Source: a virus. Taken from it: a stretch of 42,702 bases of DNA. The position numbers were made by a program, and so were the translations under genes. This document shows, piece by piece, positions 1-42,702 of this stretch (positions are counted from its first letter, which is position 1; each line of letters starts with the position of its first letter). Location: IMG/VR virus record IMGVR_UViG_3300015158_000019, positions 1 through 42,702 of that record. The stretch is one strand, 5' to 3'. Below the pieces are notes generated by a model. That model saw only the letters and a program-made list of their open reading frames with translations. It had not been told where the DNA came from and searched no databases.

Positions 1-177
1 ACACCAGCCGACGCCGGGTCCCTGATAGATGATCCAACTGTTGTCGTAACCAGGCAGGCAATTCATCTCGTCATGCCGGCGCTGCAGCTCGGCGGCGATC
101 TTCTGTTTCTTCCGCGCGGATTCAGTGCGCCGGTGCTCGGCGTACAGATCGGCGGTGGATGCGAGCGAGAGTTTCAC
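1..177 (-). CDS. Early-operon protein, 3' end cut by window edge
   Basis: Fifty-nine codons are open from a GTG at 177 to the window edge. The GTG overlaps the TGA of the upstream gene as GTGA (174-177), the coupling used throughout this operon. The visible N-terminal part is a charged helix (YAEHRRTESARKKQKIAAEL) followed by a segment rich in Gly, Tyr and Trp. I do not recognise a family. It is the most distal gene seen of the leftward early operon, so the element continues beyond the left edge. Confidence 0.55.
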   Translation of the reverse strand, partial: MKLSLASTADLYAEHRRTESARKKQKIAAELQRRHDEMNCLPGYDNSWIIYQGPGVGWC

Positions 178-488
178 GGCTTGAACGCGATCTTCCAGGC
201 GGTCCCATCCTTCGTGATCACCGGCTCGGCTTTGCTGCGCAGGAACGTGCTCTTCGGTGAAGTCCCCGGAGGCTCGTTAGGATTTGCGGTGTCGGCGATC
301 AGCCAGGGCTCGGGTGGCGTCGGCATCGCGAAAGGATTTCCGCCGTTCACGAACTGCACTACGGCCGGATCGGGCGTGAAGGCCGGCGCTGGTGGTTGGG
401 TGGGATGAGAACGGCTGTCGAGATAGATTACGCCAAGACAGACGGTGATGACGGCGATCGAGATTAAAAGGTGAGTTCTTTTGGTCAT
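174..488 (-). CDS. Small membrane-anchored protein, unknown function
   Basis: A 104-residue protein starting MTKRTHLLISIAVITVCLGV. Residues 7-23 form one hydrophobic helix after a short basic N-terminus, so the protein is probably anchored in the inner membrane with the C-terminal 80 residues outside. The exported part is Pro-rich (PTQPPAPAFTP) and ends in a short basic tail. The start at 488 is chosen because the hydrophobic segment begins there; an upstream in-frame start at 521 would overlap the preceding gene. The codons for Pro-Asn-Glu at 274-281 are one copy of the dispersed octamer TCGTTAGG. No family recognised. Confidence 0.55.
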   Translation of the reverse strand: MTKRTHLLISIAVITVCLGVIYLDSRSHPTQPPAPAFTPDPAVVQFVNGGNPFAMPTPPEPWLIADTANPNEPPGTSPKSTFLRSKAEPVITKDGTAWKIAFKP

Positions 489-498
489 AAAGGTTCGG

Positions 499-696
499 TT
501 ACTTGGTTGTGGCGGTCCCATCGCGCTGTTTCAGCGCGGCCTTCGCGGCTTCGCCGATGGAGTGGCCGTTGCCGCGAAAACGGCCGGAGACCTTATCGAA
601 AATGACCACGCCGAAGGGCTGATCCAGGGCCGGTGAATGAGTGATCTCAAAGCGTTCACGGACCAGCCACTTTGGAAATCGGTGCGTCAGGTTCAT
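499..696 (-). CDS. Small phage protein, unknown function
   Basis: A 65-residue soluble protein beginning MNLTHRFPKWLVRERFEI. Its C-terminal half, with a GxxIGEAAKAALKQ helix, resembles the small alpha/beta folds of HicB-like proteins only superficially, and no toxin partner is next to it. The start at 696 overlaps the upstream stop as ATGA, supporting translational coupling. Ten bases separate its stop from the next start at 488. Confidence 0.55.
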   Translation of the reverse strand: MNLTHRFPKWLVRERFEITHSPALDQPFGVVIFDKVSGRFRGNGHSIGEAAKAALKQRDGTATTK

Positions 697-920
697 GGCG
701 TTTCCCTCAGGAGTTGCGCGGCCTGCGCCATGCGGTTGACCGTGTTCACCGCGTCCCGCATGGCGCGGTGGCGGTTCACGGTGAGCTTGATCGCCTGGAG
801 CGCGGCGATGTCGCCCTCGAGCTGCTCATTGAAGTGATCAACGCGTTCCAGCTTTTCGAGCGCGCGGTGTTTCTGTGCGATCGCCTGGTCGATCCACTTC
901 TCCTGGTCGATGAATTTCAT
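693..920 (-). CDS. Small helical protein, unknown function
   Basis: A 75-residue, almost wholly helical and charged protein (MKFIDQEKWIDQAIAQKHRA at the start). The pattern suggests a coiled coil over most of its length. ATGA overlaps join it to the genes on both sides (920/917 and 696/693). No family recognised; the reading frame is supported by the coupled junctions and by lack of a competing frame. Confidence 0.6.
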   Translation of the reverse strand: MKFIDQEKWIDQAIAQKHRALEKLERVDHFNEQLEGDIAALQAIKLTVNRHRAMRDAVNTVNRMAQAAQLLRETP

Positions 921-1114
921 AACCGGATGGACTCCAGCTCGCGGCGTTTCTTGTAGAAATGCGCGCCGATCTTTTCGGCGTAGCGCTGGCCGGCGCGGAA
1001 AGAAATGTGGGAAACAATCACCGCAACAATCGCGACGACGCTCACGGCCGCCGCGATCAGGAGAATCCCCTGGCTCGCCGGCAGATTAAAAAAAGCGTCG
1101 ACGAGCTGCTTCAT
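917..1114 (-). CDS. Single-pass membrane protein, unknown function
   Basis: A 65-residue protein starting MKQLVDAFFNLP at 1114, where ATGA overlaps the stop of the J-domain gene. Residues 17-38 (ILLIAAAVSVVAIVAVIVSH) form one strong transmembrane helix, followed by a basic cytoplasm-like tail (KKRRELESIRL). Its position between a chaperone-like gene and small helical genes gives no direct clue to role. Confidence 0.6.
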   Translation of the reverse strand: MKQLVDAFFNLPASQGILLIAAAVSVVAIVAVIVSHISFRAGQRYAEKIGAHFYKKRRELESIRL

Positions 1115-1683
1115 GAATTCTCGATCGTGGAGAGCGCGATGTCCTTCGCGTTGTTGAGTTCGACGAATGCTTCCTGTGATCCGCCTTTGTCCGGATGCGC
1201 GGTCTGCGCCTTCGTCCGGTACGCGGCCATCACCACTTGCTCGGTCGGCATCGGCTCGGATTTGATCCCGAGGACATCCCAACAGCTTGGGCCGGTGCGA
1301 GAAGGCAACGCCGTGAAGCCGGAGAACATCGCGGTGATCATGTGCTTCGCGCCCCACCGCTCCATGCCGCGCATTGCCTCGATCGTCAGCGCGATCGCGC
1401 GGACGTTCGCTTCTACTCGAGCCCAGCGGTCACACGGAATCGCAACCGGTTTTCCGTCGTAGTCAAAGTAAGCGACCACGCCCGGTTCTTTTGGGTGTTC
1501 GTTCCCGAGCGAATAATTACTGGAGAGAACAAGGTCCTTGCCTCCGAGCCGCTGCACTTCCAGGCGCAAACCGTTCAGCGCGGCCGCCAGGCTCTGCTTG
1601 AATTGCTGACCCGGCTCGCGCTTTTTTGCGTCAGTCTTCGGCCAGCTCTTCGGCCACTGTAACGGATAGGCGCGCACGCTCAT
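1111..1683 (-). CDS. Phage J-domain (DnaJ-like) protein
   Basis: A 190-residue protein. Residues 1-130 form a region I recognise from a family of phage J-domain proteins: a WPKSWPKT start, a DLVLSSNYSL strand, GVVAYFDYDGKPVAIPCDRW, then RAIALTIEAMRGMERWG. Residues 134-185 are a compact J domain (CWDVLGI...) with the HPD motif at 163-165, needed to stimulate Hsp70 ATPase. There is no G/F or zinc-binding region, so it is not housekeeping DnaJ. It may recruit host DnaK, perhaps for disassembly of transposition or replication complexes, which is inference. The start at 1683 overlaps the upstream stop as ATGA; the 1114/1111 junction is coupled too. Confidence 0.82.
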   Translation of the reverse strand: MSVRAYPLQWPKSWPKTDAKKREPGQQFKQSLAAALNGLRLEVQRLGGKDLVLSSNYSLGNEHPKEPGVVAYFDYDGKPVAIPCDRWARVEANVRAIALTIEAMRGMERWGAKHMITAMFSGFTALPSRTGPSCWDVLGIKSEPMPTEQVVMAAYRTKAQTAHPDKGGSQEAFVELNNAKDIALSTIENS

Positions 1684-1964
1684 TTTGCCTCCTCGCGGTT
1701 TTCGAGAATCGCGGTCCAGTAAGCCCACTTCCCGACGAGCGTGTTGTGCTTGAGATACACGAGCCGCTGATTCTTTTTCATGCGCTGGCTCAGCACGTTC
1801 GCTACCTCGATGCTGCTGCCGGCGTCGCCGCGAGGGACCTTCATCTTCAACACCTCGAACCGCGGCCGCTTAAGAACTGCAGTTTGCAGCGCGCCAGCTG
1901 GGATTCGGCTAAGGCGTTGACGCGCCATCGACGCGGCCTTCTCAAGATTGCCTGTGCGCTTCAT
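1680..1964 (-). CDS. Small basic early protein, unknown function
   Basis: A 94-residue basic protein starting MKRTGNLEKAASMA at 1964, coupled by ATGA to the gene before it (1961) and the one after it (1680). The middle contains a KRPRFEVLKMKVPRGDAG segment followed by an aromatic tail (LVGKWAYWTAILENREE). The charge suggests nucleic-acid binding, but no motif is clear. A longer in-frame start at 2096 is rejected because it would run across the preceding gene. Confidence 0.55.
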   Translation of the reverse strand: MKRTGNLEKAASMARQRLSRIPAGALQTAVLKRPRFEVLKMKVPRGDAGSSIEVANVLSQRMKKNQRLVYLKHNTLVGKWAYWTAILENREEAK

Positions 1965-2245
1965 TTCGCGCCCTCTGGTTTCGGCGGCTGGAGCTTGAGC
2001 AACCGGCACGCGCGGACGAACGTTTCCGGGTAGTTTGCGCTCGCCCAAAGAAGGCTGCGAAGCGCATACGGCAGCTGAAAATAATGACTGCGGCAAAGAC
2101 TCTGGTTGCGCTTCTTAACCCCGCCGCAGACGCACATAGTCCCGAGGAGATTCATGTAGATTGCGTGGCGCTCGTCCGCCGTTAGCGGAGGCAGCGGCGC
2201 CGGCATTTGGCTGAGGCGTTTCCGTGTGCTGAAAGTCGGGTTCAT
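1961..2245 (-). CDS. Small phage protein with Cys/His cluster
   Basis: A 94-residue protein. Residues 36-55 carry CVCGGVKKRNQSLCRSHYF, a C-x-C...C-x-x-H arrangement that could bind one zinc ion. The following FQLPYALRSLLW segment is shared, in my memory, with a small family of phage proteins of unknown role. The Shine-Dalgarno-like GGGAGG lies in the loop side of a short hairpin just upstream (2246-2265). The stop overlaps the next start (1964/1961). Confidence 0.62.
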   Translation of the reverse strand: MNPTFSTRKRLSQMPAPLPPLTADERHAIYMNLLGTMCVCGGVKKRNQSLCRSHYFQLPYALRSLLWASANYPETFVRACRLLKLQPPKPEGAK

Positions 2246-2265
2246 GATTTTCCTCCCGGAAAATC
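2246..2265 (-). promoter_or_regulatory. Hairpin enclosing the ribosome binding site
   Basis: GATTTTCC TCCC GGAAAATC is an 8-bp perfect stem with a 4-base loop directly upstream of the ATG at 2245. On the transcribed strand the loop and 3' arm include GGGAGGAAAA, the only Shine-Dalgarno candidate for that gene. Pairing could restrain translation. The 97-bp gap that contains it (2246-2342) holds no other recognisable element. Confidence 0.45.
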
Positions 2266-2342
2266 ACCCGCTACCCATCGCGGGCTAGTCGGTCGCAGCG
2301 ACCTCCACAACCGTGCATCTCGCTCGTCCCAGTTCGCTCGAT

Positions 2343-2756
2343 TCATTGAGCCTCCTCGGTGGATGCAACGTCACGTTGCCGCTTGAACGTCGGGATCTTC
2401 TTCAACTCGACCTCGGCGAACCGGACGAATTTTCCATCAGGTTTGCGCAGGTTCCAAAGCTTGCCGTCCGCGAGCGTGATGGGCGCGTTGAGGGTGAGGC
2501 CGTCGCGCATCGCGCGGGCCAGCAGCGCCTCTTTCAATTCACAGAGCTTGCCGATCCGGTCGTTGATGCCGAGCACGCGATCCAGCCGCTTCGCGATCCG
2601 AGCCTTTCTCTTCGGCGTCAATTCCTTGTGGCCGGCGTAGTCAATGAAAGGCCGGTCCGGCTTTGGAGCTTGGGATTTCTCTGGAGCTTGCCCGCCTGCA
2701 TCGCTATGCGAAGCATTGAGGGCAGGGTGCTTGGAGCTTGGTGCTTTTTCGTTCAT
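2343..2756 (-). CDS. Early protein with repeat-derived N-terminus
   Basis: A 137-residue basic protein. Residues 1-35 are translated from host-type repeats (KAPSSKHPALNASHSD and QAPEKSQAPKP) and look disordered. The conserved-looking part is residues 38-130: a basic helix (TPKRKARIAKRLDRVLGIND), a second helix (KLCELKEALLARAMRDG) and a beta segment (ITLADGKLWNLRKPDGKFVRFAEVELKKIP). No family recognised. It is ATGA-coupled to the gene that follows it upstream in coordinates (2756/2753). Confidence 0.58.
   Translation of the reverse strand: MNEKAPSSKHPALNASHSDAGGQAPEKSQAPKPDRPFIDYAGHKELTPKRKARIAKRLDRVLGINDRIGKLCELKEALLARAMRDGLTLNAPITLADGKLWNLRKPDGKFVRFAEVELKKIPTFKRQRDVASTEEAQ
2666..2750. repeat. 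Host-type repeat tract inside an early gene
   Basis: GGAGCTTGG and GGTGCTTGGAGCTTGGTGCT units surround the word GCGAAGCATTGAGGGCAGGG (2708-2727). A near copy of that word occurs at 4578-4597 (GCGAAGCATTGCGGGCGGGG), and the same 20-base tract GGTGCTTGGAGCTTGGTGCT recurs at 4371-4390. Both copies lie inside coding sequence and keep the frame open. Confidence 0.7.
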
Positions 2757-2980
2757 GATTTTCCTTTCGTTAGGCGGTTAAAATGGAAGTAGGCCAGCTC
2801 CGCGAATTGCTTGGCGGAATCCTTCATCACGGTGCGCGTCGTGATTTTTTTCTTGAAGCCGGGCGCGGTGATTTTCGCCTGCCAGAAACGCGAATCCTTG
2901 CGCCGGAAAAGTTCCACCGTCAGCACCGCGATCTTCGTTTTCGCACGTGACTTTTTCTCCTTGAGCAAAGGCGCACTCAT
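2753..2980 (-). CDS. Small protein resembling an integrase arm-binding domain
   Basis: A 75-residue basic protein (start 2980, ATGA overlap with the frameshifted gene before it; an ATG at 2989 is the alternative). The central pattern, FRRKDSRFWQAKITAPGFKK then a threonine-rich strand and a helix (KDSAKQFAELAYFHFNRL), resembles the three-strand plus helix arm-type DNA-binding domain at the N-terminus of tyrosine recombinases. No catalytic domain follows. It may therefore be a free-standing DNA-binding protein; this is a fold-level guess. The stop region carries an octamer copy (2767-2774). Confidence 0.5.
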   Translation of the reverse strand: MSAPLLKEKKSRAKTKIAVLTVELFRRKDSRFWQAKITAPGFKKKITTRTVMKDSAKQFAELAYFHFNRLTKGKS

Positions 2981-3128
2981 CGCGTCCACCTTTCCCGTTG
3001 CGCGATCGCCGCGAGCTGGCGCTCGAGCGCCGACATGCGGCTGAGGATCGACGTGAGCAGCGGCCAGAATCCCACCGGCAATCTCGGGGGGGGGGGGGGG
3101 GCCCGCTAATTGACGATTTGGATTTCAC
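2977..3128 (-). pseudogene. Mini-gene interrupted by a 16-G tract (frameshift)
   Basis: A GTG at 3128 overlaps the ATPase stop as GTGA and opens VKSKSSISG then a proline run. The stop that couples to the next gene (ATGA at 2977-2980) lies in another frame, whose coding sequence reads RLPVGFWPLLTSILSRMSAL and ends QRERWTR. Upstream of the tract that second frame is closed by TAG at 3106-3108. One extra base (or two fewer) in the tract would join the two into a protein of about 50 residues. This is either a homopolymer length error or a slippage-controlled gene. Confidence 0.55.
3086..3101. repeat. 16-base homopolymeric G tract
   Basis: Sixteen consecutive G on the plus strand, C on the coding strand, lie within the mini-gene after the MuB-like gene. 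It is the longest homopolymer I see in the window and falls exactly where a change of one base alters the reading frame. Confidence 0.85.
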
Positions 3129-4336
3129 GCTTCGTCCTCCTCGGTCCCGTCGCTCTCTTCTTCGGCGGTGAACACGGAGTAAGATTTCAGGACCGCGCCC
3201 CACGTGATCTGCCGGCGCTGTTCCCGCGCGTTTTCGGCCGCGTCGGCGAGGATCATTTTCCAGTAGCCCAGGCCGCTCGCCGCGATCACTTCCTTCTCCA
3301 GCACGATGGGGCTGTCACTAAACGTTCCATCCGCCGTGCGGATAGTTACCGTCTCCCTCGAGGCGGGCGGCAGTCCCACGGCGCGCGAGAATTTATTGCG
3401 GTCCGCGCGGCTCAGCATGTCGGGCAGCTGCAATCGCGGCAGGCGCCGGCGCCAGAGCCGTTTCAGCCGTTTCGCGTTTTCGCCCTTTGTGATCTGCTCG
3501 CGTCCAAAGTGGTCCGCGATCAAGATGATGCTGATGGGACGGCCGACGCGCCGCCGATAGTCCCAAGCTTCGCGAATGAAGTCGGCCGTGGCCAAGCCCC
3601 AGGTGTTTCGGATGGAGAGGAAACATTGATCGAACTCGTCGATGATCCATTGGTCAGGCAGTCCCTCGATGACGTTCTGCCGGAGATTCGCTACCGTTTG
3701 CCGATCGCCGAGCCCAAGGCCGCGCGCGGCAGCCTGAAGGAAATGAACCAGGTGTCCCCGCGTCGGCATCCGGGTGTAGAGCCGCTTGTGGTTGTCCTTG
3801 CGGTTCGTGCACAGCTCGATCACCGCATCCGTCTTGCCCAGCGACATGTCGCCGAAGATGAAACCGACCGCGCCGAGCCGCAGCCCGCGATCGCAATAGA
3901 TCCACATCGACTCCGCGAGGTCGGTTACGATGAAGGATTCAGAGCCCGTTGATGGCTCCACCTCGCGCAGGAACTCGTCCATCGCCCGGCAGATCGGACC
4001 CAGGCTCACGCCTTCATTGCCACGCCGGCCGGTCAACGTTTGGTAGATCGAATCGGACGAGTAGAATTGGCCATCCGATTTTTTCAGCAGCTTCCCGATC
4101 CGCGCGCGATCAAGGTTGCGGCTATGGCAATATTTCCAAAACCGCTCCATCGCGGTTTGCTCGTGCGGCGCGGCGTTCGCAAGCGCGCTCTCCAGCATGT
4201 GCCGCCCGATATTGAAGCGCGCGGCCACAGCGCGTTTGCCATCGTCTTCCGCGGGAGCAAGTGGAGGATGCGCTCCGTTGCTTTCCGCGATCTCCGACTT
4301 CTGACCTCTGACTTCTGGCTCGAGTGTAGTTACCAT
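3125..4336 (-). CDS. MuB-like AAA+ ATPase, transposition target selector
   Basis: A 403-residue protein of the MuB class, the ATPase that binds target DNA and activates the transposase. Residues 1-30 are variable and partly repeat-derived (EVRGQKSEIAESNG). Residues 40-130 form a helical DNA-binding N-terminal domain. The Walker A motif is GDMSLGKT (162-169) and the Walker B is WIIDE (230-234), with a DQC stretch behind it. A basic segment (KRLKRLWRRRLPRLQLPDM) follows in the C-terminal half, and the tail is acidic. It overlaps the barrel-domain gene by 7 bases, so the two transposition genes are co-translated. Length is longer than Mu B (about 312 residues). Confidence 0.85.
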   Translation of the reverse strand: MVTTLEPEVRGQKSEIAESNGAHPPLAPAEDDGKRAVAARFNIGRHMLESALANAAPHEQTAMERFWKYCHSRNLDRARIGKLLKKSDGQFYSSDSIYQTLTGRRGNEGVSLGPICRAMDEFLREVEPSTGSESFIVTDLAESMWIYCDRGLRLGAVGFIFGDMSLGKTDAVIELCTNRKDNHKRLYTRMPTRGHLVHFLQAAARGLGLGDRQTVANLRQNVIEGLPDQWIIDEFDQCFLSIRNTWGLATADFIREAWDYRRRVGRPISIILIADHFGREQITKGENAKRLKRLWRRRLPRLQLPDMLSRADRNKFSRAVGLPPASRETVTIRTADGTFSDSPIVLEKEVIAASGLGYWKMILADAAENAREQRRQITWGAVLKSYSVFTAEEESDGTEEDEA

Positions 4337-5334
4337 TCTTCGATCTCCGTTGGTGTTAGGGCTGCGGGTTGGTGCTTGGAGCTTGGTGCTTGGAGCTTCT
4401 CGGCCACGCGCACTGCCGCGCCGAAGCGGCTGGCCGTTTGCCGAGCGTGTTCGCGGTCCTCGTGATTTTTGCGGCTCGTATCGATCTGCCGCTGGATCTC
4501 GTGGATGCGCGATGCTTTCGGGAAAGCCCCGCCCGCATCGCTACCGGCCCGAAGCTGCTGCATCGCTGCAGGCGGGTGCGAAGCATTGCGGGCGGGGCCC
4601 AGCGCAGACGACCTGGCGCGTCCGCCCGCGCGGGAAGGCAGCTCAACTGTCTCGACGCCCCTAATAACGCCGAGGTTGGACCGCTGCCCTGGTGAAAGGT
4701 TTTCCCGCACGATGGGATGTTCGGGGTCTATCCGTTCGGGACCCGCTTTCGCAGGAGAAGGTGAACGGTCATGCGGGAAAGTGTGGACGATGCTCTTCAT
4801 CGCGGCATCGTTGGCCGTGGCGGCGTCGACGGCCGCTTCGCTGTCGGGCAGGTGCAGCGCCGCCACGCGATCGATGATGCGCTGCTGGCTCCGGCGCTTC
4901 GATCCCAGGACCTTGTGGAGATGCTCCTGGTTGAACCATTCCGCTTTCGTCTCGAGCGGAATCGTTTCGATGTATTCGCCGTCTTTGCCGAGGATGTGGA
5001 GCACATCGGGCTGGAGCCGGTTCAGCGTCCAGAGGACCTTGTCATTCGTGCCGGCCTTCTCCGCGATCGTCACCGAATTTTCGTGCCAGAACACGAGCGG
5101 CTTTTCCGTCACGCCTTCGATGCGAATTCCGTTGCGGCTCACTTTGCTGAAGCCCTGCTTCGACAGGATGAGCGCCGCGATCGCATTGGGGAGCTTCTCG
5201 ACTTCGCCGGGCCGCTGCGCGTATTCGCGCGCGGGGTCGTTGGTTACTTTGCGTAGGCGCGGAAGTGTTACCGCAGAGGGCGCGGAGATCGCGGAGTCCG
5301 GAGCGGCTTGGACGTGAATGTTGGTGAAGGTCAT
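4330..5334 (-). CDS. Detached MuA beta-barrel-like transposition protein
   Basis: A 334-residue protein. Residues 62-128 match the pattern of the Mu transposase C-terminal beta-barrel: SRNGIRIEGV, a strand with VTIAEKAGTNDKV, then LHILGKDGEYIETIPL. A basic helical stretch (GSKRRSQQRIIDRVAALH) follows, as after the barrel in MuA. The transposase at 5897-7576 lacks this region, so the two may act together as a split MuA. Residues 225-275 and 315-325 derive from host-type repeats (EKLQAPSSKHQPA and a Gly/Arg/Ala-rich stretch). The gene sits between the 116-residue protein and the ATPase. The barrel assignment comes from pattern recognition only. Confidence 0.6.
   Translation of the reverse strand: MTFTNIHVQAAPDSAISAPSAVTLPRLRKVTNDPAREYAQRPGEVEKLPNAIAALILSKQGFSKVSRNGIRIEGVTEKPLVFWHENSVTIAEKAGTNDKVLWTLNRLQPDVLHILGKDGEYIETIPLETKAEWFNQEHLHKVLGSKRRSQQRIIDRVAALHLPDSEAAVDAATANDAAMKSIVHTFPHDRSPSPAKAGPERIDPEHPIVRENLSPGQRSNLGVIRGVETVELPSRAGGRARSSALGPARNASHPPAAMQQLRAGSDAGGAFPKASRIHEIQRQIDTSRKNHEDREHARQTASRFGAAVRVAEKLQAPSSKHQPAALTPTEIEEW
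4526..4598. repeat. REP-like palindromic repeat inside a coding gene
   Basis: GCCCCGCCCGCA (4526-4537) and TGCGGGCGGGGC (4587-4598) are exact inverted 12-mers flanking a GC-rich interior that shares GCGAAGCATTG with the repeat at 2708. It is translated in frame in the barrel-domain gene as an apparently unstructured linker. Confidence 0.65.
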
Positions 5335-5685
5335 TTAGAATTCCTCTTCGAGTCGATCCGTGTCCCGCTCTGGGTTCCCGGTTTCTCCGTGCCCTGCGGT
5401 CAGCGCTGGCGGCAGCTCGTATCGCTTCACCGGCTCCGCGCTTTGGGTCTTCGCCAGCGTCAGCGCCATCTCGCGCGAGATCGGCGACATCGAATAAACC
5501 GCCGAGGGTCCGAAGAACCGCGTGAACAAGACGGCGGTGCCATCATCGTTCGGCACGTCGACGCGGATGAAAGCGCCGCCCGCGATCGTCGCCTCGGTTA
5601 CTTTCCCGACGATGCGCTGATGGCCGAAGAGTTCGACCAAGGCCCATTCATCGAAGGTTGATTTCTCAGAGTTCTCGTTAGGCAT
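5335..5685 (-). CDS. Conserved phage protein, unknown function
   Basis: A 116-residue protein. The core (FDEWALVELFGHQRIVGKV, then GGAFIRVDVPNDDGTAVLFT and FFGPSAVYSMSPISREMA) is a pattern I have seen in many phages next to replication or transposition genes, without an assigned role. The C-terminal 35 residues look disordered. It begins ATG CCT AAC GAG, so the octamer CCTAACGA forms codons 2-4, and a second octamer copy lies in the 11-bp gap just upstream (5689-5696). Confidence 0.7.
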   Translation of the reverse strand: MPNENSEKSTFDEWALVELFGHQRIVGKVTEATIAGGAFIRVDVPNDDGTAVLFTRFFGPSAVYSMSPISREMALTLAKTQSAEPVKRYELPPALTAGHGETGNPERDTDRLEEEF

Positions 5686-5696
5686 AATTCGTTAGG

Positions 5697-5900
5697 TCAG
5701 TTGAGGGAGTGGATGATCGGGCGGTGGCGCGGCGTCGCGTTGCGGTCGAGCCAGGCGAAAGAGACGAGCGGCATCTCGCCAGTGAAAAGAAGAGGAAGCG
5801 CCGGAGGCGGGCGAAACACGGTGATCGAGCCGTAGCTGATCGCGAAGTTCATCGACGCCCGTTTCGATTGGCTGATGAAAGTGCCGACCGTCGGATTCAT
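5697..5900 (-). CDS. Small early protein, unknown function
   Basis: A 67-residue protein beginning MNPTVGTFISQSKRASMNFA, coupled to the transposase stop by ATGA (5900/5897). It has no charged clusters or transmembrane helix; a Pro-rich middle (FRPPPALPLLFTGEMP) is the most notable feature. No family recognised. Confidence 0.5.
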   Translation of the reverse strand: MNPTVGTFISQSKRASMNFAISYGSITVFRPPPALPLLFTGEMPLVSFAWLDRNATPRHRPIIHSLN

Positions 5901-7576
5901 TTCGCCCCTTTCTTCGCGATCGATTCGAAGACGTGGCAGACCTTGAGGAATTCCTCGTCGGTCATCTGCGTGATCTTCTTCACGCAGCCGAGCACACGAC
6001 TCGTTAGGGCAAACCGATTGAGACCTGGCTGCGCGATCTCAGCCGATTTCCACAGGCGCCAATACATCCCGTTGCGCTGCTCCGGCGTGAGCGGTTCCTT
6101 CGGCGCGTCGAGAACGTAGGTTGTCGCCTTCGGCGAAGATGTTTCCGGCAAGCTGCCGGAAACTGCAGGCTGGCAGCCTGCGCTCCCCGCACTGACTTCT
6201 GACTTCTGACCGCTGACTTCTGTGTCTTTCCACACACCCGGCTCGCGTTCTTCCTGCACGAACTGCCCGTGGTCCGTGTAGTCGTGGCCGGGCTCGCGGT
6301 TGTGCTTGTCGATCGCTTCGCGCACGGCCGCCTGCACCTGGCTGAGCCGAAGCATCGGCAGTTGCAGCCGCAGCCTTCTGCCGGCGCTGTTGGCGCTCAC
6401 TTCAAACTTCGCCAGGCGCTCGGTCTCATAGATCAGCGTGCCCGGCGTGTTCGAGCCGTAGCCTACATTGGCCGGCGTGTTCTCGTGCCGGTTGCCGATC
6501 TGCCCCGGCAAATGCAGCAGCGCGGTGTGCAGCCGGCGCATGAACGATTCGATGACGGCCTTGCCCGCGAAATTTCCCACCGCCCGATCGCGCGGCGCGC
6601 CGGTCCAGGTCACGCCGCCATTCATGCCGGTGCGGATGATCTGGATGCGGCCTTCGGTTACGCCTTCCAGCATCGTCTGCGCGGCCTCGGTGCACGGCAC
6701 GTTGCCGCGCTCGAATTTGATGTAGGTGGTGTAACCCACACCGAGGCCGAAACCCGGCGTCTGCAGGCCGTGCGCGAGCAGCTCGTCCACGTCCTCGCCT
6801 TTGATCGCGTCTTTCGGCTTGAGGATGAACGCCACGATCGTGCGGCTGGCTACTTCCATCAGGATGTAGCAGCGCACCTCGGTCACATCGCCCGACCAAT
6901 CCTGGACGCAGAGCAGATCGAGCCGCACGTCATCGAGCATGAACAGCTCGCACTTGCGCAGCTTCGAATAATCCATCGTGACATGGCAGGCGCGCGCCTT
7001 GAACGCGGCGAACCCGCGATTGCCGAGCGCGCGCGCGGACGGCGCGGGCGCGTAGTTGCGAATGGTCGACTCCGCGTACGGGAACTCGGCGCCGGCCGGA
7101 AAATCATCGTAGTTAATTCCGGGGATCGGTTTGCCTTCGGCGAAGTCGTTGCGCAGCCAATCGTAGATCGCCGAGATCGGAGTGAGACCTTTCTCGCGGC
7201 CGCCAGTCGGGAGCGTGCACCGGCGCTGGATCTCCGCGATGAGCAACTCAGGAATTTTCGGGAGGCCGGCCTTGTAGTTGAGCAGGAGCGCGTCGGGCGT
7301 GGTCCCGTTCGCGTTCCAGCGATACCATTCGCGGATGAGCGTGGCGTAGGAGAATCGGAGCGGCTTCATCACGCGCTCCTGGACACCGGATCGGCGGCTC
7401 ACTTTCACGCCGGCCTGGACGGCGGCGTTCTTCAACTGCTTCGCCAGCGCCTTCACGCCTCGGCTGAGGAAAACACCTTCATGCTGCATGCGCGCCGCCA
7501 GGGCGGTGAACTCCCGATGCAACAGCAGCGCGCGATTGCGCTGCCATTGTTTGACGGACGGGAGGGTCTCGGTCAT
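5897..7576 (-). CDS. Mu-type DDE transposase (catalytic part)
   Basis: A 559-residue protein with a Mu-type retroviral-integrase-like core. Residues 1-200 form helical DNA-binding segments. The first catalytic Asp lies in FMLDDVRLD (D215 or D216), the third acid in GKAVIESFMRRLH (E343). At the second position, where D is expected before a Gly-containing turn, the sequence is FERGN (E289). Spacing of about 73 and 54 residues is close to MuA (67 and 56). The barrel expected after the core is absent; instead a repeat-derived insert (about 452-483) leads to a helical tail (NGMYWRLWKSAEI...EEFLKVCHVFESI). Start 7576 is fixed by an ATGA overlap. It catalyses transposon end nicking and strand transfer in replicative transposition. 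Confidence 0.85.
   Translation of the reverse strand: MTETLPSVKQWQRNRALLLHREFTALAARMQHEGVFLSRGVKALAKQLKNAAVQAGVKVSRRSGVQERVMKPLRFSYATLIREWYRWNANGTTPDALLLNYKAGLPKIPELLIAEIQRRCTLPTGGREKGLTPISAIYDWLRNDFAEGKPIPGINYDDFPAGAEFPYAESTIRNYAPAPSARALGNRGFAAFKARACHVTMDYSKLRKCELFMLDDVRLDLLCVQDWSGDVTEVRCYILMEVASRTIVAFILKPKDAIKGEDVDELLAHGLQTPGFGLGVGYTTYIKFERGNVPCTEAAQTMLEGVTEGRIQIIRTGMNGGVTWTGAPRDRAVGNFAGKAVIESFMRRLHTALLHLPGQIGNRHENTPANVGYGSNTPGTLIYETERLAKFEVSANSAGRRLRLQLPMLRLSQVQAAVREAIDKHNREPGHDYTDHGQFVQEEREPGVWKDTEVSGQKSEVSAGSAGCQPAVSGSLPETSSPKATTYVLDAPKEPLTPEQRNGMYWRLWKSAEIAQPGLNRFALTSRVLGCVKKITQMTDEEFLKVCHVFESIAKKGAK
6141..6222. repeat. Palindromes plus CTTCTGAC tract inside the transposase
   Basis: Two perfect small palindromes lie in tandem: GTTTCCGGCA-AGC-TGCCGGAAAC (6141-6163) and GCAGGCT-GGC-AGCCTGC (6165-6181). 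A tandem GACTTCTGACTTCTGACCG tract follows (6192-6222). Similar CTTCTGAC tracts occur at 4294-4318 and 17229-17257. All are in frame and encode low-complexity sequence. Confidence 0.75.
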
Positions 7577-7863
7577 CGCGATCCCTCCGGGGAGCTCACA
7601 CAACGGTCACGACGGACACGAAGTGGGCGGATGACTTCCGGGTTGCAGATCCATTTCCCGCCGCCAAAAGTCCACACCGAAAGATCAGGGAGTCTCAGGC
7701 GGACGCGTGTTGCTTCGCGGCGGCTACGAAATTCCGGACTGACTAGCCGGAGGATTTCGCCGTTCGCGCGGACCGTGATTACTCCCGAATGAATCCGGCA
7801 AATGATCTCCTTCGCGACCTTCGTGTCCTTTGTGTGAGATGCCTTTTTAGCTTCCGATTTCAT
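7573..7863 (-). CDS. Small basic early protein, unknown function
   Basis: A 96-residue basic protein just before the transposase in transcription order, coupled to it by ATGA (7576/7573). The N-terminal KKASHTKDTKVAKEI is translated from a host-type repeat (7817-7840). The central part (CRIHSGVITVRANGEILRLV, then VRLRLPDLSVWTFGGGKWIC) is beta-rich. No family recognised; it overlaps the preceding gene by 17 bases. Confidence 0.55.
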   Translation of the reverse strand: MKSEAKKASHTKDTKVAKEIICRIHSGVITVRANGEILRLVSPEFRSRREATRVRLRLPDLSVWTFGGGKWICNPEVIRPLRVRRDRCVSSPEGSR

Positions 7864-8611
7864 AGACGTCTCCGTGCTCTTTGAAGTGATTGCCCTGGCG
7901 GCGAACCGTGACGATGTCCCAGGTTGAGCCGGTCAGTTCCTCGAGCGTGCGCAGCGCTCTCGCGCAAACGGTCGAGTAGACCTTCTTGTTCATCTGCGGC
8001 CGGAGCTCGACGACCGTCTCGCTGTGCGAACGAAAATTCACGGCGGCGTCGCGAAGCAGACTCCACTTCGTCGGCGACTCCTCTTCTTCCGGCTGTTCCT
8101 GATCCTTCAGGCGGTAGAGATCGCTCGCCGTCTTTCCGGCCAGCGCTTTCGACCTCCGGAGCGCTTCGATCGCTGCGCGTCCGTCTGCGATCGTTAGGCC
8201 AAGGCTCTTGGCCGCGTTGATGTAGTTGTAGGCGGACCGGCGCGAGATACGCGGATACTTTTCTTCGAGCCACGCACGGAAACCGCCGTCCTCGCTTTCG
8301 GCAAACTGTCCATCTGACCGGTGTGCAACGGTTGCACACACGTGCGAGGCCTGGGCCTTCATCAGGAACAAACCGGCCTCGACCAGGTCGTAAAGCAGAT
8401 CGACGCTCTTGCGCTCGATAAGATCGACAACCTCGTTCAAACCCTTCTCGATCTGCTCCAGCGATTCAGCCGGCGCGACAATTTCTACGTGAACACGTTT
8501 CGCGAGAGTCTTTGCCTTCTTACAAACGTGCGCCTTCAGGTTGATGAAGCCGCCGATGCCGCACGCCGGGCATTTCAGAAGTCGCTTCGCTTTGCGCTTG
8601 TGCTTGGACAT
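7847..8611 (-). CDS. Zinc-finger and HTH-like early protein
   Basis: A 254-residue basic protein. Residues 14-30 carry C14-x-x-C17, H28 and C30, a probable single zinc site. Residues 50-90 are helical. Residues 110-140 (FRAWLEEKYPRISRRSAYNY then INAAKSLGL) match a recurring helix pattern of phage DNA-binding proteins of the DUF3102 type, with a likely helix-turn-helix. The C-terminal part (YSTVCARALRTLEELTGSTW) is unassigned. A likely role is DNA binding in early regulation or replication, by inference. An exact palindrome, GTGTGCAAC-G-GTTGCACAC (8321-8339), lies inside the coding sequence. Confidence 0.6.
   Translation of the reverse strand: MSKHKRKAKRLLKCPACGIGGFINLKAHVCKKAKTLAKRVHVEIVAPAESLEQIEKGLNEVVDLIERKSVDLLYDLVEAGLFLMKAQASHVCATVAHRSDGQFAESEDGGFRAWLEEKYPRISRRSAYNYINAAKSLGLTIADGRAAIEALRRSKALAGKTASDLYRLKDQEQPEEEESPTKWSLLRDAAVNFRSHSETVVELRPQMNKKVYSTVCARALRTLEELTGSTWDIVTVRRQGNHFKEHGDVYEIGS
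8321..8339. promoter_or_regulatory. Perfect 9-bp inverted repeat, possible operator
   Basis: GTGTGCAAC, one central G, then GTTGCACAC: 18 symmetric bases, the size of a dimer operator. It lies inside the gene for the zinc-finger protein. The sequence shows the symmetry; any binding function is inference. Confidence 0.4.
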
Positions 8612-8612
8612 A

Positions 8613-8669
8613 ATCAGGAAAGCAGGAAAGCAGGAAAAAAATCTGTGTTCCTCTGCGGAATCTGCGGAT
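8613..8669. repeat. Host-type repeats filling an intergenic gap
   Basis: AGGAAAGCAGGAAAGCAGG units (8616-8637) are followed by a short member of the TCCGCAGATT/AATCTGCGGA family (AATCTGTGTTCCTCTGCGG and AATCTGCGGATAA). The stretch accounts for almost all of the gap 8612-8678. Confidence 0.7.
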
Positions 8670-8678
8670 AAAACTTCT

Positions 8679-8894
8679 TCATAGGTCCAGAATCGACGCG
8701 ACCGGTTCGACCACGATGCGCGCGCCTTTCAATGCGTCCTCGGCGTTGCGCGAGAATTCTAAATCTTCCGCGCAGAGGTGGCCGCGCAGGTCGTGGTCGA
8801 ACGCATTACAAACGCGCTCCAGCCGGCACAGCACGCAGATCTCCAAAACGTCCGGCACTTTATTGATCCGCCAGTGGTGGCGCTCGTTGCTCAT
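8679..8894 (-). CDS. Small Cys-containing early protein
   Basis: A 71-residue protein starting MSNERHHWRINKVPDVLEIC at 8894, where ATGA overlaps the stop of the upstream gene. Residues 20-30 contain CVLCRLERVC, and a further Cys follows in GHLCAED; the four cysteines could coordinate zinc. No family recognised. A longer start at 8945 is rejected because of the coupled junction. Confidence 0.58.
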   Translation of the reverse strand: MSNERHHWRINKVPDVLEICVLCRLERVCNAFDHDLRGHLCAEDLEFSRNAEDALKGARIVVEPVASILDL

Positions 8895-9127
8895 AGCGTC
8901 CGCCCTTCGATCGATTCGCGCAGGAGCTGCCGGCGCGTCGCGCAATCCACCTGCCCCTGCGCATCGCCGCGCACCTTCGCGCAGCGGATCTCCTCATCGA
9001 GCTGGCGCATCGAGGCCTGCACGAGCGGCACCGCGAAAAATGGAATCGTGTCGCCCCACGCGATCGCTTCCTCCGTGGAGCTAAACTCCGGAATCGTGAA
9101 CGGCCGCACCATCGTCGCGGAGGTCAT
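8891..9127 (-). CDS. Small early protein, unknown function
   Basis: A 78-residue protein (MTSATMVRPFTIPEFSSTEE), coupled on both sides by ATGA overlaps (9127/9124 and 8894/8891). It contains a helical segment (LVQASMRQLDEEIRCAKVRG) and ends with CATRRQLLRESIEG. No family recognised. Confidence 0.55.
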   Translation of the reverse strand: MTSATMVRPFTIPEFSSTEEAIAWGDTIPFFAVPLVQASMRQLDEEIRCAKVRGDAQGQVDCATRRQLLRESIEGRTL

Positions 9128-9378
9128 ACCAGCACCTCCTCAAGAGTTATCCCGGTGTAGGACTGGACCATGAGCGTCATCAGCCCGTTGCCGTTTGCGT
9201 CCTTCGATTCGCGGAGCTGGGCGCGCGAAAAGTGAGGAGCCCTCGCTCGATCGCGCGTGAACTCTTCGTGATATTTCGAGCCGTCGAATTCCGTCCTCTT
9301 AAACGACAGGAGATAGCCGAAGTCCGGATGTTTAATCCGGAAGCGCCGCGGATCTTCGTTCGGCAGCGGAGCCTTCAT
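9124..9378 (-). CDS. Small early protein, unknown function
   Basis: An 84-residue protein beginning MKAPLPNEDPRRFRIKHPDF with alternating charged and aromatic residues (GYLLSFKRTEFDGSKYHEEF). It ends in a beta-like segment (LMTLMVQSYTGITLEEVLV). It opens after a 127-bp gap filled by a host-type repeat and is coupled to the next gene by ATGA. No family recognised. Confidence 0.55.
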   Translation of the reverse strand: MKAPLPNEDPRRFRIKHPDFGYLLSFKRTEFDGSKYHEEFTRDRARAPHFSRAQLRESKDANGNGLMTLMVQSYTGITLEEVLV

Positions 9379-9399
9379 CGCACGCCTCCCGAAATTTTA

Positions 9400-9497
9400 T
9401 CCGCAGATTCGAAAAGCCCTTTTGAACCCCGCAGAGAATCTGTGTGCCGTAACGCGGGTGAAGGAGCGGCCGGGCTTTCCATCTGCGAAATCTGCGG
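9400..9497. repeat. TCCGCAGATT...AATCTGCGGA repeat element
   Basis: An element of about 98 bp with imperfect inverted ends: TCCGCAGATT near 9402 and AATCTGCGGA near 9488. The interior has CCCCGCAGAGAATCTGTGTG. Related copies lie at 13927-14001 and, shortened, at 8640-8669. It occupies most of the gene-free stretch 9379-9505, in which I see nothing else. Confidence 0.75.
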
Positions 9498-9505
9498 ACG
9501 ATTCC

Positions 9506-9895
9506 TCATCGGTTCGCCCTTTCGTGCGTCGCCAGGACGATCAGCTTCGTGAGCTGGTCCGGACTGAGCGACTTAAGCAGGTCGGAAAAGCCGTCGACGA
9601 ATTGCGCCGGATCGTATTCGGCGGTCCGCGCGAAATAGACGAGCACGCTGCGGCGCGTGTAGCGGTTCGTCTTGCGCTCACCGAACGCGCTGTCCGAATG
9701 CACTTCGAGCCGGCCGTCGTTGCCGAGCTCGCGCACGAAGTCCTGCTCGCGCCGGATCGTCGTCGCCACTTCCGGCGTGGTCAGGATCGATTTCCGGAAC
9801 GGCATCAGGAAATCGAAATTCCGTTGCGCGATCGCAAACTCTGCGTCCGTCGCGGTGAACTTTTTCTTCGGCGATTCCATCAGCGCGGTGCTCAT
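9506..9895 (-). CDS. Early protein, unknown function
   Basis: A 129-residue protein starting MSTALMESPKKKFTATDAEF at 9895 (ATGA overlap with the upstream stop). It shows FAIAQRNFDFLMPFRKSI, an ELGNDGRLEVHSDSAFGERK beta segment, RRSVLVYFARTAEYDP and a helical end (DGFSDLLKSLSPDQLTKLIV). Mu has its host-nuclease inhibitor Gam in the early region, but no similarity is evident here. No family recognised. Confidence 0.58.
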   Translation of the reverse strand: MSTALMESPKKKFTATDAEFAIAQRNFDFLMPFRKSILTTPEVATTIRREQDFVRELGNDGRLEVHSDSAFGERKTNRYTRRSVLVYFARTAEYDPAQFVDGFSDLLKSLSPDQLTKLIVLATHERANR

Positions 9896-10119
9896 GAGCG
9901 GAGCAGGTCCTCCAGGATGAGTTGCGCTTCTTCGGTGCGACGCCGCGCGTCCTCTTGCTCCGAGATCGTGTTGTTGATCACGCAGCACTGCTCGAACTCC
10001 GCGCGCGGCAGCATCAGCTTCAGGCCCGCGAGAAGACTGAGGCGATCATCGCGCGTCAGTTCCGGCAGGCGCGCCATCGCCTGGTGGCAGACGAAGTAAA
10101 TCGCTTTACCCCCGCTCAT
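9892..10119 (-). CDS. Small early protein, unknown function
   Basis: A 75-residue helical protein (MSGGKAIYFVCHQAMARLPE). The pattern of ELTRDDRLSLLAGLKLMLPR and EQEDARRRTEEAQLILEDLL suggests two long amphipathic helices. It is ATGA-coupled to the Ner-like gene before it and to the gene after it. No family recognised. Confidence 0.58.
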   Translation of the reverse strand: MSGGKAIYFVCHQAMARLPELTRDDRLSLLAGLKLMLPRAEFEQCCVINNTISEQEDARRRTEEAQLILEDLLRS

Positions 10120-10328
10120 AATCCAAGCGCCCTTTCCACTTGTTTGCGGACCAGCGGGAACCGCGGGAATTGATTGATCGCCTTGCTCACCGTCGAGCGC
10201 TGCCTCTTTGGCCGCAGCGATCGGGCGAGCGCTTCGATCGTCATCGCTTTGCCGAGCAATGCGATCTTGGCGCGGCGCCGGAAAGATTTTCCTTGTGCCG
10301 AGAGTTTATTTTGTGCGACTTTGTTCAC
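10116..10328 (-). CDS. Ner/Cro-like early regulator, HTH protein
   Basis: A 70-residue basic protein starting at a GTG (10328), the first gene of the leftward operon and divergent from the repressor. Residues 22-60 form a helix-turn-helix: AKIALLGKAMTIEALARSLR, then STVSKAINQFPRF. Size, position and charge match Mu Ner or a Cro, a DNA-binding protein that turns down repressor and early transcription. The start lies within the operator region, so it could block its own and the repressor promoter. Next gene is coupled by ATGA. Confidence 0.72.
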   Translation of the reverse strand: MNKVAQNKLSAQGKSFRRRAKIALLGKAMTIEALARSLRPKRQRSTVSKAINQFPRFPLVRKQVERALGL

Positions 10329-10377
10329 GAACGTGCACCTAGTAAACGTTCACAGAATCAAACCGTCAACAGAAAAA
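10329..10377. promoter_or_regulatory. Divergent operator/promoter region (lysogeny switch)
   Basis: Only 49 bp separate the two divergent GTG starts. The half-site GTTCAC occurs at 10323-10328 and 10348-10353, and its complement GTGAAC at 10378-10383, with a related GTGAAA at 10388. A palindrome CACGAACGTG covers 10326-10335 across the ner start. Repeated half-sites over both starts fit operators for the repressor and the Ner-like protein. Promoter boxes could not be fixed by eye. Confidence 0.6.
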
Positions 10378-11259
10378 GTGAACGAAAGTGAAAAATTTTC
10401 TGACCGCCTCCAAAGGTGGCGGGTGCGGAACAATTTGAAGCAACCGGAGGCCGCGCAGCGTCTCGGCATAGGGAGAACTTACTACTCGGAACTCGAGAAC
10501 GGCCGGGAGCCCGGAAAATTCCTTCGCCAAAAGTTCGAATTGATCGAGAACGTTTTCGTCGATAAAAACGACGGAAGTGAAACTTCCCGCGTGGCGGAGG
10601 AAGATGGCGGACCGCGCTCTCTAATAAAGAAGACGCGCGAAGCGATGAACCTCACGGTCGAGGATCTCGCGAAACTGTCGAAGGTCCCCGCGGATTACAT
10701 TCGCCAGATCGAAGACGGTCGGGTCCAGGGCTCGAACGAAAAACAGCTTCGCAGGCTTGCGGCCGCGCTGAAGCTCGATCCGGAGGATCTCATGAGCGGC
10801 TCTGATCATCCGCCGTCGCTTGGTCCAGTGCATCGAACCTTCGGCGCCAAGCCGGACGTGGCGACGACCGACAACATCAAGCCGAAAAACATTCCGCTCA
10901 TCTCCATGGCGCAGGCTGGGGAGCTGATCGAGTTCGACGACGTTTACGATTACGAAGGCGTGCTCGCCTACGATGGAAAAGACCCGCGCGCCTTCGCGGT
11001 CCGCATCCGTGGCGATAGCATGGCGCCGCAATATGGCGAAGGCACGATCGCGATTTGCTACCCCAGCTTCAAACCGAAGAACGACAACCTGGTCGTCGCG
11101 AAATTGCGTGATGGCAGCGTGCTCTTCAAGCGCGCGCAGTTCGGCGCCGGTGAAGTGATCTTCCACTCCATGAATCCTAACTACCAGCCGATGCGTTACC
11201 CGGAGCGCGATCTCGTGTGGATCTATCCGGTCGGCCTCACGCAGAAAGTCGAACTATGA
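10378..11259 (+). CDS. Lysogeny repressor: tandem XRE HTH plus S24 domain
   Basis: A 293-residue protein from GTG at 10378; the in-frame region upstream runs antisense through the ner gene and is not used. Residues 7-58 and 82-138 are two separate XRE-type helix-turn-helix domains. Residues 173-293 form a LexA/CI-type S24 domain: self-cleavage site A180-G181 in SMAQAGEL, catalytic Ser214 in RGDSMAP, and catalytic Lys251 in VLFKRAQ. Cleavage on RecA activation would inactivate it and induce the phage. CI-type repressors usually carry one HTH, so the tandem pair is uncommon. Its stop overlaps the lipoprotein start, tying envelope genes to repressor expression. Confidence 0.87.
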   Translation: MNESEKFSDRLQRWRVRNNLKQPEAAQRLGIGRTYYSELENGREPGKFLRQKFELIENVFVDKNDGSETSRVAEEDGGPRSLIKKTREAMNLTVEDLAKLSKVPADYIRQIEDGRVQGSNEKQLRRLAAALKLDPEDLMSGSDHPPSLGPVHRTFGAKPDVATTDNIKPKNIPLISMAQAGELIEFDDVYDYEGVLAYDGKDPRAFAVRIRGDSMAPQYGEGTIAICYPSFKPKNDNLVVAKLRDGSVLFKRAQFGAGEVIFHSMNPNYQPMRYPERDLVWIYPVGLTQKVEL

Positions 11260-11615
11260 AAACGAAACTGTTCCTCCTTGTTGCAGCCGGGCTCCTCGCC
11301 GGCTGCGCGAGCAATGCACCGCAACCCAGAACGAAACCGCACGTCGTCGGCGACATGTCGACGCCCGAGGCGAATAAACCGCCGTTCATCGGCATGACCA
11401 AGGCGCAGGCCCTCGCGCGCTACGGCGAACCGAAACGCCGCACGCTGACCGATGAGGGCGAGAACTGGGTTTACCTTTTGAACATGGGTGAGGTGTTCGG
11501 GAAGGCGATGATCCCATTCAACTTCAAACCCACTCCGATCCGGACCAGCGTCCTGATCTTCGGAGCCGATGGCCGCGTCAAAAAATTCAACTGGGATACG
11601 GAAACGGAGGGCTAA
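11256..11615 (+). CDS. BamE/SmpA-like outer-membrane lipoprotein
   Basis: A 119-residue protein translated from ATGA overlapping the repressor stop. Residues 1-17 are a lipoprotein signal with lipobox LAGC and acylated Cys17. Residues 45-75 (FIGMTKAQALARYGEPKRR, then ENWVYLL) have the BamE/SmpA pattern: a G-M-T-xx-Q-A turn, a short helix, Y-G-x-P, then the W-x-Y strand. BamE-type proteins sit on the inner face of the outer membrane. Being behind the repressor, it should be made in the lysogen. It could alter the cell surface or block superinfection, which is inference. Confidence 0.75.
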   Translation: MKTKLFLLVAAGLLAGCASNAPQPRTKPHVVGDMSTPEANKPPFIGMTKAQALARYGEPKRRTLTDEGENWVYLLNMGEVFGKAMIPFNFKPTPIRTSVLIFGADGRVKKFNWDTETEG

Positions 11616-11620
11616 GCAGG

Positions 11621-11857
11621 ATGAAATATTTCTTCTACATCGCCGGGTTATTGGGTGCCTGCCTGAGTGTCGTTATCTTCATGAGCTCGAAGAGCGCGAT
11701 TCACGAAATCGAGGCGTTCATGGTTCTCCTTATCGCCGCTGTCCTCTTTGTCGGCGGCGCCGTCCTGGAAACTCTCGAGTCAATCCGCGAGGACACCTGG
11801 ACATCGCGGCAGACGCTCGCCGCGATGAATGAAGACATCAGAAAGCAGCGGCCATGA
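11621..11857 (+). CDS. Two-helix inner-membrane protein
   Basis: A 78-residue protein with two hydrophobic helices, residues 3-21 (YFFYIAGLLGACLSVVIFM) and 33-50 (FMVLLIAAVLFVGGAVLE), joined by a short polar loop. A charged C-terminal helix (RQTLAAMNEDIRKQRP) follows. Second gene of the envelope module behind the repressor; its stop overlaps the next start (ATGA at 11854). No family recognised. Confidence 0.65.
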   Translation: MKYFFYIAGLLGACLSVVIFMSSKSAIHEIEAFMVLLIAAVLFVGGAVLETLESIREDTWTSRQTLAAMNEDIRKQRP

Positions 11858-12204
11858 AAAAACTCCTGGTCACGATTCTTTGCGCGATTTGCGCGAGCTC
11901 GGCGCTTGCGAAAGAGAGGGAACTCTTATCGACGAATCCGGACGTGACCTCGCGCCTGATCACGAAGCCACACTTCGATTATCCTTATGAAGCGCTCCGG
12001 GATCAAATCACCGGCAGCGGCACCGTAGTAGCGAAAGTGAACGCTGCGGGAATCGTCACCTCCGTCCGGATGGGATTCAGCACCGGCTCTCCTTTACTGG
12101 ATCGAGCGGCTCTCGCCGGAGTGAAGCGCACTAGATTCAAGCCGGGTCCGCCTTTCACGTTTCGGACTCCGGTCACCTTCTTCTTTCCTCAAACCCGGCG
12201 ATGA
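11854..12204 (+). CDS. Secreted TonB C-terminal-domain-like protein
   Basis: A 116-residue protein. Residues 1-19 are a Sec signal peptide ending SALA. Residues 41-112 follow the TonB C-terminal pattern: FDYPYEALRDQITGSGTVVA, G-I-V-T-S-V, S-T-G-S-P-L-L-D-R-A-A, and V-K-R-T-R-F-K-P-G. Normal TonB has an N-terminal membrane helix that contacts ExbBD and a Pro-rich linker; both are missing, so this is a soluble periplasmic TonB-like domain. Such a domain might bind TonB boxes of outer-membrane receptors without delivering energy, for example to shut out phages that use them. That role is inference. Confidence 0.72.
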   Translation: MKKLLVTILCAICASSALAKERELLSTNPDVTSRLITKPHFDYPYEALRDQITGSGTVVAKVNAAGIVTSVRMGFSTGSPLLDRAALAGVKRTRFKPGPPFTFRTPVTFFFPQTRR

Positions 12205-12302
12205 CCGATGACCAGATTGGCGCGGTGATTTTTGGAGTCTGGATCGTGATCCTGATCCGCAAAGGGCGCTCGGCTTCTTTTCCTGCCTTCCTGAGTTTCT
12301 GA
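12201..12302 (+). CDS. 33-residue membrane peptide
   Basis: The ATG at 12201 overlaps the preceding TGA (ATGA). It encodes 33 residues with one hydrophobic helix (IGAVIFGVWIVILI) followed by RKGR. The last ten residues are read from a host-type repeat (TTTTCCTGCCTTCCTGAG). The coupled start argues it is translated; its size is the main doubt. The remaining 89 bp to 12391 show nothing recognisable. Confidence 0.45.
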   Translation: MTDDQIGAVIFGVWIVILIRKGRSASFPAFLSF

Positions 12303-12391
12303 TTCAGGTTTCCGCAAAAGTTTCGCCGATAGAGCCGATGGAGCCGATCCAGCTCTAGCGGCTTTTCCGGCAGCCGTGTTGTCTGCACGGC

Positions 12392-13018
12392 ATGAATACA
12401 AAGCCGTGGTTCCAAAGTAAAACTATTTGGGGCAGCGTCGTCGCCTTTGTCGCCATGGCGCTCAAAGCGTTTGGCGTCGATATCAACGCCGATTCCCCGC
12501 AGCTCGTCGACGGCATTCTGAATGTCGTTTCTTTTGCCGGCACGATCCTCGCCATCTACGGCCGCGTCCGCGCGAACAGTATCATCGCGCCCGCGCCGAA
12601 AGATCCACCTCCGGTCAATCTCAATTTCCCGCTGCTGATCGCTGGCATCTGCCTTCTGACCGCTGGCCTTTCGGGCTGCGCGGAAAAACAAACCGCGCCG
12701 GCTTCCACCAGCTCGGTCGCAAAGGTCGGCACGGATCTCGCCACCGACTTCGCCACGGCGATCAAAGCGTTCGAAGATTACCGCGCCGGCAACGTCGATC
12801 TCACGCAGTCGCTCGCGAATGGCGCCGTCGCTTACCAGGCGATCATTACCGGAGAGGACGACGTCAAGCAGCTCTGGCGCGACTGGGTCGGCAATTCCAG
12901 CGACTCGCAAAAGTGGAGCGATAAAATCGCGCGCATTTTCGCCGCATCAGAAAAGCCGCCTGCGGAAAAAGCGGCCGCCCTCGCGCTGGCAGCTCAGACC
13001 GTCGCGGCGAGTCCGTAA
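12392..13018 (+). CDS. Holin-like protein fused to a lipoprotein-like domain
   Basis: A 208-residue protein. Residues 1-63 match a phage holin/membrane family (KPWFQSKTIWGSVVAFVAMA, then VVSFAGTILAIYGRVRA) with two transmembrane helices. A Pro-rich linker (APAPKDPPPVNLN) leads to a third hydrophobic helix ending LSGC (residues 80-95), shaped like a lipoprotein signal, then a soluble helical domain of about 110 residues. No internal start was seen, so the two parts appear to be one chain. As first late gene it probably opens the lysis module. Whether LSGC is processed inside a polytopic protein is unclear. Confidence 0.68.
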   Translation: MNTKPWFQSKTIWGSVVAFVAMALKAFGVDINADSPQLVDGILNVVSFAGTILAIYGRVRANSIIAPAPKDPPPVNLNFPLLIAGICLLTAGLSGCAEKQTAPASTSSVAKVGTDLATDFATAIKAFEDYRAGNVDLTQSLANGAVAYQAIITGEDDVKQLWRDWVGNSSDSQKWSDKIARIFAASEKPPAEKAAALALAAQTVAASP

Positions 13019-13043
13019 TGCCAGTCCGGCTCGGACCCTAACG

Positions 13044-13072
13044 AATCAGGAAAACAGGAACGCAGGAAAAAA
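13044..13072. repeat. AGGAAAACAGGAACGCAGG repeat supplying an RBS
   Basis: A copy of the AGGAAAGCAGG repeat family, also at 8613-8640 and, inverted, at about 12279-12305. Its last unit GCAGGAAAAAACT lies directly before the ATG at 13075 and includes the AGGA used as Shine-Dalgarno. It directly follows an octamer copy (13037-13044). Confidence 0.6.
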
Positions 13073-13074
13073 CT

Positions 13075-13293
13075 ATGCACTACAAAAACGGCAGAGAAGT
13101 AAAGGTCGGCGACAAAGTTGTCGGACGCGGTCACAACGGTAATCCGATCTCCGGCATCGTGATCGAACACAATGCGCAGTCGGACGCGTGCAACATCGCG
13201 ATCGTTCCGTGCCCCGATTACATCAGCTGCAGTTTGATGTCGAAGGAGTTTCTCCACGTCGACGACGCGCTGCCGAAAGATCCCTCCGCTTAG
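13075..13293 (+). CDS. Small conserved phage protein, unknown function
   Basis: A 72-residue soluble protein starting MHYKNGREVKVGDKVVGRGH. The pattern Y-K-N-G-x-E-x-K-V-G-D at the start, two internal Cys and a final CSLMSKEFLHVDDALP resemble small phage proteins found near lysis and packaging genes; none has a known function. It follows a repeat-derived Shine-Dalgarno (AGGA, about 8 bases upstream). Confidence 0.65.
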   Translation: MHYKNGREVKVGDKVVGRGHNGNPISGIVIEHNAQSDACNIAIVPCPDYISCSLMSKEFLHVDDALPKDPSA

Positions 13294-13308
13294 TTCGGCA
13301 TTCTCTCG

Positions 13309-13467
13309 ATGAAGATCTCTTCCACCGCGCCGATGGCACTCGCCCTCGGCGTCGTCTACGGCGCGACCGGCGTGGCCTGTGTCGCTCATGGCGTGCCGGC
13401 GTGGATTGCGATCGCGGGGTTCTTCGTCCTGCTCTTCGCCTTCATTTACTGGAGCCGCGAATCGTGA
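13309..13467 (+). CDS. Small two-helix membrane protein
   Basis: A 52-residue protein (MKISSTAPMALALGVVYGAT at the start) with hydrophobic segments at residues 8-24 and 30-47, the second ending FFVLLFAFIYWSRES. Size and place in the lysis region make it a candidate second holin or pinholin-like protein, by inference. Its TGA overlaps the next GTG as GTGA. Confidence 0.55.
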   Translation: MKISSTAPMALALGVVYGATGVACVAHGVPAWIAIAGFFVLLFAFIYWSRES

Positions 13468-13694
13468 TTCCGACGATCGGCCGCACGGTAATTTTTGTTC
13501 CGGACCGCGTCCCGGTGGCGTTGGAAGCGATGTTGCCTGCCACGATCGTGCGCGTGCACGACGATCGCACCGTGAACCTGCAGGTCTTCCAGGACGGCCC
13601 GCAGCCGCACCTGTTGTGGGAAAGATCTGTTCTTTTCTCCGAACAACCTGTGCCGCGCTCCTGGCATTGGCCCGTGAAAATTCTCCCGGCCTAA
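13464..13694 (+). CDS. Small late protein, unknown function
   Basis: A 76-residue protein from GTG at 13464, overlapping the previous stop as GTGA. It starts VIPTIGRTVIFVPDRVPVAL and continues through a beta-rich stretch (ATIVRVHDDRTVNLQVFQDG) to PRSWHWPVKILPA. Proteins of this pattern recur in phages near packaging genes, without known role. The TAA stop is part of an octamer copy (13690-13697). Confidence 0.6.
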   Translation: MIPTIGRTVIFVPDRVPVALEAMLPATIVRVHDDRTVNLQVFQDGPQPHLLWERSVLFSEQPVPRSWHWPVKILPA

Positions 13695-13703
13695 CGAGTT
13701 CGA

Positions 13704-13922
13704 ATGATCATGATGCTACCAGCTGGCCAGGTAATCAGATTTCGTGGGCGCGATCGGGAAGCTCGTGCCGCGCAGCTCGCGCGGGAATTGCCCGGCCGCT
13801 GCAAAGTGAAAGAGCACGAAGTGGAGCTGACGCGCGACACCGAATTCGGCCCGCGAGTTTTCGGCGCGACCTCTCCTTTCGCAACGACGTCGCCGCCATT
13901 CCGGAGGGCTGACTTCCGATGA
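13704..13922 (+). CDS. Small basic late protein, unknown function
   Basis: A 72-residue protein (MIMMLPAGQVIRFRGRDREA), Arg-rich in its first half and with a polar, Pro-rich tail. The stop overlaps the next ATG (13919). No family recognised; the frame is supported by the coupled downstream junction only. Confidence 0.42.
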   Translation: MIMMLPAGQVIRFRGRDREARAAQLARELPGRCKVKEHEVELTRDTEFGPRVFGATSPFATTSPPFRRADFR

Positions 13923-14095
13923 GGAATTATCCGCAGGTTCTCAGCACCCTTCGATCCCCGCAGATTTGCAAATCTGTGTTCATCTGTGCAATCTGCGGAC
14001 TCCTCTTCACCGGCTGCCAGGTCTACGAAGGCTTCCGCCAGTTTGATTCGTTAGGCGGGCCGGAAAAGAAAACCAGCGCGGAGGCCTCGCGATGA
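13919..14095 (+). CDS. Small lipoprotein, possible o-spanin, repeat-derived signal
   Basis: A 58-residue protein with ATGA overlaps at both ends (13919/13922 and 14092/14095). Residues 15-33 (QICKSVFICAICGLLFTGC) form a hydrophobic lipoprotein signal with lipobox FTGC. The mature part is only 26 residues. This is the size and form of an outer-membrane spanin (Rz1-like) and it sits two genes before a coiled-coil membrane protein that could be the inner spanin. The signal peptide is read from a dispersed host-type repeat (13927-14001). Confidence 0.55.
   Translation: MRNYPQVLSTLRSPQICKSVFICAICGLLFTGCQVYEGFRQFDSLGGPEKKTSAEASR
13927..14001. repeat. TCCGCAG...CTGCGGA repeat element used as coding sequence
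   Basis: A copy of the element also seen at 9400-9497: TCCGCAGGTT end, CCCCGCAGATTTGCAAATCT interior, CAATCTGCGGA end. In this place the translated product is the hydrophobic core of a lipoprotein signal peptide. Confidence 0.72.
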
Positions 14096-14196
14096 AGATC
14101 CGCGACATTGCTTTCTGCACGGCCGTCGCGCTCCTGGGCGCCGGAGTGGTCATCGCTCTTTTCACTCCGGTCGTCCTGGGAGGAAACGAACGATGA
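14092..14196 (+). CDS. 34-residue membrane peptide
   Basis: Thirty-four residues with one hydrophobic helix (IAFCTAVALLGAGVVIALF). ATGA overlaps join it to genes on both sides (14092/14095, 14193/14196), which is the main reason to accept so short a gene. A GGGAGGAAAC before 14193 gives the next gene a Shine-Dalgarno sequence. It may belong to the lysis set. Confidence 0.5.
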   Translation: MKIRDIAFCTAVALLGAGVVIALFTPVVLGGNER

Positions 14197-14558
14197 TCGC
14201 GGCCGGATTTGAAAGCGTGGACGCGGATTGGCTGTCGCAGATGATGATCTTTCTCGCGGCGGCCGCGGCCTTTGCGCTCTGCGTCAAGAAGCTCTTCTTC
14301 GAGCCGAAGATGAGCGACAAATACGCCACCGTCTCGGCGCTGTTGAAGCTGGAGACCGACACGGCCGCGCAGCTGACAGAAATGCGCGCCTACGTGCACC
14401 AGACGATGCACGAAATTCGCAATGCTCTTACTGCGAACGCCGCCTCAGCCGACCTCGCCCGTGAAGGAATTCACGATCGTCTCAACGTCATTGTGGAAGT
14501 GCTCTATCGGATGCGCGGCCAGCTCGACGGGCCGCCAAGTGGCAGGGGGCAAGAATGA
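14193..14558 (+). CDS. Membrane-anchored coiled-coil protein, possible i-spanin
   Basis: A 121-residue protein. Residues 16-32 (QMMIFLAAAAAFALCVKKLF) form one transmembrane helix near the N-terminus; residues 40-112 are helical with heptad-like spacing (ALLKLETDTAAQLTEMRAYV, then LAREGIHDRLNVIVEVLYRM). An N-terminal anchor with a periplasmic coiled coil is the design of an inner-membrane spanin. The neighbouring small lipoprotein fits an outer spanin. The pairing is inferred from architecture and position. Confidence 0.58.
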   Translation: MIAAGFESVDADWLSQMMIFLAAAAAFALCVKKLFFEPKMSDKYATVSALLKLETDTAAQLTEMRAYVHQTMHEIRNALTANAASADLAREGIHDRLNVIVEVLYRMRGQLDGPPSGRGQE

Positions 14559-14803
14559 CCGCTAACCAACTTTGCGCTTTGCTCTCCGCGCTCGACGCCG
14601 TCGGCGATTATCTGCTGCCGAAAGACACGCTCTTTGCCGACGTGAACCTGCGGCTCTCGACTCGCATCACGCCTACGGAATTCGAATCGCTCCTTCGCGA
14701 TCAGGAAGAGAGGCATCGCATCATCAGCCAGCGCGATGAGTTCTCGAAGCTGAAATACAAAATCACCGACAACGGCCGCGCGCGCCTGGCGGAACTCCGA
14801 TGA
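14555..14803 (+). CDS. Small winged-helix-like phage protein
   Basis: An 82-residue protein starting MTANQLCALLSALDAVGDYL. The segments LLPKDTLFADVNLRL, PTEFESLLRDQEERHRI and KYKITDNGRARLAEL resemble a winged helix often found just upstream of the small terminase in Mu-like phages. DNA binding is likely from the fold pattern only. It is ATGA-coupled to the gene before it and directly precedes the packaging genes. Confidence 0.65.
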   Translation: MTANQLCALLSALDAVGDYLLPKDTLFADVNLRLSTRITPTEFESLLRDQEERHRIISQRDEFSKLKYKITDNGRARLAELR

Positions 14804-14806
14804 GCA

Positions 14807-15379
14807 ATGAGAAAACCAAGATCGGATTCCAAGCTGGACGCCCTGGATCAGGACCAGCAGCGGCAGCTTTGCGAATGGCTGCTCACGCCTGGTCTCAGTT
14901 ACGAGAGCATCAAGGAGCTCGTGTTCGAAAAATTCAAAACGTCCACTTCGGGTTCAGCGCTTACCTCCTTCTATCAATCGTATGTGGGTGCCTATGTCTT
15001 GGAGCGGCGCCGGCGAGCGGTCGGGCTAGCCCAGGAAGTGGGCGTCGAGTTGAAGCGCCAGCCGGGCCAGTTCAGCCAGGCGACGATCGATGCGCTGGAG
15101 CAGAAAGCTTTCGAGCTGGCCCAGAATCCGATGGTCGATCCGAAGGAAGTGAAAGCGATTTTTTCGCTGGTCCTGAAAGCGCGCGACCAATCGCTGCAGC
15201 GCGACAAATTCGAGATCGAAACGTGCGAGCGTTTCCTCACCTGGTCGAAAGACAAACGCGCGAAGGAGATCGCCGCGGCGCCGATCAGCAACGCGGAGAA
15301 AATCGCGCAGCTCCGCGAGGAATTCTTCAAGGACGTGGACGCGCTCCAGGCGAGCGGGGAAGTCGTGATTCCGAAATGA
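14807..15379 (+). CDS. terS: Terminase small subunit (Mu gp27/DUF3486 type)
   Basis: A 190-residue protein. Residues 8-60 form a helix-turn-helix region (SKLDALDQDQQRQLCEWLLT, then SYESIKELVFEKF), followed by helices through residue 185, as in DUF3486 proteins next to gp28-type terminases. The small subunit recognises DNA for packaging. An ATG at 14800 overlaps the previous stop but opens a different frame; 14807 is used. The stop is ATGA-coupled to the large subunit. Confidence 0.78.
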   Translation: MRKPRSDSKLDALDQDQQRQLCEWLLTPGLSYESIKELVFEKFKTSTSGSALTSFYQSYVGAYVLERRRRAVGLAQEVGVELKRQPGQFSQATIDALEQKAFELAQNPMVDPKEVKAIFSLVLKARDQSLQRDKFEIETCERFLTWSKDKRAKEIAAAPISNAEKIAQLREEFFKDVDALQASGEVVIPK

Positions 15380-17037
15380 AGCGAGCGCGCCGGCTTTATC
15401 AGCAGGTCTGCCAGGTCGCGCAACGGCAGACGCGATTGATGGGTTTGTATTGGGCGCGGCGTTGCCGGAAATCCACCACGCTCGGCGAAATATATTTCGA
15501 CGACATGAGCAAGGAGCCGGGCCGCACGGTCATCGGCTGCTCTGCTTCCCTGTTGCTCGGCAAGGAGCTGGTGGGCATGACGGTGACCGCGATCGAGCAG
15601 GCGGAGATCATCAGCGCCGAAGCGGCGGCCGTGCGCAGCGTGCTCGAATCAGGCGCGGAAAAGGGCGGGCTCGATTTTAAAATCGCCAATTCTGAAACCG
15701 GCGCGAATTACGCCAACGTTTCGGAAAATGAGTTCGCGGATCTTTACCAGGCGCGGAAACTGGAGCTGCGGCTCTACTTCGATCGCACGAATTATTCGCG
15801 CGAGCTGATCCTCGCTCCGAGCGTTTCGACCTTCCGGAGTTATCGCGCGCTCGTCGGTTTCGATGAGATCGGCTACATGCCGCCCGCGGAAGTGCGCGAC
15901 CTGATCAATTCGGCCGACGCGATGATGCGCGACACGCCGGACCGCTCGATGCTTTTCGCCTCGAACCTTTCATTGAGCGACGCGCATCCCTGGTTCGAAA
16001 TGACGATGCCGCGGGAGATCACCGCCTCCACGGAGGAAGATCAGTTCCCGCCGAATCCGAAAGGCCATCTCTACATAGGCCAGGGCGGGATGCTGATTCA
16101 TCGCGTCGCGCTCAAGGACGCCTACGCGGCGGGGCACGTTCTCTACGACGACCACGGCAAGCCGATGGATTACGAGCAATGCCGGCGTTTCCCTCAACTG
16201 CGCGCCGGATGGGATGTCAGCTATGCGCTGAACCACAAGCCGGGCGGCGCGGCCGTGATTGATCTCATTGCGCTTCTCACCGCGCAACGGCGCGGCGCCG
16301 GCCAATGCAATTTCGTCTATGTCGACAGTGACGCGGAGTTCAACCGCGCCGTGCATTTGTTGCGCGCGAATCTAAAGGATGGGGCTGTCGGCATAGGCTT
16401 CGACGTTGCGACTACGACCGGCGAGCTGAGTAACCCATCGAGCGTTACGGTTTCAGAGCGGATCGGCGGCGAAAGATTTCATCGCCTAGTCGCGGTCTGG
16501 AAAGAACGCAAGCCGCAGGTCGCGCGGGAGCGGCTCGAGCAAATCATCAGGGCTGTGCGCGATCGGAGCGAAGGCGGACCGGCACGCCGGCTCTGCATCG
16601 ACGCCAGCAACGAACGTTACTTCGCGGAAGAAACAGCGGATCTGTTCGCGCCGAAAATTCCGGTGCAGCTCATCATCAGCGGCAACACGGTCGAGCCGCG
16701 GCCGCCTGGATACAGCGAGCGGGACGGCAACATCAACTACAAAACGTACCTCGGGGACATCTACGCCGCTAGCGTCAACGACGGCCGGATCGCGCTCCCT
16801 CCGGATGAATATCTAAAGACCGATCACCGCCTGGTCATGAAGGACGCGGGCCGCTACATCTGCACGCCCGACTCGATGACCGGCGCGCACGGCGACACGT
16901 TCGATTCCGGCAAGCTCGCGGAGTTTGCGCTTAGCGGGACGCAGGGACCGCTGGATTTCGAGGCGATGGCTCGGGACGAATACGCGGCCAGCCGGACCGG
17001 CGATGAGGCTGAAACGGAAGCGAGGTATGCGTTATGA
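15376..17037 (+). CDS. terL: Terminase large subunit (Mu gp28-like)
   Basis: A 553-residue packaging motor. The ATPase half shows a Walker A-like RRCRKSTT (28-35), in which Arg replaces the usual Gly before Lys, and a Walker B, ALVGFDEI (158-165, D163 E164). The nuclease half has acidic sites in VGIGFDVATT (D343) and RLCIDASN (D409), fitting an RNase H-like headful nuclease. Residues 140-200 have motif III-like SNLSL. ATGA overlaps join it to the small subunit before and a 42-residue gene after. The start at 15376 is fixed by coupling, although the frame stays open back to 14800. Confidence 0.88.
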   Translation: MKRARRLYQQVCQVAQRQTRLMGLYWARRCRKSTTLGEIYFDDMSKEPGRTVIGCSASLLLGKELVGMTVTAIEQAEIISAEAAAVRSVLESGAEKGGLDFKIANSETGANYANVSENEFADLYQARKLELRLYFDRTNYSRELILAPSVSTFRSYRALVGFDEIGYMPPAEVRDLINSADAMMRDTPDRSMLFASNLSLSDAHPWFEMTMPREITASTEEDQFPPNPKGHLYIGQGGMLIHRVALKDAYAAGHVLYDDHGKPMDYEQCRRFPQLRAGWDVSYALNHKPGGAAVIDLIALLTAQRRGAGQCNFVYVDSDAEFNRAVHLLRANLKDGAVGIGFDVATTTGELSNPSSVTVSERIGGERFHRLVAVWKERKPQVARERLEQIIRAVRDRSEGGPARRLCIDASNERYFAEETADLFAPKIPVQLIISGNTVEPRPPGYSERDGNINYKTYLGDIYAASVNDGRIALPPDEYLKTDHRLVMKDAGRYICTPDSMTGAHGDTFDSGKLAEFALSGTQGPLDFEAMARDEYAASRTGDEAETEARYAL

Positions 17038-17162
17038 GCCGACGCGCTGTACGCCCCGCCATCGATCTGGGCCCTGTCTCGGGCGCTAAACGCTCCCGCG
17101 CGCGCTTTGCAGACGCCGTGCAGAGCCAGAACCGGGCGAATTTTTCGGGAGGCGAAGGCTGA
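17034..17162 (+). CDS. 42-residue linker gene before the portal
   Basis: A basic 42-residue peptide (MSRRAVRPAIDLGPVSGAKR at the start), ATGA-coupled to the terminase stop, with the portal ATG only 2 bases after its TGA. Its role may simply be to carry ribosomes to the portal start. Coding status rests on the junctions. Confidence 0.4.
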   Translation: MSRRAVRPAIDLGPVSGAKRSRARFADAVQSQNRANFSGGEG

Positions 17163-17164
17163 TT

Positions 17165-18904
17165 ATGGCCCGCAAGCGTATCAACGGCCATGCCGGCGCG
17201 AAAACGGGCGCCGCGACGCTCGAAATCCCGACCTCTGACCGCCGACCTGTGACCTCTACGCCAATCGGCGGCGGGTTCGATGCCGACGTTACCCAGGCGC
17301 AGACAAATTCGAACATCGAACTCTTCAGTCCCGAGCAGCTCGAGATGCTCAGTTTTCGCCGGTTCAACCCGTTTGCGAATTTCAACGCGGCCACGCTCGC
17401 GAACGCGCTCGACAGTTACCTCGGCGGCTATCTCGTGCCCGCCGCCCGTCTCTGGGAACGCCTCGCGAAACAGCAGAAGACGATCCGCAACGTTAAGGCG
17501 AAACGCGAAGAAGCCGTCGCGCTCCGGCCGCGCGTCGTCGAGCGCACCGACGACTCTCCGATGGCTTACGACCAGGCCTTTGTCCTGGAACACTTTTACG
17601 CGAACTGCCGCGCCGGCCACGCGCTGAACCGCAACGTCCGCGGCGGATTCTCGAAGATCGCCATGCAGATGATGGAAGCGAAAAGCTTCGGCACGGCCGC
17701 GCATCATCTCATCTGGAATCCCGACAGCTCGCGCCTGATCACGCTGCCGAGCGGCGCAAAGGTCCCGAGCCTCACGGCGAAGTTTGAATACGTGCCGATG
17801 GAATTCTTCGAGAGCCGCACGGGCGAGCTCCGGTTCCTGGGCATGTCGCAGGCTTACTCGGGCGAGGCGCTCGAGGAATCAGCCTGGCTGATCACGAGCG
17901 AGGAATCGCCGCTCATGTTCGCGGCTTCCGTCCTGGCCTATTACGACAAGCTCGCCACGAGCGACATGATCAATTTCTCGGAGAAATTCGGGACGCCCGG
18001 CCTCGTGGTCCACACCACCGCTCAGCGCGGCACGCCGGAGGGCGAATCAGCCGTAGCGCTCACGCGATCGCTCGGCTCGAACTACCGCGGCACGCAGTTC
18101 GGGGCACCCGAGAACAAGGTCGAGATCGTCTGGCCGAGCGGCGGAACCACGGGCACGTCGCTGCCCATGCACACCATTATGGAGGAGGTGAAGCGCGATC
18201 TCGCTTCGCTGTTTCTCGGAAGCGATCTCAGCTCGCAATCGCGCGGCGGCACGGAGAAAAGTGTCGGCGCCAGCTTGCAGCAGGAAGGCGAAGAACGGCG
18301 GGAGCGGGCGGATTGCGCGTGGATCTCGGAGACGCTCAATGCCGGCATCGATGTCACCGTGCTGCGCTGGTATTTCGGCGATGCGCCGGTCCTGGCGCGT
18401 GTCTCGATCGACGCGCCGAAGAACGAGGACCGCACCATCCTGGCGAACCTGGTCGGCGAAATGGTCGCCCTCGGCGCGAAAGTTCCGCAAGAGCCGGTGA
18501 TGAAACGGCTCAACGTGCCGCTCGCGAAAGACACTGAAAAGCTCGTCTTCACCGCGCCCGCCGTGGCCGAACCGTCCGTCCCTGGCGGCGCCATGATCGC
18601 CACGAATGTCAGTCCGAGTGGGGATCAGGATCTCGAGCGCTTCCTCGGGCCGCTCCGCGATGATTATCTACGTGCGTTGGCAAACGACCTGCAGCCGCTC
18701 CGCTCGGCGATGGAAGGTGTCCTCGCGGATGAGCAACCCGGTATCGCGTTCAATTCCAAGATCGCCTGGCTGCAATCGCAGCTCCCGTCGCTGCTGAAGG
18801 AAATCAACGCGTCACCGAAATCCGCCTACGCGCTCGCGGCCATTCTCAAAACCTCGTTCGAGCAGGGCTACACGCAGGCCGCAGATCAAAGACAAGCCGC
18901 ATGA
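17165..18904 (+). CDS. Portal protein (Mu gp29-like, DUF935)
   Basis: A 579-residue protein with the gp29/DUF935 signatures: EQLEMLSFRRFNPFANFN, RVVERTDDSPMAYDQAFVLE, then SEKFGTPGLVVHTTAQRGTP and LFLGSDLSSQSRGGTEKSVG. The portal forms the dodecameric vertex through which DNA enters and to which the tail connects. The N-terminal residues 20-30 (TSDRRPVTSTP) are read from a CTTCTGAC-type repeat at 17229-17257. The C-terminus overlaps the protease gene by ATGA. Length fits the family. Confidence 0.87.
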   Translation: MARKRINGHAGAKTGAATLEIPTSDRRPVTSTPIGGGFDADVTQAQTNSNIELFSPEQLEMLSFRRFNPFANFNAATLANALDSYLGGYLVPAARLWERLAKQQKTIRNVKAKREEAVALRPRVVERTDDSPMAYDQAFVLEHFYANCRAGHALNRNVRGGFSKIAMQMMEAKSFGTAAHHLIWNPDSSRLITLPSGAKVPSLTAKFEYVPMEFFESRTGELRFLGMSQAYSGEALEESAWLITSEESPLMFAASVLAYYDKLATSDMINFSEKFGTPGLVVHTTAQRGTPEGESAVALTRSLGSNYRGTQFGAPENKVEIVWPSGGTTGTSLPMHTIMEEVKRDLASLFLGSDLSSQSRGGTEKSVGASLQQEGEERRERADCAWISETLNAGIDVTVLRWYFGDAPVLARVSIDAPKNEDRTILANLVGEMVALGAKVPQEPVMKRLNVPLAKDTEKLVFTAPAVAEPSVPGGAMIATNVSPSGDQDLERFLGPLRDDYLRALANDLQPLRSAMEGVLADEQPGIAFNSKIAWLQSQLPSLLKEINASPKSAYALAAILKTSFEQGYTQAADQRQAA

Positions 18905-20184
18905 AAAAATTCATCAACTCTCTCTTCCCACCGTCGCGCCTTCTCGCCATCAACGAAGCTGTCGGCGCAGCTTGTTCCGCTGTTTCCGATCGCTGTTTCG
19001 CTTACGCGCTGGCCACCAACATCGCGCCCATGCCACGTGAAGGGGATTGGATGCCGATGCCGGAATATGGCGAGGTCGACTATTGGACCAAGGAAAACGG
19101 CGTCGCGAAAAAGTATGTGCAGCGCTTCACGCCCGAATTGGCGCGCAAGATGAAGCTGCGACTGCAGGCGCAGTGCATGAGGGAAGGTGAGGATTTCCGC
19201 GGCTTGCCAATTTACAAAGGTCATCCTCCAGCGAATCCCGACCGCTGGTCCGATGAGACTCGCCTGGGCAATGTGCTCGACATTGATCCGCACCCTGATC
19301 GTGCCCGCGTGAAGGTCGCCTTGAATGATCTGGGGCGAAAAAACCAGCTAGAAGGCTACTGGGTCTATCCCTCGCCAGGTTGGAATTACAGCGAGGTCGA
19401 AGCGCAACGCACCGGCCTCATCCTTCCAGATGAACTTCATCACATCGGCATGACGAACATGCCGCGCATGGCTTCCGCGAAGCCGTGGACAAACGTCGAC
19501 GAAAACCCAAAACAACCCGCTGGAGACCAGCACATCAAACCCATGAAAAAACTATTGACCAGCCTCCTCGGGTTACCCGAGGAGGCGAACGACGATGCGA
19601 TAAATGCCGCGCACGCGCAGGCGCTCGCACACAACGCCGCCCCGGTGGAAGTACCGGCCGGCGATAAGAAAATTAAAATCGTGATCGCGGGTGCGAACCA
19701 CGCCGAAGCCGTCACGGCCGTTAACGCACTCGCCACGAACGTGGCCACGGCTGCCACCGAATTGGAAACCGCGCGCTCTCTCGCGACGAACGCCGCCGCG
19801 GAAGCGACAAAGTTCAAGAAGCTCGCAATCAACGCGCACATCGATCGTGCGATCGACAAGGGCCTCATCACCGCCGCGGAAAAACCGCAGTGGGGCACGG
19901 ACTTCGAAGCCGACTTCGCCGCCGCGCTCGTGAAGTTGAACGCGAAGAAAACCGCGCTCAACACGAGAGAGCTCGATCCGCTCAAGCCGGTTAATGACTC
20001 CGATCTCTCCACGCCGCGCGGCCGGCAGCTCGCCTTCAATGTGCGCGTTGATGAGATCGTCGCTGCCGGCCGCGAGGACAATCCGAGATTTTCCATCGAC
20101 GACGCGATCCAAAAGATGCGCACCAACCCGGCAGACGTCGCGCTGCTCAAGGCGATGGAACCGACCGCGGCCGCCGCCGCGTAA
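18901..20184 (+). CDS. Mu gpI-like head protease and scaffold
   Basis: A 427-residue protein directly after the portal. Residues 40-215 match a Mu gpI-type protease domain (GLPIYKGHPPANPDRW, LEGYWVYPSPGWNYSEVEAQ, GMTNMPRMASAKPW). Residues 216-427 are helical and Ala/Lys-rich as in a scaffold. An internal ATG (19543, residue 215) begins MKKLLTSLLGLPEEANDD and could give a separate 213-residue scaffold, the gpZ arrangement. The motif L-A-x-N recurs at 15-18, 37-40, 242-245, 277-280, 294-297, 308-311 and 377-380, a candidate self-cleavage signal. The N-terminal 40 residues are hydrophobic and look like a propeptide. Catalytic residues were not pinned down. Confidence 0.8.
   Translation: MKKFINSLFPPSRLLAINEAVGAACSAVSDRCFAYALATNIAPMPREGDWMPMPEYGEVDYWTKENGVAKKYVQRFTPELARKMKLRLQAQCMREGEDFRGLPIYKGHPPANPDRWSDETRLGNVLDIDPHPDRARVKVALNDLGRKNQLEGYWVYPSPGWNYSEVEAQRTGLILPDELHHIGMTNMPRMASAKPWTNVDENPKQPAGDQHIKPMKKLLTSLLGLPEEANDDAINAAHAQALAHNAAPVEVPAGDKKIKIVIAGANHAEAVTAVNALATNVATAATELETARSLATNAAAEATKFKKLAINAHIDRAIDKGLITAAEKPQWGTDFEADFAAALVKLNAKKTALNTRELDPLKPVNDSDLSTPRGRQLAFNVRVDEIVAAGREDNPRFSIDDAIQKMRTNPADVALLKAMEPTAAAAA
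19543..20184 (+). CDS. Nested scaffold start within the protease gene
   Basis: An in-frame ATG at 19543 would yield a 213-residue scaffold only. A GGAG lies about 20 bases upstream, further than ideal. Mu and lambda produce scaffolds from nested starts in protease genes, so this is expected but not proven. The product contains five of the seven L-A-x-N motifs. Confidence 0.45.
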   Translation: MKKLLTSLLGLPEEANDDAINAAHAQALAHNAAPVEVPAGDKKIKIVIAGANHAEAVTAVNALATNVATAATELETARSLATNAAAEATKFKKLAINAHIDRAIDKGLITAAEKPQWGTDFEADFAAALVKLNAKKTALNTRELDPLKPVNDSDLSTPRGRQLAFNVRVDEIVAAGREDNPRFSIDDAIQKMRTNPADVALLKAMEPTAAAAA

Positions 20185-20186
20185 GC

Positions 20187-20216
20187 ACCAAATCCCAAGC
20201 ACCAAAAACCAAGCAA
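20187..20216. repeat. CCAAGCACCAAA repeat in intergenic gap
   Basis: GCACCAAATCCCAAGCACC and AAAACCAAGCAAT are complementary-strand members of the CTTGGTGCTTGGAGC family seen at 2666 and 4371. They fill most of the 49-bp gap between the scaffold stop and the decoration precursor start. Confidence 0.6.
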
Positions 20217-20233
20217 TACACCAAATCAAAACG

Positions 20234-21496
20234 ATGAAACGAATCACATTACTAATCGGTCTCGCCTGCGCGGCGATCGCCGATTCCCTTCGCGGTCGCG
20301 GGCTCGCGGTCAACGAAGCTCCCGTCGCAGCCATCCCAGGCACGCTCCCACCGGAGACGCCTGTCGTTACGGTCGGTCTTCCCAAGACTCTCGATCCGGA
20401 CAAGATCCTCGCCCGCAAGAAAGCGCTCATGGCCGCAGGCACGGAACCGCTCCTTGCCGAGAAGCTCGCCATTGATGCCGAGCAGCAGCAATACCTGCGC
20501 GACCATCAGCTCAGCGTTTCCGCCACCGTCGAGGAGCGCCCGATCACCGAGAAAGTCCTCGTGATCAAGACGCATGCGGACGGTGAACCTGAAAAGGTGG
20601 ATCTCGAATCGCTGACGATCGCGGGACTCACGGATCTCGCCGCAGCCAACAATTACGACCTGAAGGGCGCGACGAAAAAGGCCGACATCATCGCTGCGAT
20701 CACCGCGGCCGCGAAGTCGCTGATCATTGCGTTCGTCTGCGCGTTGTTCTTCGGCACCACGGCGCCGGCGCAAGCCAGTGTCGCTCCGATCACAACGTCA
20801 GCGGTTGTAGCCGGGATCGCTGATCCCGGTCAGCCTAACGAACCGTTGCCGTCCGCGCTCCTCGCGTTCTTGCAGCTGGATGTCGAACAATGGACCGGTT
20901 TCATTTGCGCGCTCGCGCTCGCCGTTGCGGCTTGCGCCTGGCTCGCGAAAAACCGCGTGCACCGTCGCCGGGAAGTGGGCAGTCGATTCAGACGAGCGTT
21001 GTTCCGGATCGGAATGCTGTTCGCGGTTCTCGCGAATCGCTTCCGTGGCCGCGCGCTCGCCACGAACGTCGTCTTCACTCCCCAGCAAACCAGTCACGGG
21101 ACGGTGAGTCTCGATGCTACCGCGGTGATCGCGACGAAAAACTACGTCGTCTGCCGCGGCGCGGATGACCGCCACTTCAAGGTAGGAACTCTCGTCACAG
21201 ACGTGCCGCTAGGCGTGCTTCTGAATGACGAAGTGACCTCGGGCGAAGTGGACGTGATGCCGAAGAGTATCGCGCTGTTCGGGCTGTATCCCGAATCGCT
21301 CCCAGCCGTCGCGGCAGCCGCGATCGCGGTGGACGTCGAGCTCGTGATCGATCTCGCCACTCCGGGCCGCGTCAAGGCGCTGCCCGGAGCGTCCGGCACT
21401 TATCTCGTCATCGGTCGCAACCGTTTCACGGTGGCAGCCGCGGGCGATCCCGTCTCCATCGCGCACTGCGTGCCGCGCACCGTCGTCGTGCCGTAA
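20234..21496 (+). CDS. Decoration-protein precursor, apparently a polyprotein
   Basis: A 420-residue protein in three parts. Residues 1-160 start with a signal-like helix (MKRITLLIGLACAAIADSLR) and include a HeH/SAP-like motif (LTIAGLTDLAAANNYDLKGA then TKKADIIAAI, 128-157). Residues 161-245 hold a second signal-like stretch (SLIIAFVCALFFGTTAPAQA) and a transmembrane helix (222-236). Residues 279-420 match a phage head decoration domain of the DUF2190 kind (KNYVVCRGADDRHFKVGTLV, then VPLGVLLNDEVTSGEV). L-A-x-N motifs occur at 24-27, 237-240 and 275-278, the last exactly at the start of the decoration domain. It lies between scaffold and capsid genes, as decoration genes do. Confidence 0.68.
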   Translation: MKRITLLIGLACAAIADSLRGRGLAVNEAPVAAIPGTLPPETPVVTVGLPKTLDPDKILARKKALMAAGTEPLLAEKLAIDAEQQQYLRDHQLSVSATVEERPITEKVLVIKTHADGEPEKVDLESLTIAGLTDLAAANNYDLKGATKKADIIAAITAAAKSLIIAFVCALFFGTTAPAQASVAPITTSAVVAGIADPGQPNEPLPSALLAFLQLDVEQWTGFICALALAVAACAWLAKNRVHRRREVGSRFRRALFRIGMLFAVLANRFRGRALATNVVFTPQQTSHGTVSLDATAVIATKNYVVCRGADDRHFKVGTLVTDVPLGVLLNDEVTSGEVDVMPKSIALFGLYPESLPAVAAAAIAVDVELVIDLATPGRVKALPGASGTYLVIGRNRFTVAAAGDPVSIAHCVPRTVVVP

Positions 21497-21534
21497 CCGC
21501 CTAACGAGTCTCAAATCAACCAAGGAAAATTATC

Positions 21535-22581
21535 ATGATCCCAAATCTAAGACCCGGCCCGCAAGCGCTGGCCTTCAACGTCCTCGCGACCATGCTGGGC
21601 ATCGCCCCGCAAGAGTCGTTCGAGATCCACAAGGCGGACGACAACTTCACTCCCGGTCGCGTCCTCGCCTTCAACGCCTCGCAGTTTTCGGTCAACGCCC
21701 CGAGCGAGTTCCTCACGAACTACGCGGTCCGTTATTCCGATCCGCTGCAGCAGGCACTCCAGAGTTTGCGTGAGCAGCTCGCCCCGGAAGTGATGAGCAA
21801 TAACTCCGCCTTCGTGCAATACGCGGTCTACGGGTTCACCGACGCGTTCCTCGCGATGGATAACCCGCTCGATGTCCGCAGGGGCGTCGGCGCGGATTTC
21901 ACCACGGTCGGGAACACGAGCAAGAACCTCGCGACCCAGAAGATGCCGGAGATCGGCCTCGCGATCGAAGTGGATGAAGAGGAGGAGCTCCTCGATGCCG
22001 ACTGGCAGCAACGCAAAGTGGCGTTCCTGCTCGGTATCCTCGACCGCACGGAATTGCGCCAGGCTCTCGCGCTCGCCGTGGCCGGCGCCACGAACGTCGC
22101 GAAGACCTGGGACGCGTCCGCGGGCAAGGACCCGGACCAGGACATCGCCACCGAGATCAACGCGATGCAGATCCCGCCCAGCAACATCTGGGTCGGGCCG
22201 GGCGCCTGGATCAAGCGCATGCTCGCGCATCGCGCCCAGAACACGGCCGGTGGTTTCGCCAGCGCGTCGCTCACTCCGGAAGGTGTGGGCGGGCTGTTGA
22301 ACGCGAGCGTGGAGATCCCGCGCAACCGCTATGCGAGCGGCGCCGGCGTCACCTCGCAGATCATGGGCTCGATCGTGCTGATGTTCTCCGCCATGTCGGG
22401 GATGAGCCGCGACGACTTCAGCAACCTGAAGACGTTCGTCGCGCCCGCGCGCAATGGGCAGCGCCGCGCGGTGTGGGTTCGCCAGGTGGGAGACAAACGC
22501 TGGCGCATCGCGGTGAGCACCGGCAAACGCCTGGTCGCTCTCACCAGCGCCATCGGCCTCGAGACGATGACGATCTCGTAA
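21535..22581 (+). CDS. Major capsid protein
   Basis: A 348-residue protein in the position of the major capsid gene after the decoration precursor. The sequence fits an HK97-fold subunit: a helical N-terminal region (LQQALQSLREQLAPEVMSNN), a long acidic region (IGLAIEVDEEEELLDADWQQ then RKVAFLLGIL), and a C-terminal domain with NIWVGPGAWIKRMLAHRAQN. AAGGAAAA before the ATG is a good Shine-Dalgarno. L-A-x-N occurs at 12-15 and 44-47, near the N-terminus where maturation cleavage would fall. A terminator follows the stop. Confidence 0.78.
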   Translation: MIPNLRPGPQALAFNVLATMLGIAPQESFEIHKADDNFTPGRVLAFNASQFSVNAPSEFLTNYAVRYSDPLQQALQSLREQLAPEVMSNNSAFVQYAVYGFTDAFLAMDNPLDVRRGVGADFTTVGNTSKNLATQKMPEIGLAIEVDEEEELLDADWQQRKVAFLLGILDRTELRQALALAVAGATNVAKTWDASAGKDPDQDIATEINAMQIPPSNIWVGPGAWIKRMLAHRAQNTAGGFASASLTPEGVGGLLNASVEIPRNRYASGAGVTSQIMGSIVLMFSAMSGMSRDDFSNLKTFVAPARNGQRRAVWVRQVGDKRWRIAVSTGKRLVALTSAIGLETMTIS

Positions 22582-22617
22582 CGGAAATCAAAGGCGGCTC
22601 GCCTAACGAGTCATTCG

Positions 22618-22652
22618 AAACACCCGCTGGTGAGCAATCGCCAGCGGGTTTC
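22618..22652 (+). terminator. Rho-independent terminator after the capsid gene
   Basis: ACCCGCTGG (22622-22630) pairs with CCAGCGGGT (22641-22649), extended by GAAA/TTTC, around a 10-base loop, with a short T run after it. It lies 37 bp past the capsid stop. Partial termination here is common in phages. An octamer copy lies between stop and hairpin (22602-22609); the rest of the 125-bp gap is unremarkable. Confidence 0.75.
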
Positions 22653-22706
22653 GGAGTCGCAAGGCGGGACCGCTCGCCACAAAAACCAAACCGAAAGGAC
22701 ACATCT

Positions 22707-22835
22707 ATGGCCGAAGAAAAAAAGGAAGAGACCAAGACCGAAACGAAGACTGAGGGAGCTCCTCAGAATCCTCCGGGTCCCGGCGAAACGAAAACGGAGA
22801 CCAAGACCGAAACGAAAACGGAGACCAAGGAATAG
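22707..22835 (+). CDS. 42-residue (KTET)n repeat protein
   Basis: A lysine/glutamate/threonine repeat protein, MAEEKKEETKTETKTEG, then a short Pro/Gly spacer and four further TKTE units. It is entirely low complexity and should be disordered or a single helix. AAAGGA 10 bases before the ATG gives a Shine-Dalgarno. It stands between two hairpins after the capsid gene. Small repeat proteins of this kind occur beside phage capsid genes; no function is known to me. Confidence 0.6.
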   Translation: MAEEKKEETKTETKTEGAPQNPPGPGETKTETKTETKTETKE

Positions 22836-22859
22836 GTCGTTAGGTTCGATGATTCAAGC

Positions 22860-22887
22860 CCGGTCCCGACTGCGTGTTCGGGACCGG
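22860..22887 (+). terminator. Strong hairpin, possible attenuator
   Basis: CCGGTCCCGA (22860-22869) and TCGGGACCGG (22878-22887) form a perfect 10-bp stem with an 8-base loop. There is no T run behind it, so it may be an attenuator or mRNA-stabilising hairpin rather than a full terminator. Confidence 0.5.
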
Positions 22888-22911
22888 CATTGAGTGATTG
22901 AGGTAAAACTT

Positions 22912-23355
22912 ATGACGAGAAAATTTCTAACGACTCTGTTTGTGCTGGCGTTCGCCGGCAGCGCATTCGGCGGCGCGCTGAGTCTATCCATTGCTCCGGA
23001 TACGACGGACAACACCACGCTGCTCTCGCAACACCAGGCGCTGTCGCTTTGGAACATCGAGCACAATGGGACGCGGAACGTCATCAGCTCCTCGACGCCG
23101 TCGCATGCGGATATTACGACGACGAGCGGCACTGCGCTGGCGGCGAACACGAGTCGCGGCGATGCGGTCCTGACAAACTACGGGGCGGTGGGCTGCTTCC
23201 TCGCGCGCGGCGCGACGGCCGTGGTGGGACAGGGAATCTATCTGGCGCCGAACGGCGGCTACTACAACATCGACGCGAACAATCTTTATCGCGGCGTGAT
23301 CAGCGCGATCACGGCCAGCGGCACAACCACGCTGTCGATCAGCGAAGGGCAATAG
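22912..23355 (+). CDS. Signal-peptide protein of the capsid cassette
   Basis: A 147-residue protein. GAGG precedes the ATG at 22912 by about 9 bases. Residues 1-20 (MTRKFLTTLFVLAFAGSAFG) are a clear Sec signal peptide. The rest is beta-rich, small-residue sequence (DTTDNTTLLSQHQALSLWNI, then GIYLAPNGGYYNIDANNLYR, GVISAITASGTTTLSI), the composition of a head fibre or decoration protein. L-A-x-N appears twice (LAAN, LAPN). TAG is followed at once by the next ATG (TAGATG). Whether it is exported or processed in the head is unknown. Confidence 0.65.
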   Translation: MTRKFLTTLFVLAFAGSAFGGALSLSIAPDTTDNTTLLSQHQALSLWNIEHNGTRNVISSSTPSHADITTTSGTALAANTSRGDAVLTNYGAVGCFLARGATAVVGQGIYLAPNGGYYNIDANNLYRGVISAITASGTTTLSISEGQ

Positions 23356-24387
23356 ATGAAACAGCTGAATTGTATTCTCGTTTTACTGGTGACGTGCGCC
23401 AGCGTCCTCGCGGCCGGCGTCACGAATCCGGTTAGTTCCACCGCGGCCGTTGATGACATCGTTACCACCGCCGCGAATCGGACCTCCCAAAGTTTGGTCT
23501 ATTACAATCCGTTAGCGAAGAGCGTCACTTATCCGGCTCTCACAACTATCGGTCACGTTAGAATCGGTGATAACAATTTCGGTCCGCTAACGCAGTTGAA
23601 GTCCGTTTCGTTTCCGGAACTCCAGTGGATCGACGGCCAGAATAATAAGACCTTCAGCATTTTCGGCGTGCCGAATCTCGAAAGCTTGTCGCTCCCGAAG
23701 CTCACGAGTGGCGTGCTGGCCGTTCACAACACAAAGCTTTCTTCGCTAGCGCTGCCGCTGAAAACGGCGGGCGACATCGACGTTGCCGACAACCCTCTCT
23801 TAGCAAGCCTGATTTTGCCGGCGTCGGGCATAGCTGGGAAAATCCGGGTTTCGCGCACCGCCCTCACCAGTTTGACGCTACACGGCGTCACCGGGCTAAT
23901 CGCGGATGCGTGTTCCCATCTCACTTCACTCAGCGACTCGGATGTCGGCCGTGTTCTGGTGATCCAAAACACACCCGTTACTGGATCGTTCACGGCGGGC
24001 ATGTCTTCTAACCCCGTCGTTAAAGTCAGGAACACCAATCTTAACTCTATAACGCTCAATGGAATCGCTTACTTCTATTTCGGAAACGCTCCCTCCGATG
24101 TCTTGGAAGTTGCCAACAATCCGAGCCTTACCTCAATCGCCTTCGGAGGTGGGGAGCCGCTTTCGTTCGAATTTTACCAGGTAGCGACTTTTAATTTCTC
24201 TTCGAACGCGCTGACTGCGACCTGCGTGAATAACCTCCTCGTGCTGCTAAACGGGTTGACCACCACTGGCGCGGGCAGCGCGGTTACGGTGAATGTGAGC
24301 GGTGGCACAAATGCCGCGCCGACCGGAGCCGGCCTAACGGCCAAGGCCGCTATGATCGCGAAGGGTTACACGGTCCTGACGAACTGA
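23356..24387 (+). CDS. Leucine-rich-repeat beta-solenoid with signal peptide
   Basis: A 343-residue protein. Residues 1-20 (MKQLNCILVLLVTCASVLAA) are a Sec signal. About residues 50-285 contain irregular repeats of L-x-x-L-x-L-P-x-L type (LKSVSFPELQWIDG, LESLSLPKLTSGVL, LSSLALPLKTAGDI, LTSLTLHGVTGLI), a leucine-rich or receptor L-domain-like solenoid. The C-terminus (VNNLLVLLNGL, GGTNAAPTGAGLTAKAAMIA, KGYTVLTN) is a cap I associate with phage and verrucomicrobial surface repeat proteins. Local GC is much lower than around it (about 40% at 24001-24060), suggesting acquisition. Possible head fibre or cell-surface factor. Confidence 0.72.
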   Translation: MKQLNCILVLLVTCASVLAAGVTNPVSSTAAVDDIVTTAANRTSQSLVYYNPLAKSVTYPALTTIGHVRIGDNNFGPLTQLKSVSFPELQWIDGQNNKTFSIFGVPNLESLSLPKLTSGVLAVHNTKLSSLALPLKTAGDIDVADNPLLASLILPASGIAGKIRVSRTALTSLTLHGVTGLIADACSHLTSLSDSDVGRVLVIQNTPVTGSFTAGMSSNPVVKVRNTNLNSITLNGIAYFYFGNAPSDVLEVANNPSLTSIAFGGGEPLSFEFYQVATFNFSSNALTATCVNNLLVLLNGLTTTGAGSAVTVNVSGGTNAAPTGAGLTAKAAMIAKGYTVLTN

Positions 24388-24391
24388 CCCG

Positions 24392-24856
24392 ATGGCTACC
24401 AACTGGATCACCATCACAGCGGACAACCTGAACGAGTATCAGGCTGGAAAGCTCGTTGCTGCGGCGCGCACCAAGGCGCTCGCCGCCAGCCAGACCGATC
24501 CATTTCTCGCGGTCATGCCGGACGTGATCAACCGGATGCGCGATGACATTCGCGGCTGCAAGTCGAACCAGGTCAGCGCGACTCCATTGACTGTTCCTCC
24601 AGGGCTGCGCGGCGAGGCGGTCCTGCTCACGATCGAAGCGATGCAACCGCGGCTGCCAGGCATCAAGATCGATGACGACCTGCGCACACTGATTGATGAC
24701 GCAAAAGCGCGCATGAAGCGGATTTCGAAATGCGAGATCCCGATCGAGATCCCGAACGACCCGCTCACGACGCCTGATGTGCAACTCGGTGGCATGACCG
24801 AAACCGTCCAGGAAGGAAACAGCGGCAACAGCCGCGAGGAGCTGAGCCGGCTATGA
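24392..24856 (+). CDS. Head-tail adaptor, Mu gp36-like
   Basis: A 154-residue helical protein beginning MATNWITITADNLNEYQAGK. The NWITIT start, four-helix pattern (DPFLAVMPDVINRMRDDIRG, LRGEAVLLTIEAMQPRL) and a disordered tail match the small gp36/DUF1320-type proteins encoded after the capsid gene in Mu-like phages, which bridge head and tail. Its stop overlaps the minor head protein start (ATGA at 24853). Confidence 0.7.
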   Translation: MATNWITITADNLNEYQAGKLVAAARTKALAASQTDPFLAVMPDVINRMRDDIRGCKSNQVSATPLTVPPGLRGEAVLLTIEAMQPRLPGIKIDDDLRTLIDDAKARMKRISKCEIPIEIPNDPLTTPDVQLGGMTETVQEGNSGNSREELSRL

Positions 24857-25683
24857 CGCGTTTTTCTCGCATCATGTTTTCCGCGGCCGTGGCGACGAAC
24901 ATCGCGTTCTCGCGGCCGGTCCAGTTTTCACAGGCCGCGCAAGCGCGCTCTGTGCAATCGATTCTGCCCACGGAACTCTCGAGTGCGCAGCTCGAGGAGA
25001 TCAACCCGGCCGTCATGGAGCGCGCGCTGGTCTCGGCCCGCGTTCACAGTGCCGAGGTGCTGCAGGACCTCGACGATATCCTGAGCCGCTACCTCGGCGG
25101 TGAGATCAACAGCGCCACGGCCGTCGCGGAGCTGCGGCAATCGATGCGCGAAAACGGCCTCTGGGCCGCGCCTGGTGATGAAGGCACGCTGAAAGATTTC
25201 CAGGGCAACGAGCGGTTGAATCTCATCATCCGGATGAACGCCGGCTTTGCGAACAGCTACGGCGATTGGATCTACAATCAGCAGGCGCCAGTCCTCGATG
25301 AATGGCCCGCGCAGGAACTCTTTCGCGGAGTCGCCGTGAAGGTGCCGCGCGATTGGGTCACGCGGTGGAACGACGCGGCCGACGCCACCGGCACCAAGGT
25401 CGCGGGCTTCGTCGCGCTGCGGAACACCCCGATCTGGACCGCGATCTCGCGTTTTGGCGTTCCTTATCCGCCTTACGATTTTAATTCCGGCATGCGCACG
25501 CGCCTGGTCGACCGGACGCGCGCGATGTCGTTAGGCCTGATCGATCGCGAGACCCGGATCGAGCCGCAGGACCGCGGTTTCAATGACGACCTTCGTTTCA
25601 CTCCGGATGTGCGCGCGGCCGCGCTGCGCCAGGCTCTCCTGGAAGAAGGCTACAAATTCGAAGGAGACGTTCTCACGTTATGA
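24853..25683 (+). CDS. Minor head protein (Mu gpF/gp30-like morphogenesis)
   Basis: A 276-residue protein. The line SILPTELSSAQLEEINPAVM, ERALVSARVHSAEVLQDLDD, EGTLKDFQGNERLNLIIRMN, VLDEWPAQELFRGVAVKVPR and ISRFGVPYPPYDFNSGMRTR matches a family of phage head morphogenesis proteins of Mu-like elements. It lies after rather than before the capsid gene, unlike Mu F. The first 20 residues (MTRFSRIMFSAAVATNIAFS) are hydrophobic with V-A-T-N, a variant of the motif seen in the scaffold. Coupled on both sides by ATGA. Confidence 0.8.
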   Translation: MTRFSRIMFSAAVATNIAFSRPVQFSQAAQARSVQSILPTELSSAQLEEINPAVMERALVSARVHSAEVLQDLDDILSRYLGGEINSATAVAELRQSMRENGLWAAPGDEGTLKDFQGNERLNLIIRMNAGFANSYGDWIYNQQAPVLDEWPAQELFRGVAVKVPRDWVTRWNDAADATGTKVAGFVALRNTPIWTAISRFGVPYPPYDFNSGMRTRLVDRTRAMSLGLIDRETRIEPQDRGFNDDLRFTPDVRAAALRQALLEEGYKFEGDVLTL

Positions 25684-26348
25684 GTGGTCTCGGCCTGAAC
25701 ATCCAAAGCGACGACATCAGCGACATCCTGATCGCGGTCGAAACGCTCGAGGGAAAACTCGCGGGTGACGAAGCGAAGCTTATCGCCGGCGCACAACTCA
25801 AAGAAACGGTGCGCGATCATCTTTACGCGCTCGAGACCGACAGCGTGCATCATCGCAGCGCCCAATCGTTGGGCGCGGCGCCCACGCACTTCTACGCCGA
25901 AGCGGCCGACAAGGTTCATGAACCGCAAATTGAAGGCGACAGCATCTCGGTGTCGATCGAACAGACCGGGCTCGCGCAACGTTATTTCGGCGGCGACATC
26001 GAAGGCGATCCGTTGCTCACGATCCCGGCGCGAATGGAAGCATACGGACATCGCGCGAGCGACTTCGACAATCTGCGACTGATCATGTTCCCGAGCGGCG
26101 CCGGCGCACTCGTGGAACGCGACGCGACCGTGCTGAAGGGCGGAAAGCGCGGCGCCGGAAATCTCGCGGGATCGTTGGACGGGAAAAGCAAGGGCGACTC
26201 GTTAGGCGGGCTCGTGTTCTTCTGGCTCGTCCGTCACGTCCACCAGGAGCCCGATGAGACCGTGCTGCCGACTGATGAACAAATGCTCGAGCCGATCGCG
26301 GCGCGCCTGCAGAGCTATCTCGAAAACGCGTGGGGGACAGCGGCATGA
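25680..26348 (+). CDS. Virion morphogenesis/tail completion (gpG-like)
   Basis: A 222-residue protein after the minor head gene. SVHHRSAQSLGAAPTHFYAE, followed by SVSIEQTGLAQRYFGGDIEG, resembles Mu gpG-type or HK97 gp10-type neck proteins that connect head and tail. The C-terminal LVFFWLVRHVHQEPDETVLP is also typical. It is ATGA-coupled to both neighbours. An octamer copy lies at 26199-26206. Confidence 0.68.
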   Translation: MSGLGLNIQSDDISDILIAVETLEGKLAGDEAKLIAGAQLKETVRDHLYALETDSVHHRSAQSLGAAPTHFYAEAADKVHEPQIEGDSISVSIEQTGLAQRYFGGDIEGDPLLTIPARMEAYGHRASDFDNLRLIMFPSGAGALVERDATVLKGGKRGAGNLAGSLDGKSKGDSLGGLVFFWLVRHVHQEPDETVLPTDEQMLEPIAARLQSYLENAWGTAA

Positions 26349-26821
26349 GCGGAAAAATTTCCATCTGCATGGCGAACCTGGTGGCGCTGCTCCAGACCGA
26401 CGCTTTCTTCAACGATCCGGATCCCACGAAGATCGTGCCGATCATTTCGCGCCTCGTGCCGGACATCGATACGAAGCTGGATGAAGCGCTCGCAAATCTC
26501 GGCGTCGGTGTCGTGGTCACGCTGCGCCGTATTCGTTTTCTGGAAGCGGAAAATCCTACGCTGACCGCGCAACTCGTCTTCGCCCTCTCGGCCGTTTCGA
26601 ATCAGCTCATCAACGACACCGGGAAGAACGCTTACGACATCGTCGAACGTGCCTGGCAGCTCCTGCACTACCAGGAAAACGGGGTCAGCCCAAGCGATTC
26701 GCCCGGCAGCCGGTTTCTCGTCGACGCCGACGCGGTGCGCCCGGTCCCACCGCCGCCGAAGCAGCCCTTTATATTTTTCCAGCTCCTGACCGTGAACACG
26801 GAGATCGATTTATCCCCCTAG
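26345..26821 (+). CDS. Tail terminator-like (Mu gp37/DUF1834 type) protein
   Basis: A 158-residue protein starting MSGKISICMANLVALLQTDA at 26345, fixed by ATGA overlap. Alternating alpha and beta segments (GVVVTLRRIRFLEAENPTLT, LINDTGKNAYDIVERAWQLL) fit the small tail terminators found between gpG-like and tail tube genes. The end is proline-rich (RPVPPPPKQP). Confidence 0.62.
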   Translation: MSGKISICMANLVALLQTDAFFNDPDPTKIVPIISRLVPDIDTKLDEALANLGVGVVVTLRRIRFLEAENPTLTAQLVFALSAVSNQLINDTGKNAYDIVERAWQLLHYQENGVSPSDSPGSRFLVDADAVRPVPPPPKQPFIFFQLLTVNTEIDLSP

Positions 26822-26861
26822 AAAACCGCCGAACGGCGCAACCAAACCACACAATAATAAT

Positions 26862-27155
26862 ATGAGACCAAGCACCAATCAGGTCGTTGGCTACGTCGCG
26901 CCTCCGGCGAAGCCAGGCGAGTCACCCAGCATCAAGAAAGGCGTCGTCATCGAGGTTTTGAATGACGGCGCGGACACCGCGCGGATCGATCTGACTCCGC
27001 GGAACGAAAAAGGCGAAGCGGCCGATCCTGAAAAGGCGCCGCTCGGTCATCACATCGCAATCGCGGCCTTCAACGCCGACAAAAAAACCCCGAACACCTG
27101 GCACGTGCTCGCCGAAGCAACGGCCCAGCCCGCGGCCCCGGCGCCGCGCGCCTAA
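26862..27155 (+). CDS. Small tail-region protein, unknown function
   Basis: A 97-residue protein (MRPSTNQVVGYVAPPAKPGE) with a beta-rich middle (KGVVIEVLNDGADTARIDLT) and an Ala/Pro-rich tail. Between tail terminator and tail tube genes, it may be a minor tail or tail-tip protein. The TAA stop is contained in an octamer copy (27151-27158). Confidence 0.55.
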   Translation: MRPSTNQVVGYVAPPAKPGESPSIKKGVVIEVLNDGADTARIDLTPRNEKGEAADPEKAPLGHHIAIAAFNADKKTPNTWHVLAEATAQPAAPAPRA

Positions 27156-27182
27156 CGACAGCAACCAAGGAACAATAAATTT

Positions 27183-27929
27183 ATGGAACAAGGATCCACA
27201 GCAAACCCGAATCTCGCGTCACTCGAGAAAACCACCGGCAAGATCATTTTCTTTCCGGATGCGAATCCCACCCAGGGCGAAAACTTCGGCGTCATCCAAA
27301 TGGTGAAGGTCGGATTCAACATAGAGACGGAAAAAATTCAGTTCCCGATCGATGGAGCGGTCATCGGCGCGACGAATGACAACATCGCCATGTCGCCCGA
27401 CATCATGTTCGAGGGACACCAGATTACCGATGACGTGGAAGCGCGGCTCAATCTCGGCACCAAGAACGCCGACGACGTCCAGGCTTCCGGCACCGGGTCC
27501 ACGGTCACCGTCACATCGAAGCTCGGCAAAACCTTCGACCTCGGGTTTCGGAACATCAGCAACCTGGTCGTCACCGTGGGTGGCGTCACGAAGGTGCTGA
27601 ACACGGATTACTACGCTGATCTGAGCGAGGGTTTGATCCGGTTCCCGTTCATCGCGGCCGGGATCGCGGATGCGGCGAGCGTGCTCTGCACGTTCGACAA
27701 AGCAGCGCTGACCCGGAAAAGCTACACGGGCGGCACGCTGCTGAGCGAGACTGGCAGGCTGGTTTACTTCGAGCGCGACGGAAAATCCTCCACCGTTCGC
27801 GCGGAATGGAGCCTCCCTGGCACACTCTCGCCACAGAATCCGGGCGATGGCGATCCGAAGAAAACGAAGCAGTGGCAGATGAAGTTCGCCGTGAACGGCC
27901 AGTGGACGAAGAAGAAGCGCGCGGCCTAA
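27183..27929 (+). CDS. Major tail tube protein
   Basis: A 248-residue protein before the tail assembly chaperones. Beta-rich sequence (KVGFNIETEKIQFPIDGAVI, DIMFEGHQITDDVEARLNLG, TGSTVTVTSKLGKTFDLGFR) and position fit a siphovirus tail tube subunit. AAGGAAC precedes the ATG. No sheath gene neighbours it, so the tail should be non-contractile. The TAA stop lies in an octamer copy (27925-27932). Confidence 0.74.
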   Translation: MEQGSTANPNLASLEKTTGKIIFFPDANPTQGENFGVIQMVKVGFNIETEKIQFPIDGAVIGATNDNIAMSPDIMFEGHQITDDVEARLNLGTKNADDVQASGTGSTVTVTSKLGKTFDLGFRNISNLVVTVGGVTKVLNTDYYADLSEGLIRFPFIAAGIADAASVLCTFDKAALTRKSYTGGTLLSETGRLVYFERDGKSSTVRAEWSLPGTLSPQNPGDGDPKKTKQWQMKFAVNGQWTKKKRAA

Positions 27930-27949
27930 CGAGCTGCCGGTGACGAGCG

Positions 27950-28525
27950 ATGAGTGACGAGAATCAATCTGTGACGGCGCCGCCATTTTTGGGCGGCGCC
28001 GTACCCTCGGAGCTGCAGATCATCAATGGCGGCATCGAGATCGATGCGGTCAAGATCGATGGCGGGTCCGAGCGCGTGAAGGTGCGACAGCTTCCGATCG
28101 CGCTCCTGGGCGAGTGGAGTAAATCGCAGGGCGATGAGGCACACCTGGTCGAGCTGCTCTGCGACAAGCTGGATCGCACCACGGTCTATCATCTCGCGAA
28201 TGCGCGGATGACCGAGATGCGCGTTCTCACCATTCTGCAGCAGGCGCCCTTTGCGCAGATCGAAGAAATCGAAAAGCGCCTGATCGCAATCCGGGAAGAA
28301 ATCGCGCGCCATGAAGCGAAACCGCGCTGGAGCGACACCCTCACCCACGAAACGGCCGCGGAGATCCGGACGCTCGGTGAGAGCTTGAACAAAAAAAAAT
28401 TCGCCGAGCAGACGAAGCGGACGGAGACGGCTTCGAAGGCACTGCTGGAAGCGATGAATCTTTCACCCTCGCTGACCTCATCATCGCCGTCGCCAGCATC
28501 CGCGCCATCCCCGAGCGGGACGTAA
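27950..28525 (+). CDS. Tail assembly chaperone (gpG-like), unshifted product
   Basis: A 191-residue protein directly before the tape measure, beginning MSDENQSVTAPPFLGG; the first codons come from a TGACGAGCGATGAGTGACGA repeat (27939-27961). Helical middle (HLVELLCDKLDRTTVYHLAN) and a Ser/Pro-rich tail are typical of gpG chaperones. The frame carries an A9 run at 28391-28399 (Lys-Lys-Lys). A -1 shift there opens the following T region. The two products bind the tape measure during tail assembly. Confidence 0.75.
   Translation: MSDENQSVTAPPFLGGAVPSELQIINGGIEIDAVKIDGGSERVKVRQLPIALLGEWSKSQGDEAHLVELLCDKLDRTTVYHLANARMTEMRVLTILQQAPFAQIEEIEKRLIAIREEIARHEAKPRWSDTLTHETAAEIRTLGESLNKKKFAEQTKRTETASKALLEAMNLSPSLTSSSPSPASAPSPSGT
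28391..28399 (+). other. A9 slippery site for -1 frameshift
   Basis: Nine consecutive A follow AAC in frame (AAA AAA AAA TTC). A -1 slip reads ATT CGC CGA and continues open to 28687. This is the classic arrangement for gpG-gpGT tail chaperones between tail tube and tape measure genes. Confidence 0.78.
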
Positions 28526-28689
28526 TCGATCTTTATTCACCCGCGCTATGCGAGCTCATTTACCGCGCGCATCAGCGCGAGCTTTTGCGGGAAAAGCTGA
28601 TCGACATTTCGATTGTCAACGCCGGCATGGCGGGCGGCGATCACGCGCGGGAAGTGTCCCGCGAAATTCAGGACCTTCTTGGGAGCTGA
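28399..28689 (+). CDS. T extension of the tail chaperone (-1 frame)
   Basis: Ninety-six codons in the -1 frame after the A9 run, without its own start codon, ending TGA at 28687-28689, three bases before the tape measure ATG. Protein sequence is coding-like: SFTLADLIIAVASIRAIPER, VIDLYSPALCELIYRAHQRE, LLREKLIDISIVNAG, EVSREIQDLLGS. The fusion made by shifting would have 246 residues. By family behaviour the G part oligomerises and T contacts the tape measure. Confidence 0.75.
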   Translation: MRRADEADGDGFEGTAGSDESFTLADLIIAVASIRAIPERDVIDLYSPALCELIYRAHQRELLREKLIDISIVNAGMAGGDHAREVSREIQDLLGS

Positions 28690-28692
28690 GTC

Positions 28693-31600
28693 ATGGCCAC
28701 TAGTGCCGAGCGCGAACTGAAGATCCTGTTGTCGCTCGTGGCGGGCGACTTGTCCGGCGCGCAGAAAGTCCGCGCGGAGATGGCGGCGATCGAGGCGGAC
28801 CAGGCTCGATTAGTCAAGCAGCTGCAGGAGCAAAGCGATGTCTCGCCCGCGGTCGGCCGGCGCATCGATGCGCTGAAGCAGGAGATTTCTCAGCAGGCGG
28901 TGATCAATGCGCAGATGGAGCGGCGCGTGATTGTGGAGACCGAGATCGAAGCCGCGGAGGCGCGCATTGCCGGCAACCCCGCTCTCGCGGTCCGGCTCGA
29001 GCGCGAAGCCGCCATCCGAGCGCGCGCTCTTGGCATCCAGCGCGCGCTGAACGTCTCCGTGGAGGAATCGATTGTCCTGGCTGAGAAACTAGTGCTCGCT
29101 CAGGAAGCCGGCGTCGCACCGACTGCGATGGCCGGAGTGAACCTGGCTAAGGCGAAGACCGAAGCGATGGTCCTGACCCGCGAGCTCGCGGCCGGGAACG
29201 TGCGCGCGAGCACACTCAGCTCGCTCTTGGGTTCGATGGGGACAGCGTTCACGATCTCCGGCCTGGCCGCTTACGAGATCTATCATCTGCTTTCTTCCTC
29301 CGCCGACGAATCGCTCCGGCTCTCGAATGAAGCCCGGAAAAACACCGAAGAGCTGGTCAAGCAATTGACGCACTGGAACGAGCTGGCCCAGGCCGCGAGC
29401 GACTTCGGCGATGTGATAAAATTCGGCGAGCAACTCCAGCCGGCGCTCGACGCGGCGGCGGCCAAACTCGAGGAATTCCGGAACAAGGAGTTGAGCGCTT
29501 TCAAACTACTCTGGGATGCGATTGGCAGCATCGGGCAACTCACTCCAGGGAATGACCCGAATTCTTTCGCGGCGGAACGTGACAAAGACACCGCGCGCCA
29601 GGAGAGCGCATTGCAAAACCTGATCCGCAACGCGGTCGCCCTAAAAGGAACAGCACAGCAAGCGGCCGATGCCTGGCAATCTCTCAAACTCGAACCGCTT
29701 GATGTCGCGATCGAAAAACAGAACGCCCTGGTGGAAAAAGCGCGGGAGAAATACGCCGCGCTCAAAACCGAATTGCGCGACCTCGCCGTGGGAAACCTCG
29801 ACGAAGAGAAAACGCAGCGCGCCCTCCAGGCGCTGAAGGCATTGGATGAGGCAGGCCGCAAGCTCGAGCTGGAAACCAAACGAAGCGATGAGCTGACGAA
29901 ATCGCAATCGAAGCTGGCAGCGGAAACCGACAAAGTCAGCGCCGCCATCAATAAGATGGACTTCGGCGATTTGGACAGCGGCCATCAGCTCGAGGCGCTT
30001 TCCACAGACCTCGAAGGCATCCGTGGCAAGCTACTCGAGCTCGGAGTCGACGCCGCATCGCCTAACGATGCGCTCGAAAAATCGAAGCAGCTCACCGCCG
30101 AAACACGCGAGGAAGTCATCAAGCTCGCGGCGGCCTGGGCCCAGGTTCTCGGTTTGATCTTGAAGGTCGAGCAGTCGGAGGAAGAAGAAGCGCGAAAACG
30201 TTCGCAGCAGGAGACCAACGCCATGCTGCGCGAACAGGCCGCGTTAATCGAACGGGTGCGTCAGCAGCAGCGATTGATCGGTGCAAACACCTTCCTTTCT
30301 CCAGATGCGAAGCAGGCGCTGAGTCTCGCTTCCATGACCGCGGAAATGCTCGCGTTGAGCGCCGCGATCGAACAGACGAAAGCGAAAATGGCCGGAGGTC
30401 CACTCGATCCGGTGCTGCATGAACGTCTCCAGGCCCAACTGCAAAAAGATCAGTTCGAGTTCGACCTGCTAAAGCTGAAAATCGCGGCCATCAATAAGCC
30501 CCTCGCGGCGGAGTTGGCCGATTGGGTGAACAACTTCGGAACCTCCGCGCACCAGATCGCCGGCATCATCGAGAACTCGATTAACGCCACGCTGCAATCG
30601 ACGAACCAACTCCTGATCGATTCTGCTTTTCGCACCGGCGATTGGCGGCAAACCCTCGTCGGACTGGAGAAGCAGCTCCTGCAATTTTTCCTGACCTGGA
30701 TGGAACAACAGGCCCTCCAGCTCATCTTCGGTGAAACGGCGAAGCAGACTTCGACCGCCAGTTCCATAGCGCAGGGCGCCGCGGTAGCCGCGGCGCACGC
30801 GCCCGCGGCGGCGGCGACTTCGATTTCTTCCTATGGAACCGCCGCCGTGGTGGGCGAGGCGCTGGCGGTGGCCGCGATCATTGCGATCATGGCCGCGCTC
30901 GGCGGTGGCTTCAAGAAAGGCGGTTACACCGGCGATGGCAGCCCCGACGATTTTGCCGGACCGGCCCACAAAGGAGAGTTTTATTTCAGCGCGGAAGAGA
31001 CGCGCAACATCGGGCTCGATCGACTCTACGCAGCGCAACACTTCGGCCGCGGCGGGCGCGTTAGAAACATCAGCGGCGATGGCGAATTCAATCCGCTTCT
31101 GCCGCACTGGAGTGGCGGTCCGATCGAGCCGTCGATCCTCAATCAAACCGGCCGCGGAAATTTTGTGCCCGATGATGGCCGGCTCGATGCGTGGACGCTC
31201 GGCTCCGGCGCAACTGAAACCTATACCCCGAGGGGCGGCGGATATATTCATCCGGGCGATGACGATCCGTTCCAGACCGGCGCGCGTTCGATCCCGCGCT
31301 GGGATGTTCCGACTCGCTCCGAATTCGCGGCATGGAAGGAGAAATACGCCCCTAACGACTCTGGATCAGACTACGATTTTTATTCTGCGTGGTTAGCAGG
31401 AGCACTGCCTGATGAAAACGGACATTGGCCCGACACTTTCAAGCTACCTAATCATCCAACATTTTCGGATGAATCGCAGTACGCGAACCAATTTCCAACC
31501 CTTGCTGGACATTGGGAGGGAAACACCTTCTTTCCGCATGGGTCGTGGGCCGATATCAACCGCGGCAACATGAGTCCCGGTTCGAATCTGTTCATGGGTC

Positions 31601-32619
31601 TCGGCTGGGCGGACATCAACCGCGGCAACATCAGCGCGCCGCTCGATTCTACGCGCGGGAACGTCGCGGCTGGCTCAGTCCTTTCGGGTCCCGAAGCCAC
31701 GCTGGGCGCTTCCTGGAATTCGACGCGCGGCCAATGGGAGAGCTACAACCCAGCCACTGGGGGATGGGACAAAGTCAGCGGCTTTGGAAGCGGCACTGCC
31801 GGTTACGATCCCACTGGCGCCCTCGGGAGTCTTCTCGCGCAGCTCCCGCCAGGATCGACCGTGGTGGGCCGCGATGCGGTTACTGGTGCGCCCGTTATTC
31901 AGGACCCGAGCGGCCGCCTTTACGTGCCACCGGGCACGGGCGTTCCGCAGCGTGACACCTCCGTGCGGGACGCCGTCTCTCGCTTTTCCGGCAGCCCGGA
32001 TATGATGGATTACGGCCACGGCATGAACGATCGGGCCCGCGATCTGGGCGTAACCGAGCTGGAATGGTCGGGCCACAATCTTTTCGGGCTGCCGAACCTG
32101 CCGCGGTTTATGCCGCGCCAGGGCCAGGGCCCGGAATTTCCTAACGCGCTCGATCCGAACTTCTCGGCGAAGATGAGCGCTTATAGTGCCTGGCTGGCGG
32201 CGCAGAGCACGGCCTGGGATCTGGCGCATGCTCCGCACGGCGCCAATGGGATGCGCATCCCCGGCCCGCCATCGAAGAGCGACACGGTCCCAGCGTGGCT
32301 TTCCACGGGCGAACAGGTGATCGACGCGCACACCACGGCGATGCTCGACCGCACGTTCGGGCGCGACTGGGTGCATCAGCTGGCGAGCATGCAAATTCCG
32401 ATCGAGCGCCCTCGGTTCGCTGCAGGCGGCCGCGTCGGCGGTCAGAGTTCAGCGGGCGGAAGTGAGCGATCGGCGGGCGCCGGGAGAATGAAGCTCGTCA
32501 TCGTGAGCGATCTCAAAGCCGCGATCCGCGAAGCGCAAAGCGAGCCGGAGTATCACGCCACGATCGTCAATGCAGTAAACGGCGCGCGCCACGAGCTGGG
32601 CCTGCCGGCGACGCAATGA
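28693..32619 (+). CDS. Tape measure protein
   Basis: A 1308-residue protein, by far the longest here, after the frameshifted chaperones. Residues 1-150 and 350-600 are long coiled coils. A hydrophobic segment lies near 714-738 (VVGEALAVAAIIAIMAALGG). GGYTGDG and AGPAHKGEFYFSAEETRNIG follow, as in many tape measures. Residues 875-930 carry a separate motif, HWPDTFKLPNHPTFSDESQY, which I associate with other phage virion proteins. Residues 935-1080 are Gly/Asn-rich with repeated WADINRGN. The C-terminus has a second gate-like motif (VPAWLSTGEQVIDAHTTAML). It sets tail length and enters the host envelope during DNA delivery. Confidence 0.88.
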   Translation: MATSAERELKILLSLVAGDLSGAQKVRAEMAAIEADQARLVKQLQEQSDVSPAVGRRIDALKQEISQQAVINAQMERRVIVETEIEAAEARIAGNPALAVRLEREAAIRARALGIQRALNVSVEESIVLAEKLVLAQEAGVAPTAMAGVNLAKAKTEAMVLTRELAAGNVRASTLSSLLGSMGTAFTISGLAAYEIYHLLSSSADESLRLSNEARKNTEELVKQLTHWNELAQAASDFGDVIKFGEQLQPALDAAAAKLEEFRNKELSAFKLLWDAIGSIGQLTPGNDPNSFAAERDKDTARQESALQNLIRNAVALKGTAQQAADAWQSLKLEPLDVAIEKQNALVEKAREKYAALKTELRDLAVGNLDEEKTQRALQALKALDEAGRKLELETKRSDELTKSQSKLAAETDKVSAAINKMDFGDLDSGHQLEALSTDLEGIRGKLLELGVDAASPNDALEKSKQLTAETREEVIKLAAAWAQVLGLILKVEQSEEEEARKRSQQETNAMLREQAALIERVRQQQRLIGANTFLSPDAKQALSLASMTAEMLALSAAIEQTKAKMAGGPLDPVLHERLQAQLQKDQFEFDLLKLKIAAINKPLAAELADWVNNFGTSAHQIAGIIENSINATLQSTNQLLIDSAFRTGDWRQTLVGLEKQLLQFFLTWMEQQALQLIFGETAKQTSTASSIAQGAAVAAAHAPAAAATSISSYGTAAVVGEALAVAAIIAIMAALGGGFKKGGYTGDGSPDDFAGPAHKGEFYFSAEETRNIGLDRLYAAQHFGRGGRVRNISGDGEFNPLLPHWSGGPIEPSILNQTGRGNFVPDDGRLDAWTLGSGATETYTPRGGGYIHPGDDDPFQTGARSIPRWDVPTRSEFAAWKEKYAPNDSGSDYDFYSAWLAGALPDENGHWPDTFKLPNHPTFSDESQYANQFPTLAGHWEGNTFFPHGSWADINRGNMSPGSNLFMGLGWADINRGNISAPLDSTRGNVAAGSVLSGPEATLGASWNSTRGQWESYNPATGGWDKVSGFGSGTAGYDPTGALGSLLAQLPPGSTVVGRDAVTGAPVIQDPSGRLYVPPGTGVPQRDTSVRDAVSRFSGSPDMMDYGHGMNDRARDLGVTELEWSGHNLFGLPNLPRFMPRQGQGPEFPNALDPNFSAKMSAYSAWLAAQSTAWDLAHAPHGANGMRIPGPPSKSDTVPAWLSTGEQVIDAHTTAMLDRTFGRDWVHQLASMQIPIERPRFAAGGRVGGQSSAGGSERSAGAGRMKLVIVSDLKAAIREAQSEPEYHATIVNAVNGARHELGLPATQ

Positions 32620-34721
32620 AGTTTATTACCTACGCCGGCGCCACGATCGCGCTCATTCTGGCGCAGCCGAACCGGAAGACGCGGCCGGTGCTCACGGCCA
32701 CCATGCCGTTCACTGATGTGGCTGAAGCCCTCTCCAAGCGACAGTCGCGGCGCAATTTCGGGCGCAGTTCGCGCTACAGGCTGGAGTACACGCCTTGGTT
32801 CAAAAATGCTCAGCTCGCCAAGGAATTCCGCATCGGCCTAACGAGACTCAAAGACGAGACAGTAGCAGTGCCGCTCTGGGACGATTGGGTCAAGCTTCCG
32901 GCCGGTTGCGCGATCGCGGCGACGTCGTTGCCGAAGGCGTCCGATAATCCGGTGCGCTTCGGTTCGGAGTGGATCATTCTTTCGCCGGACTTAGTCACCT
33001 ACGAGATCGTCGTCGTGAATTCGGTCAACTCCGACACGATCGAGCTGAACGCGGGGACCACGCTGGCGTGGCCGAGTGGCACGCTGATGTATCCGCTGCT
33101 CTTTGGCCGGTTCGCGGAGCGGCCCACTCTCGAGTCGGTCACTCCGCAAAAGGTTCTGGGCGCTTTGAAGATCCAGGAGGACTCTTCGTTCGCCCGCAAA
33201 TTAAATCCGTATGCGGGCGCGATCCCGACCGTGGGCGCGGGCGTGCCGGCATTTTCGACGATGCCTCTGTGGGACATCCAACCGGCTTGGTCGCAGGTGC
33301 TCGATACGACGGAAGTCGATATCCTCTACACGCAAATCGGCTTTGGCCGGCCAGAGCAAAAATACGTTTACCAGCAGGCGAACCGGCGCGGCCTGGAGAT
33401 GGAATTTGTTTGCAAGAGCCGCGCCGCGATCGCGGCGGTCGAGCGTCTCTTCGTCGATCGGCGCGGACCAGTGAAGCCATTCATGATCCCGACCTTCCGG
33501 CAGGATCTCGAGATAACGCAGGATCTGCCGATCGCGGGCGCCACCAACCACATCACGATCGCCTCGAGCGAATACAGCAACCCGGCGCGGCCCGTGCATC
33601 CGGGCGATCCGTACGTGGCCCTGTGCGAGCCCGGCGACGGCAACGTCGATCCGCAGAAAATTACAAACGTCGCCGGGGGCACTCTCACCACGGCCGTGGC
33701 GGTTTCGCGCGCGCACTGGAAAAGCAAAACGCGGCTGAGCGAGCTCTTGCTGGTATGCCTCGCGAGCCCGCAGCTCTCGTGGGAAAACATCACGCCGACG
33801 CGCGCCCGGTGCCGTCTGAAGTTCATCGAAAGACCGGACGAATACGTCACTCCGAATCCGGACCTGCCGGAGCCGGCTTTCCTTTTCGAGTGGAGCGAAA
33901 TGATGCCGACTCCGCTGATCTCGCGCTTCACCAGCTACGAGAACTCGATTTCCTACGGCGGGCAGACCTTCACGCCGGCGCCCTTTTCGCACGGCTCCAT
34001 CAAGAGCGGGATCAAGCTCGATCGCGAGGAAGTGCCGGTGACGAGCTGGGGAGCGAACTTCGCCGCGAATCCGCTCGCCAAGTTTTTCCCTTACGCGCTC
34101 GAGGGAGAACTCTGGCTGAAGATTATCGAAGTGAATGCGGCGGCGCCGGACGATGGCACCGCGCAGAATCTTTTCTACGGCGTCGTTTCGAAGCCCGATT
34201 TTTCCGGCGTCGATTGGAAGGCGGTGGTCCGCGCCTTCGGAAACTTTTTCGAACGCAATGTCCCGCGTCTGATCCTGCGCAAAACGAGCAGCGTTCCGAT
34301 CTACTCGCCGCAGTCCGGAGTGAACAAGGCGGCCTTCCGCACCACGGGGCCGATCGCAGCCATGAACGCAGCGGATGCGAGCGTCGACGTCACGACCAGC
34401 ACCACGCCGCCCGCAAATTATTTCGGCGGTGGTGGCCTCTTCGAAACCGGCACGGGCACAAATTGGGAGGAGCGAACGATCCTCTATTCCGTCGCAATCA
34501 CGGGCGGACAGCGCTTGACCCTGAACCGCGCGCTGCGCAAAGCGGTCGTGGCCCAGGCCGCGAATCTTTATCCAGGCTGGAACGGCTCCGTCGACACGCT
34601 CGCCGCCACTTTCGGCGATGCTGCTGTTCTCAACTTGCGCGCGTTTCCGTATGTCCCGCTCAAAAATCCGAGTGCGAACATCGGCGAAGTCGCGCAAGCG
34701 AGCGGAGGGAAAAAGGGATGA
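32616..34721 (+). CDS. Distal tail protein with DUF2163/BR0599-like C-terminus
   Basis: A 701-residue protein between tape measure and NlpC/P60 genes. Residues 1-410 are beta-rich and carry patterns of distal tail proteins (LWDDWVKLPAGCA, RFGSEWIILSPDLVTYEIVV, YPLLFGRFAERPTLE). Residues 411-701 match a DUF2163/BR0599-like module (SRFTSYENSISYGGQTFTPA, LFYGVVSKPDFSGVDWKAVV, NVPRLILRK). The Cys pair usual in that module is absent here (VPIYSPQSGVNKAAF). The fusion of two tail genes into one is notable. ATGA-coupled at both ends. Confidence 0.7.
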   Translation: MKFITYAGATIALILAQPNRKTRPVLTATMPFTDVAEALSKRQSRRNFGRSSRYRLEYTPWFKNAQLAKEFRIGLTRLKDETVAVPLWDDWVKLPAGCAIAATSLPKASDNPVRFGSEWIILSPDLVTYEIVVVNSVNSDTIELNAGTTLAWPSGTLMYPLLFGRFAERPTLESVTPQKVLGALKIQEDSSFARKLNPYAGAIPTVGAGVPAFSTMPLWDIQPAWSQVLDTTEVDILYTQIGFGRPEQKYVYQQANRRGLEMEFVCKSRAAIAAVERLFVDRRGPVKPFMIPTFRQDLEITQDLPIAGATNHITIASSEYSNPARPVHPGDPYVALCEPGDGNVDPQKITNVAGGTLTTAVAVSRAHWKSKTRLSELLLVCLASPQLSWENITPTRARCRLKFIERPDEYVTPNPDLPEPAFLFEWSEMMPTPLISRFTSYENSISYGGQTFTPAPFSHGSIKSGIKLDREEVPVTSWGANFAANPLAKFFPYALEGELWLKIIEVNAAAPDDGTAQNLFYGVVSKPDFSGVDWKAVVRAFGNFFERNVPRLILRKTSSVPIYSPQSGVNKAAFRTTGPIAAMNAADASVDVTTSTTPPANYFGGGGLFETGTGTNWEERTILYSVAITGGQRLTLNRALRKAVVAQAANLYPGWNGSVDTLAATFGDAAVLNLRAFPYVPLKNPSANIGEVAQASGGKKG

Positions 34722-35248
34722 GCGATCGCTGGTTTTTCGACGATGCAGCGGCGGTGCAGCGGCTCTGCGTGGAATGCGAATCGTGGCGGAGAACGCCGTT
34801 CCGTTTCGGCAGCCGCGCAAAAGGAATCGGGGGCGGCGCTGATTGCGTTGGTTTCTGCGAAGCGGTCATGCTCGCGGCCGGCGCCGTCACGCAATTCAAT
34901 TTTCCTCGCACGCCGGCCGATAACTCGCGCCACGTTCACAACGATCGCATCCTGAATTATCTCCGCGGCAAAGTCGACGATCCGCAGAGTGCCTATCTCG
35001 CGCAGCGTTTCGTGGAGCTCTTCGTCATCGATCCGGAAGAACCCGGCGCGCCCACGCCGGTCCCATTTCTCGCGGGCGACCTCGTGCTGATGAAAACCGG
35101 CAAAGGTCTTTGGCACATGCCGGTCATGATGAGTGCCACTGCGTTCATGCAGTGCGCGTTTCCCGATGGCGTGACCGAAGGCGATATCACCGCACCGAAC
35201 TACCGCAAATATCTCGTGGCCGCCTTCCGCGCCCGCGCGCTTTTCTAA
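34718..35248 (+). CDS. NlpC/P60 tail peptidase
   Basis: A 176-residue protein with the NlpC/P60 hallmarks: catalytic Cys43 in GGGADCVGFCEAV and probable His133 in GLWHMPVMM, with the AGDLVLMKTG strand between. Such tail-tip peptidases cut peptidoglycan cross-links during DNA entry. It lies between distal tail and tip genes, as in siphoviruses and gene transfer agents. The start overlaps the previous stop as ATGA. Confidence 0.82.
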   Translation: MSDRWFFDDAAAVQRLCVECESWRRTPFRFGSRAKGIGGGADCVGFCEAVMLAAGAVTQFNFPRTPADNSRHVHNDRILNYLRGKVDDPQSAYLAQRFVELFVIDPEEPGAPTPVPFLAGDLVLMKTGKGLWHMPVMMSATAFMQCAFPDGVTEGDITAPNYRKYLVAAFRARALF

Positions 35249-35249
35249 A

Positions 35250-38200
35250 ATGTTTGGGTCCACCGCCACTCCGGTTTCGCAGAAAAAACTGGCGAACATT
35301 TCCGGCTACGACACTTCGTCGAACCAGCAGGGCGTGCCTGTGCCCTGGTTTGCGGGCGAAGCGAAGATCGCGCTCAGCTGGATCTGTCCCTTCTACAATC
35401 TGACCAGCAAAACGGTGAACTCCGGAGGGGGCAAGAAAGGCGCAGGCGCGGCTGGTGCGCAGAAAAACTGGTATGCCGATATCGCCGGGGTGGCCTGCGT
35501 TTGCCCTGATGACGCGCCCGTCGATTCCATCATCAACGTGCTGGTGAATGACCAGGTCGCGTTCACGGGACCTCTCGTGCGCAGCGGTGGCGCGCATTAC
35601 GTGGCGCTCACGCTCGACACCTATTGTCAGGAAGCCCGCTGTTACTGGGGCACGAAGGACCAACCGCGCGATACGCTCATTCTCACTCCGCGCGGCGTGC
35701 CGCCCGTGGGAGGTGGATTCAATCCGCGCAACACGGCCACTTACCCATCGTTCGATTCTGCGGGCGATCCCTGGGTGCTTTCCACCCCGCCGCCCGGCGT
35801 CTCGAACCCGAAGGCCGGTCACTACGACACGCACCCGGCGTACCGGAACTGCTGCTATTTCGTCTTCAAACAGTTCTTCCTCGGCTCCTCGCCAAACATG
35901 CCCAACGTCTCGGTGATTCTCTCGCGGGGCTGCAAGTTTTTCTCGGGCGCTCGCTTCGAATCGTCTCCCGCGGGCGGTGTTAATCCAATGGGGCCGCTTT
36001 ACGAAATTCTCACCGATACACTTTTCGGCGCGGGCTTACCCGAGGCGCAATTGAGCGCGGCGAGTTTCGAGGCCGCCGCTTCCGCACTCGACGACGACGG
36101 AATTCTGCTCTCGCCAGTCCTGCTCTCCTCCACCTCGCTGCGTGCTTTTATTGCGGAATACCTGGGATACTTCGACGGCTTTCTTCGTCGCAACGGAACG
36201 CTGCTCGAGGCGGGATATTTTTCGCACGGCGCGATCGACTCAAGCAGCCTGCTCACACTCAATTCCGACGACCTGGCCAGCGAGCCACAAATTCAGCCTG
36301 GCACGCTGGAAGACACCAAGAATTTTTTCACGGTTGAGTTCACCAATCGCGCCACTTGGTATTACCCCGACTTCGCCACGTCCGACGATCCGTCGAACTT
36401 CCATCAGGTCGGAGAACATCGCGACGATAACCCGAAGCGCCCGTTCATCATTACGGCTGCGCTCGCCCAGCGATTTATCACCGAATACGGGATGATGGCT
36501 GGAAAAATTCCCGCCAGCGGCGCCGCTGAATTTCTGCGGGAAAAAGTGAAGACGCTTTTGCCTGGAGACCGATTCAATCTCGACTCGACCAGCTTTGGCC
36601 TGGAGTTCCTGCTCCGCGTAAATAACCGCGAGTGGCCAGCGGATAAAGACGCCGTGGCGAAGCTCGCCGTCTCAGTGGAGCGCGCGGACTGGCAGCATCT
36701 CTACACGCAGCCGGCCGCGCCGAAAGATCCCGACTTCACCATCGAAGCCATTGCGATCGCCGCGCAGCGCATCGTGGAACTGCCGAGCCAGCTCAAGGAC
36801 GTGAACGCAGTGGAAGTGGCGGTCCTGGCCGAGCGGCCGAGTGCGCCGATCCTCGGGTTCCGCACCCACGTGAGCAAAGACAACGTGACCTATGATCTGG
36901 TCGCGCAGCAGACGTTTTTTGCCGTGCACGGCAAGATCAAGACGGCCGCTTACGTGGCCACCACTCCGATCGTCGATACGAGCGTGGGCATGGTGGTGGA
37001 GCTCTACGGCGTAGACCTCGAATCGATCGTGAGCCAAAGCGACCAAGAGCGCGACGATCACGCGCTTCTGGTTTGGGTTGGCAACGAGATCATGAGCGTG
37101 GGGAGCGTGACCGCGCTCGGCAGCGGGCAATACCGCGTCTATCTGAAGCGCGGCTGCTACGGAACGCAGCAGGCGGCCCACGCGATCGACTCCGACTGCT
37201 GGTTTGTTTTCCGCGATCACATCGCGCCGATCGCGAACGCAAATTTCATTCCGGGAAACACCGTCTACTTCAAGCTTCAGCCCTACACGGCGACCGAGAA
37301 TTACGACATCGCGCTCGTCACGGCCGTAGCGCACACCTTTGGCGATGGCCCGTTTGTTCTGAGCGGCCTCGAGCTTTTCGGTCAAGGCAGCGATTTCGAA
37401 TTCACCGGGCGCAATCCGCGCTTTGCGTGGCGGCTCTATTCGATCGCGGGGGCGGAGATCTCGGGAGAACAGTTGTCGTTAGGCGCGTACGACGATCAGT
37501 TCGCGCAGTTTAATCTGCGCGTACGTGATGCGATAACCGGCGACGTCGTCTGGACCGGCTCGAGTAAAGTTCCGGAACGGACTTTCGACTACGAAGAGAA
37601 TGCGAACTGCGCGGGCGGCCCACGCCGGCATTTCTATTTCGGCGTGGCCGCGCTCTCGCGCTCCGGAGCGCAGACGCCGTGGGAAGAGATCGAGGTCAAC
37701 AATCCGAATGAAAATCCACCGAGTGGCCACGTCGGCGGCGGCATCACGTCGATCGATTTCTATTTGGATACTTCGACCGCGCTCGATCACGCCGGCATTC
37801 TCCTCTGGCGTTCCCTCGATCCCGCTTTCGTCGTGACCGAGCCATTGGCGGCCGGCGTGGAGCTGGTCTTCAAAGGTCCCGACAGCTTTTTCAGCGTGCC
37901 ACAGGCTGAGGGAACCACCTGGTATTATCGCAGCGCCAGTTACGATGATTTTTGGGATGGCACGATCGCAGACCTGATCATCGGCGCGGCTGTCGCGGAA
38001 TCTACTATTGCCGTCACGCCGGTCGGTGATCCGCCGTCCATCTCGGAAGGTGGCGGCAGTTTCACGGGCACGAAAAGCGTCACGGTCTCACCGCGAATCG
38101 GGGAGCGCGTGGTTTACGCTTTCAACCGAGACACGCTTTCCACTTCGGCTGGGTGGCCCGGTGGAATTGGGAGTTACTCGAGCTTGACGATCGACAAGAG

Positions 38201-38531
38201 CTGCACGCTTTACTGGCGCGGCTACGATGTAAACGGAGTGCCGACGAACCAGGGGGCTGTGGTCTTCATCCTCGTGGCCACCGGCGCCGGTGCGACCCCA
38301 AGCGGCGACGTCTCCATCGAAATCATTGGTACGCCCCACGTGGGGGCGGTGAGCGCGAAGCTTACCTGTGCCACACCTTCGAGCACGATCCATTACTCGA
38401 AGAACGGCGCCGCCTTCGCCACCTACAGCACGCCCGTTGTCCTCAACCTGGACGACGATATCACGACCTATTCGAGCGCCACGGGACTGACCGATTCGTC
38501 CCCCAACTATTTCGTGAATGACAGCCTCTAG
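35250..38531 (+). CDS. Tail tip/host-specificity (J-like) protein
   Basis: A 1093-residue protein one base after the peptidase stop. The N-terminal GVPVPWFAGEAKIALSWICP and the following domains (VLVNDQVAFTGPLVRSGGAH, FRTHVSKDNVTYDLVAQQTF, VYLKRGCYGTQQAAHAI) match the tip-protein family found after NlpC/P60 genes. Residues 927-1070 contain chitobiase-type C-terminal domains (SSTIHYSKNGAAFATYSTPV), common on carbohydrate-binding surface proteins. It closes the tail tip and contacts the host surface. Confidence 0.8.
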   Translation: MFGSTATPVSQKKLANISGYDTSSNQQGVPVPWFAGEAKIALSWICPFYNLTSKTVNSGGGKKGAGAAGAQKNWYADIAGVACVCPDDAPVDSIINVLVNDQVAFTGPLVRSGGAHYVALTLDTYCQEARCYWGTKDQPRDTLILTPRGVPPVGGGFNPRNTATYPSFDSAGDPWVLSTPPPGVSNPKAGHYDTHPAYRNCCYFVFKQFFLGSSPNMPNVSVILSRGCKFFSGARFESSPAGGVNPMGPLYEILTDTLFGAGLPEAQLSAASFEAAASALDDDGILLSPVLLSSTSLRAFIAEYLGYFDGFLRRNGTLLEAGYFSHGAIDSSSLLTLNSDDLASEPQIQPGTLEDTKNFFTVEFTNRATWYYPDFATSDDPSNFHQVGEHRDDNPKRPFIITAALAQRFITEYGMMAGKIPASGAAEFLREKVKTLLPGDRFNLDSTSFGLEFLLRVNNREWPADKDAVAKLAVSVERADWQHLYTQPAAPKDPDFTIEAIAIAAQRIVELPSQLKDVNAVEVAVLAERPSAPILGFRTHVSKDNVTYDLVAQQTFFAVHGKIKTAAYVATTPIVDTSVGMVVELYGVDLESIVSQSDQERDDHALLVWVGNEIMSVGSVTALGSGQYRVYLKRGCYGTQQAAHAIDSDCWFVFRDHIAPIANANFIPGNTVYFKLQPYTATENYDIALVTAVAHTFGDGPFVLSGLELFGQGSDFEFTGRNPRFAWRLYSIAGAEISGEQLSLGAYDDQFAQFNLRVRDAITGDVVWTGSSKVPERTFDYEENANCAGGPRRHFYFGVAALSRSGAQTPWEEIEVNNPNENPPSGHVGGGITSIDFYLDTSTALDHAGILLWRSLDPAFVVTEPLAAGVELVFKGPDSFFSVPQAEGTTWYYRSASYDDFWDGTIADLIIGAAVAESTIAVTPVGDPPSISEGGGSFTGTKSVTVSPRIGERVVYAFNRDTLSTSAGWPGGIGSYSSLTIDKSCTLYWRGYDVNGVPTNQGAVVFILVATGAGATPSGDVSIEIIGTPHVGAVSAKLTCATPSSTIHYSKNGAAFATYSTPVVLNLDDDITTYSSATGLTDSSPNYFVNDSL

Positions 38532-38533
38532 CC

Positions 38534-39016
38534 ATGGCCCAGATCAAAAGCGGAACGGCAGCGGTGACCAACGGCAGCAACATTGTCACGGCCGCAGCGG
38601 GCGTGGATTGGAGTGCCGCGACGGCGATGAGCTACTTCTCGATCGACGGCGTGCGCGGCGCGCCGGTCTACGCGATCAACTCGCGCGCCTTTGTCTCTGG
38701 CGCCTGGCGTCTCACGCTGGCCACGAACTACGGCGAGACCAGCAATCCAACGGCCGCCTACCTGATCCAGAAGGACTTCCTCACCTTCTCGATCGATGGC
38801 GCGGATTTCTCCATCCCGATCTTCGGTCCCGGCGACACGCAAACGCTCGAGCTTTGGAACCGGGGCGTGGCGGTGATCATTGCCGCGCTCACAGCGGTGC
38901 GCGATCGCGCGTCGATCCGGCTCTGGAATCCGGACCAGAATTTATTCTTCACCCTCAGCGTGAAGGGCGCCGCGGGTGCGGAAGTCATCCATCTCTCGGA
39001 CACCGGCTCGCCATGA
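38534..39016 (+). CDS. Tail-tip/fibre attachment protein
   Basis: A 160-residue protein starting MAQIKSGTAAVTNGSNIVTA. The N-terminal beta module (SGTAAVTNGSNIVT, then WRLTLATNYGETSNPTAAYL and IQKDFLTFS) recurs in proteins between tip and fibre in many siphoviruses. FGPGDTQTLELWNRG and SIRLWNPDQN follow. It probably links the fibre to the tip. It is ATGA-coupled to the fibre. Confidence 0.65.
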   Translation: MAQIKSGTAAVTNGSNIVTAAAGVDWSAATAMSYFSIDGVRGAPVYAINSRAFVSGAWRLTLATNYGETSNPTAAYLIQKDFLTFSIDGADFSIPIFGPGDTQTLELWNRGVAVIIAALTAVRDRASIRLWNPDQNLFFTLSVKGAAGAEVIHLSDTGSP

Positions 39017-42000
39017 GGAAACTCCCGCTCTTGCTCGTGATCATGCTCCTGATCGTTCCAGGCGTTCACGCGCGCGATACCATCACGATCAACGACATCG
39101 GCCAGACCGCGCAGACGTTGGATCTGCAGACGGGGAAGTTCAAACAGAACGGTGTCACGATTAATTTCGGCAACGCCGCGAACCAGGTGCCGATTCTGGA
39201 CGGCAGCGCGAAGCTTAATACTTCAACGATCCCTGGACTGCCGGCGTCGATCATCACGAGTGGAAGTTTCGCCGACGCGCGGATCGCGTCGGCCTCGATC
39301 TGGAACGCGAAAGAAAATGCGCTGACATTTTCCGGGCCGCTTTCGCGGAGCACGAACACAATCTCTATCCCCGCGGCAACGGCGAGCGTCGACGGATACC
39401 TAAGCGCCTCGAACTTCACCATCTTCAACGCGAAGGAAAGCGCGTTGACCTTCTCGACTCCGCTGGCACGCAGCACGAACACAATCTCGCTCCCGGCCGC
39501 GACCGGCAGTGTGAATGGTTACCTCGCGAGTGGCGATTGGACGACTTTCAACAACAAGGTGGCCACGACGCGGACGCTCAGCACGACCGCGCCTCTGGGC
39601 GGTGGTGGCGATCTAAGCGCGAACCGAACACTGACCATCGCTCAGGCAACCACGAGCGTGGATGGATATTTGTCAGCGACCGACTGGACCACGTTCAACG
39701 CGAAGGTCGGCGCCACGCGCACGATCAACGCGACCGCGCCGATCACGGGCGGCGGTGATCTAAGCGCGAATCGCACGCTCGCAATGGCCGCGGCGACGAC
39801 GAGCGTGGACGGATATCTGAGCGCCTCGAACTTCACCATCTTCAACAACAAGGTGGGAACCGCGCGCACGATTAACACCGCTTCTCCGATCACGGGTGGC
39901 GGTGACCTGAGCGCCGATCGGACGATAGCGATCCCGGTCGCAACTGGGAGCGTGAATGGCTATCTCTCGAGTGGCGACTGGACGACGTTCAACAACAAAG
40001 AGAGCGCGCTGACCTTCACCAATGGGATTACGCGGTCGACGAACACGATCGGCCTCGGCGCCATTACTCCCTCAAGTGTCACCACCGCGGGGGTAACGAA
40101 CGCTTCCGATCACACGATCGGCATCACGGGCAGCTACTCTGCGAACGTCGTCTTCGAAGGCGATTCCATCACGCAACAGGTGAGCGATGTGACGGGAGCG
40201 CCGAACGGCTACAACAATTACATGGGTGCGGCGGCCGGCGATGGCGTCGCGGCCGTGCCGGCCATCGGGACCTACAACGGGATTGCGGTCAGTCCTTCAG
40301 TGGGTCAGAACGTGGCGGTCGCCGGCAAAACGACGAACGATCTCTACGAGACGGCCGCGCGCGTGAATGCGCTCTTCCGGCAGGAAGCTGGGATGAACGT
40401 GGTGGTCTATCTCGCCGGCACAAACAACCTCGGGCTTTCGCCATACGAGACGGCGGAACAGACCTACTCGCACATCGAGGCGATCTGCAAACACCACCGC
40501 CAGATGGGCTGGCGCGTGATCTTGGTGGGCCTCACGTCGCGCGGCGGGACGCAGTCGGGCACCGGTACGGCCTTCGACACGCTAGTCGGACAGGTCAACG
40601 GTCTGCTCCGTCAGAACTGGGCGCAATTTGCCGATCGCTTCATCGATTGGGGCGTGATCAACGGCGGCTCCAATGAGTTCAACCTGGGCGGCTATTCGAA
40701 CACGACCTGGTATGGAGGCGATCAGCTCCATCACACTTTCGCGGGTGGCCGGAAGCTCGCGAGCTACGTGCAGCCGGTGATCAACGAGCTACTGACTTAT
40801 TATTTTCAGCGGCAGAGCAATCAGCTCTACGTGCACATGAACAAGGCGACGCACACCAATGTGTACGCGGAAGGGATGCTCACTCTGAACAATGAAAACC
40901 CGAGCGCGGGACAGGATGAGATTAACTTCGCGTTTAACAAGGTGCTGAAGGCGAACATTCGCGCGGACTTCAACGGCACGCTGAATTTCGGAGCTACTGG
41001 CTACGTGGCAGACTACATCGGGTCGACCGGGCCGGATGTTTACGGCACGAACGGGAGCAACGGACCGCCGCTGATTTTCTATCGGGACACGAACCTCGTG
41101 CAATCGTCGAGGCCGTTTCAAATCCTGTCCTCAACTGTGGGCGGTCCGTCGACGGGGAAAGGCCTCGAGATGTTCTATAGCTCGGGCGTGGACTTCTCCT
41201 TCATCCAGTCTTACGACCACGCCGGGAGCGCGTGGAAGGGGATGTATTTCGGGGCCTCGCAATTCAACTTCGCGCCGAACGGGGCGATCAACATGCAGCT
41301 TACTTCTGCTGGGCTGACGGTCACAGGGGCCGACATCGCCATTAGTCATAACGTGACTGGCGCATCCACAGTGTCTGTTTCTAACACCACAAGCACGGGA
41401 TACTCTCATCTCTCAGCCGACAATGGCACTAACTCAGTAGAGTTGGGAATATACGGAACCTCCAAAGCGTCCTATGGCATGATTGGCGCAGGTGAAGGTT
41501 TTCTATACAACGGAACAACTCTTAACGTAATGGCGGACGGCTCTGGTGTGATCAAGTTCGCGGCTGGGGGAAACAGCGAAAAGATGCGCCTTACCAGCAC
41601 AGGTCTCACTGTGAATGGGATAACCACGGAAACGACAGGGGCAGGCTTTGCGTTGTCGAGTGGTGGATCGAACACGAAAATAACGGAAGCGTGGGGGGTA
41701 AATTTGAACGGCGATTCCACGCATCCGGTTACCGTCAAAAGCACGGCTCTCTTGGTAGGTTTCACTCCATCTGGAGGCTCGTATTCGGCAGGAGACGTGT
41801 CGGCGAGCGGCAACGTTACCGCGAAGCATTATGGTGGCAACGGAACCGCGCCGACAATCTCGACAGGCTCGCAAATCGGCTCAGGCGGCACGGTCTCGTT
41901 CGGAACGGGCTCAACAGATGCAAGCGGCTTAATCGCGATCACGACCGGCACCGGTCCAGGCACTGGTGACATGGCGACGGTCACCTTCAACGCAGCCTAT

Positions 42001-42159
42001 AACGTCGCTCCGTTTCCGGAGCTGACCGGGGCAACGACAGCGACGACGCTGGTGCACCCCACAGCCACATCGAGCACAACGGTTTTCACCGTCTACTTCG
42101 CCTCCGCTCCCGCGGCTGGCACCACCTACTACGTGTTTTATCACACCCAGGGGAACTAA
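39013..42159 (+). CDS. Tail fibre with SGNH-hydrolase domain and signal peptide
   Basis: A 1048-residue protein. Residues 1-20 (MRKLPLLLVIMLLIVPGVHA) look like a Sec signal. Residues 125-349 contain five repeats beginning SV(D/N)GYLS at 125, 166, 215, 264 and 313, an extended shaft. Residues 377-595 are an SGNH/GDSL hydrolase: block I VVFEGDSI (Ser385), block III LAGTNN, block V D570-x-x-H573. These enzymes remove acetyl or acyl groups from surface polysaccharides. The C-terminal third (SEKMRLTSTGLTVNG, then a small-residue beta tip) is a typical receptor-binding end. GC falls to about 47% at 41341-41460, suggesting a swapped module. Confidence 0.85.
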   Translation: MRKLPLLLVIMLLIVPGVHARDTITINDIGQTAQTLDLQTGKFKQNGVTINFGNAANQVPILDGSAKLNTSTIPGLPASIITSGSFADARIASASIWNAKENALTFSGPLSRSTNTISIPAATASVDGYLSASNFTIFNAKESALTFSTPLARSTNTISLPAATGSVNGYLASGDWTTFNNKVATTRTLSTTAPLGGGGDLSANRTLTIAQATTSVDGYLSATDWTTFNAKVGATRTINATAPITGGGDLSANRTLAMAAATTSVDGYLSASNFTIFNNKVGTARTINTASPITGGGDLSADRTIAIPVATGSVNGYLSSGDWTTFNNKESALTFTNGITRSTNTIGLGAITPSSVTTAGVTNASDHTIGITGSYSANVVFEGDSITQQVSDVTGAPNGYNNYMGAAAGDGVAAVPAIGTYNGIAVSPSVGQNVAVAGKTTNDLYETAARVNALFRQEAGMNVVVYLAGTNNLGLSPYETAEQTYSHIEAICKHHRQMGWRVILVGLTSRGGTQSGTGTAFDTLVGQVNGLLRQNWAQFADRFIDWGVINGGSNEFNLGGYSNTTWYGGDQLHHTFAGGRKLASYVQPVINELLTYYFQRQSNQLYVHMNKATHTNVYAEGMLTLNNENPSAGQDEINFAFNKVLKANIRADFNGTLNFGATGYVADYIGSTGPDVYGTNGSNGPPLIFYRDTNLVQSSRPFQILSSTVGGPSTGKGLEMFYSSGVDFSFIQSYDHAGSAWKGMYFGASQFNFAPNGAINMQLTSAGLTVTGADIAISHNVTGASTVSVSNTTSTGYSHLSADNGTNSVELGIYGTSKASYGMIGAGEGFLYNGTTLNVMADGSGVIKFAAGGNSEKMRLTSTGLTVNGITTETTGAGFALSSGGSNTKITEAWGVNLNGDSTHPVTVKSTALLVGFTPSGGSYSAGDVSASGNVTAKHYGGNGTAPTISTGSQIGSGGTVSFGTGSTDASGLIAITTGTGPGTGDMATVTFNAAYNVAPFPELTGATTATTLVHPTATSSTTVFTVYFASAPAAGTTYYVFYHTQGN
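39385..40060 (+). repeat. Five tandem repeats in the fibre shaft
   Basis: Units of about 147 bp (first unit about 123 bp) encode SV(D/N)GYLS..(W/F)TTFN..K followed by TINTASPITGGGDLSADRT-like sequence. The recurrence is exact in protein and close in DNA, a region open to recombination between units. It is coding and not a CRISPR array. Confidence 0.82.
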
Positions 42160-42162
42160 GTT

Positions 42163-42702
42163 ATGAAAAGCACAATCACCCTCATCGTCGCGCTTGCCCT
42201 CGCCGCGCACGCTCAGACTCCAACGCCAACGCCGCCGCTATTGCAGGGCAGCACGCCTGTCACCGTTAATGTCAGCGAACTGCGTCTGGTCACGATCAAC
42301 TTCACGGATCTCGGTCAGTTCATTAACGCGGGTCCGATCGGCGACGCGATCAAACGCTACCCGGCGCTCGCGCCGCTGATCCGCTCTCAGCTCGAGGCGG
42401 GTCTGGATACAATGGATGAACCGACCTTGAGTAAACGCCTGGCCGAACTCAGCGATGCCGGCGTTTCCATCACGAAGGCGGCCGCCGACAAACACGCCAC
42501 GCGGATCGAGAAGTTCCGGAGGCAGCGCGAGGCGGCGTTGCTCAAGGTCAAGGACACCGACCCGGCCCGAGCGAAGCAAAAGCTTGAGGAGCTGCTCGCC
42601 GCGAAGATCCCGATCGATTCGAAGATCCAAGACGCCGTGAATCGCGCCGCGACTCCAATACCCCCCGCCACGCCCGCGCCCACGCCAAACGACGGCCTCT
42701 GA
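42163..42702 (+). CDS. Secreted helical protein, unknown function
   Basis: A 179-residue protein after the fibre. Residues 1-17 (MKSTITLIVALALAAHA) are a signal peptide, followed by a Thr/Pro spacer (QTPTPTPPLL). The mature part has a beta start (VTVNVSELRLVTINFTDL) and a long charged helix (RIEKFRRQREAALLKVKDTD, ARAKQKLEELLA), ending Pro-rich. The stop is the last three bases of the window. No family recognised; it may be a fibre-associated or lysogenic-conversion protein. Confidence 0.62.
   Translation: MKSTITLIVALALAAHAQTPTPTPPLLQGSTPVTVNVSELRLVTINFTDLGQFINAGPIGDAIKRYPALAPLIRSQLEAGLDTMDEPTLSKRLAELSDAGVSITKAAADKHATRIEKFRRQREAALLKVKDTDPARAKQKLEELLAAKIPIDSKIQDAVNRAATPIPPATPAPTPNDGL

Follow-up and report, generated by a model that had tools for sequence, protein, structure and literature searches.

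The short word TCGTTAGGC marks one clade of the bacterial order Chthoniobacterales, and we consider it probable that this chromosomal marker, likely a DNA uptake sequence to judge from its distribution, was acquired by the Mu-like soil phage whose DNA makes up the window, that is, the whole stretch of 42,702 nt analyzed here. The octamer TCGTTAGG/CCTAACGA occurs in the window in 21 exact copies, 11 on the plus and 10 on the minus strand, where 0.64 copies are expected as the mean of 100 dinucleotide shuffles (shuffle maximum, 3) and 0.56 from an order-3 Markov model. It ranks as the most significant of the window's 8-mers, and its enrichment of 33–38 fold exceeds the roughly 20-fold over-representation that an earlier note on this DNA had claimed for the 21 copies. 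The count of 15 copies extending to the 9-mer TCGTTAGGC, also given there, was reproduced (a density of 351 per Mb in the window), and no longer flank common to the copies was seen by eye, as the note had stated. The copies are placed as follows.

274..281, plus strand: TCGTTAGG, inside candidate ORF 174-521 (minus strand)
2767..2775, plus strand: TCGTTAGGC, gene junction
5675..5683, plus strand: TCGTTAGGC, 5' end of ORF 5335-5685 (minus strand)
5689..5696, plus strand: TCGTTAGG, junction, 14 bp from the copy at 5675..5683
6001..6008, plus strand: TCGTTAGG, transposase gene; place conserved in relative G001
8191..8199, plus strand: TCGTTAGGC, in ORF 7847-8611 (minus strand)
13037..13044, minus strand: TCGTTAGG, junction
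13689..13697, minus strand: TCGTTAGGC, TAA stop of ORF 13188-13694
14048..14056, plus strand: TCGTTAGGC, outside listed ORFs
20833..20841, minus strand: TCGTTAGGC, in ORF 19994-21496
21499..21507, minus strand: TCGTTAGGC, junction; conserved in relative G002
22601..22609, minus strand: TCGTTAGGC, junction; conserved in relatives G001 and G002
22837..22844, plus strand: TCGTTAGG, in ORF 22630-22893
25528..25536, plus strand: TCGTTAGGC, in ORF 24853-25683; aligned place in relatives G001 and G002 without the word
26199..26207, plus strand: TCGTTAGGC, in ORF 25680-26348
27150..27158, minus strand: TCGTTAGGC, TAA stop of ORF 26862-27155
27924..27932, minus strand: TCGTTAGGC, TAA stop of ORF 27183-27929
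30060..30068, minus strand: TCGTTAGGC, tape-measure gene; conserved in relative G002
31351..31358, minus strand: TCGTTAGG, tape-measure gene
32836..32844, minus strand: TCGTTAGGC, in ORF 32616-34721; conserved in relative G002
37476..37484, plus strand: TCGTTAGGC, in ORF 35250-38531

With 12 of the 21 copies inside listed ORFs of the window, 3 overlapping a gene end and 6 outside, the earlier description of a word present both in coding sequence and in junctions is borne out. The statement that it often contributes the TAA stop is overdrawn, only three copies doing so (13690, 27151, 27925). The claimed orientation bias is present in this small sample, CCTAACGA lying on the coding strand for 16 of the 21 copies (p = 0.027). 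The bias does not belong to the word as such, because called host genes show no significant bias (coding versus other strand, 123:107 in genome G003 and 178:155 in genome G004).

Three genes of the window characterize the phage.

5897..7603, minus strand: transposase of the transposable-phage (Mu-like) kind (phrog_310, E 3.9e-10)
10174..11259, plus strand: phage-type repressor, with helix-turn-helix matches (PF13560, PF01381) and an S24 peptidase domain (PF00717)
17165..18904, plus strand: Mu-type portal protein (PF06074, E 2.2e-32)

A Mu-like transposase suggests a temperate phage, and the phage of the window, Mu-like in kind, is probably temperate. The transposase had no Pfam match and no match among annotated phages, and its alignment against genome contigs returned 25 pattern matches, none of them a relative. 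Relatives of the portal protein exist in Chthoniobacterales genomes (52% identity in G093, 59% in G090); portal matches were obtained in 8 of 210 genomes, all outside the block of word-bearing genomes, and no relative of the phage turned up in any word-rich genome. The phage relatives G002 and G001 carry TCGTTAGGC at 213 and 84 per Mb, respectively, so that, on a mark of >100 per Mb for a putative host uptake word in a presumably temperate phage, the window and G002 lie above and G001 below. The latter holds only 6 copies, which alone are not significant among all 8-mers. Tetranucleotide composition links the phage weakly to particular hosts (0.968 for G013, 0.959 for G007, 0.951 for G003), with values of 0.947–0.934 for another six bacterial samples, among them one that lacks the word. 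We infer that the host lies in the clade having only the first word, TCGTTAGGC.

The bacterial side was reached by scanning genomes for TCGTTAGGC in spaced pairs. Among the matches listed, 60 of 80 came from Verrucomicrobiota, mostly Chthoniobacterales; the word genomes so named are metagenome assemblies. Seven of 213 genomes of the order, the richest and picked up via the word itself, contain 1,410–4,605 copies each at 427–1,071 per Mb, or one per 0.9–2.3 kb; one 4.3-Mb genome has 4,605 copies versus 62 of the reversed word. A block of 83 of the 213 genomes, by listing, bears the first word, with counts above the reversed-word control in 78 of the 83 and in 0 of the 130 others. Counting against a Markov expectation in host genomes, which the earlier note had proposed as a check, gave a 45–71 fold excess, with 349 copies in a 310-kb part of G003 (6.5 expected), where the word is the top 9-mer. 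The claim of a genome-wide signal as opposed to a mobile repeat is upheld, since one clade of Chthoniobacterales carries the same 9-mer at densities reaching ~1,070 per Mb. In G003, 230 of the 349 copies are inside called genes, and density peaks between convergent genes (17 in 5,952 bp). Neighbours within 60 bp in that genome comprise 12 inverted and 14 direct pairs; inverted pairs do not prevail. For uptake words generally, inverted pairs at terminators are common, if not universal. One-mismatch variants of the core are mostly at expectation in G003 and G004, with small excesses such as the G to T variant at position 7 (10 versus 3.0 expected in G003, 14 versus 4.1 in G004). Such near-expectation counts are sharper than expected of drifting uptake words, an observation that counts against uptake.

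A second, unrelated word, TGTCGATCTT, which contains GATC, is found in a sub-clade of the first-word clade, and one genome has both words in 4,653 and 1,802 copies. Both lie on either strand without polarity, within and between genes. In an rpoB tree of 25 of the 29 genomes sought (support as SH-aLRT), word genomes form one clade (99), as do the first-word-only genomes (96), and a single change separates word from none. The rpoB gene itself is marked: Ser-Leu-Gly near its end is encoded as TCG-TTA-GGC by all 10 genomes having >100 first words per Mb and by none of 9 others, including 7 with identical residues. On contig C14 of G004, the second word is missing from a stretch of 104,848 bp (the next longest gap is 5,256 bp), over which the first word drops 6-fold, from 0.59 to 0.095 per kb. 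This 105-kb word-poor stretch, encoding a TrwC relaxase and a TraC/TraG-type ATPase, is an integrated conjugative element, one such element.

Competence genes were tried as separators of word from non-word genomes, and no separation was obtained. ComEC is present in 193 of 210 genomes, the 17 without it falling 7 in the word block and 10 outside; among 22 genomes chosen by hand, 16 with the word and 6 without, PilT was found in all 22 and DprA in 21. All three also occur in genomes without the word and are therefore not discriminating. The GspH/FimT pilin family (PF12019, the sole receptor-type family tried) has matches in 33 of the 210 genomes, and 32 of these lie outside the word block. Among viral sequences, several loci inspected from a close-pair scan were tandem repeats, and a wide spacer was used instead. 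The wide-spacer scans gave 10 and 9 stretches for the first word and, with phage contig L024, 19 distinct loci, each with 2–4 copies except L024 (9 copies in 12.1 kb); the second word occurs in 1 of the 19. For the second word they gave 15 loci with 2–3 copies, 2 of which carry the first word as well, and revealed no phage in which the second word is abundant. A text search of papers for the word produced no lead among the matches listed, which were seemingly primers and other oligos.

The main rival to an uptake sequence, a rival that we regard as unlikely, is a highly iterated motif like cyanobacterial HIP1 (GCGATCGC), selected together with a methylase, a repair protein or a recombination protein. 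The words resemble HIP1 in being short and highly iterated, they are sharp in that core one-mismatch forms are scarcely in excess, and the GATC in the second word would fit as well; HIP1 content has reportedly been used to detect transferred or foreign genes, much as the words serve here. Neither TCGTTAGGC nor TGTCGATCTT is palindromic, however, the first word lacking even a four-letter palindrome by eye, whereas HIP1 is a palindrome with ties to two orphan methylases according to a HIP review, in which Chi, uptake words and HIP are three separate classes (PMC4390886). Also against a HIP-like motif, sister clades alternate between two unrelated words, one genome has the pair together, and two dialects per genome are known for uptake sequences: they differ by one letter in the Simonsiella muelleri genome (PMC3630211).

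Sites that guide recombination or chromosome segregation, as Chi or KOPS/FRS do, share with the word its octamer length, its over-representation and its location inside genes. Phages often retain Chi, a point in favor of such a site. It is nonetheless improbable, since strand polarity is missing over the initial 420 kb of a 737-kb contig (TCGTTAGGC, 102/120, p 0.25; second word, as TGTCGATCT, 315/318, p 0.94), and the excess over Markov expectation lies far above that usual for Chi. From the candidate kinds offered by the earlier note, the uptake word fits best, and the segregation or Chi-type recombination motif is disfavored. Lack of polarity and chromosome-wide occurrence would suit a chromosome-organization site for a nucleoid or condensin-type protein, as would the rarity of copies <100 bp apart in G004 (3 versus 20.7 expected). 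Yet close copies are not depleted in G003 (21 neighbours at ≤50 bp versus ~19 expected), the abundance is higher than is usual for such site systems, and the change of word would be left without explanation; we give this reading little credence. A signal owned by the phage (repressor stoperators, packaging or transposase sites) might be supposed from the repressor and transposase genes and from the one orientation to transcription in most window copies. It is very improbable, and as the word's origin it is refuted: the seven richest bacterial genomes are denser in the word than the phage is, the word recurs in contig L024, and 90.5 kb flanking related portal genes of word-free genomes contained 0 copies, with only ~1 expected. 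The phage may still make secondary use of the word. The integron core consensus is GTTRRRY, and the last seven letters of the word, GTTAGGC, match it. With thousands of copies per genome, single ones lying within genes in various reading frames, attC sites or mobile-repeat remnants are a negligible prospect, one refuted by copies that share no flank.

An uptake sequence would imply that a surface DNA receptor of the host's type IV pilus or competence machinery binds the word preferentially. Transformation with kin DNA would then restore and spread the word, leading to accumulation on either strand, within genes as well as between them. The sister sub-clade would use TGTCGATCTT, and the Mu-like phage has probably acquired the word through long life in a word-bearing host. 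To our knowledge, DNA uptake words are known so far only from two bacterial families. We lean, if slightly, toward seeing in these soil Verrucomicrobiota a third, independently evolved system of sequence-specific DNA uptake, the first outside Proteobacteria, in which two unrelated words substitute for one another in sister clades and occur together in one genome, and by whose word content phages and conjugative elements can be read. A case from another phylum would allow asking whether selection or molecular drive is behind such systems, and it would also bear on how genomes switch words and on what the receptor must be. Possible tools are the host assignment of uncultured soil phages by dialect and the recognition of recently acquired islands in soil genomes.

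There exist analogies to both known systems. Like the DUS of Neisseriaceae, the word is short, asymmetric and located within and between genes; dialects track the host tree, with two in one genome (PMC3630211), and conjugative elements stand out by their DUS content (PMC7371117). Unlike neisserial dialects (PMC3630211), the two Chthoniobacterales words are without clear kinship and do not resemble one-letter variants; they are unrelated to the DUS and belong to a different phylum, and inverted pairs are not prevalent among the close neighbours of G003. With the USS of Pasteurellaceae, the word has in common the 9-mer length, the two clade-specific forms and the temperate phages, Mu-like groups included, that accumulate the host form (PMC6776037). 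The word itself is different, and the Chthoniobacterales core seems less tolerant of mismatches than that of the USS.

The octamer TCGTTAGG occurs 21 times in the window, an IMG/VR entry of 42,702 bases; dinucleotide shuffling predicts 0.64 copies and a Markov model of order 3 predicts 0.56, and under the latter the octamer is the window's top-ranked 8-mer by significance. Fifteen copies extend to the 9-mer TCGTTAGGC (the first word), outscored by z among the 9-mers only by one homopolymer run; no longer flank common to the octamer copies was seen by eye. The count and coordinates given in the earlier note are correct, as is its statement that 16 of the 21 copies are oriented with transcription, a bias that is weak (p 0.027).

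A genome scan for two copies of TCGTTAGGC separated by 130-160 bases (at least 120 stretches) led to Verrucomicrobiota in 60 of 80 cases among the matches listed, and 56 of those 60 were named Chthoniobacterales, Spartobacteria or Udaeobacter. Counts in bacterial genomes picked through the word were compared with those of the reversed word.

Table. Copies of the first word vs the reversed word: whole genomes of Chthoniobacterales, then other phyla from the same scan
G003 (MGR_bin418): 4,605 vs 62
G008: 2,754 vs 66
G011: 2,183 vs 53
G010: 2,147 vs 53
G007: 1,980 vs 61
G004: 1,802 vs 70
G006: 1,410 vs 47
Kribbella: 18 vs 67
Xanthomonas: 7 vs 50

Because all of these were selected by the word, an unpicked series of 213 genomes of the order carries more weight. 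Its enriched genomes cluster in a single run of 83 (the centre plus 82 adjacent rows); this block is defined from listing order and confirmed in part by an rpoB tree. The first word exceeds the control in 78 of the 83 (not in G131, G132, G137, G156 and G181) and, by reading of the counts, in none of the 130 genomes outside. Among 387 genomes drawn from the phylum, strong enrichment was found only in G003 and G004, with weak enrichment in a few (e.g., G402, 133 vs 66; G585, 59 vs 31).

De novo counting in 663 kb of G004 revealed a second word, TGTCGATCT, with 1,026 copies against 17.8 expected, alongside 383 of TCGTTAGGC. Counted over the order as TGTCGATCTT, it is found 100 times or more in 46 of the 83 genomes of the block, and no other genome has more than 46 copies. 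In the six richest first-word-only genomes (G003, G006, G007, G008, G010, G011) the count is 19-29. In the rpoB tree (25 genomes, 29 asked and four without hit; quick search, SH-aLRT support, author-chosen outgroup), the word genomes form one clade (support 99), the six first-word-only genomes another (96), and the second-word genomes fall in a further clade (98) together with two weak genomes and the two-word G004. The preferred context of TGTCGATCT in G004 extends beyond the word itself, and its neighbours with starts at most 15 bp apart are in the same orientation in 35 cases and inverted in 3. In two or three 5-kb bins of a sample of genome G009 (L333-L336), local repeats crowd around GAACTGTACGATCC and CTACACCTAC.

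Both words are sharply defined. Single-letter variants of the core mostly occur about as often as expected, with slight excesses such as the first word's change of G to T at position 7 (10 vs 3.0 in G003, 14 vs 4.1 in G004). The end letters vary more than the core, as does C to T at position 2 of the first word (134 copies in G004 vs 5.5). In G003, 230 of 349 first words lie inside genes called by our own simple caller (orientations 107 vs 123); the density is 0.92 per kb within genes and 1.44 per kb in intergenic DNA. In G004 the in-gene orientations are 155 and 178, of 383 copies, and neither word favours a strand over 420 kb of a single contig. Copies less than 100 bp apart are scarce in G004 (3 vs 20.7 expected); close copies are not scarce in G003 (21 neighbours at up to 50 bp, about 19 expected by hand arithmetic). 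Near the C terminus of rpoB, Ser-Leu-Gly is spelt TCG-TTA-GGC in all 10 genomes that carry the first word at over 100 per Mb. None of the 9 other genomes in the comparison has this spelling, and 7 of these 9 encode identical residues; of the 20 rows, G037 was left out because its frame was wrong. The six first-word-only genomes keep this spelling despite 11-18% DNA difference in rpoB, and shared descent explains part of the pattern.

Matches to a transposase (phrog_310), a Mu-type portal (PF06074), a tape-measure protein and an S24/helix-turn-helix repressor identify the window, at the level of sequence, as a Mu-like transposable phage that is probably temperate. The related phage records G001 and G002 share 67% and 66% identity in the transposase and 77% and 74% in the portal. 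The 8-mer occurs 6 times in G001, where it ranks second among all 8-mers, and 8 times in G002, where it ranks first; the 6 copies of G001 alone have no significance once all 8-mers are counted. At aligned DNA, 2 of 4 window copies are kept in G001 and 4 of 9 in G002, and the junction copy at 22602 is common to all three; another phage contig has 10 copies in 12.1 kb. Other features of the window are the following.

1111-1728: functionally uncharacterised phage protein (phrog_9210), C-terminal DnaJ-domain match slightly below the Pfam cut-off
3086-3101: stretch of 16 G shortly before the low-coordinate end of the minus-strand ORF at 3125-4336, possibly slippage or an assembly problem
19994-21496: 500-aa ORF with an endonuclease VII-type match, which overlaps the last 191 bases of the protease-like ORF at 18901-20184 in a different frame
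2738, 4369, 4383, 20183, 20197, 26870: AAGCACCAA/TTGGTGCTT occurs six times where 0.18 is expected; some copies recur with GGAGCTTGGTGCTT at a 14-bp period, and the set looks like a short tandem repeat family

With 15 first words and 1 TGTCGATCT, the window speaks the first dialect only. From this dialect, from portal relatives and, weakly, from composition, we infer a host in the Chthoniobacterales clade with the first word only. Word-free members of the order carry portal relatives (52% and 59% identity; six further hits at 25-34%), and the word-rich genomes yielded no phage of the window's kind. The first word is absent from 90.5 kb around the related portal genes in word-free genomes, which is weak evidence because about one copy is expected by chance.

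On contig C14 of G004, 104,848 bases (354,866-459,714; L322-L361) lack any copy of the second word; elsewhere in the 500 kb read, no gap between its copies exceeds 5,256 bases. The first word falls in this stretch from 0.59 to 0.095 per kb at much the same G+C. Ten of 96 called genes in and beside the gap (350-462 kb) were scanned, among them:

TrwC relaxase
TraC/TraG-type ATPase
two RND pumps
metal P-type ATPase
multicopper oxidase
helicase
Mrr-type nuclease, straddling the gap edge

We read the region as an integrated conjugative element; less probably, it reflects an assembly artefact that joined one to the contig. The residual first words (10, against about 1.3 expected by proportion) invite the guess that the element once passed through a first-word host. 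This 105-kb stretch of a Spartobacteria genome, with metal and RND efflux genes, was detected through the missing second word.

Regarding function, parallels with the neisserial DUS and Pasteurellaceae USS suggest that the word most likely serves in DNA uptake: a receptor at the cell surface would bind it as type IV pili take up DNA, and transformation would spread it. The uptake machinery families ComEC, PilT and DprA are present in word genomes and equally in word-free relatives; GspH, the pilin family considered as a receptor type, was found by Pfam in 33 of 210 genomes, only 1 of them in the block. The main rival is a motif of other function like the cyanobacterial HIP1, and it remains so because both words are sharp and inverted pairs do not prevail (12 inverted, 14 direct within 60 bp in G003). 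Among the literature matches listed, with most subscription journals outside coverage, none describes a word of this kind from Verrucomicrobiota (Chthoniobacter, Udaeobacter and Spartobacteria included); one paper matched uptake sequences and Verrucomicrobiota through a phrase in its reference list, and the phylum goes unmentioned in the accessible part of the motif survey PMC5217627.

The uptake reading draws on likeness to the DUS and USS in abundance, strand symmetry and dialects that follow the tree. According to the accessible portions of the respective papers, one neisserial genome, that of Simonsiella muelleri, likewise combines two dialects, there one letter apart (PMC3630211), as G004 combines its two words; conjugative elements are recognisable by their DUS content (PMC7371117), as is the C14 region by its word content; and temperate phages of Pasteurellaceae build up the host USS (PMC6776037), much as the window phage appears to have accumulated the word of its host.

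Follow-up and report, generated by a model that had tools for sequence, protein, structure and literature searches.

Why should one short motif recur in several head proteins of a phage? The stretch of DNA analysed here (the window, 42,702 nucleotides) is a virus record in IMG/VR and carries a head module of the Mu type, in which the genes for the portal (PF06074), protease/scaffold (PF10123), decoration precursor, capsid and minor head protein follow in this order. A first-pass annotation had noted the tetrapeptide L-A-x-N in the scaffold, decoration and capsid proteins, and had proposed it as a shared processing site. We conclude that the motif very probably marks the substrates of the Mu gpI-type serine head protease that the phage itself encodes; this enzyme would cut after Asn (P1) with Leu-Ala preferred at P4-P3.

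Motif counts and the comparison set

Seven copies of LAxN occur in the 427-aa protease/scaffold protein (residues 15, 37, 242, 277, 294, 308 and 377), where shuffled versions of this protein give an expectation of 0.35 (p <= 5e-5). The decoration precursor (420 aa) has three, LAVN at 20303-20314, LAKN at 20942-20953 and LATN at 21056-21067 (0.18 expected, p 3.5e-4), the capsid protein has two, at residues 12-15 and 44-47 (0.23 expected, p 0.02), and the minor head protein carries VATN at residues 13-16. Our recount thus reproduced the 7, 3 and 2 copies and the VATN reported by the first-pass annotation. Its claim of absence elsewhere was borne out as well, with no LAxN in the terminase large subunit, the portal, the tape measure or the tail proteins of 701, 1093 and 1213 aa, as was its remark on one to two copies in each of two small proteins: one lies in a 190-aa ORF before the terminase large subunit (14807-15379) and two lie in a 153-aa ORF (22894-23355). 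The copies in these two ORFs were not counted as sites, there being no homologue for comparison.

The codons vary among the copies (CTC/CTG, GCC/GCG/GCA, AAC/AAT), so the repeat is one at the protein level, with selection on the protein, and a DNA-level repeat or recombination motif was rejected. Chance together with common descent would be another explanation, LAxN arising from alanine-rich composition and its positions being inherited. The scaffold is indeed Ala-rich, the loose measure [LAFIV]xN is hardly in excess in the window's scaffold (8 seen vs 6.8 expected) and close relatives share positions through descent; however, the LAxN form is the significant one, at about 20 times expectation in the same-protein shuffles.

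The window was compared with about 50 related Mu-like head modules from Verrucomicrobiota and viral contigs; these loci carry L-numbers (L001, L002 and so on). L001 and L002 are two close relatives, with capsid identity to the window of 79-85%, and keep nearly all sites. Beyond these, minor-head alignments recruited about 55 further loci, some on viral contigs and others on genome contigs of Opitutaceae, other Verrucomicrobiota, Kiritimatiellae and Lentisphaerae; a first scan of genome contigs with the capsid alignment gave no match. Judged from its relatives, the phage of the window probably has its host group in the Verrucomicrobiota. In the collections searched, no isolated relative with published virion proteins was found via the capsid, portal or window protease, and the isolate search returned just distant minor-head or protease matches (Akkermansia phages and other Mu-likes).

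The protease/scaffold protein

The protease-scaffold fusion is located between the portal and capsid genes, and its C-terminal half is helical. It matches PF10123 with 51.2 bits against a cut-off of 25.2, and the L051 protease matches with 97.4 bits. Its features are as follows, a slash marking the predicted cut.

18901-20184, plus strand: fusion of a Mu gpI-type head protease and scaffold, 427 aa (PF10123; PHROG head maturation protease)
18943-18954, plus strand: LAIN/E, first candidate site, in the N-terminal propeptide (MAIN/E in L001, LAFN/S nearby in L002)
19009-19020, plus strand: LATN/I, candidate site ahead of the catalytic domain, present also in L001 and L002 and modelled as a low-confidence linker
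19021-19494, plus strand: predicted mature protease core, residues 41-198, 158 aa, 18.3 kDa
19483-19494, plus strand: PWTN/V, predicted protease/scaffold release site; Asn198 invariant in 26/26 proteases
19624-19635, plus strand: LAHN/A, candidate scaffold site, aligned with LAVN in L001 and L002
19729-19740, plus strand: LATN/V, candidate scaffold site, kept in L001 and L002
19780-19791, plus strand: LATN/A, candidate scaffold site, less conserved (TATN in L001, TATT in L002)
19822-19833, plus strand: LAIN/A, candidate scaffold site, kept in L001 and L002
20029-20040, plus strand: LAFN/V, candidate scaffold site, kept in L001 and L002

Across 26 proteases, His108, Ser158 and Asn198 are invariant together with Met1 and Gly57, and no other residues are; His108 and Ser158 are the putative catalytic residues. 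Asn198 closes the catalytic domain, within PWTN/V in the window and within LAN/E, GLN/E or ITN/R in relatives. In 25/26 cases the residue that follows it (P1') is one of the three most frequent P1' residues in that phage's scaffold, and the Asn198 site agrees with the scaffold sites in the Arg or non-Arg class of P1' in all 26. This most conserved site, PWTN at residues 195-198, does not fit LAxN and was missed by the first-pass annotation. At the other edge, the protease N-termini of most relatives end in a site right before the domain (AIN/D, LAN/E, ILN/R). The structural model has a confident fold at about residues 50-185 and low-confidence linkers at 33-47 and 206-213. On this basis the protease appears to cut itself out on both sides. 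VALN at residue 139 was rejected as a site, since it sits in a strand of the catalytic domain.

Several scaffold copies (277, 294, 308 and 377) lie within predicted helices, and repeated docking motifs would be plausible in a scaffold. LAxN could on these grounds be a binding peptide: short helical stretches in scaffold and precursors would attach to the capsid shell or to one another, and nothing would be cut there. This would leave unexplained, however, why Asn stands at both edges of the protease domain, and the structural proteins offer a second difficulty.

Ends of the capsid, minor head and decoration proteins

The capsid gene has the following features.

21535-22581, plus strand: major capsid protein precursor, 348 aa, HK97 fold (model pLDDT 78, Foldseek)
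21568-21579, plus strand: LAFN/V, first candidate capsid propeptide site (MAFN in L001, LAFN in L002)
21664-21675, plus strand: LAFN/A, predicted maturation site, Asn47, 13 residues ahead of the LTNYA anchor
21676-22578, plus strand: predicted mature capsid protein, 301 aa, 32.5 kDa, N-terminus ASQFSVN

Among 26 distinct capsids with an extension and an Asn site, 25 have exactly the same spacing, the Asn lying 13 residues ahead of the conserved LTNYA anchor; the remaining one, L039, has a single extra residue inserted and its Asn at 14. Among 11 capsids that lack the extension, 8 have their Met 12 residues before the anchor, which is the P1' position, and the other 3 have it within 3 residues. 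In the L001 capsid 30 extra residues are inserted ahead of the second site, but LAVN is immediately followed by AAQF all the same, just as LAFN is by ASQF in the window. L043 and L055 are exceptions, with a membrane-like capsid extension and no P1 Asn (L043:7524-8609, L055:7687-8874), and the capsids of L045 and L053, whose starts are uncertain, may also have an extension without it. Two tandem capsid-protein genes were observed at L037:5774-7792, with a CAAN/ESRF site in both.

Downstream of the window's capsid gene, a small protein of low complexity, in which Thr, Glu and Lys abound (TETKTETK), is encoded at 22630-22893. Between the capsid and head-completion genes, at 22894-24387, are two ORFs with Sec-signal-like starts (153 aa, and 343 aa with leucine-rich repeats), which look like inserted cargo because the same interval in L001 and L002 is just about 300 bases long.

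The minor head protein has a shorter extension.

24853-25683, plus strand: precursor of the minor head protein, 276 aa (assigned through homologue L011, which has a PHROG minor head protein match)
24889-24900, plus strand: VATN/I, predicted cleavage site, invariant in the window, L001 and L002
24901-25680, plus strand: predicted mature minor head protein, 260 aa, 29.1 kDa, N-terminus IAFSRPVQF

The 16-residue VATN propeptide is present only in the window, L001 and L002. L011 begins MNFRAPVPF and L012 begins MLFRTPLPF, where the window would read IAFSRPVQF after the cut, and at least 30 minor head homologues have a possible start codon exactly at the P1' residue. The first-pass annotation had suggested a comparison with homologous head proteins, and its outcome agrees with the proposal, as extension-free capsid and minor head homologues begin where the motif would cut. 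That these homologues start right after the Asn is the second fact that a binding peptide leaves unexplained, and we consider that explanation improbable.

The decoration precursor has the longest extension of the three.

20234-21496, plus strand: decoration protein precursor, 420 aa, ATG at 20234; homologues start alike
20303-20314, plus strand: LAVN/E, first candidate site, invariant in L001 and L002
21056-21067, plus strand: LATN/V, candidate site at the start of the decoration domain; Asn in 25/25 precursors with a propeptide
21068-21493, plus strand: predicted mature decoration (cement) protein, 142 aa, 14.7 kDa, N-terminus VVFTPQQ

The earlier observation that one site falls exactly at the start of the decoration domain holds beyond the window: in 25/25 decoration precursors the propeptide ends in Asn, usually before VAEG/IAEG, IGEG or TLPG. 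Between 20 and 299 aa long, these propeptides carry a net positive charge (+2 to +10), and 18/25 contain a membrane-like segment; the mature domains are mostly 131-142 residues long. For PF09956 (Phage_cement_2), L023 scores above the cut-off (36.4 vs 24) and L030, L051 and L038 below it; the window's domain has no Pfam match. LAKN (20942-20953) is probably not a site, as it adjoins a membrane-like segment and there is no Asn there in L001. The window's decoration propeptide (20234-21067) is unusually long at 278 aa, with two membrane-like segments and an Arg-rich stretch. A stretch of the decoration propeptide matches PHROG 3281 (endonuclease VII), possibly a SAP/HeH-like motif.

Motif dialects, known systems and a proposed maturation model

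Among the relatives LAxN proved to be the local dialect of the window group. Relatives use LxN, AxN or FxN, and the classes are L-A-x-N (window group), x-A-x-N (CAAN/E), x-L-x-N (ALAN/E, SLAN/D) and x-F-x-N (YFAN/E). Homologues with an extension keep the Asn even where neighbouring motif residues have changed, and the whole of LAxN was given up as the signal once relatives were compared, in favour of hydrophobic/small-x-Asn as the candidate general form, with Asn as the presumed P1. The protein ends and the conserved Asn therefore support a shared processing site, but what is common is the Asn and not the whole LAxN. Retention of Asn without its neighbours in relatives at 25-40% identity argues against chance and descent as well, as do the strong over-representation of NE or NR pairs in most scaffolds and the match of natural and predicted N-termini for two proteins; we regard that account as most unlikely.

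The residue at P3 changes jointly. The commonest scaffold P3 equals the capsid P3 in 20/22 phages and the decoration P3 in 18/22, and capsid and decoration P3 agree in 22/25. In a permutation this agreement has p <= 5e-5, a value that overstates the case because the protease tree has about three switches, one of them on well-supported branches, and the co-variation is thus consistent rather than independent evidence. Since scaffold, decoration and capsid proteins alter the motif in step from phage to phage, the preference of the protease should be readable from the sequence. A separate clade has xxN/R scaffolds, with 4-7 NR seen against about 0.5-1.4 expected; most capsids and all decoration proteins found in this clade are without a propeptide. 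The L043 and L055 capsids described above are exceptions to this pattern.

Asn at P1 is also the residue of nodavirus-type autocleavage in capsid maturation, and the chain might break at Asn spontaneously via a succinimide, with the protease playing no part. Against this, P1' is often Glu, Asp, Val, Ile or Arg, the P3/P4 residues are specific and depend on the phage, the signal recurs in scaffold and linkers and not in one folded active site, and the His and Ser of the protease encoded in these modules are invariant. A spontaneous break is very improbable. Cleavage by the head protease is preferred because no rival explains why natural N-termini coincide with P1'. From the positions of the sites, their conservation and their joint change we infer that the protease very likely cuts itself, the scaffold and three structural proteins after Asn.

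Several known systems resemble this arrangement. Mu protein I (protease)/Z (scaffold), PF10123, is a homologous fusion in the same neighbourhood of Mu-type portal, protease-scaffold and capsid genes; Mu gpI differs in that its repeats read A-L-S-A and its release position lacks Asn, and the Mu capsid protein has no removed propeptide, its start being confirmed by sequencing according to its record. Herpesvirus assemblin likewise joins protease and scaffold in one chain, with a release site where the protease domain ends, but P1 is Ala and there are one release and one maturation site, not many. T4 gp21 fragments the scaffold and trims the N-terminal propeptides of the capsid and internal proteins at one short motif, and the T4 internal proteins carry targeting sequences (PMC5694885). 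The window phage likewise has one motif in the scaffold and several N-terminal propeptides. The T4 scaffold is a separate protein, however, P1 in T4 is Glu (L/I-x-E) in contrast to the predicted Asn at all window-type sites, and no sequence-level relationship was detected. The proteases of T4, phiKZ and SPN3US, the best mapped among phage head proteases, recognise motifs ending in Glu (PMC5694885); SPN3US gp245 and phiKZ-type proteases also use one short motif (AxE) in several head precursors and undergo autocleavage (PMC5694885, PMC10052503), but they differ in P1 Glu, in belonging to giant myoviruses and in their other substrates. In the literature searched, no report of a head protease cutting after Asn was found, and the JBD30 and XM1 papers give no Mu-type protease sites.

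In Foldseek searches the capsid model matched 3bjq (E 2.7e-12), then the capsid proteins of HFTV1, P23-45 and lambda, and its N-terminus is of low confidence. The top match of the protease model was 5jbl (T4 gp21) at a non-significant E of 0.14, with a herpesvirus protease likewise weak. An HK97-fold capsid with such an N-terminus, together with these weak fold matches, points to T4-style maturation.

Considering these results, we propose a plausible model, in which the order of the cuts and the role of the propeptides in assembly are our reading of the sequences. The protease-scaffold, capsid, decoration and minor head precursors would co-assemble into a procapsid through their N-terminal extensions, scaffold and propeptides keeping it together. 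The protease would then free its own core by cuts after N40 and N198 and fragment the scaffold at five or more sites; it would also remove propeptides from the capsid after N15 and N47, from the decoration protein after LAVN and LATN, and from the minor head protein after N16. The fragments would exit, and the shell would expand for DNA packaging.

Scaffold repeats elsewhere differ, reading ALSA in Mu (L068), A-A-L-T in D3112 (L069), A-L-N/R in Shewanella MuM16-2 (L109) and A-L-Q in RC1 (L110), and Verrucomicrobiota prophages of other branches have N/R, N/S or Ala/Ser-type release sites. These differences are a lead that P1 may change from one member of the Mu gpI family to another and that the scaffold repeats may reveal it. 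Tentatively, and with somewhat more doubt than conviction, we suggest that Mu gpI-type head proteases are a family whose P1/P3/P1' code drifts (Asn/Glu, Asn/Ala and Asn/Arg in the phages compared, and perhaps Ser, Thr or Gln in Mu, D3112 and RC1), being written as scaffold repeats and copied into every structural substrate, and that basic propeptides, many of them membrane-like, may tether decoration precursors to the membrane or target them, with the protease releasing them into the head. If cleavage after Asn is correct, it would provide site-level maturation maps for a large uncultured phage group of Verrucomicrobiota and precise predictions for mass spectrometry, with a decoration protein made as a precursor. 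It would also offer natural specificity switches (N/E, N/A and N/R; P3 = Leu, Ala or Phe), in which a protease and four substrates changing together could be studied.
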